From: Cornus controversa
Taxonomy: Eukaryota; Streptophyta; Magnoliopsida; Cornales; Cornaceae
DNA: 64,000 bases
NCBI GenBank assembly: GCA_026545225.1
Contig: CM048847.1
Span: 11,340,501-11,404,500 of the forward strand
Direction: 5' to 3'
Shown: positions 1-64,000 of the stretch, piece after piece
How positions within the stretch are numbered: position 1 is the stretch's first letter
How the letters are laid out: each line of letters opens with the position of its first letter
The notes under the pieces: generated by a model
The model's input: the letters and a program-made list of their open reading frames with translations, nothing else
The model's database searches: none
What the model was told of the DNA's origin: nothing
Program-made: the position numbers and the translations under genes

Positions 1-1400
1 CTCCCTTTTCATTGATTCTCTAGGATCTTTTGTGATATATGGTAGTGTTAGCATGGTTTAGGAAGTTAGAAGGTCTTTTCTTGATTTCCTTTGATGTTTA
101 AACATGCTAAGAGTGTTCCTTGTATGATTTATATGGTGTATGTGAACCATGTTAGTCTTATATCTGTTAAAGTTGAGTTATGTACAAATATGTGAGATGT
201 ATGATATAGGTGACTTGTATGAATGTTATTAACGAATGATTTTGTGCTTGACATGCTATCTATAACTTAATGATGTTTTCATATGTTATGACTATTAGTT
301 GAGAAGCATGAGGTTCATTAGGCTTAATTTGAACCATGACTTATATTATGTGAGCTTGAATGCCATATGTTGAAAAATGTATCAAATAAGTGATTTTTTA
401 TGATTAATGCATTTGATGATTATTGTGGGTGAAAATGCATGCAATATTCTGTGTATGTTGTGATTGCTTTGTATAGGTTGCTCTTGGTGGAAAATGGAAT
501 GGTTGTTGGAAATAGATGAGTATTAAGGAAGTTAGACTATGAGGAATGATGTATACGGAAGGTGTGATGAGCTAATATTTCCAATTGGTAGAAAATGAAC
601 TCCTCTCCTTCAATTGGTAATTTTCAATTGATGAGGGACCGTAGTGAAAATCTTGAGGTTGACGAGTGTCAACATATGAAAATCTTGGTGGTGGTGAAAA
701 TTTGGAATTATGACGTTGAAAGGTTTGGTTATGATACTCTGAAATTTGTAAGGTTAAGTAGTTGAGTTAGTGGATTCATGTAAAGGATTTGGTTGCGAAT
801 TTAAGACGTGTGTTGTATGGTTTGTGTTATGCATGGTTACATGTATACTTGTTATTTTATTACGTTGTTACCTCATTGATGACATGAGTGTCCGAGCATG
901 CCATTTAGTGTAGGGATGACATGATGCATATCATGTAGGTCGGCATCGATTCAATGCTTAGGTGGGTTTGGTCATCTCTATTGAGCCGCAGGGGTGCTCA
1001 CCCCTTTCCCCCCAACATCTTTCAGGCTATGCATCAAGGATGGATTGAAGGGACTCAATAGTCATTTGTGGGTGTTTGGAGTGCATTAGACACTTAGATG
1101 AATTTTGTGGTTTGAGGATAAACCATATATGTATTGTGTTTGTGGACTATATTTGGCTCTCCATGCCGGCTTGTGGCATGGTGATTTATGTTGTAATTAT
1201 ATTTGAATGATGTTGCTATGTTCTAATTTCACATATAATGACTATATATGGATCACGTGTGACCCCTTTCTTGATTATGAATGGACGAAGTTGGTGGATG
1301 TTTTTCATTATGAATAAAGTATGTTTGTGAGAGAGAATGACCTATATTGGTGTATGATTTGATTATGAGCATGATCTAGGACTTGTGAATGATGTAGACT
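1..1400. mobile_element. LTR-retroelement-like relic, probably Ty3/gypsy type
   Basis: Long non-coding stretch with no convincing ORF. It includes a block near 985-1030 (reference to a 'gctcaccccttt' run followed by a C-rich tract and 'tctttcag') that resembles LTR regions of plant Ty3/gypsy chromoviruses. I see no paired ends or target duplication inside the window, and the left edge is cut by the window, so limits and family are tentative. It is treated as an old fossil. The stretch 1400-2190 that follows contains no recognisable gene. Confidence 0.35.
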
Positions 1401-2199
1401 CCTTTCCTATATGATTTGGGGGTTGTTAGAATGGATTATGTTGGTAGAAATGGCCAAAAATGTCAACAATGGTCATTTGAAAAGTTATGATTTTTGGGCA
1501 GTTCGATGCATCGAAAAACCTACAGAGATTTTGGAATGTAAAAGTCCTGACACTACAATGAAAATGGGTTTTTACGACAGAGTATCTATGACATTCCTAT
1601 ATTTTGGCTCGTAGAAAATACTTTTTACTAGGTTCACAAGAGACTCCTCGGCATTGTTTCATAAAAGTTCAAGCTTTCACGACGTTTTAATCAAATTCCC
1701 GTAAAAGAAAGTTTCTACGGCATCTGAAAGACCCCATTAATGTTTGCATATATTAACAGGGTAAATGTTAAACTTTAATGGGAACCAAAGACTCCTGTTA
1801 ATAAGAACTAAAAAATTACCCTTCAACAGAGTTTCTAGCTCGACGTCAATAAGTAATAAACTTTTCTACTCTTAAATTCACCACTCCCGCTAAACCGGTT
1901 TGCTAATTTGGCAATAATTCAAATTTTTTTAGGTATATATGTATATGGGAATAGACCCATTTTATTTTATCTTAATTTTTGACCCTTTTAAAATATTCAC
2001 TGCACATTTTAAATTGAACTCAACTTTACTCAACAAAACTTCATCCATATATATGCAAACTTAACCCAAACCCTAAGGGGGAGGATCTGATTTTGTTTCC
2101 AAATAGCAGCTGTGAGCAAACCCATCCGGTGCTAGGAAATTTTTTCTCTCTATAATTTTCTCTCTTCCATTTAGCTACTTCAATTCTGGGAATGATTGA

Positions 2200-2532
2200 A
2201 GGATGCCAAGAGGCTTTGTCGAGCTCCAGACCCGGTCCTATCAGTATGACACAGCGCTGCTCCGTCACTACGATCCCTGGTACACGATGTCGATGAGTCG
2301 CAAGCTATTCCAGCAATTACACCGGATTTAGAGCAGGAGGAAGTGACTCGAGAAGCAATGTGCTCAAGTGATACATTGACAGCTCCCTAGACGCAAGATC
2401 TCGCCGGCTGGCGTCCTCATCATAAGCCTTTGCTTCATCGGCGTCATCACCGTCCTCCACGGCTCTATCGCTACCGTTCTGGTGCCAGAGCTTAGTCTTT
2501 CAAGTTCAAATCACCTGAAACAAGATCTTTAA
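2200..2532 (+). pseudogene. Relic of an unrecognised single-pass membrane protein
   Basis: This block is clearly richer in GC than its surroundings and has coding character in more than one frame, as a decayed exon would. The frame 2392-2532 reads from RKISP through a strongly hydrophobic run (AGVLIISLCFIGVITVLHG) and ends at a stop after KQDL. That looks like one transmembrane segment with a positively charged amino-terminal side. The frame starting at the ATG at 2201 gives a 42-residue peptide beginning MPRGFVELQ that ends at about 2329. No single frame spans both pieces, so I call it a relic and do not recognise the family. The following 2560-3330 is AT-rich, without a gene I can support. 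Confidence 0.35.
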
Positions 2533-3337
2533 TTTGGATCTATTATGTCTGAGTGTTTCATTACTGTGAGTATAACTTCAAATTTGTATTCTCCAGGTTC
2601 AAATTCATCTCGCTATATATATATATTGGTTTACATTGTTGGTTTGCCCATCAAATATCATAGAAAATTATGATTTTACATCTAGAAAATTAGGTACTTC
2701 ACAAAGACCTAAATTGGGTATCTTGCTCGGTCGAGATCGAAAATTGAGTGAAATCTCATGCATTATGTTTGAAGGTATTTTTTTCAATTTGCATCTCCAT
2801 TTATTTTTGCTTGGATTATAGCAACTAGGTTGTTGATATTCATTTTTTTTCCTTAATGATCTCTTAAGTTTTGAGAAACAGGTAGAAATTGAAGAAACAA
2901 AAAATGGAACCATATACTACATATAATTTTGTGTGAATTTATGTGGCTAGCCTGAAAAATAATTTTGGTGACATGAAATGGAATTGTATGGGGGTGTTTG
3001 TATTAAATTTGAGATGCTTTGATTTCCTGTATATTTATATATAATTGTTTTTCTAGATTAAAGTTGTGAGTGGAAAAATGAGTTGGGCATCATGTGAATT
3101 ATAAAGTTGCAGTGAAATTAATATTTACCATACTTAAAATTAAGCTTGATTTTCTGGTTGGGGATCATATGAATATAGTGATTTTCTGGTCTAATGATTA
3201 AGCTTGGTTGATTCCGAATTAATTTTTTTGGTGTTCTTACTTGAACTCTTTGGCTTTAATCAACATCTTGTTTACTCTGATTTGTTTGATTGTTGAGAAG
3301 CTTGGTAGGTTCTGATTTTGATATTGTGTTTTGGCAG

Positions 3338-3413
3338 AAGTGTGTCTTGAAATTGGATTTGCATGATGACAAAGACAAGTTGAAGGCCATGAAGATAGTT
3401 TCTGCTCTTTCAG
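3338..3413 (+). pseudogene. Isolated exon of a heavy-metal-associated (HMA/HIPP-like) protein
   Basis: A 76-base open stretch is bounded by an acceptor (ttggcag) and a donor (cag|gttttaa). It encodes KCVLKLDLHDD followed by KLKAMKIVSALS, ending in phase 1. The pattern K-V-L-K-L-D-L-H-D-D ... K-A-M-K-V-S-x-L-S-G is the first beta-alpha part of the HMA domain in plant HIPP proteins of the HIPP39 type, where an intron follows the Ser-Gly position, as here. I found no next exon with the expected G-I-D-S-I motif in the following 2 kb and no clear first exon, so this is probably a gene fragment. The paired Cys of the metal-binding CxxC motif is absent; many HIPP members of this clade also lack it. 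Confidence 0.6.
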
Positions 3414-5408
3414 GTTTTAAATCAGTTTTCTATATTTTGTTCAAAATTAAGTTGAATTTATAGAAATTATGCACACAATTTTTCACTCAAATATTGTACT
3501 CTTTGCAGTGCATTGTGTTTGCCTAACTCCCAACTTGCACTAACTAGTCACCCAATTTGAAAACCATATGTGTATGTGTGTGATCCTTTTATTAAATTTT
3601 TAGTTGTTGCATAAACTTAGAATCTGACTATGCTGATTTAAAATTGTCCTCATATGGACATCTTCTTTTAATAGCAGTAATCAAACTATCATATTGTTCA
3701 ATGCTTAGAATAAAGATAATCAAGTTGTTAAGGTAGGTATCAGGAGCCTAATTTTATTGTCTTTATTAAAGAGGACATTTGAAGAAACTATGAATAGTAT
3801 GGTAAGACTAATATGTATGAGAGGGAGGTTTAATTAGAGAGTCTGGTGCAACATAGCACAAAATTTTCTAAACATGTTGCGATGTACCAACAGACCAGAA
3901 ATTAAAGTACCACCCAAGATAGATACAAGTCTCCAAACCTCCCGACATCTTTTATATACATACAAATCCAGTTCAGCTGAACTCGGAACTCATCAACTAA
4001 TCATGGAGACACCAAACTCATTCAAATCTTCACCAAAGGTCATTATGATTCTTCTTTATTTTTTTTCCAATAAAATTGTCTTCTGAATTGGTTCAAGTTT
4101 GTGAAGACTAGTTCACAGATTTCTGTTTCATCCACTACTAGAGGAGTGATGAAACACATTACTTCATCTTTTTTGTTTCTTTTCTGTTTATACATTCTCT
4201 TCCCACCTACAACTTCTTTTTCTTTCGAATAATTAGTAGGAAGATCATGACAGGCTCAGTTTTGGTGGCTATTACAGTTGCTGATGTTAACGGTGTTGGA
4301 TAAGACTCTCCTCCTTCTAGCATATAATTAATTGGTGAGTTCTAAGTTGTTAAAGGATATATATATTATATTAATTGAACTCTTATTGACTGTGCAGAAG
4401 AGATTGCATTAACCTTGCTGAAAAGGTTGGTCTTTAAGTTATATAGTTAGCCATTTAAAAAGTATCTCACATATATGATTGCTTTCAAGTTATTGGGACT
4501 TTTGGTTTATGGTTAATTCAAGGTGATGGGATTAGGTATCATCTGACACTTGCTCTCTATCAAGGACTTATATATATATATATATATTTTCCTATCTTTA
4601 GTAATGGATGTTTCATATTGTCTAGTTATTTCCATTTGGTCTGTTAAAAGAATTTTGAAAATCATGATCAACAACAGGGTCAATTAGATCGAGGTTCACC
4701 TATTAAAACTATAACTTCTAGTTACCTATTTCTTCTTCTTATCTAGTTTCTATGAGAAATATTTTAGCCTTGTTAACTGGCATTCTTTGTAATGCTAAGA
4801 GATGACTTGAGTAAGATACATATATATATATATGTATAGAGAAGGGGGTCAGTCTTGCATATGTCAAGGTTTGATTCAGAATAGTAATGGGGTTCTCGTC
4901 GTTTCTAGCTTCCTTTTTTATTTTTTATTTTGGAGTAAAAAAGAAAATAGTTTCATTGATTTATAAGTTAAGTCGCTGAAGATTTGCTTGGATCTAGTAG
5001 CTTTTTGGATGATTTTATTCAGATTCGTCTCTACATTGTTTTGATCTTGAGTAATTTTAAATTTTATAAAAATATGAATGCCCTGTGGTTTCTTGGATTT
5101 ATTTTTTGTCTACTATATATTTGCTAATTCTGATTTCACATTCAAGAAGCTTGTGGAAGTTAGCCTATTTAATTTATTGTGTAATCATTTTGTATTTGGT
5201 TGGCAGTAATGCTATCTAGGCAATAGTGTGATGTATATCCTAAAGCTATCTGGTTATGAATTATTGAAATTTACTCATGGCATTGCAAATTTTAGAATGA
5301 ATTGAGTAAAGACCTTATTGATTTGGTTTGGTATTTTGAAGCTTGGGAAAACTCATTAATGACTAGTTTGTTATTGTTTGGGTGGGTGTATAGCTATGTG
5401 TTAGTTAG
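3414..5408. other. Non-coding or unrecognised stretch
   Basis: AT-rich sequence with short TA microsatellites near 4566-4590 and 4820-4835. Small open stretches such as 3874-4086 show no family signature and no splice context that convinces me. Nothing else is seen. Confidence 0.5.
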
Positions 5409-5413
5409 TATTA

Positions 5414-5888
5414 TGATGTAGGACAATTGGCTTTGGAGTTTGAAAAAGAGATTGACCGAAAATTGGCAAAATGCACTGGTCCGAAGAAACGGTTATAACT
5501 TTTCGCTCAGTTGTCAGAATAACTATTATAATATGTTTTCGGTGGAACCCAGTTGAGATCGTTTTCATCCTCAAATTCGCACTTTAAGGCCGTCTGGCGG
5601 GAGGTTCAAGTTTTAGTGTTTTCTTTCCTTTTTCGTTTCCTTTGGAAATAGATTTTCTTTTCCTGTTAGGATTAGAATTTCTACAAGTTTCCTTTATTTT
5701 TAGGTTTCCTAGTACTGTTAGGATTATGATTTCTCTATTATAAATATATATACTGCCATACGGCAAATGGGGGAATCAATTTATCAATAAAGTTTTACTT
5801 TGGTTTACAATTAATTGAGCTGGTGGATTCCAGTTTCTGTGTTCTTAGGGTTTACGCTGGTAACCCCTTATACTTCCGTTCTGCATCA
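5414..5888 (+). mobile_element. Solo LTR, 475 bp
   Basis: The element begins TGATGTAG and ends CTGCATCA, an inverted terminal match with the TG...CA ends of LTRs. It is flanked by the 5-base direct repeat TATTA at 5409-5413 and 5889-5893. It has no coding capacity. A TATA-like run (ctattataaatatata) and an AATAAA signal (near 5786) sit in the order expected of an LTR read on the plus strand. No second LTR or internal region is adjacent, so it is a solo LTR fossil. The ends and an internal 'ataacttt...gtcagaat' motif resemble the LTR inside gene B (24276-24909), which suggests related families. Confidence 0.75.
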
Positions 5889-5893
5889 TATTA

Positions 5894-6610
5894 GCTCCTC
5901 CTCTATTCATTGTTTATCAATATCTTATACACTAAATTCTTAGATTATGATTGTCTTACAAACTGTCATATCATACAAGCTGATTTTTCAAAAAGAAATT
6001 TGTGTTGATTTTTATGTGTGAAATTATTTGTCTGTTTGTTTGAATTTATCCATCACATCTTCATACTAAGTTTATTAAAAATTTTGGACACTATTTCCTA
6101 AGTAGCCACTATATTAATGTAAGTTATAGGAGATAGGGTTCTTTAAGATAATTAAGGTGATGAGGCTTCCATGTGGGAATATGAGAGAGGGGAGACAGTT
6201 CACTTGGAAAGATAAAATTTAGTGCTCAAAGTACTTTATCTTATGGTTCATCCAATTTTGCATTTATGCGCTTTTACTTGTATTGTTTTAATTTAATGAT
6301 GTGTTTATCATTTTAGGTTTAATGAATTTGGGTCCAATGGAGGACCAGTTGCAGAGGTTCTTAAACCAAAATTTAATGTCTTTGCTAATGTTGTGACCTC
6401 TAGAGCTGGCGTATAAATGCCACACATTGAAGTAAGTCTCTCTCTTTCTCTTGCACACACGCATACACACGTTCTAGTGAGCTCTGTAAAAAAATTCAAG
6501 CATAGAACTAACCAATCAAATGTGTGAGTGTGTGTATGTATACTCCAAATATTACCTTTAATTTTTTATAATAGAATAATATTAGTTATCTTCAATTTCA
6601 GCTACAAATA
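5894..6610. other. AT-rich stretch with an unassigned coding-like patch
   Basis: Mostly non-coding. At about 6315-6415 on the plus strand there is a coding-like patch (FNEFGSNGGPVAEVLKPKF, ending at a stop soon after). It has no start and I recognise no family. A CT-rich and CA-rich run lies at 6430-6475. Confidence 0.35.
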
Positions 6611-6622
6611 GAAACAAAAAGT

Positions 6623-7290
6623 TTAATAGATATAAGCATGTCGTTCCAGTGTGGATTTAATACCGAGCCTTCTCATTCTTTCTTGTGCTCCACAACCAAC
6701 AATCTCAAATGTCTTAGTGGACTGGTGCACCAGAGTTTCAGTTTTTGCAACTATTGTTTTGATATAGTACTGTGGAAGATCCTTCCCAGTTTCTTCTTTC
6801 TCCAATTCAACTGCAGATATCAGAATTTTCTTGGATTCTTTTATAGTGTCTTTGTGATCATGGGACTGGAGTTGAGAACACGAACATGGTGACAACAAGC
6901 TTGTCATGCCTTCTGCTGGATGGTTGAGATGCATGCTGTTTGATTACTTTGTTTTCTTCTCCATCACACTTCCATTTCTCTCTGAATTTTCTGTTTCCTC
7001 CTCTTTCTCATTGATGATTTTATTCTCTGCTGGTTGCTCTTCATCTTGTTTGTAATCTGTGATAGTTAATTCTGTTGGAATACCAATTTCAGGTACCAAT
7101 TCAATTACTTCTTTTGAATCTTGAGATGTTGCTCAAAAGCAGAATTCAGCTTGTCATCACAAAAATCCGATTGGTAACCATTCTCAGCCACCTCTTCTTC
7201 TTTAATTTGACACTTCCTAATTCTAGGTTTGCAAGAAGAATCAGCCTTGCATAAATAAAATTACAATACTGTAAATTGACTTTTAAAAGT
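6623..7290 (-). pseudogene. Unrecognised broken coding tract, Lys/Glu-rich
   Basis: Read on the minus strand, this stretch has several adjacent open blocks in different frames that look like pieces of one protein. One is an acidic block near 7130-7270 (KADSSCKPRIRKCQIKEEE...). The next is an acidic block near 6945-7125 (EVIELVPEIGIPTEL...QDEEQPAENK). The last is a 103-codon open frame at 6623-6934, with KKILISAVELEKEETGK, a QYYIKTIVAKTETLVHQ segment and a final RMRRLGIKSTLERH. The frame changes between blocks and the lack of introns at the changes suggest decay. I do not recognise the family. It could also be a captured cDNA-like fragment. Confidence 0.4.
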
Positions 7291-7299
7291 TGATCTTCC

Positions 7300-7940
7300 T
7301 AAAAAAAAATGTATTCAATGTAAGGCACATTAATCGTATGAAAACTGAGTGGGAAAAGTGTCGTGTGTATGAGTATAACATGCTATTGCATCCATAGAAC
7401 TAACACTTAATCAAATCCTTTGAAATCTACTAACAGTAGGTATGTTCAACATGTATATTTGGATTTTTGAAAGACATTTGGCATCATTTTTCGGATCAAG
7501 ATGATGCTCACCAGAACCATCATTTCTCTGTCCTTTTTTTCTTTTTCTTCTCCTTCCTGTTTTCCTTCGATGGAACCTACATATTTAAGAAAGACAATTA
7601 GTTACTAAGGTAATCTGCAATAACATAACAATCATATATAAAACATGCTAATAACATGTATAAGCATTTTGATGATTCTTTCCATTGATGAATTACCTCA
7701 AGTAGAAAAAGTTTGCAAAGAGCTGTTTGGAGCACTAAAAGAATTAGCAACCTATAATGAAATACAAATTAGACATTAGTTGACAGTTTTGAATATTCTT
7801 CACAGTTTTAAATCAGACAAGCTATAATTGAAAGGAAACATGTCTATCACTATCATGTAATTAAGCTATAATTAAAAGGAAACACAGACTCCATATAGTA
7901 AATGAGATGGCAATAACATTAAAACAACTAAATGCTATTG
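7300..7940. other. No gene seen
   Basis: AT-rich sequence between two minus-strand coding relics; it may be intron or decayed sequence of one of them. Confidence 0.4.
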
Positions 7941-7944
7941 GATT

Positions 7945-8091
7945 TACCTGTCCACTGGAATTTTGAACTTGCACGTGCTGGATAAGCATGGCTATTTGCT
8001 TTTGCATCTCATTTTGATTTGATTCCATCTTTGACATAGACTTTCGTCGGAGTTGGCCCCCAAACATCGCTTGGTGTATGCCCCAAACCAC
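7945..8091 (-). pseudogene. Possible CACTA (En/Spm) transposase C-terminal remnant
   Basis: The minus-strand frame reads GIHQAMFGGQLRRKSMSKME and continues with a Gln/Met/Lys-rich segment (EMQKQIAMLIQHVQVQ) that looks like a short coiled coil. An overlapping frame upstream reads IGRGLGHTPSDVWGP. A Gly-rich 'RGLGH' piece followed by a coiled-coil tail is typical of the C-terminal part of plant En/Spm-type transposase (Transposase_24) copies. The match is short and from memory, so the assignment is tentative. No element ends were located. Confidence 0.3.
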
Positions 8092-8129
8092 GTCCTATCA
8101 ATAACTCTATAAATATAACTTTAGAAAGC

Positions 8130-9290
8130 CATTCAAGCAAAAAAATAAATAACAAGGCAGCAACTAAAGAAAGAAAAATGCCACTAGAAATGAAATTTAT
8201 GTAATTACTCCAATTCATTAGACAAACAATTCCAATCATTAACAAAAATAAATAAAGTAATATTATATAGAAATTAAAAAAGAAGGATACTTTCAATACA
8301 TTGTTGACTATTGTTGAGCTTAGAAAGCTTGTCTGCAAGTATCTGATCACTGAAGACGCTATTTGTCAGTATATGAAGCCCTTCTGATCTGAATAGTGAT
8401 CATTTGAAGTGCTTTGCTAACGACTTTGTTTCCATCTACACTTGAGTTGGTTCTATTTGGTCATTTGTTTAGTGTTACTCTTTTTCTTTCTTTAATTTTT
8501 TTCCTTCAATTTCTTAACATTATTAGTATATTGAAGTTGAGACTTATGTGACGCAGCTACTTGCTTGAATTTTATACAGCTTAATGTCTATCGTGGACAA
8601 TAAGGTGGAAAAAGTGTCAAGAAAATTGGAAGTCAACTTTTGCTAGGAAATGAACAATGTGACAATCAATGTATTGGAGTGAGTAGGAGTGTTAGGTTTT
8701 CAAATTGAATAATAATTGCACATTAATGAATAGTTCAACAGGAATTCTAGGAATTTGATAGTGTTTCTGACAAATGGATATATTTCCTTCTTTTTTTGTG
8801 TGGTTATTTTGGCACATTGAACATTGATGAATTGTAATACTATATTTAGTCTTTTGATATATTTAATGGTGTATTTTAATGTATTGATTTAGTTATTGGC
8901 ATTCTGTGAGTTTTGTTAGCCTTGCATAGTGTTTAGTTGAATTGTTGGCAATACATGTTATGTGTGGATGAGTAATAGATAATAATAATATAAAGAAATT
9001 CAAGTTCTTTAAAATAATAGACATCCAAATTTCTGGGGTATTACAGGAATCATCCAGAAACTTCAATCGATCAAACCATTGTTTAATGCATTGATGCCTT
9101 CTTCTGAAGTGTCAAGCTTCATGTCTTTGAAGATCATTTGCATGGTTGGTGTAGAATACCATGTTCACTCTGAGACTTCAATTACATGATCAATTACAAG
9201 AATATAAATAAAAGATAATAACTCAATCATGTTTAGTTTTAACATCGAATATTGCCAATTAAAAAAAATATGTCACAAAACAATCAACTT
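8130..9290. other. No gene supported
   Basis: AT-rich sequence. A minus-strand coding-like patch near 9060-9155 (MIFKDMKLDTSEEGINALN) is not recognised. The rest appears non-coding, including the sequence just 3' of the decayed MATH gene. Confidence 0.4.
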
Positions 9291-9948
9291 TATTTGTATA
9301 TTTCATAACAAAAACTTATGCTCCAAATACACAAATGTCATTTATGAGGTACCCATTTGACAAAATTTGGAACTCTTCGAGAGAGAAATTTCTCAAAATC
9401 CCCATTAAGTCTTCAACCCATAGAATCACCTTATTGGTACAACATCTACATAGTATATAAATATCTATCTACATAAACGTTATGTTGCTATAGCAAATTT
9501 TAGAAAATTTAATGTGTAATAAAGAAACTAGCTTCAATAGTTAAGTACTTATCACATATATGATCAAAGACGAATAATTTAAATTCACATTAACCTCCCA
9601 ACCACAAGGAAAATTTTCATTGGATATTACCACGTATTGTGAAATGTGATCTTGCCCATTTCTTTTCTTATTCCCATTTGGATAGAAAGACAAATTCCTG
9701 AAAATCCAAAAATAAATAGATATGATTAATTAAGTTTTGATACATAGAGATGGACAAATTAAGTGCACGAAAGGAAAAAAAATCCAAAAACACACTTTTT
9801 ACAACTACTAGCTCAAAAAGCACTTGATTCAAAAAATTTCAGTTATTGCTTCTAAAAGCACGGGGAAATACTATCTTGAAAATGTAATGCGATGGTTGGA
9901 CATCACGCAATGTTCTTTTAAGCTCTACTATAGATTAAAGACTGACAA

Positions 9949-10102
9949 AAAATTAAAGGGCAAATTACACTGACCTACTTTGAGGTTTCGTCGTATTACA
10001 CTGACCTCCCCTCTTGTTTGTCAAATTATACTGACCTCATCTGTCAAAGTTATCTAACGAATTTCGTTAATGGTTATTGTGCAATTACGTTTCTATCCTT
10101 AT

Positions 10103-10141
<39 letters not shown>

Positions 10142-11745
10142 TTATTATAATAAACATAATTTTTTTTAAAGACCAAAATGTTGATGTGTCAAATCACCAT
10201 TACCAAATAAACTTTTCACCTACCATTTATGCTATTCTCTCCATCTCTCTATCATTGTAGCGAGGGTTCGTATTGAAGGTTTATTTAGGGTTTTTAACTA
10301 AATATACTTTTTGATGGTTCTTATTGAGAATTTTAGTTGGAGTTCGTATCAATGGTTTGAGTTTGAGTTTGAGTTAATATCAAAGGTTTGATTTTGGTGT
10401 TTTAGGGTTCGCATCGATTGTTTGATTTCTGGCTGCTAGTAACACTTTGAGGGTTCATACCAACAGTTCGTATCAAGGATTTGAGAGTTTTCTTATGCAC
10501 ATGTTACCAACTTACCACATGATCAGCACCTCTGTGTTAAAGGTAATCAGTGAGGTGGACTTAAGATTGTGCACATGTCATTTTCTTAGTTTTTATACTT
10601 GTACATAGAATTCAAGACCAATATATATATGATTGTATAAAATATAGATATTGATGAGGCATAAGATATTATTAAAGATTTTGCAGACTGGAAAAGCTTG
10701 TAATTTACCATTTGTCAAGGGCCTAGAGTTTTTCCACCACTCTAGCCACACCCGTGCGGCACCAAGACGTTGTTACTCCTCACACAAGTCTTGGTCAGCC
10801 TAAGTCCACACTCACTCAAGTCAACATACTCCACTCGTGCCACTCACTAGTGTTCTATAGTGACTGTCGCCCTTACTCGGCCTGCACACTCACACACACT
10901 TGGGCACTCTTGGTTGGCAAGAGGAAGACTACTAGTATTATTACTCAAGGGAAGTGTTTACAAGGCTCACTCTCCCACTTGGAGCTTCTCCCACTTCTGG
11001 AGCTTGATTCTTACAAATAACTACTTTGCCTATTTATAGGCATCCTAATATCTCTCTAGAAACTTCTTATAAATGCTTACATATTAATTACAATCTACAA
11101 TGCTAGAACTTTCTACTATTCTAGACTCTTCTCTAAACTTCTACAAATATCTACAATACTCTCCAACATTATAGAATCTTCTAGTTTTCTCTACAACATT
11201 CTACACTTCTTTAGACAACTCTAGAAACTTCACTATACTTCTAGAATGTTCCAGAACACTCTAGAATACTCCACACTTGTCTAGATAATTCTAGAATATA
11301 TATATATATAAGAAGACCCAAATTTGTAGACTCGAAAGCTTTGTAAATAGAGTGAGAGATAGAAAGAGAGAAAGATAAGAGGGAGAGAGAAAGGTTTGTA
11401 AACTCAATTTATAAAGTTTCAGGCTTTTTACATCACAATAACAAAGATAATAATATTTTAAGGTTAGAGGATATTTGTGTAATTCCATTTGAATAAGTGG
11501 GGGTTACATTTGTCAACAAAGGTAATAAAAAGGCACTTTTGGAATTTTAAACCACAAAAAATGCTTACATCATCATCTGTATACGTTGAATATGTTGACC
11601 ATTAACAACCGTTAAGAAAAGAGAACATGGTATTACAAAGATGTAAATTTCAAGGGAGATCAGTGTAATTTGGCAAACAAGAGGGGAAGTCAGCATAATA
11701 TGATGAAACCTCAAAGGAGGTCAGTGTAATTTGCTCAAAATTAAA
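9949..11745. mobile_element. Mutator-like long-TIR element with 9 bp target duplication
   Basis: The element proper is 9958-11736 (1,779 bp). Its ends are inverted copies: the left starts GGGCAAATTACACTGACCT and the right, read on the minus strand, starts GAGCAAATTACACTGACCT. The match continues for about 80-100 bases and contains three internal sub-repeats of 'attacactgacct' type. The 9-base direct repeat AAAATTAAA flanks it at 9949-9957 and 11737-11745, the target length of Mutator-like elements. No transposase is visible, so it is non-autonomous. It sits in intron 1 of the decayed MATH gene. A TA microsatellite lies near 10106-10137. Confidence 0.8.
10713..11290 (-). mobile_element. LTR-like fragment nested in the Mutator-like element
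   Basis: Read on the minus strand, this stretch has an array of 'ctagaa' and 'ttccagaa' motifs that resemble heat-shock elements, then a palindromic TATA region (gcctataaatagg, near 11029-11042) and a GC-richer downstream part, the layout of a plant LTR promoter. One edge may be the TGTCAAGGG at 10713. A second end with a matching target duplication was not found, so the limits are approximate. It is an old fossil. A plus-strand 88-codon frame here (10754-11020) is judged spurious. Confidence 0.4.
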
Positions 11746-11802
11746 ATCAACAAAACCCATTGTCTATTAAATCATGTAAAGGCAAAAGAAAATAAAAATT
11801 AA

Positions 11803-13203
11803 AGCATTGCTTGGTTTGCAACTCTCAAAACAGTTTTTTGAAAATCAAAACAGAAAACAAGTTTCACTTTTTTCAGTTTAAAATTTTGCTTAGCTGAAAA
11901 AATTACAAAATAGTTTTCAGAAAACAAAAATTCAGAAATTCACTTGATTGTATTCAATTGAAATTAGTTTTCTGAACAAAAAAAAAAGAAAAATAATTGA
12001 TTATCAAGCACAGTGATCAAAATAATTTAAATAACATGCCTTTAAAACACTCACCAGATCATAGCTTTATACAAACTCGGTTCACCAACTTGCCTATTCA
12101 AATAGGCAAACAAAATTTAAAAAGCAATAAGATAGTCTATTCCTTAAAACATTAATGCCTAGATTATGTGATGCTAAGTCAAACTACACATGCACTATAC
12201 CCATTTCACAGTGGCCGAACCTTCACCTCAACAACAGGCGATGCTCCCTCACCCAAGCCATACGAAGCAACTCAACCAAGACCCATGCCATAGCAGCACA
12301 CACAAACCAAACCATAAAACCAACAACCTCATTCCACTCCAGCCGAACCATCTTCCTCTCCCCAAACGTTGGCTGTAACCACCATCCTATGCTCCATCAA
12401 AACCAGCCACATCACCAAAGCTGCACCTAATACACCACCCATGGCAGCCCACAACCTCCCTTAACTACATTAGCTCACCACCCCCACAGGGTCGGCACCA
12501 CCACAGAGTGCGATCTCCACTTCAGCCTCATTCAATCACTACCAAAATCACCAACTCCACTCATGGCTGCCAGGGCTCCACCACCACAAGAAGACCCACT
12601 TGGAGTTTGCTCACCCGAAACCATGTCACACTCCACCACCCATGCACACATGCCTAACGGGCCATAAGCCGAGCACATCAGCATCAACCCAAGTACACTT
12701 GCTACCAAACAAGATTTCATTTTGATATATGTATTATGTGTGTGCTATCAACCGAGAAAGTAAAGAAAGAAAAGGAATGAGAGAAGTGGAGAAGGTTAGG
12801 AGAAGTGGAGGAGAAAATAAAAAGAAAGAGACCAGGCTAGAGAAGGTTAGGCGAAGTGGAGAGTAAATTCGAAAAGGATTGGAGTTGTGAAATCAAAGAG
12901 AGCAGAAAAACTTAAAAGAGAAGAAAGGGCAAAAAGTGGAGAGAGAGCCATTGGTGAGAGAGAGAGAGAGAGAGATATGATGTGTGTTATAATCGAGTGT
13001 GTTTTAAACGATGGCTCGTTCCGTATTTTTAAGTAAGAAGTGATTCTCTCTTTCAAATGATACTTCTTAGTTTTCAAAAACTCCTAAAATAATATTTTTT
13101 GTTCTCTAGAAAGTACAGCTACTGGAACTTAGTTTTCTAAAAATTGTTTTTCTAAAACTATTTTGAGACTTTTTAAATTTTTGTTACAAACCAAGGCCTA
13201 ATA
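11803..13203. mobile_element. TIR element carrying GC-rich, gene-like filler
   Basis: The ends are inverted copies. The left reads GCTTGGTTTGCAACTC... and the right, on the minus strand, reads CCTTGGTTTGTAAC..., followed on both sides by A-rich 'caaaacagttttt'-type sequence. The element lies a few bases inside the donor end of intron 1 of the decayed MATH gene. The interior (about 12180-12960) is clearly richer in GC and has a CT-rich leader and small ORFs on the minus strand, as in Pack-type elements that have captured host sequence. No clean target duplication could be set and no transposase is visible, so the superfamily is open. Confidence 0.6.
12532..12720 (-). CDS. Small ORF (62 aa) with signal-peptide-like start, inside a TIR element
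   Basis: The frame opens with MKSCLVASVLGLMLMCSAYG, a positively charged start plus hydrophobic core that would suit a secretory signal peptide, and continues into a Gly/Ser-rich segment (GEQTPSGSSCGGGALAAM) before its stop. A second small frame upstream on the same strand (ATG at 12948, MALSPLFALSSLL...) follows a (CT)n-rich leader. Family unknown. It may be a captured gene fragment or a chance frame; expression cannot be judged from sequence. Confidence 0.25.
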   Translation of the reverse strand: MKSCLVASVLGLMLMCSAYGPLGMCAWVVECDMVSGEQTPSGSSCGGGALAAMSGVGDFGSD

Positions 13204-13339
13204 ACTTACCAGCTACCTCAACTATATATGTTAGACGATATTTCTTCTCAGAATCTAAACTAATAATTACGTCTTGCAAGTGCATGGCTTTATTGGTGAT
13301 GAGTTCTGCTAGGCTTAGGTGGTAAGAAATTAAGGACTC

Positions 13340-13364
13340 CGTGCATGCTTATATATAATACTTG
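13340..13364 (-). promoter_or_regulatory. TATA region of the decayed MATH gene
   Basis: An 'atatataa' run lies about 105-120 bases upstream of the lost start of gene 0. TATA runs at similar distances precede gene A, gene B and the orphan exon, so this looks like the ancestral core promoter position. Confidence 0.4.
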
Positions 13365-13546
13365 TAGATGAATCTGGATGATGGTTCACTAATAACTTTG
13401 GAATACTAACAATTCATTTGGCAATACTAAAAGCCACCTTGGATAAATGAAAGTACTCTCCCAACATATTCATGTACTTGTTCTCTGTTTAGGTGCATTA
13501 AGATACAACAACATCAATTATGTTTTTCTGTTTCTTTTTGTTAGTT

Positions 13547-14132
13547 GAGGGTGCATTCAATTAGGATTTTAAAAGAATTTAAAATTTTGGATGTATTCGA
13601 TTCAGACTTTTCAAGAGTCCATACAAATCTTGGATAGTTATGTGGCATGTTTTTTCACAAATTATATATGGGACTTTGAAATTGCTTTATTTTTAATTTA
13701 TAAGGTACTTGATAATTTAAGATCACTTCCTCATATGTTCAACTTTCATTCTGGCAGATATTGCTTAACATTCTTCGCACTGTTATGAAGAGGGATATAT
13801 GTAACTTTGTATAGGTTCTTAATCATTCTGTTGAATAATTCCAAATGGTAGAAACTATAAATAATAGTTTATCCATTTTGCATTATATTTGTCCATTGAA
13901 CCATTGTTTTACTTGTACGCAAAAATATAATTCAAGAATACAAATAATTAAAATATATTGAAGAAATCATTACAAGTTTATAAAAATTCATTAAAGTCTC
14001 TAATAGAAGTCTATACAAAATCCATGAAAGTCTTATAATAAAAATCTATAGAAATCGATGAATTCTACTTAAATTCATAGAAAGTCTGTCTCTTAAAAAA
14101 TGTCTTTTAAAATCCTGATTGAATACACTCTC
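13547..14132. mobile_element. MITE-like inverted arms, chimeric at the array edge
   Basis: The left arm begins GAGGGTGCATTCAATTAGG at 13547. The right arm, read on the minus strand from 14132, begins GAGAGTGTATTCAATCAGG. Both continue into 'attttaaaaga'. The flanks show no matching target duplication, and the interior from 13632 is the unrelated sequence that starts each tandem unit. The left arm (13547-13631) occurs only here; the right arm recurs in every unit (for example, ending at 27665). So the two arms probably come from different insertions brought together at the array breakpoint. Confidence 0.55.
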
Positions 14133-14957
14133 CTAATACTAAAAGGAGTGTATGGATTTGCACCTCTATATATATGTGTGTGTGAAGATTATAGAATCAT
14201 AAATAAACCGAAAGCTAGCTCCGTTACCTCTTTCCCTCTCTATAATTGAGAATTTGAGCTGAGGCTTTGAAACCTCAATCTTTCCTCTTTATCGTCGATC
14301 TCTATCTATTTGGGGAAGAAGGATGAGTTTGAATAGCTTCTGAAACCTCAATCCAATGGTGGGATTAGGGGACTACGGTGGTGGCGGTGGGTCCCATATT
14401 CTCCGACATCTTCTGTATATCAAGCCCATTGATTCGCTGATTGCAGTCTTCTCCGCTTGCATTTCGAGCCGAGCCTCCATGATCTAGTTCATCGGTGTTG
14501 CTTATAGCTATATTAGGATTTGCAGAGAAATTTGGAGAGACATAGAGAGCATTTCTTTGTTTTGTACAAAGGATGAAACGACGTCATTTTGTTTGAGGGT
14601 TAAAAATGTCACTTGGGATCTTTATTTAATTTCTTCATTTTTATTCTATTATAAATATATTTCTGTAATTTTATATCTTTTAATTGCTCCAACAAATGTA
14701 CTTTAGAATATTCTCTCCCTTTCTAAGTTTTTAGACTTACCCAAGTCTTTGTCTAAGTAGTTTGGGTCTCAAAGCAAGGATAAAGTGAGTCTAGTCAAGT
14801 CAAGAGAGTACAATACATAAAGTTGATTGGCTGAGTTGATTAAACTATGGTGTTGCTTTTGATCAAAATTTATAGTTGTAGACTTACCGCCCGGAGTTCA
14901 TATAGGCCAGGCAAATAAAATCTTAAAGAGATTAAATTTAATTCAAGTCTCGATCAT
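14133..14957. other. Intergenic stretch with a small plus-strand ORF
   Basis: Between the MITE arm and the first AT-rich fold-back. A GC-richer block has a 43-codon plus-strand frame at 14356-14487 (MVGLGDYGGGGGSHILRHLL...), preceded by a CT-rich leader, of no recognised family. It recurs in each unit. The remainder is AT-rich with nothing seen. Confidence 0.35.
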
Positions 14958-15113
14958 CAATTTATCAAAAAATACCGAAAAAAGAAAATAAAATACAACT
15001 TTAATTTATCAAAAAAATTTACTCAAAAAAAATAACTTTAATTCACCAATTTTTTTCTAGGTAATTTTTTTCGGTAAATTAAAATTTTTTTCTCGATATT
15101 TTTTGATAAATTG
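14958..15113. repeat. AT-rich fold-back repeat (unit 1)
   Basis: The ends are exact inverted copies (CAATTTATCAAAAAATA at the left, its complement at the right), so the 156 bp can fold into a long hairpin. Its core motif 'aactttaattYaYcaa...' recurs at about 15244-15318 and inside the element at 20568-21220. Copies lie at 28491-28646, 42021-42176 and 55541-55696. Confidence 0.65.
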
Positions 15114-15907
15114 TCATCTATATAGGATTAGTATTACATTTGAATTCCATTCCATTATAGGTACTGATGCAACAGAGCTGACTCAATAACAAAAAGTGAT
15201 TAATTTATCAAAAAATAAATAAAAAATACCCAAAAAAAAATACAACTTTAATTTGTTGAAAAAATTGACGTAAAAAAATAACTTTAACTCACCGATTTTT
15301 TTTTTTGGTAAATTAATGTTTGTGTCAGTTTGGTTTTGCTATTTTGGCATATACATATTCACGGGGTGTGGCGTTGAAAGTATGAGGGTTTTGTTTTGAG
15401 GCAGTATATATATGCACGCGAAAGATACAGATACTAGTGGTGAGAGGATAAAATATGAAGCAGGCTAGAATTCATTCCACTCATCAAGTCAATCAGCCGT
15501 TGGAGGAAAGTTCTCCTAGAAATATCTCTCGTGTTGTTTTGAAAAAGAGTCGAAGATTTGAAACAATTGGATGGAGATATGGTCTCCTAAAATTTCTTCT
15601 GGAGTTTGAAAACAGAAGACCGTGATATGCAATTAGAAGGAAGGAAAACTCATCTGGAGTTTGAAAACAGAAGGCCGTTAGATTAGGTATGTCTCTTAAT
15701 TTATATTTGTGTAAACATGCTTATAATTAGGATAAGGTTTACATGAAATTCAGATGGCAATTGAAATGTCAAGGTTAATATATTTTAATTACTGTTGTAA
15801 TATCTTAGTTAGTATCTCTTAATCATATTTAAATATATGTATGCTTGATTGTCTATTGCATGATTGATATATGTATATGTCAATTGGATTTCTTTCACTG
15901 GAAAAGG
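15114..15907. other. No gene supported
   Basis: AT-rich. It contains a second, non-palindromic copy of the 'aactttaattt' motif (about 15190-15318). At 15598-15700 there are two direct copies of a segment containing 'tctggagtttgaaaacagaag' type sequence (about 20 bases each). No ORF is convincing. Confidence 0.4.
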
Positions 15908-16096
15908 ATCTTCTCCTTGATAATTCCTCTCCATAATTTGCAGGATTTAATCCTGCGGTCAATTTTCAGTCACGTCATCATATAAAGTAAAATATATTTT
16001 AAATTTAAATTAAATGAGATGATGATGTGATTGAATTTTGACTGCGGAATTAAGTCCTCCGAAATCAAGAAAGGAGAGGAATTCTCAAAAAGAGAT
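15908..16096. mobile_element. Fold-back MITE (unit 1), 189 bp
   Basis: Left arm: atcttctccttgataattcc, then 'aggatttaatcctgcggtca' and 'cacgtcatcat'. The right arm is the inverted counterpart (gatgatgatgtga ... tgactgcggaatta ... ggagaggaattctc). A short AT spacer separates the arms. No coding content. Copies lie at 29441-29629, 42972-43160 and 56492-56680. Confidence 0.7.
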
Positions 16097-16591
16097 GTAT
16101 TCTACCTGTTTCTATTATCATTAGATGAAATGAAACGAAACGAAACGAAACAAAAAAAATAGTTGCTGCTTCTGTTTACTTTTCTTCTTCTATTTTTTCA
16201 TATTTTGATTTTCTTCACTCCAGTTATATGTGTCTTAATTCTAACATTAAAGAATTTTGAAAGATAATCTATGGAATGATTTTTTAGCCCATTATATCAA
16301 TAACAATCTGAAGCACAAAATCTGTACACTTCATAGCTCCAAGGTTAAGATAAAATGCTAACTTTCCTTCCTCTACGAAGAAACAATCCTACTCTTGAGA
16401 AGAAAATAGCCAAATTTATAATGATCAAATTAAGCAATCAAATGAAATTCACTGCAATGCTAAGTATAATTAATGCATGATCGGTACTAAAGTGTAATAC
16501 AACAAGACTTCAAACTTGAGAGATAGAGATTCCTTCACCCACCTCTCCACAACATCTTTTTTCTTTTCTTGGAGGACATAATGGAACACAT

Positions 16592-17414
16592 TTATGCGAA
16601 ATTCTTAACCACAAACAACATTTCAATTTCTGCTTCAATAACTATAGTATCATCCACTATGAAGCCCTTTGAATTGTCATAGAGTTCACTTAGAGACACT
16701 AATCTTGGGCATCCCAAGATCCTCATCGTGTCAAAGAAGAAGACATTAACTGCAAAGATAAATTTTAAAGGAAAATAAGAAGAAAAGATCACCATATACA
16801 AAAGGAAAAGCTATAGCTACAAGCAAGTTCATCAAAATGAAGGTACTATTTTTACCTTCTTGTTCGATGTGTTTGAAATTGACTTGGTCCCTTATCCTCA
16901 ACTTGTATTTTGCATTCAGTTTGGAGTTAAGAGAGAAATTTTCAGAATCAGGTACTGCAAGTAACAGAGATAGGTTTTTGCCCTTCTCATTTACATTTCC
17001 TTCGGGATAGAGCAAAAGCTTCCTGAATTCATTATAAACAAACACATAAATAACAGCCATTTATCAAAAAAGCTAGCCTGTTTCAGATTGAGAACAACCA
17101 AGTTTAAGGAATGCGTGAAAATGTTGATCTTACCAGTTCCGTCCTCCGATGTTAAACTCTTCAGAGTAATAACATTCTCCACTTAATGATGATAATTTAT
17201 CAACCTTCCAAGTGTAAACTCTGTTAGTTACTATCTTTGTCATGGACAGACACTCACCTTTGCTTACAGATTTTATAACAAAAACCTCTGCTCCAAATAA
17301 ACATGTGTCATCTATGAGGTATCCATTTAAAGGGTTTTGAAACTTTTCAAGAGAGAGAAATTTGTCAAAACCCCATTCAGTCTTCATCACATGGAAGCGC
17401 CTTACTTGAGCATC

Positions 17415-17452
<38 letters not shown>

Positions 17453-18045
17453 TAGATAGATATGAATCAATAAATACTTTCTTGCACTAGCTGATTTCAA
17501 AATTTTTACTATACTATAATAGGAACTACCTTCCATAGCGAAGTACTTGTCGCGTATATGATCATAGACGAATAATTTAAAGTTCACATTCACCTCCCAA
17601 CCACAAGGAAGATTTTCTGAATCGGTTAATACAAGGTATAGTGAAATGTGATCTTTCCCATTTCTTTTCAAGTTCCCATTTGGATAGAAAGACAATTTCC
17701 TAAAAATCCAAAAAATAGACAGATACGAATAAATTAGTTTTGATGTAGAAATATGGATGAATTAAGAATATGGAAGATACAAAAAAATCCCAAAAACACA
17801 CCATTTGTAGCCACCAGCTTCAAAAACATCTGATTTATAATTTTCAAAATTTGTTTCTAGAAGCATAGAGAAACACTCTATCCTGAAAATGTAATGTGAT
17901 GGTTGAACATCCCGCAATGTTGTTCTAATTTCTGCAACAGATTGAAGGCAGACAAATATTTAACATAACTAGAACACATTGTATATCAAAATCATATAAA
18001 GGGAAAATAACAATAATAAATAAACTTACCAATGTCAGTCAACAT
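16592..18045 (-). CDS. Double MATH-domain protein, gene A copy 1 (306 aa, six exons)
   Basis: CDS: complement(join(16592..16749, 16856..17022, 17134..17413, 17530..17699, 17802..17931, 18030..18045)), 921 bases, every junction GT-AG and in phase. The protein starts MLTDIEIRTTLRDVQPSHY. MATH domain 1 spans about residues 19-152, with VFEAGGYKW, LSFYPNG, RRFHVMKTEWGFDKF and GYLIDDTCLFGAEVFV. KGECLSM links to MATH domain 2 (about 171-299), with TWKVDKLSSL, LLLYPEGN, KYKLRIRDQV and GFIVDDTIVIEAEI. This is the usual layout and length of plant MATH-only proteins related to the N-terminal part of UBP12/13. MATH domains bind peptide motifs in partner proteins; the partner here is unknown. No catalytic, BTB or clear coiled-coil part is present. 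The start was chosen by homology with gene B (a similarly short intron 1). All four tandem copies appear to encode the same protein. Confidence 0.9.
17421..17463. repeat. TA/GATA microsatellite in intron 3 of gene A
   Basis: A (TA)n run plus short GATA repeats lie just inside the acceptor of exon 4. The pure AT run is 29, 29, 25 and 31 bases in copies 1 to 4, so it is length-variable. It lies where the polypyrimidine tract of the acceptor would be. Confidence 0.85.
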
Positions 18046-18138
18046 TTCTTCTGCATAATCTACATTGAAGGAATTAATAAAAATTGTCTTGTAGGTGGAT
18101 TTATTGGTTATAACTTCTGTTAGGCTTAGGCTTACATG

Positions 18139-18151
18139 GTTATATATATAA
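18139..18151 (-). promoter_or_regulatory. TATA box of gene A
   Basis: A 'tatatatata' run lies about 95-105 bases upstream of the MLTDI start codon, the same spacing as the TATA regions of gene B and the orphan exon. The first AUG after a start site about 30 bases downstream would be the chosen one. Confidence 0.45.
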
Positions 18152-18196
18152 GGATGGTTGACTAATAACTTCGGAATATCTTATCAAAAAAAATAA

Positions 18197-18364
18197 GAAT
18201 AATGATTTGGAGGCCGATCGGACTAATCCGATTTTATTTTTATGTGAGTGGAGTGGTGGGTCTTACCATATGATCTCATGGTGATATAATGTGGTGAGAC
18301 CCATCATTACACTCACATAAAACTATTTTCAACCTAATTCGATTTGAACTCTCTATCATTATTC
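18197..18364. mobile_element. Fold-back MITE in the gene A upstream region (unit 1), 168 bp
   Basis: The ends are GAATAATGAT and ATCATTATTC. Inner arms 'ttttatgtgagtg...gggtct' and 'agaccca...cactcacataaaa' pair across a short loop. It splits upstream sequence that is continuous in gene 0 ('aataactttggaatact'), with similar pieces on both sides here. Copies lie at 31730-31897, 45257-45424 and 58783-58950. Confidence 0.65.
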
Positions 18365-18943
18365 AAAAAATAATAATAATAACTTTGGGAATACTAAAAG
18401 CCCCAGTGGAACTATTTTTTTATGTTTTGAAGTTCTCTGCCTAAAGTAAACTAAACCTTTTCATCTTGTGCATGTGTATGTATCTAACAAATGCAATTTG
18501 GGATGTGATCATTACTTCACTTCACTTGCACTCACTTTGAATGTCAAATGACATGATCATCCTTAATTTAGTTATTAAGTCATGAGAATGAAGTATGAGG
18601 GGGCATTTATGTCCTTTAGGTTTTAAAAAAACAAATAACGAGTGGGATATTCATTTTTAACATAATTAGAGAGAAATTCTAATCAGGTTTTCAAAAATAA
18701 TTTTCAAGAACTCGAAGAACTGTCCTTTTTTTGACTGAATTTTCAAAAATTAGTTTTAAAAAAGTGTCAATCAAACATACTTTTTTAAAGTTAATATTTT
18801 GAAAAACAAAAAAGTTTCTTTGAAAACTGAACCAAATATACTCTAAACTTTCCACAATGTTTGTGTGCATGTATATATATATATATATAAAATTTTTGAA
18901 TCATGTAATTTAAAGATTAAAACAAGATATGCAGATAACTTAC

Positions 18944-18971
18944 CAACAGCAGGAGCAGCACCGTGAGACAT
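18944..18971 (-). other. Orphan or alternative MATH-type first exon
   Basis: A 28-base exon reads ATG then codons for SHGAAPAV and ends in phase 1 at a consensus donor (gtaagtta). That is the same length, phase and donor as exon 1 of gene B (MSSEIIDTV). A TATA run (19067-19075) lies about 100 bases upstream. No MATH exon 2 of its own follows before the exons of gene A. Splicing to exon 2 of gene A (17931) would keep the frame and replace MLTDI with MSHGAAPAV. It could be an alternative promoter and N-terminus or the leftover of a deleted gene. Copies lie in units 2-4 (for example 32477-32504). Confidence 0.5.
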
Positions 18972-19075
18972 CTCTAATATTTTTGGTGATTAATTATGCC
19001 GGGTTTAGGTAACAAAGCTGATACCAAGGATTCCTATACCTGAAGAATCCATCGATTTAAATCCAGATATATATA

Positions 19076-20567
19076 GTAGATGCCAAAAGTCTTATATCAA
19101 TAACACTGTACGAATTGCTTTTGAACGACATAACCAGTACTACTGAAAGTATGAAATCCCTTTTCCAACTTTTAACAACTTGCTTTTTCTTATAATTTTG
19201 TACCAAAATTTGATTATTAGTGGTGTATATGCATGTATCGATGAGGGAAGAATCTTTACATTCCATTTACAAACAAATAAAAAAAAAATCCTTTCTTCAC
19301 TAGTAATGCTTCTCTCCAAGTTATTCTAAAACTAAAGTAGTGATTTGAAGGAAGAAGATATTTTTCTTCTTTTAAGTGCGTAAGCATGTGAGTGGATGTT
19401 TGAACTTGTTCCTAATTTTGAGTTGAGTTTAATTATACATTGAAAAAAATAAAAAGAAAATATGTGAAATCAATAATATCAGACATTTCCTATTTATATA
19501 AATGTTAATTTATTATTTTCGGTTAAATATATAAATGTTAATTGCATAACTCAAAATTTTTGCATCTATATCGTCCAAGTACTAATTTTTTAGTACATAA
19601 CCATCCTCAACTATAAAAATTTTTGCAACACCGAACATCATATTTTTATACCAATTGTTATAAGAAGCCTTTCATAATTATACAAGGTCTGATTAGAAGT
19701 GCTAAAATGAGTGGAACGAAGGGCTTTAGAGGGGGGAAAAGTGGGTGGAAAATATCACCACAATTAGACTTATTAGCTTAGCTAAAGTTTTGCTTGCCCA
19801 GATGAATATGGAACCCTAGCTCTAATAGAAGGCACTGCAACCACGCAATAAAGTTAGAGCTCTCCCAAAATAAAAAAAATAAAAGATCAAATCATGAACT
19901 GTTTTGAATTTTGACTATGTTCTCAATAAAGGCAAAAAATTAAGCAAAACCTAAATGTGTTCCATGAATTAATTATAATACACACCCAACTTAAAATTAA
20001 TATATATAACAGTTTACTTACCTTATTTCAAGTTCAAAAACTTGTGTCACTAGATGTGAAATAATATTTTTGAGGCCGGATTGTTGACAATCTTTTTATC
20101 TGTCAATATATATATATAACTTAAATCAATCATATAAATCAATATAAAAAATTGGGAATATATAGCTTACCTAGTTGTTGCAATGGTGTATCCTTATGGA
20201 GATGGTTGAATGAATTGACTCACAGCTGATAGCTTTAATTTATATCACTGAAGAAAAAAACAATTAAAGAGTACATTTTATATACAAGTTAGACGATGCT
20301 TAATTACCCCCAAAAAAAAGTTATAGAAGATGCTTTCCAAACTAATTTGCATAGATTGTAAAGAAAAGATATTGATAAGAGAAGAATCTTTCAAAAACAG
20401 ATATATGTTTCTGTTGTCGATACTTTTCATTTACAAATAATAATTCCTTTCTTGGCCGGATAATGCATATGGAACATTCACTCCTTCCCCCAAGTTATTC
20501 TAAAGCTAAGTTAGGGATTTGAAGGAAGAAGAAGCTTTTCTTCTGTGAGAGTTTGTTATTAAATTTA
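19076..20567. other. Intergenic stretch with a decayed duplicate of the orphan promoter
   Basis: No gene is supported. The blocks 18937-19365 and about 20165-20545 are diverged copies of each other. Both have a donor (cttacc on the plus strand) and share a downstream block including 'aagttattctaaa' and 'gatttgaaggaagaaga'. The second copy has no ATG at the exon position. The 69-codon minus frame at 19057-19266 lies in the promoter region and looks spurious. Confidence 0.45.
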
Positions 20568-21220
20568 GGCTAAAGTGCAATAAACTCTCATATGATTTTA
20601 AAATGGTGCACAATACTCCCTTCTTTTTTTGGGTGCAACAAACTCCTTCCAACTCACAAATTGGTGCAATTTGCTCATATTTGCATTAAAAATTGACTTC
20701 AAATAACAAAAATTCCCTCACAAATAAATAAAATACTGATTAATTTGCAAAAAATACCCAAAAAATTACCCAAAAAAGCAAGAACTTTAATTTGTCGAAA
20801 AAATTTACCAAAAAAAAAGAACTTTAATTCACCAATTTCTTTTCTGTAAATTTAATTAATTTGGTAATACCGAAACAAATTATCGAAAAATACCAAAAAA
20901 AGTACTTTACTTTGTCAAAAATTACGAAAAAAGTTACGAAAAAATATTGAAATAAATTTACTGAAAAATTGATGAATTAAATTTCTTTTTTTGGGGTAAT
21001 TTTTTTCGGTAATTTCTTTTTGTATTTTGGAGTAAAGTAATCATTTTTTTATTTTTGAGGGTATTTTTGTCATTTTAAGTCAATTTTTAATCCAAATAGT
21101 GCTAAATAGGAACAAATTGCACTAATTTATAAGTTAGAGGGTGTTTGTTGCACCCAAAAAAAGGAAAGGAGATATTGTGCACCATTTTCAAATCAGAAAA
21201 AAAATTATTTCACTTTGGCC
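20568..21220. mobile_element. Long-TIR element (unit 1), 653 bp
   Basis: Inverted arms of roughly 180-200 bases. The left starts GGCTAAAGTGCAATAA; the right, on the minus strand, starts GGCCAAAGTGAAATAA. Both contain 'atggtgcacaata', 'gggtgcaacaaac', 'gtgcaattt' and 'ttaaaaattgactt'. The centre is the AT-rich 'actttaattt' motif sequence also found at 14958-15318. No transposase and no clear target duplication. The arm style (several sub-repeats) resembles the Mutator-like element at 9958. Copies lie at 34101-34753, 47628-48280 and 61154-61806. Confidence 0.7.
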
Positions 21221-21485
21221 AATCTTTTATATCAATCATAATTCTTAGGTGCAGCAAGTTAAAAAAATAAAAACGGAATTGGAGAGCAAGTTATAAAAAA
21301 AAATGAAAAAGAAAAAGAAAATGGGTAAGAGATTGGAGAGCAAGTTATAAGCTTATAACCTTTGTAATCCTACTTTCCTTAGCCAGGATGTCAACTCAAA
21401 ATATCTGCCATATCCACCACATCCCACGGTCGCCACCTCCTGCTACCGTCACCTTCTTTCTTCTCTCCTATAGTATGATTTTAAG

Positions 21486-21523
<38 letters not shown>

Positions 21524-23466
21524 CACTTTATTTTATGGATGCATTCTGCAGCCTTGATATATACATTTTCTAACACAGCTTTCTATGTACAAAGCTCTTC
21601 GTTATTGTATGTAGTCAGAGATGGTTTTATGGATGCATTCTACAGCCTTGATATATACATTTTCTAGCTATTGTTGTTCATAAAGTGTGTGTATAAAACA
21701 AATAGTTGGTGTGGATGGTGTGGTCTCGTATGCAATTTCATGATATGCAGGACCAAGAGTAACTGATTTGCAGCTTGTATTAAATAGTGTTGCAGGAGGG
21801 GCTTAATCATCTAATCTACATAGATCTCCACAGTTTTGGACATGTAATTGAAAACTTTGTTCTTAAGCCCTATATTTTCTCCATTCAAGAACACTCTATT
21901 TTATTGGAAAGGTGTCAAATTTGTTGAATTCTACCTTTATTATTATGCAGTATGTATATGAAATTGATTTTTTTTTCAGTTCAAATGGCTGCATTTACAG
22001 TTCCTATTTCATCTATATGGATCCGGTGTATGTGAGACGGGTATGTGTATCATGTTCTTGCTTGCTGGAAGTTGTACCTTCATAGCTTCAATTAAATATG
22101 GTACTCTTTGTGAATACCAGTTAATTTCTATTAATATCACGTACCAAAAAAATTCTCCTAATATCCAAGAGCCTTTTAATGGAGGAGACTAATTACTTTC
22201 TTTCTAGAGTCGCTTCTTTTAAGTTGTAAAGCATCCTTCAATTGCATTGCTAGAATTTGTGACTTGAATATTGTTTGTTATGGTATTATTTTTTTATTGA
22301 ATTTTGAAAAGTCATAAGCTAAAAATCAGGTGGTTTGATTAATGAAAGATCTAAGAGATGTGCTTCAGATAGAGGTGGTTGATAGTCAAGTTGAGTAATT
22401 TTTTACTTTTTATTTAAAAATTTTCAAGTTGATTAGTTGCAAATTGTATTTTTAATGTGATTGAAGGTTAGTTTTTAATAGATGAATTAAAAATTAAAAA
22501 CAAAATTGTGCAACAAATGTGTTAATATACACTATTTTTGATTTTTTGTTCTCAAAAATGTAGAAACAGCAAGTTTTAATGAACGATATTTCTATTTTTT
22601 GTTTTCACTCAGAAAAACAGAAATATATTTCTATTTTTTTTTAGCGCAGAAACAAAAAATATTTTTGTTAGTAAACGCTGCCCACACAAGACTCTATCCT
22701 GATTAGTTGTCACAACGAATCAAAGTTTAGGTTTACACGATGCCAAGTGTAATTGGGGGGGGGGGGGGGTAGTTCTGTTGGCATATTTCATATGCATCTT
22801 CATGATCCTCTTTTAAGGGCAGAGATCGAACTTATTGTGCCTTGATATATTCTCTTCATCACATTTGGAAGGATCTTATTATTTAAATAATTAAAATATT
22901 TTTTGTGTTGGGATATTTGCCCCCTCCAAGCCTGTATACTTGAAAAGGTGTCATTGGACTGATGTCGCACACAATAATGTGTTGTTCCTTGGCTTCTATA
23001 TTCAATTAATTCTCATTCAAATTCAAATCTAATAAAAAAAATTGGTTTTCATTGAATGATATTCAAAAAGAAAAGCATGCATGCTTTAAAGAATTTAGAA
23101 TGACACATTTATTAGATCCACCCACCTGTTTATTTGTCAATCATAATTCTAAGGTGGAGCAATGAGAGTGTTAAAAAGAAAGTGAAAAGAAAAAGAAAAA
23201 GGGGAAGATATTGGAGAGAGAGCTGAAGACACTAATATATATATAAATGATGGTTAGACTGTGTCTTATGCATCTGGTATAAATCAGTGAGTGTGAACAT
23301 GCAGGGTGTGAAGTGCTGCCTTGTTCTAAGAGAGAATGAACTCCACTGCAGTGCTAATTATAATGATCAGAACTAAAGGGTACAAGATGGTTTAACATTG
23401 AGGGATTCCTTTACACAACTCTACTTATATAGTTTCTTTTTCTTTGAAGATATAGTGGAACACTTT
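21221..23466. other. Intergenic stretch between the long-TIR element and gene B
   Basis: No gene is supported. It holds a TA microsatellite (about 21488-21519), whose length differs between units, and a 42-base direct repeat at 21531-21572 and 21625-21666 with about one mismatch. There is a region rich in short inverted T/A runs (about 22480-22690) that may be a decayed MITE, then a poly-G tract (22755-22769). The plus-strand frame at 21388-21573 runs into the TA repeat and looks spurious. Confidence 0.5.
22755..22769 (+). repeat. Poly-G tract, 15 G
   Basis: An uninterrupted G run in otherwise AT-rich DNA. The length differs in each unit: 15 here, 14 at 36286-36299, 11 at 49809-49819 and 20 at 63333-63352. 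Confidence 0.95.
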
Positions 23467-25597
23467 TTAACTGAAGTTCTTAATCGCAGACAACATTGAA
23501 ATTTCTGCTTCAATAATTATAGTATCATTGACTATGAAGCCCTTTGATATATCATGGAGATCACTCAGACACATGAAGCTTCGGTATCCCCAGCCCCTTC
23601 TATTGGCACCGAACCAGACACTAACTGCAAAAATGAATTTTGAAGTAAAATTAACAAAAATTAAAAAAAACACCATAAGAAGAAAAAGAAGAAAAGATTG
23701 AATCCCTCTACAAAATAAAAAGCTGCAGCCTCAACCAAGTTCATCAAAAGCAGCTGAGAATACAAATATAACTTTTACCTTCATTTTCAAGGTGTTCACC
23801 ATTGACTTGGTCCTTTATCCTAAGCTTGTATTTTGCAAACAGTTTGGTGAGTTTAAGAGAGAGTTTTTCAGAATCAGCTACTACAAGATGCAGAAACAGT
23901 GATAGGCTTTCACCTTTCGGCTTTGAATTTCCTTTGGGCCAGAGAGAAAGCTTCCTGAATTCAGTATAAGAATACACAAATAATAGCTTACCTTAGAAAT
24001 CAAATAAGTCTGTTTCAATTTGAAAACAACTAAATTTAAGAAAAATATGAAAATGATCATCTTACCAGTTCTGTCATCTAGTGTTAAACTTCTCAGAGTA
24101 AAGACATTCTTCACTTAATGCTGAAAATTTATCAATCTTCCAAGTGCAAACCTCGTCGTTTGGTACCTTTGTCATGGACAGACACTCACCTTTGAGAGTA
24201 GATCTCATAACAAAAACCTCTGCCCCGAATAAACATGTGTCATCTACTAGGTACCCATTTAAAGGATTTAGGAACTGACGCCGGACAGAGTAGTGATAAT
24301 TATGTAGGCTAAGGGCAACAGAAAATAAACAGAAAGAAAGCACGAGAATTGCCCAAAAACTCAGAGAAAAGGCTCTGATATTCAATATTATTATTCAAAA
24401 TCAAAAGTACCTTCGGATCAACCCACAAGCCGGGTTATATAGCTGAACTTCATCAACATTACCAAAAATAGCAAAAACCTAATATTCTTGCCAAAATAAA
24501 ATACGAAATAAAAGAAGTTGCCAGAATTCTGGCCTAAATCAAGCCCAGAATCTCTTCCTAATCAACAAAATAAATATTACCAAAAAAGGAAATAAAATAA
24601 CTAAAATTAGGGATTCGGAGGGGAAAACAGTGGATTTTGGCCTTTAAAAAATACAAACCCAGCTATAGCTAGGTGCCCACGACGTGCGCGCCGAACTAAG
24701 CTTACCGAATTGTGGTCATAAAGGTGATTCTGACACCTGTACCCAAAGTTATGGCTAAAATACTGAAGCGCATCCAAAAATACCCACATTGGTGACAAGG
24801 TCACGGTTTCCTGCCATCTTTATGCTGATCTACCAACTCATGATATTTCAGTGCCATCAACGTGTCGTCTAACAGCTTAGCATCATCTGACTCGGATGCT
24901 CCAGCATCAGGAACTCTTCGAGAGAGAGAAATTTCTCAAAGCCAAATTCAGTATTCATTACATGGAAGCGCCTTACTGGTTTAGCATCTACATATATAGA
25001 TAATGTATTGATTTGTAAATATTGTGTTCCAATAGCAGATTTTAGAATATTTAATGTATAATAAAAGGAGCTACCTTCGATAGTTAAGTACTTATCACGT
25101 ATATGATCAAAGACGAATAATTTAAAGTTCACATTCGCCTCCCAACCACAAGGAAGATTATCTGCATCAGATATTACCAAGTACATTGAAATGTGATCCT
25201 TCACATTTCTTTTCTTATTCCCATTTGGATAGACAGACAATTTCCTGAAAACCCAAAAAATAAATAGTTAGATACAAATAAATTAACTTTGAGTTGGAAA
25301 TATGAATAAATTCATAGCACGGGAGATGAAAAAATAGTCCATGAACACACCATTTATAGCCACCAACTTCAAAAACATCGGATTCACAATTTTCAATTGT
25401 TGTTTCGAGAAACAGAGAGAGACTCTATCTTGAAAATGCAATGCGTTGGTTGGACATCACGCAATGTTCTTTTAACTTCTCCTACAGATTTTTAATGGAA
25501 GAAAATACTTAAAATCACCAAAACTCATTGTATATAAAATCATGCAAGGGAGTATAAAATTTAACTTACCAACTGTGTCGATTATTTCAGACGACAT
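23467..25597 (-). pseudogene. MATH-domain gene B copy 1, broken
   Basis: Same six-exon plan as gene A: exon 1 25570-25597 (MSSEIIDTV), exon 2 25351-25481, exon 3 25075-25244, exon 4 split (24066-24275 and 24910 to about 24973), exon 5 23779-23954, exon 6 23467-23624. Splice sites are kept. Three defects are shared by all copies. First, a missing CT unit in the CT run of exon 2 shifts the frame (131 bases, where 133 would stay in phase). Second, TGA stands where gene A has GGA near the end of exon 4 (FNIGG becomes FNTR-stop). Third, a solo LTR lies in exon 4 between EEF and NPLNGYLVDDTC. The family motifs GGYKW, SVYPNG, RRFHVMNTEFGF and DDTCLFGAEVFV remain readable, so decay is recent. Confidence 0.8.
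24271..24914 (-). mobile_element. Solo LTR in exon 4 of gene B (unit 1), 634 bp
   Basis: The element is 24276-24909. On the minus strand it begins TGATGCTGGAGC and ends CCGGCGTCA, so it has TG...CA ends with a short inverted match. It is flanked by the direct repeat GGAAC at 24271-24275 and 24910-24914. A TATA region (gctatataacccgg on the minus strand) fits an LTR. There is no internal region, so it is a solo LTR fossil. The insertion predates the tandem amplification, since copies lie at 37806-38439 and 51326-51959. Superfamily not assigned. Confidence 0.75.
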
Positions 25598-25697
25598 TGC
25601 TTCAACAGAATAAAAAATGAAGTAAAAATAACCTCTTTTGGTTTTATTGGTGATGGCTTCTGCTAAGCTTAGATTGTATGAAGTAAAGGACTCCATG

Positions 25698-25711
25698 CTT
25701 TTATATAGATA
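25698..25711 (-). promoter_or_regulatory. TATA box of gene B
   Basis: The minus strand reads ctatataaaag, a canonical plant TATA box, about 105 bases upstream of the gene B ATG. It is conserved in position with gene A. Confidence 0.5.
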
Positions 25712-25804
25712 CATATATGCGCACGCTCGCCCATGTAGACCAATCCGGATGGTTCAATAATAACTTTGTAATACAAACAATTCATCTAGAAATACTAAAA
25801 GCCA

Positions 25805-26294
25805 TCTTGGAAAAGATATTCTTTACTTGATGCTGAAAAATTGTCAATCTTCCAAGTATAAACTTTGTCAGTTGAAACCTGAAACCTTTGTCATGGATAA
25901 ACACTCACCTTTGCCTGCTCCAAATACGCAGGTATCATCTATGAGGTAGCCATTTGAAGGATTGTGGAACTCTTTGAGAGAGAAATTTCTCAAAACCCCA
26001 TTTAGTTTTCATCCTATGGAAGTGCCATACTAGTTCAGTATCTACATTATATATGGATGTCATCTATATAAATAAATATTATGTTGCTACAACAGATTTT
26101 TGGAAATTTAATGTGAAATAATAATAAATAAATAAAAGTACTTGTCACATACATGATCAAACGCAAACAACTTAAAGTTCACCTTAGCTTTCCAACCACA
26201 ACACAAATATTTCGCAATATGTATTTCAAGGTATAAAGAGATGTGACCATTCCCATTTCTTTTCTTATTCCCATTTGGGTAGAAACACAATTTC
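25805..26294 (-). pseudogene. MATH gene C fragment (copy 1)
   Basis: Only exon 3 (about 26130-26294: KLCFYPNGNKKRNGNGHIS..., FKLFAFDHVCDKYF) and part of exon 4 (about 25805-26041: RMKTKWGFEKF, NGYLIDDTCVFGAGKGECLSM, VYTWKIDNFSAS) remain. The donor of exon 3 is gone, the EVFV stretch after FGA is deleted, and MATH domain 2 stops abruptly at the gene B upstream sequence (near 25813). Exons 1-2 and the promoter are replaced by repeat-like sequence from about 26388. Confidence 0.8.
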
Positions 26295-26387
26295 CTGAAA
26301 ATCCAAAATACATATATATGATTAATTTAGCTTTCATAAAGAGAACATAGATAAATTAAAGAGTGGGGAAGAAAAAATCACTCAAAC

Positions 26388-27040
26388 CTGTTTTAGGAAC
26401 CAGAGAGGGGTGATTAAGTTTACTCGTTTTTTACTTAATTTTTTAAATTATTTTAATTTTAAGTCCAATTAAAAATTAAACTAATTCCACAAAACAAGTA
26501 AATAAAATAAAGTAAAAATGCACCAGATATATGTGAAAAATTCAAATCGAGAAAAACCACGGGTAAGGCTTTATAACTCCGGAGAACCAAATCCACTATC
26601 GTCGAAAAAAAATATAAGAGACTCTATCCCAGATTGACACCCACTCCACTTTGAAAATAACTTGATGCAGAATGCCTCAGGCTTACAATTGCACTCCTTT
26701 ATCTAATTGTTGGACGCTTTCGGTTAACGTTACAATCATTGCAGAAGGGTAACTAGAAGACCACGAACACTCAGCAAGTATTCTGTTCCCTTCGTAGTGT
26801 GATCTTCTTCTCATTCCTAATGAACGAATAGTTGTAGAAGAAATCAAACAGAAAAGACCCTTGCTGTCCTGCCAGAATGGAAGGAAAGTTCAACTCTTAT
26901 TCTGTTCAAAGACATTAATATAACTACTATTCCTTACCTTCCATTACTTTCAAGTTTTATTAATTAGATGTAAGTCTAATTGGTTTTTAATAGCACTGGG
27001 GGACTATTGAGATGGGTATCAATAATTAAATTGTTCCTTA
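26388..27040. repeat. Repeat-like filler upstream of the gene C fragment
   Basis: Starting at cctgttttaggaaccagag, the sequence changes character. A block with 'gagaaaaaccacgggtaagg' and 'tccggagaaccaaatccact' resembles dispersed plant repeats whose class I cannot assign. No ORF is seen. Confidence 0.35.
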
Positions 27041-27070
27041 TTAGTATTGTTGTTTGTGTTCCATATCCTT

Positions 27071-27229
27071 ATGTCTGTGGCTTTGGTGGTGGCATACATG
27101 GGGTACTTGACCGTGATTAATGAAACTACTTTTTATGGAATGGTTTGCTTTTTTCTATACAACGGGATAGTTATGTGGCATGTTTTTTCACAAATTATAT
27201 ATGGGACTTTGAAATTGCTTTATTTTTAA
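27071..27229 (+). other. Small ORF (52 aa) of membrane character across the unit 1/2 junction
   Basis: From the first in-frame ATG, the frame reads MSVALVVAYMGYLTVINETT and then a second hydrophobic part (GMVCFFLYNGIVMWHVFSQ). That would give two potential membrane spans before the stop. The frame crosses the junction at 27165 without a break. A donor-like gtacttg follows at about 27238 and an acceptor-like ggcag near 27289, followed by ILLNILRTVMKRD. It may be an exon remnant of a membrane protein that I do not recognise, or chance. Identical copies lie at 40601-40759 and 54121-54279. In unit 1 the left half is absent. Confidence 0.3.
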
Positions 27230-28490
27230 TTTATAAGGTACTTGATAATTTAAGATCACTTCCTCATATGTTCAACTTTCATTCTGGCAGATATTGCTTA
27301 ACATTCTTCGCACTGTTATGAAGAGGGATATATGTAACTTTGTATAGGTTCTTAATCATTCTGTTGAATAATTCCAAATGGTAGAAACTATAAATAATAG
27401 TTTATCCATTTTGCATTATATTTGTCCATTGAACCATTGTTTTACTTGTACGCAAAAATATAATTCAAGAATACAAATAATTAAAATATATTGAAGAAAT
27501 CATTACAAGTTTATAAAAATTCATTAAAGTCTCTAATAGAAGTCTATACAAAATCCATGAAAGTCTTATAATAAAAATCTATAGAAATCGATGAATTCTA
27601 CTTAAATTCATAGAAAGTCTGTCTCTTAAAAAATGTCTTTTAAAATCCTGATTGAATACACTCTCCTAATACTAAAAGGAGTGTATGGATTTGCACCTCT
27701 ATATATATGTGTGTGTGAAGATTATAGAATCATAAATAAACCGAAAGCTAGCTCCGTTACCTCTTTCCCTCTCTATAATTGAGAATTTGAGCTGAGGCTT
27801 TGAAACCTCAATCTTTCCTCTTTATCGTCGATCTCTATCTATTTGGGGAAGAAGGATGAGTTTGAATAGCTTCTGAAACCTCAATCCAATGGTGGGATTA
27901 GGGGACTACGGTGGTGGCGGTGGGTCCCATATTCTCCGACATCTTCTGTATATCAAGCCCATTGATTCGCTGATTGCAGTCTTCTCCGCTTGCATTTCGA
28001 GCCGAGCCTCCATGATCTAGTTCATCGGTGTTGCTTATAGCTATATTAGGATTTGCAGAGAAATTTGGAGAGACATAGAGAGCATTTCTTTGTTTTGTAC
28101 AAAGGATGAAACGACGTCATTTTGTTTGAGGGTTAAAAATGTCACTTGGGATCTTTATTTAATTTCTTCATTTTTATTCTATTATAAATATATTTCTGTA
28201 ATTTTATATCTTTTAATTGCTCCAACAAATGTACTTTAGAATATTCTCTCCCTTTCTAAGTTTTTAGACTTACCCAAGTCTTTGTCTAAGTAGTTTGGGT
28301 CTCAAAGCAAGGATAAAGTGAGTCTAGTCAAGTCAAGAGAGTACAATACATAAAGTTGATTGGCTGAGTTGATTAAACTATGGTGTTGCTTTTGATCAAA
28401 ATTTATAGTTGTAGACTTACCGCCCGGAGTTCATATAGGCCAGGCAAATAAAATCTTAAAGAGATTAAATTTAATTCAAGTCTCGATCAT

Positions 28491-28646
28491 CAATTTATCA
28501 AAAAATACCGAAAAAAGAAAATAAAATACAACTTTAATTTATCAAAAAAATTTACTCAAAAAAAATAACTTTAATTCACCAATTTTTTTCTAGGTAATTT
28601 TTTTCGGTAAATTAAAATTTTTTTCTCGATATTTTTTGATAAATTG
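28491..28646. repeat. AT-rich fold-back repeat (unit 2)
   Basis: Same as 14958-15113. Confidence 0.65.
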
Positions 28647-29440
28647 TCATCTATATAGGATTAGTATTACATTTGAATTCCATTCCATTATAGGTACTGA
28701 TGCAACAGAGCTGACTCAATAACAAAAAGTGATTAATTTATCAAAAAATAAATAAAAAATACCCAAAAAAAAATACAACTTTAATTTGTTGAAAAAATTG
28801 ACGTAAAAAAATAACTTTAACTCACCGATTTTTTTTTTTGGTAAATTAATGTTTGTGTCAGTTTGGTTTTGCTATTTTGGCATATACATATTCACGGGGT
28901 GTGGCGTTGAAAGTATGAGGGTTTTGTTTTGAGGCAGTATATATATGCACGCGAAAGATACAGATACTAGTGGTGAGAGGATAAAATATGAAGCAGGCTA
29001 GAATTCATTCCACTCATCAAGTCAATCAGCCGTTGGAGGAAAGTTCTCCTAGAAATATCTCTCGTGTTGTTTTGAAAAAGAGTCGAAGATTTGAAACAAT
29101 TGGATGGAGATATGGTCTCCTAAAATTTCTTCTGGAGTTTGAAAACAGAAGACCGTGATATGCAATTAGAAGGAAGGAAAACTCATCTGGAGTTTGAAAA
29201 CAGAAGGCCGTTAGATTAGGTATGTCTCTTAATTTATATTTGTGTAAACATGCTTATAATTAGGATAAGGTTTACATGAAATTCAGATGGCAATTGAAAT
29301 GTCGAGGTTAATATATTTTAATTACTGTTGTAATATCTTAGTTAGTATCTCTTAATCATATTTAAATATATGTATGCTTGATTGTCTATTGCATGATTGA
29401 TATATGTATATGTCAATTGGATTTCTTTCACTGGAAAAGG

Positions 29441-29629
29441 ATCTTCTCCTTGATAATTCCTCTCCATAATTTGCAGGATTTAATCCTGCGGTCAATTTTC
29501 AGTCACGTCATCATATAAAGTAAAATATATTTTAAATTTAAATTAAATGAGATGATGATGTGATTGAATTTTGACTGCGGAATTAAGTCCTCCGAAATCA
29601 AGAAAGGAGAGGAATTCTCAAAAAGAGAT
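29441..29629. mobile_element. Fold-back MITE (unit 2)
   Basis: Same as 15908-16096. Confidence 0.7.
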
Positions 29630-30124
29630 GTATTCTACCTGTTTCTATTATCATTAGATGAAATGAAACGAAACGAAACGAAACAAAAAAAATAGTTGCT
29701 GCTTCTGTTTACTTTTCTTCTTCTATTTTTTCATATTTTGATTTTCTTCACTCCAGTTATATGTGTCTTAATTCTAACATTAAAGAATTTTGAAAGATAA
29801 TCTATGGAATGATTTTTTAGCCCATTATATCAATAACAATCTGAAGCACAAAATCTGTACACTTCATAGCTCCAAGGTTAAGATAAAATGCTAACTTTCC
29901 TTCCTCTACGAAGAAACAATCCTACTCTTGAGAAGAAAATAGCCAAATTTATAATGATCAAATTAAGCAATCAAATGAAATTCACTGCAATGCTAAGTAT
30001 AATTAATGCATGATCGGTACTAAAGTGTAATACAACAAGACTTCAAACTTGAGAGATAGAGATTCCTTCACCCACCTCTCCACAACATCTTTTTTCTTTT
30101 CTTGGAGGACATAATGGAACACAT

Positions 30125-30947
30125 TTATGCGAAATTCTTAACCACAAACAACATTTCAATTTCTGCTTCAATAACTATAGTATCATCCACTATGAAGCCC
30201 TTTGAATTGTCATAGAGTTCACTTAGAGACACTAATCTTGGGCATCCCAAGATCCTCATCGTGTCAAAGAAGAAGACATTAACTGCAAAGATAAATTTTA
30301 AAGGAAAATAAGAAGAAAAGATCACCATATACAAAAGGAAAAGCTATAGCTACAAGCAAGTTCATCAAAATGAAGGTACTATTTTTACCTTCTTGTTCGA
30401 TGTGTTTGAAATTGACTTGGTCCCTTATCCTCAACTTGTATTTTGCATTCAGTTTGGAGTTAAGAGAGAAATTTTCAGAATCAGGTACTGCAAGTAACAG
30501 AGATAGGTTTTTGCCCTTCTCATTTACATTTCCTTCGGGATAGAGCAAAAGCTTCCTGAATTCATTATAAACAAACACATAAATAACAGCCATTTATCAA
30601 AAAAGCTAGCCTGTTTCAGATTGAGAACAACCAAGTTTAAGGAATGCGTGAAAATGTTGATCTTACCAGTTCCGTCCTCCGATGTTAAACTCTTCAGAGT
30701 AATAACATTCTCCACTTAATGATGATAATTTATCAACCTTCCAAGTGTAAACTCTGTTAGTTACTATCTTTGTCATGGACAGACACTCACCTTTGCTTAC
30801 AGATTTTATAACAAAAACCTCTGCTCCAAATAAACATGTGTCATCTATGAGGTATCCATTTAAAGGGTTTTGAAACTTTTCAAGAGAGAGAAATTTGTCA
30901 AAACCCCATTCAGTCTTCATCACATGGAAGCGCCTTACTTGAGCATC

Positions 30948-30985
<38 letters not shown>

Positions 30986-31578
30986 TAGATAGATATGAAT
31001 CAATAAATACTTTCTTGCACTAGCTGATTTCAAAATTTTTACTATACTATAATAGGAACTACCTTCCATAGCGAAGTACTTGTCGCGTATATGATCATAG
31101 ACGAATAATTTAAAGTTCACATTCACCTCCCAACCACAAGGAAGATTTTCTGAATCGGTTAATACAAGGTATAGTGAAATGTGATCTTTCCCATTTCTTT
31201 TCAAGTTCCCATTTGGATAGAAAGACAATTTCCTAAAAATCCAAAAAATAGACAGATACGAATAAATTAGTTTTGATGTAGAAATATGGATGAATTAAGA
31301 ATATGGAAGATACAAAAAAATCCCAAAAACACACCATTTGTAGCCACCAGCTTCAAAAACATCTGATTTATAATTTTCAAAATTTGTTTCTAGAAGCATA
31401 GAGAAACACTCTATCCTGAAAATGTAATGTGATGGTTGAACATCCCGCAATGTTGTTCTAATTTCTGCAACAGATTGAAGGCAGACAAATATTTAACATA
31501 ACTAGAACACATTGTATATCAAAATCATATAAAGGGAAAATAACAATAATAAATAAACTTACCAATGTCAGTCAACAT
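30125..31578 (-). CDS. Double MATH-domain protein, gene A copy 2 (306 aa)
   Basis: CDS: complement(join(30125..30282, 30389..30555, 30667..30946, 31063..31232, 31335..31464, 31563..31578)). All splice sites and the reading frame are kept, and I see no coding difference from copy 1. Promoter TATA run and upstream MITE are also copied. Confidence 0.9.
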
Positions 31579-31729
31579 TTCTTCTGCATAATCTACATTG
31601 AAGGAATTAATAAAAATTGTCTTGTAGGTGGATTTATTGGTTATAACTTCTGTTAGGCTTAGGCTTACATGGTTATATATATAAGGATGGTTGACTAATA
31701 ACTTCGGAATATCTTATCAAAAAAAATAA

Positions 31730-31897
31730 GAATAATGATTTGGAGGCCGATCGGACTAATCCGATTTTATTTTTATGTGAGTGGAGTGGTGGGTCTTACC
31801 ATATGATCTCATGGTGATATAATGTGGTGAGACCCATCATTACACTCACATAAAACTATTTTCAACCTAATTCGATTTGAACTCTCTATCATTATTC
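31730..31897. mobile_element. Fold-back MITE upstream of gene A (unit 2)
   Basis: Same as 18197-18364. Confidence 0.65.
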
Positions 31898-32476
31898 AAA
31901 AAATAATAATAATAACTTTGGGAATACTAAAAGCCCCAGTGGAACTATTTTTTTATGTTTTGAAGTTCTCTGCCTAAAGTAAACTAAACCTTTTCATCTT
32001 GTGCATGTGTATGTATCTAACAAATGCAATTTGGGATGTGATCATTACTTCACTTCACTTGCACTCACTTTGAATGTCAAATGACATGATCATCCTTAAT
32101 TTAGTTATTAAGTCATGAGAATGAAGTATGAGGGGGCATTTATGTCCTTTAGGTTTTAAAAAAACAAATAACGAGTGGGATATTCATTTTTAACATAATT
32201 AGAGAGAAATTCTAATCAGGTTTTCAAAAATAATTTTCAAGAACTCGAAGAACTGTCCTTTTTTTGACTGAATTTTCAAAAATTAGTTTTAAAAAAGTGT
32301 CAATCAAACATACTTTTTTAAAGTTAATATTTTGAAAAACAAAAAAGTTTCTTTGAAAACTGAACCAAATATACTCTAAACTTTCCACAATGTTTGTGTG
32401 CATGTATATATATATATATATAAAATTTTTGAATCATGTAATTTAAAGATTAAAACAAGATATGCAGATAACTTAC

Positions 32477-32504
32477 CAACAGCAGGAGCAGCACCGTGAG
32501 ACAT
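32477..32504 (-). other. Orphan or alternative first exon (unit 2)
   Basis: Same as 18944-18971, phase-compatible with exon 2 of gene A copy 2 (31464). Confidence 0.5.
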
Positions 32505-34100
32505 CTCTAATATTTTTGGTGATTAATTATGCCGGGTTTAGGTAACAAAGCTGATACCAAGGATTCCTATACCTGAAGAATCCATCGATTTAAATCCAGA
32601 TATATATAGTAGATGCCAAAAGTCTTATATCAATAACACTGTACGAATTGCTTTTGAACGACATAACCAGTACTACTGAAAGTATGAAATCCCTTTTCCA
32701 ACTTTTAACAACTTGCTTTTTCTTATAATTTTGTACCAAAATTTGATTATTAGTGGTGTATATGCATGTATCGATGAGGGAAGAATCTTTACATTCCATT
32801 TACAAACAAATAAAAAAAAAATCCTTTCTTCACTAGTAATGCTTCTCTCCAAGTTATTCTAAAACTAAAGTAGTGATTTGAAGGAAGAAGATATTTTTCT
32901 TCTTTTAAGTGCGTAAGCATGTGAGTGGATGTTTGAACTTGTTCCTAATTTTGAGTTGAGTTTAATTATACATTGAAAAAAATAAAAAGAAAATATGTGA
33001 AATCAATAATATCAGACATTTCCTATTTATATAAATGTTAATTTATTATTTTCGGTTAAATATATAAATGTTAATTGCATAACTCAAAATTTTTGCATCT
33101 ATATCGTCCAAGTACTAATTTTTTAGTACATAACCATCCTCAACTATAAAAATTTTTGCAACACCGAACATCATATTTTTATACCAATTGTTATAAGAAG
33201 CCTTTCATAATTATACAAGGTCTGATTAGAAGTGCTAAAATGAGTGGAACGAAGGGCTTTAGAGGGGGGAAAAGTGGGTGGAAAATATCACCACAATTAG
33301 ACTTATTAGCTTAGCTAAAGTTTTGCTTGCCCAGATGAATATGGAACCCTAGCTCTAATAGAAGGCACTGCAACCACGCAATAAAGTTAGAGCTCTCCCA
33401 AAATAAAAAAAATAAAAGATCAAATCATGAACTGTTTTGAATTTTGACTATGTTCTCAATAAAGGCAAAAAATTAAGCAAAACCTAAATGTGTTCCATGA
33501 ATTAATTATAATACACACCCAACTTAAAATTAATATATATAACAGTTTACTTACCTTATTTCAAGTTCAAAAACTTGTGTCACTAGATGTGAAATAATAT
33601 TTTTGAGGCCGGATTGTTGACAATCTTTTTATCTGTCAATATATATATATAACTTAAATCAATCATATAAATCAATATAAAAAATTGGGAATATATAGCT
33701 TACCTAGTTGTTGCAATGGTGTATCCTTATGGAGATGGTTGAATGAATTGACTCACAGCTGATAGCTTTAATTTATATCACTGAAGAAAAAAACAATTAA
33801 AGAGTACATTTTATATACAAGTTAGACGATGCTTAATTACCCCCAAAAAAAAGTTATAGAAGATGCTTTCCAAACTAATTTGCATAGATTGTAAAGAAAA
33901 GATATTGATAAGAGAAGAATCTTTCAAAAACAGATATATGTTTCTGTTGTCGATACTTTTCATTTACAAATAATAATTCCTTTCTTGGCCGGATAATGCA
34001 TATGGAACATTCACTCCTTCCCCCAAGTTATTCTAAAGCTAAGTTAGGGATTTGAAGGAAGAAGAAGCTTTTCTTCTGTGAGAGTTTGTTATTAAATTTA

Positions 34101-34753
34101 GGCTAAAGTGCAATAAACTCTCATATGATTTTAAAATGGTGCACAATACTCCCTTCTTTTTTTGGGTGCAACAAACTCCTTCCAACTCACAAATTGGTGC
34201 AATTTGCTCATATTTGCATTAAAAATTGACTTCAAATAACAAAAATTCCCTCACAAATAAATAAAATACTGATTAATTTGCAAAAAATACCCAAAAAATT
34301 ACCCAAAAAAGCAAGAACTTTAATTTGTCGAAAAAATTTACCAAAAAAAAAGAACTTTAATTCACCAATTTCTTTTCTGTAAATTTAATTAATTTGGTAA
34401 TACCGAAACAAATTATCGAAAAATACCAAAAAAAGTACTTTACTTTGTCAAAAATTACGAAAAAAGTTACGAAAAAATATTGAAATAAATTTACTGAAAA
34501 ATTGATGAATTAAATTTCTTTTTTTGGGGTAATTTTTTTCGGTAATTTCTTTTTGTATTTTGGAGTAAAGTAATCATTTTTTTATTTTTGAGGGTATTTT
34601 TGTCATTTTAAGTCAATTTTTAATCCAAATAGTGCTAAATAGGAACAAATTGCACTAATTTATAAGTTAGAGGGTGTTTGTTGCACCCAAAAAAAGGAAA
34701 GGAGATATTGTGCACCATTTTCAAATCAGAAAAAAAATTATTTCACTTTGGCC
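34101..34753. mobile_element. Long-TIR element (unit 2)
   Basis: Same as 20568-21220. Confidence 0.7.
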
Positions 34754-35018
34754 AATCTTTTATATCAATCATAATTCTTAGGTGCAGCAAGTTAAAAAAA
34801 TAAAAACGGAATTGGAGAGCAAGTTATAAAAAAAAATGAAAAAGAAAAAGAAAATGGGTAAGAGATTGGAGAGCAAGTTATAAGCTTATAACCTTTGTAA
34901 TCCTACTTTCCTTAGCCAGGATGTCAACTCAAAATATCTGCCATATCCACCACATCCCACGGTCGCCACCTCCTGCTACCGTCACCTTCTTTCTTCTCTC
35001 CTATAGTATGATTTTAAG

Positions 35019-35054
<36 letters not shown>

Positions 35055-36285
35055 CACTTTATTTTATGGATGCATTCTGCAGCCTTGATATATACATTTT
35101 CTAACACAGCTTTCTATGTACAAAGCTCTTCGTTATTGTATGTAGTCAGAGATGGTTTTATGGATGCATTCTACAGCCTTGATATATACATTTTCTAGCT
35201 ATTGTTGTTCATAAAGTGTGTGTATAAAACAAATAGTTGGTGTGGATGGTGTGGTCTCGTATGCAATTTCATGATATGCAGGACCAAGAGTAACTGATTT
35301 GCAGCTTGTATTAAATAGTGTTGCAGGAGGGGCTTAATCATCTAATCTACATAGATCTCCACAGTTTTGGACATGTAATTGAAAACTTTGTTCTTAAGCC
35401 CTATATTTTCTCCATTCAAGAACACTCTATTTTATTGGAAAGGTGTCAAATTTGTTGAATTCTACCTTTATTATTATGCAGTATGTATATGAAATTGATT
35501 TTTTTTTCAGTTCAAATGGCTGCATTTACAGTTCCTATTTCATCTATATGGATCCGGTGTATGTGAGACGGGTATGTGTATCATGTTCTTGCTTGCTGGA
35601 AGTTGTACCTTCATAGCTTCAATTAAATATGGTACTCTTTGTGAATACCAGTTAATTTCTATTAATATCACGTACCAAAAAAATTCTCCTAATATCCAAG
35701 AGCCTTTTAATGGAGGAGACTAATTACTTTCTTTCTAGAGTCGCTTCTTTTAAGTTGTAAAGCATCCTTCAATTGCATTGCTAGAATTTGTGACTTGAAT
35801 ATTGTTTGTTATGGTATTATTTTTTTATTGAATTTTGAAAAGTCATAAGCTAAAAATCAGGTGGTTTGATTAATGAAAGATCTAAGAGATGTGCTTCAGA
35901 TAGAGGTGGTTGATAGTCAAGTTGAGTAATTTTTTACTTTTTATTTAAAAATTTTCAAGTTGATTAGTTGCAAATTGTATTTTTAATGTGATTGAAGGTT
36001 AGTTTTTAATAGATGAATTAAAAATTAAAAACAAAATTGTGCAACAAATGTGTTAATATACACTATTTTTGATTTTTTGTTCTCAAAAATGTAGAAACAG
36101 CAAGTTTTAATGAACGATATTTCTATTTTTTGTTTTCACTCAGAAAAACAGAAATATATTTCTGTTTTTTTTTAGCGCAGAAACAAAAAATATTTTTGTT
36201 AGTAAACGCTGCCCACACAAGACTCTATCCTGATTAGTTGTCACAACGAATCAAAGTTTAGGTTTACACGATGCCAAGTGTAATT

Positions 36286-36299
36286 GGGGGGGGGGGGGG
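36286..36299 (+). repeat. Poly-G tract, 14 G
   Basis: Unit 2 counterpart of 22755-22769, one G shorter. Confidence 0.95.
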
Positions 36300-36996
36300 T
36301 AGTTCTGTTGGCATATTTCATATGCATCTTCATGATCCTCTTTTAAGGGCAGAGATCGAACTTATTGTGCCTTGATATATTCTCTTCATCACATTTGGAA
36401 GGATCTTATTATTTAAATAATTAAAATATTTTTTGTGTTGGGATATTTGCCCCCTCCAAGCCTGTATACTTGAAAAGGTGTCATTGGACTGATGTCGCAC
36501 ACAATAATGTGTTGTTCCTTGGCTTCTATATTCAATTAATTCTCATTCAAATTCAAATCTAATAAAAAAAATTGGTTTTCATTGAATGATATTCAAAAAG
36601 AAAAGCATGCATGCTTTAAAGAATTTAGAATGACACATTTATTAGATCCACCCACCTGTTTATTTGTCAATCATAATTCTAAGGTGGAGCAATGAGAGTG
36701 TTAAAAAGAAAGTGAAAAGAAAAAGAAAAAGGGGAAGATATTGGAGAGAGAGCTGAAGACACTAATATATATATAAATGATGGTTAGACTGTGTCTTATG
36801 CATCTGGTATAAATCAGTGAGTGTGAACATGCAGGGTGTGAAGTGCTGCCTTGTTCTAAGAGAGAATGAACTCCACTGCAGTGCTAATTATAATGATCAG
36901 AACTAAAGGGTACAAGATGGTTTAACATTGAGGGATTCCTTTACACAACTCTACTTATATAGTTTCTTTTTCTTTGAAGATATAGTGGAACACTTT

Positions 36997-39127
36997 TTAA
37001 CTGAAGTTCTTAATCGCAGACAACATTGAAATTTCTGCTTCAATAATTATAGTATCATTGACTATGAAGCCCTTTGATATATCATGGAGATCACTCAGAC
37101 ACATGAAGCTTCGGTATCCCCAGCCCCTTCTATTGGCACCGAACCAGACACTAACTGCAAAAATGAATTTTGAAGTAAAATTAACAAAAATTAAAAAAAA
37201 CACCATAAGAAGAAAAAGAAGAAAAGATTGAATCCCTCTACAAAATAAAAAGCTGCAGCCTCAACCAAGTTCATCAAAAGCAGCTGAGAATACAAATATA
37301 ACTTTTACCTTCATTTTCAAGGTGTTCACCATTGACTTGGTCCTTTATCCTAAGCTTGTATTTTGCAAACAGTTTGGTGAGTTTAAGAGAGAGTTTTTCA
37401 GAATCAGCTACTACAAGATGCAGAAACAGTGATAGGCTTTCACCTTTCGGCTTTGAATTTCCTTTGGGCCAGAGAGAAAGCTTCCTGAATTCAGTATAAG
37501 AATACACAAATAATAGCTTACCTTAGAAATCAAATAAGTCTGTTTCAATTTGAAAACAACTAAATTTAAGAAAAATATGAAAATGATCATCTTACCAGTT
37601 CTGTCATCTAGTGTTAAACTTCTCAGAGTAAAGACATTCTTCACTTAATGCTGAAAATTTATCAATCTTCCAAGTGCAAACCTCGTCGTTTGGTACCTTT
37701 GTCATGGACAGACACTCACCTTTGAGAGTAGATCTCATAACAAAAACCTCTGCCCCGAATAAACATGTGTCATCTACTAGGTACCCATTTAAAGGATTTA
37801 GGAACTGACGCCGGACAGAGTAGTGATAATTATGTAGGCTAAGGGCAACAGAAAATAAACAGAAAGAAAGCACGAGAATTGCCCAAAAACTCAGAGAAAA
37901 GGCTCTGATATTCAATATTATTATTCAAAATCAAAAGTACCTTCGGATCAACCCACAAGCCGGGTTATATAGCTGAACTTCATCAACATTACCAAAAATA
38001 GCAAAAACCTAATATTCTTGCCAAAATAAAATACGAAATAAAAGAAGTTGCCAGAATTCTGGCCTAAATCAAGCCCAGAATCTCTTCCTAATCAACAAAA
38101 TAAATATTACCAAAAAAGGAAATAAAATAACTAAAATTAGGGATTCGGAGGGGAAAACAGTGGATTTTGGCCTTTAAAAAATACAAACCCAGCTATAGCT
38201 AGGTGCCCACGACGTGCGCGCCGAACTAAGCTTACCGAATTGTGGTCATAAAGGTGATTCTGACACCTGTACCCAAAGTTATGGCTAAAATACTGAAGCG
38301 CATCCAAAAATACCCACATTGGTGACAAGGTCACGGTTTCCTGCCATCTTTATGCTGATCTACCAACTCATGATATTTCAGTGCCATCAACGTGTCGTCT
38401 AACAGCTTAGCATCATCTGACTCGGATGCTCCAGCATCAGGAACTCTTCGAGAGAGAGAAATTTCTCAAAGCCAAATTCAGTATTCATTACATGGAAGCG
38501 CCTTACTGGTTTAGCATCTACATATATAGATAATGTATTGATTTGTAAATATTGTGTTCCAATAGCAGATTTTAGAATATTTAATGTATAATAAAAGGAG
38601 CTACCTTCGATAGTTAAGTACTTATCACGTATATGATCAAAGACGAATAATTTAAAGTTCACATTCGCCTCCCAACCACAAGGAAGATTATCTGCATCAG
38701 ATATTACCAAGTACATTGAAATGTGATCCTTCACATTTCTTTTCTTATTCCCATTTGGATAGACAGACAATTTCCTGAAAACCCAAAAAATAAATAGTTA
38801 GATACAAATAAATTAACTTTGAGTTGGAAATATGAATAAATTCATAGCACGGGAGATGAAAAAATAGTCCATGAACACACCATTTATAGCCACCAACTTC
38901 AAAAACATCGGATTCACAATTTTCAATTGTTGTTTCGAGAAACAGAGAGAGACTCTATCTTGAAAATGCAATGCGTTGGTTGGACATCACGCAATGTTCT
39001 TTTAACTTCTCCTACAGATTTTTAATGGAAGAAAATACTTAAAATCACCAAAACTCATTGTATATAAAATCATGCAAGGGAGTATAAAATTTAACTTACC
39101 AACTGTGTCGATTATTTCAGACGACAT
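36997..39127 (-). pseudogene. MATH-domain gene B copy 2, broken
   Basis: Same exon plan and the same three defects as copy 1 (CT-unit loss in exon 2, in-frame stop near the end of exon 4, solo LTR in exon 4). All were therefore present before the unit was duplicated. Confidence 0.8.
37801..38444 (-). mobile_element. Solo LTR in gene B (unit 2)
   Basis: Element 37806-38439 with the GGAAC repeat on both sides; same as 24276-24909. Confidence 0.75.
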
Positions 39128-39334
39128 TGCTTCAACAGAATAAAAAATGAAGTAAAAATAACCTCTTTTGGTTTTATTGGTGATGGCTTCTGCTAAGCTT
39201 AGATTGTATGAAGTAAAGGACTCCATGCTTTTATATAGATACATATATGCGCACGCTCGCCCATGTAGACCAATCCGGATGGTTCAATAATAACTTTGTA
39301 ATACAAACAATTCATCTAGAAATACTAAAAGCCA

Positions 39335-39824
39335 TCTTGGAAAAGATATTCTTTACTTGATGCTGAAAAATTGTCAATCTTCCAAGTATAAACTTTGTCA
39401 GTTGAAACCTGAAACCTTTGTCATGGATAAACACTCACCTTTGCCTGCTCCAAATACGCAGGTATCATCTATGAGGTAGCCATTTGAAGGATTGTGGAAC
39501 TCTTTGAGAGAGAAATTTCTCAAAACCCCATTTAGTTTTCATCCTATGGAAGTGCCATACTAGTTCAGTATCTACATTATATATGGATGTCATCTATATA
39601 AATAAATATTATGTTGCTACAACAGATTTTTGGAAATTTAATGTGAAATAATAATAAATAAATAAAAGTACTTGTCACATACATGATCAAACGCAAACAA
39701 CTTAAAGTTCACCTTAGCTTTCCAACCACAACACAAATATTTCGCAATATGTATTTCAAGGTATAAAGAGATGTGACCATTCCCATTTCTTTTCTTATTC
39801 CCATTTGGGTAGAAACACAATTTC
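39335..39824 (-). pseudogene. MATH gene C fragment (copy 2)
   Basis: Same as 25805-26294. Confidence 0.8.
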
Positions 39825-40600
39825 CTGAAAATCCAAAATACATATATATGATTAATTTAGCTTTCATAAAGAGAACATAGATAAATTAAAGAGTGGGGAA
39901 GAAAAAATCACTCAAACCTGTTTTAGGAACCAGAGAGGGGTGATTAAGTTTACTCGTTTTTTACTTAATTTTTTAAATTATTTTAATTTTAAGTCCAATT
40001 AAAAATTAAACTAATTCCACAAAACAAGTAAATAAAATAAAGTAAAAATGCACCAGATATATGTGAAAAATTCAAATCGAGAAAAACCACGGGTAAGGCT
40101 TTATAACTCCGGAGAACCAAATCCACTATCGTCGAAAAAAAATATAAGAGACTCTATCCCAGATTGACACCCACTCCACTTTGAAAATAACTTGATGCAG
40201 AATGCCTCAGGCTTACAATTGCACTCCTTTATCTAATTGTTGGACGCTTTCGGTTAACGTTACAATCATTGCAGAAGGGTAACTAGAAGACCACGAACAC
40301 TCAGCAAGTATTCTGTTCCCTTCGTAGTGTGATCTTCTTCTCATTCCTAATGAACGAACAGTTGTAGAAGAAATCAAACAGAAAAGACCCTTGCTGTCCT
40401 GCCAGAATGGAAGGAAAGTTCAACTCTTATTCTGTTCAAAGACATTAATATAACTACTATTCCTTACCTTCCATTACTTTCAAGTTTTATTAATTAGATG
40501 TAAGTCTAATTGGTTTTTAATAGCACTGGGGGACTATTGAGATGGGTATCAATAATTAAATTGTTCCTTATTAGTATTGTTGTTTGTGTTCCATATCCTT

Positions 40601-40759
40601 ATGTCTGTGGCTTTGGTGGTGGCATACATGGGGTACTTGACCGTGATTAATGAAACTACTTTTTATGGAATGGTTTGCTTTTTTCTATACAACGGGATAG
40701 TTATGTGGCATGTTTTTTCACAAATTATATATGGGACTTTGAAATTGCTTTATTTTTAA
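40601..40759 (+). other. Membrane-type small ORF across the unit 2/3 junction
   Basis: Same as 27071-27229. Confidence 0.3.
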
Positions 40760-42020
40760 TTTATAAGGTACTTGATAATTTAAGATCACTTCCTCATATG
40801 TTCAACTTTCATTCTGGCAGATATTGCTTAACATTCTTCGCACTGTTATGAAGAGGGATATATGTAACTTTGTATAGGTTCTTAATCATTCTGTTGAATA
40901 ATTCCAAATGGTAGAAACTATAAATAATAGTTTATCCATTTTGCATTATATTTGTCCATTGAACCATTGTTTTACTTGTACGCAAAAATATAATTCAAGA
41001 ATACAAATAATTAAAATATATTGAAGAAATCATTACAAGTTTATAAAAATTCATTAAAGTCTCTAATAGAAGTCTATACAAAATCCATGAAAGTCTTATA
41101 ATAAAAATCTATAGAAATCGATGAATTCTACTTAAATTCATAGAAAGTCTGTCTCTTAAAAAATGTCTTTTAAAATCCTGATTGAATACACTCTCCTAAT
41201 ACTAAAAGGAGTGTATGGATTTGCACCTCTATATATATGTGTGTGTGAAGATTATAGAATCATAAATAAACCGAAAGCTAGCTCCGTTACCTCTTTCCCT
41301 CTCTATAATTGAGAATTTGAGCTGAGGCTTTGAAACCTCAATCTTTCCTCTTTATCGTCGATCTCTATCTATTTGGGGAAGAAGGATGAGTTTGAATAGC
41401 TTCTGAAACCTCAATCCAATGGTGGGATTAGGGGACTACGGTGGTGGCGGTGGGTCCCATATTCTCCGACATCTTCTGTATATCAAGCCCATTGATTCGC
41501 TGATTGCAGTCTTCTCCGCTTGCATTTCGAGCCGAGCCTCCATGATCTAGTTCATCGGTGTTGCTTATAGCTATATTAGGATTTGCAGAGAAATTTGGAG
41601 AGACATAGAGAGCATTTCTTTGTTTTGTACAAAGGATGAAACGACGTCATTTTGTTTGAGGGTTAAAAATGTCACTTGGGATCTTTATTTAATTTCTTCA
41701 TTTTTATTCTATTATAAATATATTTCTGTAATTTTATATCTTTTAATTGCTCCAACAAATGTACTTTAGAATATTCTCTCCCTTTCTAAGTTTTTAGACT
41801 TACCCAAGTCTTTGTCTAAGTAGTTTGGGTCTCAAAGCAAGGATAAAGTGAGTCTAGTCAAGTCAAGAGAGTACAATACATAAAGTTGATTGGCTGAGTT
41901 GATTAAACTATGGTGTTGCTTTTGATCAAAATTTATAGTTGTAGACTTACCGCCCGGAGTTCATATAGGCCAGACAAATAAAATCTTAAAGAGATTAAAT
42001 TTAATTCAAGTCTCGATCAT

Positions 42021-42176
42021 CAATTTATCAAAAAATACCGAAAAAAGAAAATAAAATACAACTTTAATTTATCAAAAAAATTTACTCAAAAAAAATAACT
42101 TTAATTCACCAATTTTTTTCTAGGTAATTTTTTTCGGTAAATTAAAATTTTTTTCTCGATATTTTTTGATAAATTG
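42021..42176. repeat. AT-rich fold-back repeat (unit 3)
   Basis: Same as 14958-15113. Confidence 0.65.
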
Positions 42177-42971
42177 TCATCTATATAGGATTAGTATTAC
42201 ATTTGAATTCCATTCCATTATAGGTACTGATGCAACAGAGCTGACTCAATAACAAAAAGTGATTAATTTATCAAAAAATAAATAAAAAATACCCAAAAAA
42301 AAATACAACTTTAATTTGTTGAAAAAATTGACGTAAAAAAATAACTTTAACTCACCAATTTTTTTTTTTTGGTAAATTAATGTTTGTGTCAGTTTGGTTT
42401 TGCTATTTTGGCATATACATATTCACGGGGTGTGGCGTTGAAAGTATGAGGGTTTTGTTTTGAGGCAGTATATATATGCACGCGAAAGATACAGATACTA
42501 GTGGTGAGAGGATAAAATATGAAGCAGGCTAGAATTCATTCCACTCATCAAGTCAATCAGCCGTTGGAGGAAAGTTCTCCTAGAAATATCTCTCGTGTTG
42601 TTTTGAAAAAGAGTCGAAGATTTGAAACAATTGGATGGAGATATGGTCTCCTAAAATTTCTTCTGGAGTTTGAAAACAGAAGACCGTGATATGCAATTAG
42701 AAGGAAGGAAAACTCATCTGGAGTTTGAAAACAGAAGGCCGTTAGATTAGGTATGTCTCTTAATTTATATTTGTGTAAACATGCTTATAATTAGGATAAG
42801 GTTTACATGAAATTCAGATGGCAATTGAAATGTCGAGGTTAATATATTTTAATTACTGTTGTAATATCTTAGTTAGTATCTCTTAATCATATTTAAATAT
42901 ATGTATGCTTGATTGTCTATTGCATGATTGATATATGTATATGTCAATTGGATTTCTTTCACTGGAAAAGG

Positions 42972-43160
42972 ATCTTCTCCTTGATAATTCCTCTCCATAA
43001 TTTGCAGGATTTAATCCTGCGGTCAATTTTCAGTCACGTCATCATATAAAGTAAAATATATTTTAAATTTAAATTAAATGAGATGATGATGTGATTGAAT
43101 TTTGACTGCGGAATTAAGTCCTCCGAAATCAAGAAAGGAGAGGAATTCTCAAAAAGAGAT
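42972..43160. mobile_element. Fold-back MITE (unit 3)
   Basis: Same as 15908-16096. Confidence 0.7.
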
Positions 43161-43655
43161 GTATTCTACCTGTTTCTATTATCATTAGATGAAATGAAAC
43201 GAAACGAAACGAAACAAAAAAAATAGTTGCTGCTTCTGTTTACTTTTCTTCTTCTATTTTTTCATATTTTGATTTTCTTCACTCCAGTTATATGTGTCTT
43301 AATTCTAACATTAAAGAATTTTGAAAGATAATCTATGGAATGATTTTTTAGCCCATTATATCAATAACAATCTGAAGCACAAAATCTGTACACTTCATAG
43401 CTCCAAGGTTAAGATAAAATGCTAACTTTCCTTCCTCTACGAAGAAACAATCCTACTCTTGAGAAGAAAATAGCCAAATTTATAATGATCAAATTAAGCA
43501 ATCAAATGAAATTCACTGCAATGCTAAGTATAATTAATGCATGATCGGTACTAAAGTGTAATACAACAAGACTTCAAACTTGAGAGATAGAGATTCCTTC
43601 ACCCACCTCTCCACAACATCTTTTTTCTTTTCTTGGAGGACATAATGGAACACAT

Positions 43656-44478
43656 TTATGCGAAATTCTTAACCACAAACAACATTTCAATTTCTGCTTC
43701 AATAACTATAGTATCATCCACTATGAAGCCCTTTGAATTGTCATAGAGTTCACTTAGAGACACTAATCTTGGGCATCCCAAGATCCTCATCGTGTCAAAG
43801 AAGAAGACATTAACTGCAAAGATAAATTTTAAAGGAAAATAAGAAGAAAAGATCACCATATACAAAAGGAAAAGCTATAGCTACAAGCAAGTTCATCAAA
43901 ATGAAGGTACTATTTTTACCTTCTTGTTCGATGTGTTTGAAATTGACTTGGTCCCTTATCCTCAACTTGTATTTTGCATTCAGTTTGGAGTTAAGAGAGA
44001 AATTTTCAGAATCAGGTACTGCAAGTAACAGAGATAGGTTTTTGCCCTTCTCATTTACATTTCCTTCGGGATAGAGCAAAAGCTTCCTGAATTCATTATA
44101 AACAAACACATAAATAACAGCCATTTATCAAAAAAGCTAGCCTGTTTCAGATTGAGAACAACCAAGTTTAAGGAATGCGTGAAAATGTTGATCTTACCAG
44201 TTCCGTCCTCCGATGTTAAACTCTTCAGAGTAATAACATTCTCCACTTAATGATGATAATTTATCAACCTTCCAAGTGTAAACTCTGTTAGTTACTATCT
44301 TTGTCATGGACAGACACTCACCTTTGCTTACAGATTTTATAACAAAAACCTCTGCTCCAAATAAACATGTGTCATCTATGAGGTATCCATTTAAAGGGTT
44401 TTGAAACTTTTCAAGAGAGAGAAATTTGTCAAAACCCCATTCAGTCTTCATCACATGGAAGCGCCTTACTTGAGCATC

Positions 44479-44510
<32 letters not shown>

Positions 44511-45105
44511 GATAGATAGATATGAATCAATAAATACTTTCTTGCACTAGCTGATTTCAAAATTTTTACTATACTATAATAGGAACTACCTTCCATAGCG
44601 AAGTACTTGTCGCGTATATGATCATAGACGAATAATTTAAAGTTCACATTCACCTCCCAACCACAAGGAAGATTTTCTGAATCGGTTAATACAAGGTATA
44701 GTGAAATGTGATCTTTCCCATTTCTTTTCAAGTTCCCATTTGGATAGAAAGACAATTTCCTAAAAATCCAAAAAATAGACAGATACGAATAAATTAGTTT
44801 TGATGTAGAAATATGGATGAATTAAGAATATGGAAGATACAAAAAAATCCCAAAAACACACCATTTGTAGCCACCAGCTTCAAAAACATCTGATTTATAA
44901 TTTTCAAAATTTGTTTCTAGAAGCATAGAGAAACACTCTATCCTGAAAATGTAATGTGATGGTTGAACATCCCGCAATGTTGTTCTAATTTCTGCAACAG
45001 ATTGAAGGCAGACAAATATTTAACATAACTAGAACACATTGTATATCAAAATCATATAAAGGGAAAATAACAATAATAAATAAACTTACCAATGTCAGTC
45101 AACAT
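43656..45105 (-). CDS. Double MATH-domain protein, gene A copy 3 (306 aa)
   Basis: CDS: complement(join(43656..43813, 43920..44086, 44198..44477, 44590..44759, 44862..44991, 45090..45105)). Intron 3 is four bases shorter than in copy 1 because of the TA run. The exons look unchanged. Confidence 0.9.
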
Positions 45106-45256
45106 TTCTTCTGCATAATCTACATTGAAGGAATTAATAAAAATTGTCTTGTAGGTGGATTTATTGGTTATAACTTCTGTTAGGCTTAGGCTTACATGGT
45201 TATATATATAAGGATGGTTGACTAATAACTTCGGAATATCTTATCAAAAAAAATAA

Positions 45257-45424
45257 GAATAATGATTTGGAGGCCGATCGGACTAATCCGATTTTATTTT
45301 TATGTGAGTGGAGTGGTGGGTCTTACCATATGATCTCATGGTGATATAATGTGGTGAGACCCATCATTACACTCACATAAAACTATTTTCAACCTAATTC
45401 GATTTGAACTCTCTATCATTATTC
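45257..45424. mobile_element. Fold-back MITE upstream of gene A (unit 3)
   Basis: Same as 18197-18364. Confidence 0.65.
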
Positions 45425-46003
45425 AAAAAATAATAATAATAACTTTGGGAATACTAAAAGCCCCAGTGGAACTATTTTTTTATGTTTTGAAGTTCTCTGC
45501 CTAAAGTAAACTAAACCTTTTCATCTTGTGCATGTGTATGTATCTAACAAATGCAATTTGGGATGTGATCATTACTTCACTTCACTTGCACTCACTTTGA
45601 ATGTCAAATGACATGATCATCCTTAATTTAGTTATTAAGTCATGAGAATGAAGTATGAGGGGGCATTTATGTCCTTTAGGTTTTAAAAAAACAAATAACG
45701 AGTGGGATATTCATTTTTAACATAATTAGAGAGAAATTCTAATCAGGTTTTCAAAAATAATTTTCAAGAACTCGAAGAACTGTCCTTTTTTTGACTGAAT
45801 TTTCAAAAATTAGTTTTAAAAAAGTGTCAATCAAACATACTTTTTTAAAGTTAATATTTTGAAAAACAAAAAAGTTTCTTTGAAAACTGAACCAAATATA
45901 CTCTAAACTTTCCACAATGTTTGTGTGCATGTATATATATATATATATAAAATTTTTGAATCATGTAATTTAAAGATTAAAACAAGATATGCAGATAACT
46001 TAC

Positions 46004-46031
46004 CAACAGCAGGAGCAGCACCGTGAGACAT
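46004..46031 (-). other. Orphan or alternative first exon (unit 3)
   Basis: Same as 18944-18971. Confidence 0.5.
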
Positions 46032-47627
46032 CTCTAATATTTTTGGTGATTAATTATGCCGGGTTTAGGTAACAAAGCTGATACCAAGGATTCCTATACC
46101 TGAAGAATCCATCGATTTAAATCCAGATATATATAGTAGATGCCAAAAGTCTTATATCAATAACACTGTACGAATTGCTTTTGAACGACATAACCAGTAC
46201 TACTGAAAGTATGAAATCCCTTTTCCAACTTTTAACAACTTGCTTTTTCTTATAATTTTGTACCAAAATTTGATTATTAGTGGTGTATATGCATGTATCG
46301 ATGAGGGAAGAATCTTTACATTCCATTTACAAACAAATAAAAAAAAAATCCTTTCTTCACTAGTAATGCTTCTCTCCAAGTTATTCTAAAACTAAAGTAG
46401 TGATTTGAAGGAAGAAGATATTTTTCTTCTTTTAAGTGCGTAAGCATGTGAGTGGATGTTTGAACTTGTTCCTAATTTTGAGTTGAGTTTAATTATACAT
46501 TGAAAAAAATAAAAAGAAAATATGTGAAATCAATAATATCAGACATTTCCTATTTATATAAATGTTAATTTATTATTTTCGGTTAAATATATAAATGTTA
46601 ATTGCATAACTCAAAATTTTTGCATCTATATCGTCCAAGTACTAATTTTTTAGTACATAACCATCCTCAACTATAAAAATTTTTGCAACACCGAACATCA
46701 TATTTTTATACCAATTGTTATAAGAAGCCTTTCATAATTATACAAGGTCTGATTAGAAGTGCTAAAATGAGTGGAACGAAGGGCTTTAGAGGGGGGAAAA
46801 GTGGGTGGAAAATATCACCACAATTAGACTTATTAGCTTAGCTAAAGTTTTGCTTGCCCAGATGAATATGGAACCCTAGCTCTAATAGAAGGCACTGCAA
46901 CCACGCAATAAAGTTAGAGCTCTCCCAAAATAAAAAAAATAAAAGATCAAATCATGAACTGTTTTGAATTTTGACTATGTTCTCAATAAAGGCAAAAAAT
47001 TAAGCAAAACCTAAATGTGTTCCATGAATTAATTATAATACACACCCAACTTAAAATTAATATATATAACAGTTTACTTACCTTATTTCAAGTTCAAAAA
47101 CTTGTGTCACTAGATGTGAAATAATATTTTTGAGGCCGGATTGTTGACAATCTTTTTATCTGTCAATATATATATATAACTTAAATCAATCATATAAATC
47201 AATATAAAAAATTGGGAATATATAGCTTACCTAGTTGTTGCAATGGTGTATCCTTATGGAGATGGTTGAATGAATTGACTCACAGCTGATAGCTTTAATT
47301 TATATCACTGAAGAAAAAAACAATTAAAGAGTACATTTTATATACAAGTTAGACGATGCTTAATTACCCCCAAAAAAAAGTTATAGAAGATGCTTTCCAA
47401 ACTAATTTGCATAGATTGTAAAGAAAAGATATTGATAAGAGAAGAATCTTTCAAAAACAGATATATGTTTCTGTTGTCGATACTTTTCATTTACAAATAA
47501 TAATTCCTTTCTTGGCCGGATAATGCATATGGAACATTCACTCCTTCCCCCAAGTTATTCTAAAGCTAAGTTAGGGATTTGAAGGAAGAAGAAGCTTTTC
47601 TTCTGTGAGAGTTTGTTATTAAATTTA

Positions 47628-48280
47628 GGCTAAAGTGCAATAAACTCTCATATGATTTTAAAATGGTGCACAATACTCCCTTCTTTTTTTGGGTGCAACA
47701 AACTCCTTCCAACTCACAAATTGGTGCAATTTGCTCATATTTGCATTAAAAATTGACTTCAAATAACAAAAATTCCCTCACAAATAAATAAAATACTGAT
47801 TAATTTGCAAAAAATACCCAAAAAATTACCCAAAAAAGCAAGAACTTTAATTTGTCGAAAAAATTTACCAAAAAAAAAGAACTTTAATTCACCAATTTCT
47901 TTTCTGTAAATTTAATTAATTTGGTAATACCGAAACAAATTATCGAAAAATACCAAAAAAAGTACTTTACTTTGTCAAAAATTACGAAAAAAGTTACGAA
48001 AAAATATTGAAATAAATTTACTGAAAAATTGATGAATTAAATTTCTTTTTTTGGGGTAATTTTTTTCGGTAATTTCTTTTTGTATTTTGGAGTAAAGTAA
48101 TCATTTTTTTATTTTTGAGGGTATTTTTGTCATTTTAAGTCAATTTTTAATCCAAATAGTGCTAAATAGGAACAAATTGCACTAATTTATAAGTTAGAGG
48201 GTGTTTGTTGCACCCAAAAAAAGGAAAGGAGATATTGTGCACCATTTTCAAATCAGAAAAAAAATTATTTCACTTTGGCC
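47628..48280. mobile_element. Long-TIR element (unit 3)
   Basis: Same as 20568-21220. Confidence 0.7.
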
Positions 48281-49808
48281 AATCTTTTATATCAATCATA
48301 ATTCTTAGGTGCAGCAAGTTAAAAAAATAAAAACGGAATTGGAGAGCAAGTTATAAAAAAAAATGAAAAAGAAAAAGAAAATGGGTAAGAGATTGGAGAG
48401 CAAGTTATAAGCTTATAACCTTTGTAATCCTACTTTCCTTAGCCAGGATGTCAACTCAAAATATCTGCCATATCCACCACATCCCACGGTCGCCACCTCC
48501 TGCTACCGTCACCTTCTTTCTTCTCTCCTATAGTATGATTTTAAGATTATATATATATATATATATATATATAAACTCACTTTATTTTATGGATGCATTC
48601 TGCAGCCTTGATATATACATTTTCTAACACAGCTTTCTATGTACAAAGCTCTTCGTTATTGTATGTAGTCAGAGATGGTTTTATGGATGCATTCTACAGC
48701 CTTGATATATACATTTTCTAGCTATTGTTGTTCATAAAGTGTGTGTATAAAACAAATAGTTGGTGTGGATGGTGTGGTCTCGTATGCAATTTCATGATAT
48801 GCAGGACCAAGAGTAACTGATTTGCAGCTTGTATTAAATAGTGTTGCAGGAGGGGCTTAATCATCTAATCTACATAGATCTCCACAGTTTTGGACATGTA
48901 ATTGAAAACTTTGTTCTTAAGCCCTATATTTTCTCCATTCAAGAACACTCTATTTTATTGGAAAGGTGTCAAATTTGTTGAATTCTACCTTTATTATTAT
49001 GCAGTATGTATATGAAATTGATTTTTTTTTCAGTTCAAATGGCTGCATTTACAGTTCCTATTTCATCTATATGGATCCGGTGTATGTGAGACGGGTATGT
49101 GTATCATGTTCTTGCTTGCTGGAAGTTGTACCTTCATAGCTTCAATTAAATATGGTACTCTTTGTGAATACCAGTTAATTTCTATTAATATCACGTACCA
49201 AAAAAATTCTCCTAATATCCAAGAGCCTTTTAATGGAGGAGACTAATTACTTTCTTTCTAGAGTCGCTTCTTTTAAGTTGTAAAGCATCCTTCAATTGCA
49301 TTGCTAGAATTTGTGACTTGAATATTGTTTGTTATGGTATTATTTTTTTATTGAATTTTGAAAAGTCATAAGCTAAAAATCAGGTGGTTTGATTAATGAA
49401 AGATCTAAGAGATGTGCTTCAGATAGAGGTGGTTGATAGTCAAGTTGAGTAATTTTTTACTTTTTATTTAAAAATTTTCAAGTTGATTAGTTGCAAATTG
49501 TATTTTTAATGTGATTGAAGGTTAGTTTTTAATAGATGAATTAAAAATTAAAAACAAAATTGTGCAACAAATGTGTTAATATACACTATTTTTGATTTTT
49601 TGTTCTCAAAAATGTAGAAACAGCAAGTTTTAATGAACGATATTTCTATTTTTTGTTTTCACTCAGAAAAACAGAAATATATTTCTGTTTTTTTTTAGCG
49701 CAGAAACAAAAAATATTTTTGTTAGTAAACGCTGCCCACACAAGACTCTATCCTGATTAGTTGTCACAACGAATCAAAGTTTAGGTTTACACGATGCCAA
49801 GTGTAATT

Positions 49809-49819
49809 GGGGGGGGGGG
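49809..49819 (+). repeat. Poly-G tract, 11 G
   Basis: Unit 3 counterpart of 22755-22769, the shortest of the four. Confidence 0.95.
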
Positions 49820-50516
49820 TAGTTCTGTTGGCATATTTCATATGCATCTTCATGATCCTCTTTTAAGGGCAGAGATCGAACTTATTGTGCCTTGATATAT
49901 TCTCTTCATCACATTTGGAAGGATCTTATTATTTAAATAATTAAAATATTTTTTGTGTTGGGATATTTGCCCCCTCCAAGCCTGTATACTTGAAAAGGTG
50001 TCATTGGACTGATGTCGCACACAATAATGTGTTGTTCCTTGGCTTCTATATTCAATTAATTCTCATTCAAATTCAAATCTAATAAAAAAAATTGGTTTTC
50101 ATTGAATGATATTCAAAAAGAAAAGCATGCATGCTTTAAAGAATTTAGAATGACACATTTATTAGATCCACCCACCTGTTTATTTGTCAATCATAATTCT
50201 AAGGTGGAGCAATGAGAGTGTTAAAAAGAAAGTGAAAAGAAAAAGAAAAAGGGGAAGATATTGGAGAGAGAGCTGAAGACACTAATATATATATAAATGA
50301 TGGTTAGACTGTGTCTTATGCATCTGGTATAAATCAGTGAGTGTGAACATGCAGGGTGTGAAGTGCTGCCTTGTTCTAAGAGAGAATGAACTCCACTGCA
50401 GTGCTAATTATAATGATCAGAACTAAAGGGTACAAGATGGTTTAACATTGAGGGATTCCTTTACACAACTCTACTTATATAGTTTCTTTTTCTTTGAAGA
50501 TATAGTGGAACACTTT

Positions 50517-52647
50517 TTAACTGAAGTTCTTAATCGCAGACAACATTGAAATTTCTGCTTCAATAATTATAGTATCATTGACTATGAAGCCCTTTGATAT
50601 ATCATGGAGATCACTCAGACACATGAAGCTTCGGTATCCCCAGCCCCTTCTATTGGCACCGAACCAGACACTAACTGCAAAAATGAATTTTGAAGTAAAA
50701 TTAACAAAAATTAAAAAAAACACCATAAGAAGAAAAAGAAGAAAAGATTGAATCCCTCTACAAAATAAAAAGCTGCAGCCTCAACCAAGTTCATCAAAAG
50801 CAGCTGAGAATACAAATATAACTTTTACCTTCATTTTCAAGGTGTTCACCATTGACTTGGTCCTTTATCCTAAGCTTGTATTTTGCAAACAGTTTGGTGA
50901 GTTTAAGAGAGAGTTTTTCAGAATCAGCTACTACAAGATGTAGAAACAGTGATAGGCTTTCACCTTTCGGCTTTGAATTTCCTTTGGGCCAGAGAGAAAG
51001 CTTCCTGAATTCAGTATAAGAATACACAAATAATAGCTTACCTTAGAAATCAAATAAGTCTGTTTCAATTTGAAAACAACTAAATTTAAGAAAAATATGA
51101 AAATGATCATCTTACCAGTTCTGTCATCTAGTGTTAAACTTCTCAGAGTAAAGACATTCTTCACTTAATGCTGAAAATTTATCAATCTTCCAAGTGCAAA
51201 CCTCGTCGTTTGGTACCTTTGTCATGGACAGACACTCACCTTTGAGAGTAGATCTCATAACAAAAACCTCTGCCCCGAATAAACATGTGTCATCTACTAG
51301 GTACCCATTTAAAGGATTTAGGAACTGACGCCGGACAGAGTAGTGATAATTATGTAGGCTAAGGGCAACAGAAAATAAACAGAAAGAAAGCACGAGAATT
51401 GCCCAAAAACTCAGAGAAAAGGCTCTGATATTCAATATTATTATTCAAAATCAAAAGTACCTTCGGATCAACCCACAAGCCGGGTTATATAGCTGAACTT
51501 CATCAACATTACCAAAAATAGCAAAAACCTAATATTCTTGCCAAAATAAAATACGAAATAAAAGAAGTTGCCAGAATTCTGGCCTAAATCAAGCCCAGAA
51601 TCTCTTCCTAATCAACAAAATAAATATTACCAAAAAAGGAAATAAAATAACTAAAATTAGGGATTCGGAGGGGAAAACAGTGGATTTTGGCCTTTAAAAA
51701 ATACAAACCCAGCTATAGCTAGGTGCCCACGACGTGCGCGCCGAACTAAGCTTACCGAATTGTGGTCATAAAGGTGATTCTGACACCTGTACCCAAAGTT
51801 ATGGCTAAAATACTGAAGCGCATCCAAAAATACCCACATTGGTGACAAGGTCACGGTTTCCTGCCATCTTTATGCTGATCTACCAACTCATGATATTTCA
51901 GTGCCATCAACGTGTCGTCTAACAGCTTAGCATCATCTGACTCGGATGCTCCAGCATCAGGAACTCTTCGAGAGAGAGAAATTTCTCAAAGCCAAATTCA
52001 GTATTCATTACATGGAAGCGCCTTACTGGTTTAGCATCTACATATATAGATAATGTATTGATTTGTAAATATTGTGTTCCAATAGCAGATTTTAGAATAT
52101 TTAATGTATAATAAAAGGAGCTACCTTCGATAGTTAAGTACTTATCACGTATATGATCAAAGACGAATAATTTAAAGTTCACATTCGCCTCCCAACCACA
52201 AGGAAGATTATCTGCATCAGATATTACCAAGTACATTGAAATGTGATCCTTCACATTTCTTTTCTTATTCCCATTTGGATAGACAGACAATTTCCTGAAA
52301 ACCCAAAAAATAAATAGTTAGATACAAATAAATTAACTTTGAGTTGGAAATATGAATAAATTCATAGCACGGGAGATGAAAAAATAGTCCATGAACACAC
52401 CATTTATAGCCACCAACTTCAAAAACATCGGATTCACAATTTTCAATTGTTGTTTCGAGAAACAGAGAGAGACTCTATCTTGAAAATGCAATGCGTTGGT
52501 TGGACATCACGCAATGTTCTTTTAACTTCTCCTACAGATTTTTAATGGAAGAAAATACTTAAAATCACCAAAACTCATTGTATATAAAATCATGCAAGGG
52601 AGTATAAAATTTAACTTACCAACTGTGTCGATTATTTCAGACGACAT
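50517..52647 (-). pseudogene. MATH-domain gene B copy 3, broken
   Basis: Same exon plan and defects as copy 1, plus one base change in exon 5 (T at 50941). Confidence 0.8.
51321..51964 (-). mobile_element. Solo LTR in gene B (unit 3)
   Basis: Element 51326-51959 with the GGAAC repeat on both sides; same as 24276-24909. Confidence 0.75.
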
Positions 52648-52854
52648 TGCTTCAACAGAATAAAAAATGAAGTAAAAATAACCTCTTTTGGTTTTATTGG
52701 TGATGGCTTCTGCTAAGCTTAGATTGTATGAAGTAAAGGACTCCATGCTTTTATATAGATACATATATGCGCACGCTCGCCCATGTAGACCAATCCGGAT
52801 GGTTCAATAATAACTTTGTAATACAAACAATTCATCTAGAAATACTAAAAGCCA

Positions 52855-53344
52855 TCTTGGAAAAGATATTCTTTACTTGATGCTGAAAAATTGTCAATCT
52901 TCCAAGTATAAACTTTGTCAGTTGAAACCTGAAACCTTTGTCATGGATAAACACTCACCTTTGCCTGCTCCAAATACGCAAGTATCATCTATGAGGTAGC
53001 CATTTGAAGGATTGTGGAACTCTTTGAGAGAGAAATTTCTCAAAACCCCATTTAGTTTTCATCCTATGGAAGTGCCATACTAGTTCAGTATCTACATTAT
53101 ATATGGATGTCATCTATATAAATAAATATTATGTTGCTACAACAGATTTTTGGAAATTTAATGTGAAATAATAATAAATAAATAAAAGTACTTGTCACAT
53201 ACATGATCAAACGCAAACAACTTAAAGTTCACCTTAGCTTTCCAACCACAACACAAATATTTCGCAATATGTATTTCAAGGTATAAAGAGATGTGACCAT
53301 TCCCATTTCTTTTCTTATTCCCATTTGGGTAGAAACACAATTTC
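52855..53344 (-). pseudogene. MATH gene C fragment (copy 3)
   Basis: Same as 25805-26294, with one private base change near 52981. Confidence 0.8.
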
Positions 53345-54120
53345 CTGAAAATCCAAAATACATATATATGATTAATTTAGCTTTCATAAAGAGAACATAG
53401 ATAAATTAAAGAGTGGGGAAGAAAAAATCACTCAAACCTGTTTTAGGAACCAGAGAGGGGTGATTAAGTTTACTCGTTTTTTACTTAATTTTTTAAATTA
53501 TTTTAATTTTAAGTCCAATTAAAAATTAAACTAATTCCACAAAACAAGTAAATAAAATAAAGTAAAAATGCACCAGATATATGTGAAAAATTCAAATCGA
53601 GAAAAACCACGGGTAAGGCTTTATAACTCCGGAGAACCAAATCCACTATCGTCGAAAAAAAATATAAGAGACTCTATCCCAGATTGACACCCACTCCACT
53701 TTGAAAATAACTTGATGCAGAATGCCTCAGGCTTACAATTGCACTCCTTTATCTAATTGTTGGACGCTTTCGGTTAACGTTACAATCATTGCAGAAGGGT
53801 AACTAGAAGACCACGAACACTCAGCAAGTATTCTGTTCCCTTCGTAGTGTGATCTTCTTCTCATTCCTAATGAACGAACAGTTGTAGAAGAAATCAAACA
53901 GAAAAGACCCTTGCTGTCCTGCCAGAATGGAAGGAAAGTTCAACTCTTATTCTGTTCAAAGACATTAATATAACTACTATTCCTTACCTTCCATTACTTT
54001 CAAGTTTTATTAATTAGATGTAAGTCTAATTGGTTTTTAATAGCACTGGGGGACTATTGAGATGGGTATCAATAATTAAATTGTTCCTTATTAGTATTGT
54101 TGTTTGTGTTCCATATCCTT

Positions 54121-54279
54121 ATGTCTGTGGCTTTGGTGGTGGCATACATGGGGTACTTGACCGTGATTAATGAAACTACTTTTTATGGAATGGTTTGCTT
54201 TTTTCTATACAACGGGATAGTTATGTGGCATGTTTTTTCACAAATTATATATGGGACTTTGAAATTGCTTTATTTTTAA
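54121..54279 (+). other. Membrane-type small ORF across the unit 3/4 junction
   Basis: Same as 27071-27229. Confidence 0.3.
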
Positions 54280-55540
54280 TTTATAAGGTACTTGATAATT
54301 TAAGATCACTTCCTCATATGTTCAACTTTCATTCTGGCAGATATTGCTTAACATTCTTCGCACTGTTATGAAGAGGGATATATGTAACTTTGTATAGGTT
54401 CTTAATCATTCTGTTGAATAATTCCAAATGGTAGAAACTATAAATAATAGTTTATCCATTTTGCATTATATTTGTCCATTGAACCATTGTTTTACTTGTA
54501 CGCAAAAATATAATTCAAGAATACAAATAATTAAAATATATTGAAGAAATCATTACAAGTTTATAAAAATTCATTAAAGTCTCTAATAGAAGTCTATACA
54601 AAATCCATGAAAGTCTTATAATAAAAATCTATAGAAATCGATGAATTCTACTTAAATTCATAGAAAGTCTGTCTCTTAAAAAATGTCTTTTAAAATCCTG
54701 ATTGAATACACTCTCCTAATACTAAAAGGAGTGTATGGATTTGCACCTCTATATATATGTGTGTGTGAAGATTATAGAATCATAAATAAACCGAAAGCTA
54801 GCTCCGTTACCTCTTTCCCTCTCTATAATTGAGAATTTGAGCTGAGGCTTTGAAACCTCAATCTTTCCTCTTTATCGTCGATCTCTATCTATTTGGGGAA
54901 GAAGGATGAGTTTGAATAGCTTCTGAAACCTCAATCCAATGGTGGGATTAGGGGACTACGGTGGTGGCGGTGGGTCCCATATTCTCCGACATCTTCTGTA
55001 TATCAAGCCCATTGATTCGCTGATTGCAGTCTTCTCCGCTTGCATTTCGAGCCGAGCCTCCATGATCTAGTTCATCGGTGTTGCTTATAGCTATATTAGG
55101 ATTTGCAGAGAAATTTGGAGAGACATAGAGAGCATTTCTTTGTTTTGTACAAAGGATGAAACGACGTCATTTTGTTTGAGGGTTAAAAATGTCACTTGGG
55201 ATCTTTATTTAATTTCTTCATTTTTATTCTATTATAAATATATTTCTGTAATTTTATATCTTTTAATTGCTCCAACAAATGTACTTTAGAATATTCTCTC
55301 CCTTTCTAAGTTTTTAGACTTACCCAAGTCTTTGTCTAAGTAGTTTGGGTCTCAAAGCAAGGATAAAGTGAGTCTAGTCAAGTCAAGAGAGTACAATACA
55401 TAAAGTTGATTGGCTGAGTTGATTAAACTATGGTGTTGCTTTTGATCAAAATTTATAGTTGTAGACTTACCGCCCGGAGTTCATATAGGCCAGGCAAATA
55501 AAATCTTAAAGAGATTAAATTTAATTCAAGTCTCGATCAT

Positions 55541-55696
55541 CAATTTATCAAAAAATACCGAAAAAAGAAAATAAAATACAACTTTAATTTATCAAAAAAA
55601 TTTACTCAAAAAAAATAACTTTAATTCACCAATTTTTTTCTAGGTAATTTTTTTCGGTAAATTAAAATTTTTTTCTCGATATTTTTTGATAAATTG
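55541..55696. repeat. AT-rich fold-back repeat (unit 4)
   Basis: Same as 14958-15113. Confidence 0.65.
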
Positions 55697-56491
55697 TCAT
55701 CTATATAGGATTAGTATTACATTTGAATTCCATTCCATTATAGGTACTGATGCAACAGAGCTGACTCAATAACAAAAAGTGATTAATTTATCAAAAAATA
55801 AATAAAAAATACCCAAAAAAAAATACAACTTTAATTTGTTGAAAAAATTGACGTAAAAAAATAACTTTAACTCACCAATTTTTTTTTTTTGGTAAATTAA
55901 TGTTTGTGTCAGTTTGGTTTTGCTATTTTGGCATATACATATTCACGGGGTGTGGCGTTGAAAGTATGAGGGTTTTGTTTTGAGGCAGTATATATATGCA
56001 CGCGAAAGATACAGATACTAGTGGTGAGAGGATAAAATATGAAGCAGGCTAGAATTCATTCCACTCATCAAGTCAATCAGCCGTTGGAGGAAAGTTCTCC
56101 TAGAAATATCTTTCGTGTTGTTTTGAAAAAGAGTCGAAGATTTGAAACAATTGGATGGAGATATGGTCTCCTAAAATTTCTTCTGGAGTTTGAAAACAGA
56201 AGACCGTGATATGCAATTAGAAGGAAGGAAAACTCATCTGGAGTTTGAAAACAGAAGGCCGTTAGATTAGGTATGTCTCTTAATTTATATTTGTGTAAAC
56301 ATGCTTATAATTAGGATAAGGTTTACATGAAATTCAGATGGCAATTGAAATGTCGAGGTTAATATATTTTAATTACTGTTGTAATATCTTAGTTAGTATC
56401 TCTTAATCATATTTAAATATATGTATGCTTGATTGTCTATTGCATGATTGATATATGTATATGTCAATTGGATTTCTTTCACTGGAAAAGG

Positions 56492-56680
56492 ATCTTCTCC
56501 TTGATAATTCCTCTCCATAATTTGCAGGATTTAATCCTGCGGTCAATTTTCAGTCACGTCATCATATAAAGTAAAATATATTTTAAATTTAAATTAAATG
56601 AGATGATGATGTGATTGAATTTTGACTGCGGAATTAAGTCCTCCGAAATCAAGAAAGGAGAGGAATTCTCAAAAAGAGAT
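56492..56680. mobile_element. Fold-back MITE (unit 4)
   Basis: Same as 15908-16096. Confidence 0.7.
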
Positions 56681-57175
56681 GTATTCTACCTGTTTCTATT
56701 ATCATTAGATGAAATGAAACGAAACGAAACGAAACAAAAAAAATAGTTGCTGCTTCTGTTTACTTTTCTTCTTCTATTTTTTCATATTTTGATTTTCTTC
56801 ACTCCAGTTATATGTGTCTTAATTCTAACATTAAAGAATTTTGAAAGATAATCTATGGAATGATTTTTTAGCCCATTATATCAATAACAATCTGAAGCAC
56901 AAAATCTGTACACTTCATAGCTCCAAGGTTAAGATAAAATGCTAACTTTCCTTCCTCTACGAAGAAACAATCCTACTCTTGAGAAGAAAATAGCCAAATT
57001 TATAATGATCAAATTAAGCAATCAAATGAAATTCACTGCAATGCTAAGTATAATTAATGCATGATCGGTACTAAAGTGTAATACAACAAGACTTCAAACT
57101 TGAGAGATAGAGATTCCTTCACCCACCTCTCCACAACATCTTTTTTCTTTTCTTGGAGGACATAATGGAACACAT

Positions 57176-57998
57176 TTATGCGAAATTCTTAACCACAAAC
57201 AACATTTCAATTTCTGCTTCAATAACTATAGTATCATCCACTATGAAGCCCTTTGAATTGTCATAGAGTTCACTTAGAGACACTAATCTTGGGCATCCCA
57301 AGATCCTCATCGTGTCAAAGAAGAAGACATTAACTGCAAAGATAAATTTTAAAGGAAAATAAGAAGAAAAGATCACCATATACAAAAGGAAAAGCTATAG
57401 CTACAAGCAAGTTCATCAAAATGAAGGTACTATTTTTACCTTCTTGTTCGATGTGTTTGAAATTGACTTGGTCCCTTATCCTCAACTTGTATTTTGCATT
57501 CAGTTTGGAGTTAAGAGAGAAATTTTCAGAATCAGGTACTGCAAGTAACAGAGATAGGTTTTTGCCCTTCTCATTTACATTTCCTTCGGGATAGAGCAAA
57601 AGCTTCCTGAATTCATTATAAACAAACACATAAATAACAGCCATTTATCAAAAAAGCTAGCCTGTTTCAGATTGAGAACAACCAAGTTTAAGGAATGCGT
57701 GAAAATGTTGATCTTACCAGTTCCGTCCTCCGATGTTAAACTCTTCAGAGTAATAACATTCTCCACTTAATGATGATAATTTATCAACCTTCCAAGTGTA
57801 AACTCTGTTAGTTACTATCTTTGTCATGGACAGACACTCACCTTTGCTTACAGATTTTATAACAAAAACCTCTGCTCCAAATAAACATGTGTCATCTATG
57901 AGGTATCCATTTAAAGGGTTTTGAAACTTTTCAAGAGAGAGAAATTTGTCAAAACCCCATTCAGTCTTCATCACATGGAAGCGCCTTACTTGAGCATC

Positions 57999-58038
<40 letters not shown>

Positions 58039-58631
58039 TAGATAGATATGAATCAATAAATACTTTCTTGCACTAGCTGATTTCAAAATTTTTACTATAC
58101 TATAATAGGAACTACCTTCCATAGCGAAGTACTTGTCGCGTATATGATCATAGACGAATAATTTAAAGTTCACATTCACCTCCCAACCACAAGGAAGATT
58201 TTCTGAATCGGTTAATACAAGGTATAGTGAAATGTGATCTTTCCCATTTCTTTTCAAGTTCCCATTTGGATAGAAAGACAATTTCCTAAAAATCCAAAAA
58301 ATAGACAGATACGAATAAATTAGTTTTGATGTAGAAATATGGATGAATTAAGAATATGGAAGATACAAAAAAATCCCAAAAACACACCATTTGTAGCCAC
58401 CAGCTTCAAAAACATCTGATTTATAATTTTCAAAATTTGTTTCTAGAAGCATAGAGAAACACTCTATCCTGAAAATGTAATGTGATGGTTGAACATCCCG
58501 CAATGTTGTTCTAATTTCTGCAACAGATTGAAGGCAGACAAATATTTAACATAACTAGAACACATTGTATATCAAAATCATATAAAGGGAAAATAACAAT
58601 AATAAATAAACTTACCAATGTCAGTCAACAT
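57176..58631 (-). CDS. Double MATH-domain protein, gene A copy 4 (306 aa)
   Basis: CDS: complement(join(57176..57333, 57440..57606, 57718..57997, 58116..58285, 58388..58517, 58616..58631)). Intron 3 is two bases longer than in copy 1 because of the TA run. The exons look unchanged. Confidence 0.9.
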
Positions 58632-58782
58632 TTCTTCTGCATAATCTACATTGAAGGAATTAATAAAAATTGTCTTGTAGGTGGATTTATTGGTTATAAC
58701 TTCTGTTAGGCTTAGGCTTACATGGTTATATATATAAGGATGGTTGACTAATAACTTCGGAATATCTTATCAAAAAAAATAA

Positions 58783-58950
58783 GAATAATGATTTGGAGGC
58801 CGATCGGACTAATCCGATTTTATTTTTATGTGAGTGGAGTGGTGGGTCTTACCATATGATCTCATGGTGATATAATGTGGTGAGACCCATCATTACACTC
58901 ACATAAAACTATTTTCAACCTAATTCAATTTGAACTCTCTATCATTATTC
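58783..58950. mobile_element. Fold-back MITE upstream of gene A (unit 4)
   Basis: Same as 18197-18364, with one base change near its right end. Confidence 0.65.
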
Positions 58951-59529
58951 AAAAAATAATAATAATAACTTTGGGAATACTAAAAGCCCCAGTGGAACTA
59001 TTTTTTTATGTTTTGAAGTTCTCTGCCTAAAGTAAACTAAACCTTTTCATCTTGTGCATGTGTATGTATCTAACAAATGCAATTTGGGATGTGATCATTA
59101 CTTCACTTCACTTGCACTCACTTTGAATGTCAAATGACATGATCATCCTTAATTTAGTTATTAAGTCATGAGAATGAAGTATGAGGGGGCATTTATGTCC
59201 TTTAGGTTTTAAAAAAACAAATAACGAGTGGGATATTCATTTTTAACATAATTAGAGAGAAATTCTAATCAGGTTTTCAAAAATAATTTTCAAGAACTCG
59301 AAGAACTGTCCTTTTTTTGACTGAATTTTCAAAAATTAGTTTTAAAAAAGTGTCAATCAAACATACTTTTTTAAAGTTAATATTTTGAAAAACAAAAAAG
59401 TTTCTTTGAAAACTGAACCAAATATACTCTAAACTTTCCACAATGTTTGTGTGCATGTATATATATATATATATAAAATTTTTGAATCATGTAATTTAAA
59501 GATTAAAACAAGATATGCAGATAACTTAC

Positions 59530-59557
59530 CAACAGCAGGAGCAGCACCGTGAGACAT
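59530..59557 (-). other. Orphan or alternative first exon (unit 4)
   Basis: Same as 18944-18971. Confidence 0.5.
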
Positions 59558-61153
59558 CTCTAATATTTTTGGTGATTAATTATGCCGGGTTTAGGTAACA
59601 AAGCTGATACCAAGGATTCCTATACCTGAAGAATCCATCGATTTAAATCCAGATATATATAGTAGATGCCAAAAGTCTTATATCAATAACACTGTACGAA
59701 TTGCTTTTGAACGACATAACCAGTACTACTGAAAGTATGAAATCCCTTTTCCAACTTTTAACAACTTGCTTTTTCTTATAATTTTGTACCAAAATTTGAT
59801 TATTAGTGGTGTATATGCATGTATCGATGAGGGAAGAATCTTTACATTCCATTTACAAACAAATAAAAAAAAAATCCTTTCTTCACTAGTAATGCTTCTC
59901 TCCAAGTTATTCTAAAACTAAAGTAGTGATTTGAAGGAAGAAGATATTTTTCTTCTTTTAAGTGCGTAAGCATGTGAGTGGATGTTTGAACTTGTTCCTA
60001 ATTTTGAGTTGAGTTTAATTATACATTGAAAAAAATAAAAAGAAAATATGTGAAATCAATAATATCAAACATTTCCTATTTATATAAATGTTAATTTATT
60101 ATTTTCGGTTAAATATATAAATGTTAATTGCATAACTCAAAATTTTTGCATCTATATCGTCCAAGTACTAATTTTTTAGTACATAACCATCCTCAACTAT
60201 AAAAATTTTTGCAACACCGAACATCATATTTTTATACCAATTGTTATAAGAAGCCTTTCATAATTATACAAGGTCTGATTAGAAGTGCTAAAATGAGTGG
60301 AACGAAGGGCTTTAGAGGGGGGAAAAGTGGGTGGAAAATATCACCACAATTAGACTTATTAGCTTAGCTAAAGTTTTGCTTGCCCAGATGAATATGGAAC
60401 CCTAGCTCTAATAGAAGGCACTGCAACCACGCAATAAAGTTAGAGCTCTCCCAAAATAAAAAAAATAAAAGATCAAATCATGAACTGTTTTGAATTTTGA
60501 CTATGTTCTCAATAAAGGCAAAAAATTAAGCAAAACCTAAATGTGTTCCATGAATTAATTATAATACACACCCAACTTAAAATTAATATATATAACAGTT
60601 TACTTACCTTATTTCAAGTTCAAAAACTTGTGTCACTAGATGTGAAATAATATTTTTGAGGCCGGATTGTTGACAATCTTTTTATCTGTCAATATATATA
60701 TATAACTTAAATCAATCATATAAATCAATATAAAAAATTGGGAATATATAGCTTACCTAGTTGTTGCAATGGTGTATCCTTATGGAGATGGTTGAATGAA
60801 TTGACTCACAGCTGATAGCTTTAATTTATATCACTGAAGAAAAAAACAATTAAAGAGTACATTTTATATACAAGTTAGACGATGCTTAATTACCCCCAAA
60901 AAAAAGTTATAGAAGATGCTTTCCAAACTAATTTGCATAGATTGTAAAGAAAAGATATTGATAAGAGAAGAATCTTTCAAAAACAGATATATGTTTCTGT
61001 TGTCGATACTTTTCATTTACAAATAATAATTCCTTTCTTGGCCGGATAATGCATATGGAACATTCACTCCTTCCCCCAAGTTATTCTAAAGCTAAGTTAG
61101 GGATTTGAAGGAAGAAGAAGCTTTTCTTCTGTGAGAGTTTGTTATTAAATTTA

Positions 61154-61806
61154 GGCTAAAGTGCAATAAACTCTCATATGATTTTAAAATGGTGCACAAT
61201 ACTCCCTTCTTTTTTTGGGTGCAACAAACTCCTTCCAACTCACAAATTGGTGCAATTTGCTCATATTTGCATTAAAAATTGACTTCAAATAACAAAAATT
61301 CCCTCACAAATAAATAAAATACTGATTAATTTGCAAAAAATACCCAAAAAATTACCCAAAAAAGCAAGAACTTTAATTTGTCGAAAAAATTTACCAAAAA
61401 AAAAGAACTTTAATTCACCAATTTCTTTTCTGTAAATTTAATTAATTTGGTAATACCGAAACAAATTATCGAAAAATACCAAAAAAAGTACTTTACTTTG
61501 TCAAAAATTACGAAAAAAGTTACGAAAAAATATTGAAATAAATTTACTGAAAAATTGATGAATTAAATTTCTTTTTTTGGGGTAATTTTTTTCGGTAATT
61601 TCTTTTTGTATTTTGGAGTAAAGTAATCATTTTTTTATTTTTGAGGGTATTTTTGTCATTTTAAGTCAATTTTTAATCCAAATAGTGCTAAATAGGAACA
61701 AATTGCACTAATTTATAAGTTAGAGGGTGTTTGTTGCACCCAAAAAAAGGAAAGGAGATATTGTGCACCATTTTCAAATCAGAAAAAAAATTATTTCACT
61801 TTGGCC
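61154..61806. mobile_element. Long-TIR element (unit 4)
   Basis: Same as 20568-21220. Confidence 0.7.
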
Positions 61807-63332
61807 AATCTTTTATATCAATCATAATTCTTAGGTGCAGCAAGTTAAAAAAATAAAAACGGAATTGGAGAGCAAGTTATAAAAAAAAATGAAAAAGAAA
61901 AAGAAAATGGGTAAGAGATTGGAGAGCAAGTTATAAGCTTATAACCTTTGTAATCCTACTTTCCTTAGCCAGGATGTCAACTCAAAATATCTGCCATATC
62001 CACCACATCCCACGGTCGCCACCTCCTGCTACCGTCACCTTCTTTCTTCTCTCCTATAGTATGATTTTAAGATTATATATATATATATATATATATAAAC
62101 TCACTTTATTTTATGGATGCATTCTGCAGCCTTGATATATACATTTTCTAACACAGCTTTCTATGTACAAAGCTCTTCGTTATTGTATGTAGTCAGAGAT
62201 GGTTTTATGGATGCATTCTACAGCCTTGATATATACATTTTCTAGCTATTGTTGTTCATAAAGTGTGTGTATAAAACAAATAGTTGGTGTGGATGGTGTG
62301 GTCTCGTATGCAATTTCATGATATGCAGGACCAAGAGTAACTGATTTGCAGCTTGTATTAAATAGTGTTGCAGGAGGGGCTTAATCATCTAATCTACATA
62401 GATCTCCACAGTTTTGGACATGTAATTGAAAACTTTGTTCTTAAGCCCTATATTTTCTCCATTCAAGAACACTCTATTTTATTGGAAAGGTGTCAAATTT
62501 GTTGAATTCTACCTTTATTATTATGCAGTATGTATATGAAATTGATTTTTTTTTCAGTTCAAATGGCTGCATTTACAGTTCCTATTTCATCTATATGGAT
62601 CCGGTGTATGTGAGACGGGTATGTGTATCATGTTCTTGCTTGCTGGAAGTTGTACCTTCATAGCTTCAATTAAATATGGTACTCTTTGTGAATACCAGTT
62701 AATTTCTATTAATATCACGTACCAAAAAAATTCTCCTAATATCCAAGAGCCTTTTAATGGAGGAGACTAATTACTTTCTTTCTAGAGTCGCTTCTTTTAA
62801 GTTGTAAAGCATCCTTCAATTGCATTGCTAGAATTTGTGACTTGAATATTGTTTGTTATGGTATTATTTTTTTATTGAATTTTGAAAAGTCATAAGCTAA
62901 AAATCAGGTGGTTTGATTAATGAAAGATCTAAGAGATGTGCTTCAGATAGAGGTGGTTGATAGTCAAGTTGAGTAATTTTTTACTTTTTATTTAAAAATT
63001 TTCAAGTTGATTAGTTGCAAATTGTATTTTTAATGTGATTGAAGGTTAGTTTTTAATAGATGAATTAAAAATTAAAAACAAAATTGTGCAACAAATGTGT
63101 TAATATACACTATTTTTGATTTTTTGTTCTCAAAAATGTAGAAACAGCAAGTTTTAATGAACGATATTTCTATTTTTTGTTTTCACTCAGAAAAACAGAA
63201 ATATATTTCTGTTTTTTTTTAGCGCAGAAACAAAAAATATTTTTGTTAGTAAACGCTGCCCACACAAGACTCTATCCTGATTAGTTGTCACAACGAATCA
63301 AAGTTTAGGTTTACACGATGCCAAGTGTAATT

Positions 63333-63352
63333 GGGGGGGGGGGGGGGGGGGG
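63333..63352 (+). repeat. Poly-G tract, 20 G
   Basis: Unit 4 counterpart of 22755-22769, the longest of the four. Confidence 0.95.
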
Positions 63353-64000
63353 TAGTTCTGTTGGCATATTTCATATGCATCTTCATGATCCTCTTTTAAG
63401 GGCAGAGATCGAACTTATTGTGCCTTGATATATTCTCTTCATCACATTTGGAAGGATCTTATTATTTAAATAATTAAAATATTTTTTGTGTTGGGATATT
63501 TGCCCCCTCCAAGCCTGTATACTTGAAAAGGTGTCATTGGACTGATGTCGCACACAATAATGTGTTGTTCCTTGGCTTCTATATTCAATTAATTCTCATT
63601 CAAATTCAAATCTAATAAAAAAAATTGGTTTTCATTGAATGATATTCAAAAAGAAAAGCATGCATGCTTTAAAGAATTTAGAATGACACATTTATTAGAT
63701 CCACCCACCTGTTTATTTGTCAATCATAATTCTAAGGTGGAGCAATGAGAGTGTTAAAAAGAAAGTGAAAAGAAAAAGAAAAAGGGGAAGATATTGGAGA
63801 GAGAGCTGAAGACACTAATATATATATAAATGATGGTTAGACTGTGTCTTATGCATCTGGTATAAATCAGTGAGTGTGAACATGCAGGGTGTGAAGTGCT
63901 GCCTTGTTCTAAGAGAGAATGAACTCCACTGCAGTGCTAATTATAATGATCAGAACTAAAGGGTACAAGATGGTTTAACATTGAGGGATTCCTTTACACA

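Follow-up and report, generated by a model that had tools for sequence, protein, structure and literature searches.

A near-perfect 13.5-kb tandem array carrying a double-MATH gene in Cornus controversa, with substitutions that resemble methyl-cytosine decay

Introduction

A link between the MATH-only genes of plants and susceptibility or resistance to viruses is described in the apricot work (PMC5787289). Three described systems are closest to the locus reported here. In Brassica rapa 30 class-I (double) MATH-only proteins are recorded in the family survey, in which RTM3, of the type with a MATH domain plus a coiled-coil region, is placed in class IV (PMC3664471). The Solanaceae have tandem MATH clusters, for example StMATH04-08 and StMATH11-14 in potato (PMC10218331). 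In the apricot MATHd cluster containing ParPMC1 and ParPMC2, silencing of an intact gene by the broken paralogue beside it has been proposed (PMC5787289, PMC12238093).

The present locus was found in a stretch of 64,000 nucleotides, referred to below as the window. Its intact gene, gene B, encodes a protein that, like the class-I proteins of B. rapa, has two tandem MATH domains and no other recognised domain, and its 306 residues are comparable with the 286 to 443 residues of the class-I proteins among the rows of that survey compared (PMC3664471). The likeness is one of domain content: here, unlike B. rapa class I as that survey presents it, one gene has been amplified together with about 12 kb of its surroundings at more than 99.7% identity. 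With the apricot cluster it shares tandem MATH-only genes, intact beside broken, but the apricot accounts give paralogues that are 87.5% identical, the broken one carrying a 5-bp deletion (PMC5787289, PMC12238093), whereas here the intact copies are identical to one another and the broken paralogue, disrupted by a solo LTR and by a stop, is 81.7% identical to the intact gene in DNA over 574 aligned sites in the first part of the genes. The potato clusters, too, consist of multiple-MATH-domain genes grown by tandem duplication; these are separately named genes, and the sections of that account dealing with them do not mention a uniform 13.5-kb repeat (PMC10218331). Among the matches listed in literature searches on array copy-number variation, recent plant arrays, and MATH clusters and family expansion, none describes this array in its title or the start of its abstract, which is no proof of absence.

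Results and discussion

Self-comparison of the window revealed a head-to-tail array that extends from 13632 to the window end at 64000 (Table 1). In self-BLAST, 13632-50467 matched 27165-64000 with 99.88% identity (36,852 aligned letters, of which 11 mismatched and 32 were gaps), 13632-36947 matched 40695-64000 with 99.82%, and 13632-23417 matched 54215-64000 with 99.78%. The top three 24-mer lags in the window were 13533, 13520 and 13530, and the repeat signal is far beyond chance. The copy number is at least 3.72, as the window edge cuts the fourth copy and the right end of the array and its right flank lie outside the window. An earlier note, made from the letters of this DNA, had described a near-perfect 13.5-kb tandem amplification of more than 3.7 copies; self-BLAST, 24-mer lags and alignment of the copies all bear out its coordinates, periods and copy number.

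Table 1 Features of the array and its left flank (positions in the window)
Feature	Position	Strand	Remarks and basis
Array unit copy 1	13632..27164	.	13,533 bp; self-BLAST and alignment
Array unit copy 2	27165..40694	.	13,530 bp; zero private substitutions; self-BLAST and alignment
Array unit copy 3	40695..54214	.	13,520 bp; self-BLAST and alignment
Array unit copy 4	54215..64000	.	first 9,786 bp, ends at window end; self-BLAST and alignment
Gene B copy 1	16592..18045	-	intact, six exons, GT-AG introns, 306 aa; splice model made by hand
Gene B copy 2	30125..31578	-	identical CDS
Gene B copy 3	43656..45105	-	identical CDS
Gene B copy 4	57176..58631	-	identical CDS
TA-rich run, gene B intron 3	17415..17463	.	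length varies among copies
Paralogue A, pseudogene	23467..25600	-	solo LTR insertion and in-frame stop; reading frames, MATH_2 matches of pieces, tblastn
Solo LTR within paralogue A	24276..24909	-	634 bp, TG...CA ends, 5-bp target duplication
MATH fragment C, pseudogene	25738..26326	-	within unit; Pfam MATH_2 and tblastn
MATH fragment D	9277..9928	-	left of array, not amplified; self-BLAST, Pfam, tblastn
Inverted-repeat (MITE-like) element	13534..14145	.	arms 13534-13576 and 14103-14145; left edge of array (13632) inside
Second inverted-repeat (MITE-like) element	20553..21235	.	within unit; arm pairs I1-I3

The joins at 27165, 40695 and 54215 show no differences among them over 300 bp on either side. 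Three identical joins imply a single founding breakpoint that was later multiplied. The sequence upstream of 13632 differs from that upstream of copies 2 to 4, which is the unit end. This bears on the possibility that the assembly laid down one locus, or two alleles, repeatedly and that the private differences are sequencing or consensus errors, as the very high identity between copies would allow. The join at 27165 links the end of a unit to a start that is preceded by other sequence at 13632, and at least two copies must therefore exist, unless the join is chimeric or derives from a circle.

The left edge of the array falls inside an inverted-repeat (MITE-like) element whose 43-nt terminal inverted repeats are 79% complementary; no clear target-site duplication was seen by eye at its ends. 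The left arm stands before copy 1 and is absent before copies 2 to 4. As these are preceded by the unit end instead, copy 1 seems to retain its original left surroundings. An origin from an excised circle that was amplified by rolling-circle replication and then reinserted, in place of unequal crossing-over, would fit both the identical joins at three places and the very low divergence, and part of an earlier study deals with the excision of circles from tandem repeats in plants (PMC2869330). The left flank, however, holds the other arm of the inverted repeat right up to 13632, with copy 1 apparently in its original place. Return from a circle is thus possible but less simple than duplication in place, and is considered unlikely.

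For duplication in place, the first event would have been illegitimate joining within the MITE-like element, which linked the right end of the unit to its left start. Homology as the basis of this first step was considered and rejected: the two 80-bp stretches that precede 13632 and 27165 align with a score of 13, which was reached by 74% of 300 shuffles. True microhomology at the founding join would be read from the right flank, beyond the window end. The later copies would most likely stem from unequal crossing-over between the 13.5-kb repeats, or from replication slippage among them.

The coding sequence of gene B is identical in all four copies. Its protein matched Pfam MATH_2 with E=2.6e-69 in two passing stretches, giving two MATH domains, and the earlier note was right to place one intact double-MATH gene in each unit, as judged from the splice model and this match. 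Three Pfam families matched at E up to 0.1, all of them MATH models; at this threshold no further recognised domain was found, including a BTB domain after the MATH domains. The best match to a solved structure was a Speckle-type POZ protein chain, in its MATH part (E=8.2e-12). A MATH-BTB (BPM) identity was rejected, no BTB family being among the Pfam matches and the Speckle-type POZ matches being confined to the MATH part. The array presumably raises the dosage of a single MATH-only protein, a predicted protein-binding adaptor by family.

Changes specific to the gene B branch were found at 21/309 exon and 16/152 intron sites, with 7, 5 and 9 at the three codon positions; on the branch of paralogue A they were found at 14/309 exon and 16/152 intron sites. 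Gene B is intact, yet by these counts its branch would not clearly have been under strong constraint. Sites that differ between A and B, counted at the three codon positions (51/300, 50/302 and 60/301), likewise give no sign of strong constraint. By eye, the last exon of gene B (16592-16749) diverges from paralogue A near the W-G-(F/Y) stretch that is usual in the second MATH domain.

Paralogue A and fragment C are present in all three full units; the visible part of copy 4 stops before paralogue A. The solo LTR has no internal retroelement region, MATH exon sequence resuming directly on both sides. In the alignment, where the coordinates used for A made its row stop at the edge of the LTR, fragments C and D are uninterrupted at the LTR position. 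Self-BLAST (matches over 250 bp) found no other copies of this LTR in the window outside the array. DNA identities, taken over sites aligned in the first part of the genes, were 0.817 for A-B, 0.791 for A-D, 0.774 for B-D, 0.747 for C-D, 0.721 for B-C and 0.713 for A-C. The occurrence of fragment C in the unit and of fragment D to its left points to an older MATH cluster. The unit is a slice of this decaying cluster, comprising an intact double-MATH gene, an LTR-broken paralogue and a fragment.

Ten further frames of the unit and ten of the left flank, selected from 50 and 55 listed frames, gave no Pfam match at the curated cut-off; weak matches below it (E 0.06 to 0.33) were seen for 2/10 and 3/10 respectively. 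Four more frames had no Pfam match. ARAGORN found no tRNA genes in the window and there were no Rfam matches in 1-27400. A minus-strand frame at 7861-8094 resembles, by eye, the tail of a plant transposase; no Pfam family matched it at an E of 1 or below.

The four-way alignment of the copies contains 10 substitution columns; at three of these (10268, 12308 and 13206) the comparison covers copies 1 to 3, copy 4 having ended before them. Private substitutions number three in copy 1, none in copy 2, three in copy 3 and three in copy 4, so that 9/10 occur in a single copy; the remaining variant is common to copies 3 and 4 (a 2:2 column). The copies also differ in the length of four simple runs, two of them of TA, one of G and one of T. 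Pairwise divergence ranges from 3/13,530 (copies 1 and 2) to 6/9,778 (copies 1 and 4), or 2.2e-4 to 6.1e-4. The control rate in one mutation-accumulation study, in its reported figures, is 5.28e-9 single-nucleotide variants per site per generation (PMC8145854). With this rate, which may not be that of the host, and assuming no gene conversion, the copies would be some 21,000 to 58,000 generations old, to an order of magnitude only.

None of the 10 substitutions lies within gene B, which says little because the gene makes up only about 1/10 of the unit. Two are in pseudogene sequence, at 23891 (paralogue A) and 25931 (fragment C), and the remaining 8 are elsewhere in the unit. Four of the 10 columns fall within about 860 bp at 14911-15771, where short repeats are also present. 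The G run near 22755 (unit position 9124) has from 11 to 20 Gs, a different length in each of the four copies.

With the commoner base taken as ancestral, and G at the 2:2 column, all 10 substitutions are G:C to A:T; the 2:2 column adjoins the T run of variable length and was polarised in favour of this pattern. Three are in CG, five in CHG and two in CHH context. CG and CHG thus account for 8/10, against 20.1% of the cytosines in the unit (P=8.2e-5). As a control, the older divergence was examined on the branches of A and B, polarised by C and D: only 16/67 changes are G:C to A:T (Fisher P=4.8e-6 against 10/10). Among these, 5/15 with known context (one more was without) are in CG or CHG, compared with 8/10 (P=0.029), and against the older divergence by itself the context enrichment is modest. 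Multiple hits cause the spectra of old divergence to be misread in part. CpG depletion does not distinguish the unit, with observed/expected ratios of 0.49 inside it and 0.39 in the left flank.

For the control lines of a mutation-accumulation study in Arabidopsis, an excess of methylation is given at those CG and CHG bases that had mutated, with P=0.08 for CHH (PMC8145854). The simplest reading of the spectrum is that the substitutions are real germline mutations in DNA that would have been methylated at CG and CHG. Their bias argues that the copies are real, and their resemblance to methyl-cytosine decay suggests that much of the array is methylated, a reading drawn from 10 substitutions only. 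A genome-wide CG/CHG bias of young plant mutations may make the 8/10 weaker evidence for the array in particular.

All four length differences lie in homopolymer or TA runs, which are error-prone, as would be expected if one locus had been assembled several times over. The private substitutions in copies 1, 3 and 4 and the variant of copies 3 and 4, on the other hand, are all G:C to A:T and mostly in CG or CHG, which is a biological spectrum, and repeated assembly of one locus is considered highly unlikely. The earlier note had described scattered substitutions and simple-repeat length changes between the copies, as the alignment confirms, and had cited the private substitutions against an assembly artefact; their spectrum strengthens that argument. 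Its proposal of a very recent segmental duplication multiplying an intact double-MATH gene is supported by the identical joins, the low divergence and the identical coding sequences.

Nanopore assemblies may contain base-calling errors at methylated cytosines. Such errors in a real array would likewise favour methylated contexts, and could produce private G:C to A:T differences of which 8/10 are in CG or CHG. Miscalling of a methylated site, however, would affect all copies alike if methylation did not vary among them, and 9/10 changes are confined to one copy. This origin is extremely improbable, and true mutation is preferred.

Conclusions

It is very probable that the locus is a real, young segmental tandem array, formed as proposed above, and its substitutions suggest methylation of much of it. 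The gene family and the intron structure indicate that the window is nuclear DNA of a plant. Decay of methylated cytosines after its formation would have left the G:C to A:T changes. The decay spectrum is the new part; otherwise the array is a fresh case of something known, namely a MATH cluster of a plant enlarged by recent tandem segmental duplication. Its outcome would be extra doses of one putative MATH-only adaptor, unless methylation silences the copies. By analogy, if CG and CHG methylation has been present in the array from its origin onwards, the joint amplification of an intact gene and a broken paralogue about 82% identical to it might make a self-silencing, dose-variable locus, where the would-be silencer increases in number along with the gene. 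Such a locus would be like that proposed for ParPMC2/ParPMC1 in apricot, differing in the uniform array found here, and is distinctly unlikely.

Tandem copying is one route by which the MATH family grows, and this array catches the process very early, with the founding join and the left breakpoint still legible. With so few new mutations, past methylation may be readable from the sequence alone. If the copy number of the array varies, it would provide a natural test of whether amplification raises expression or silences it.
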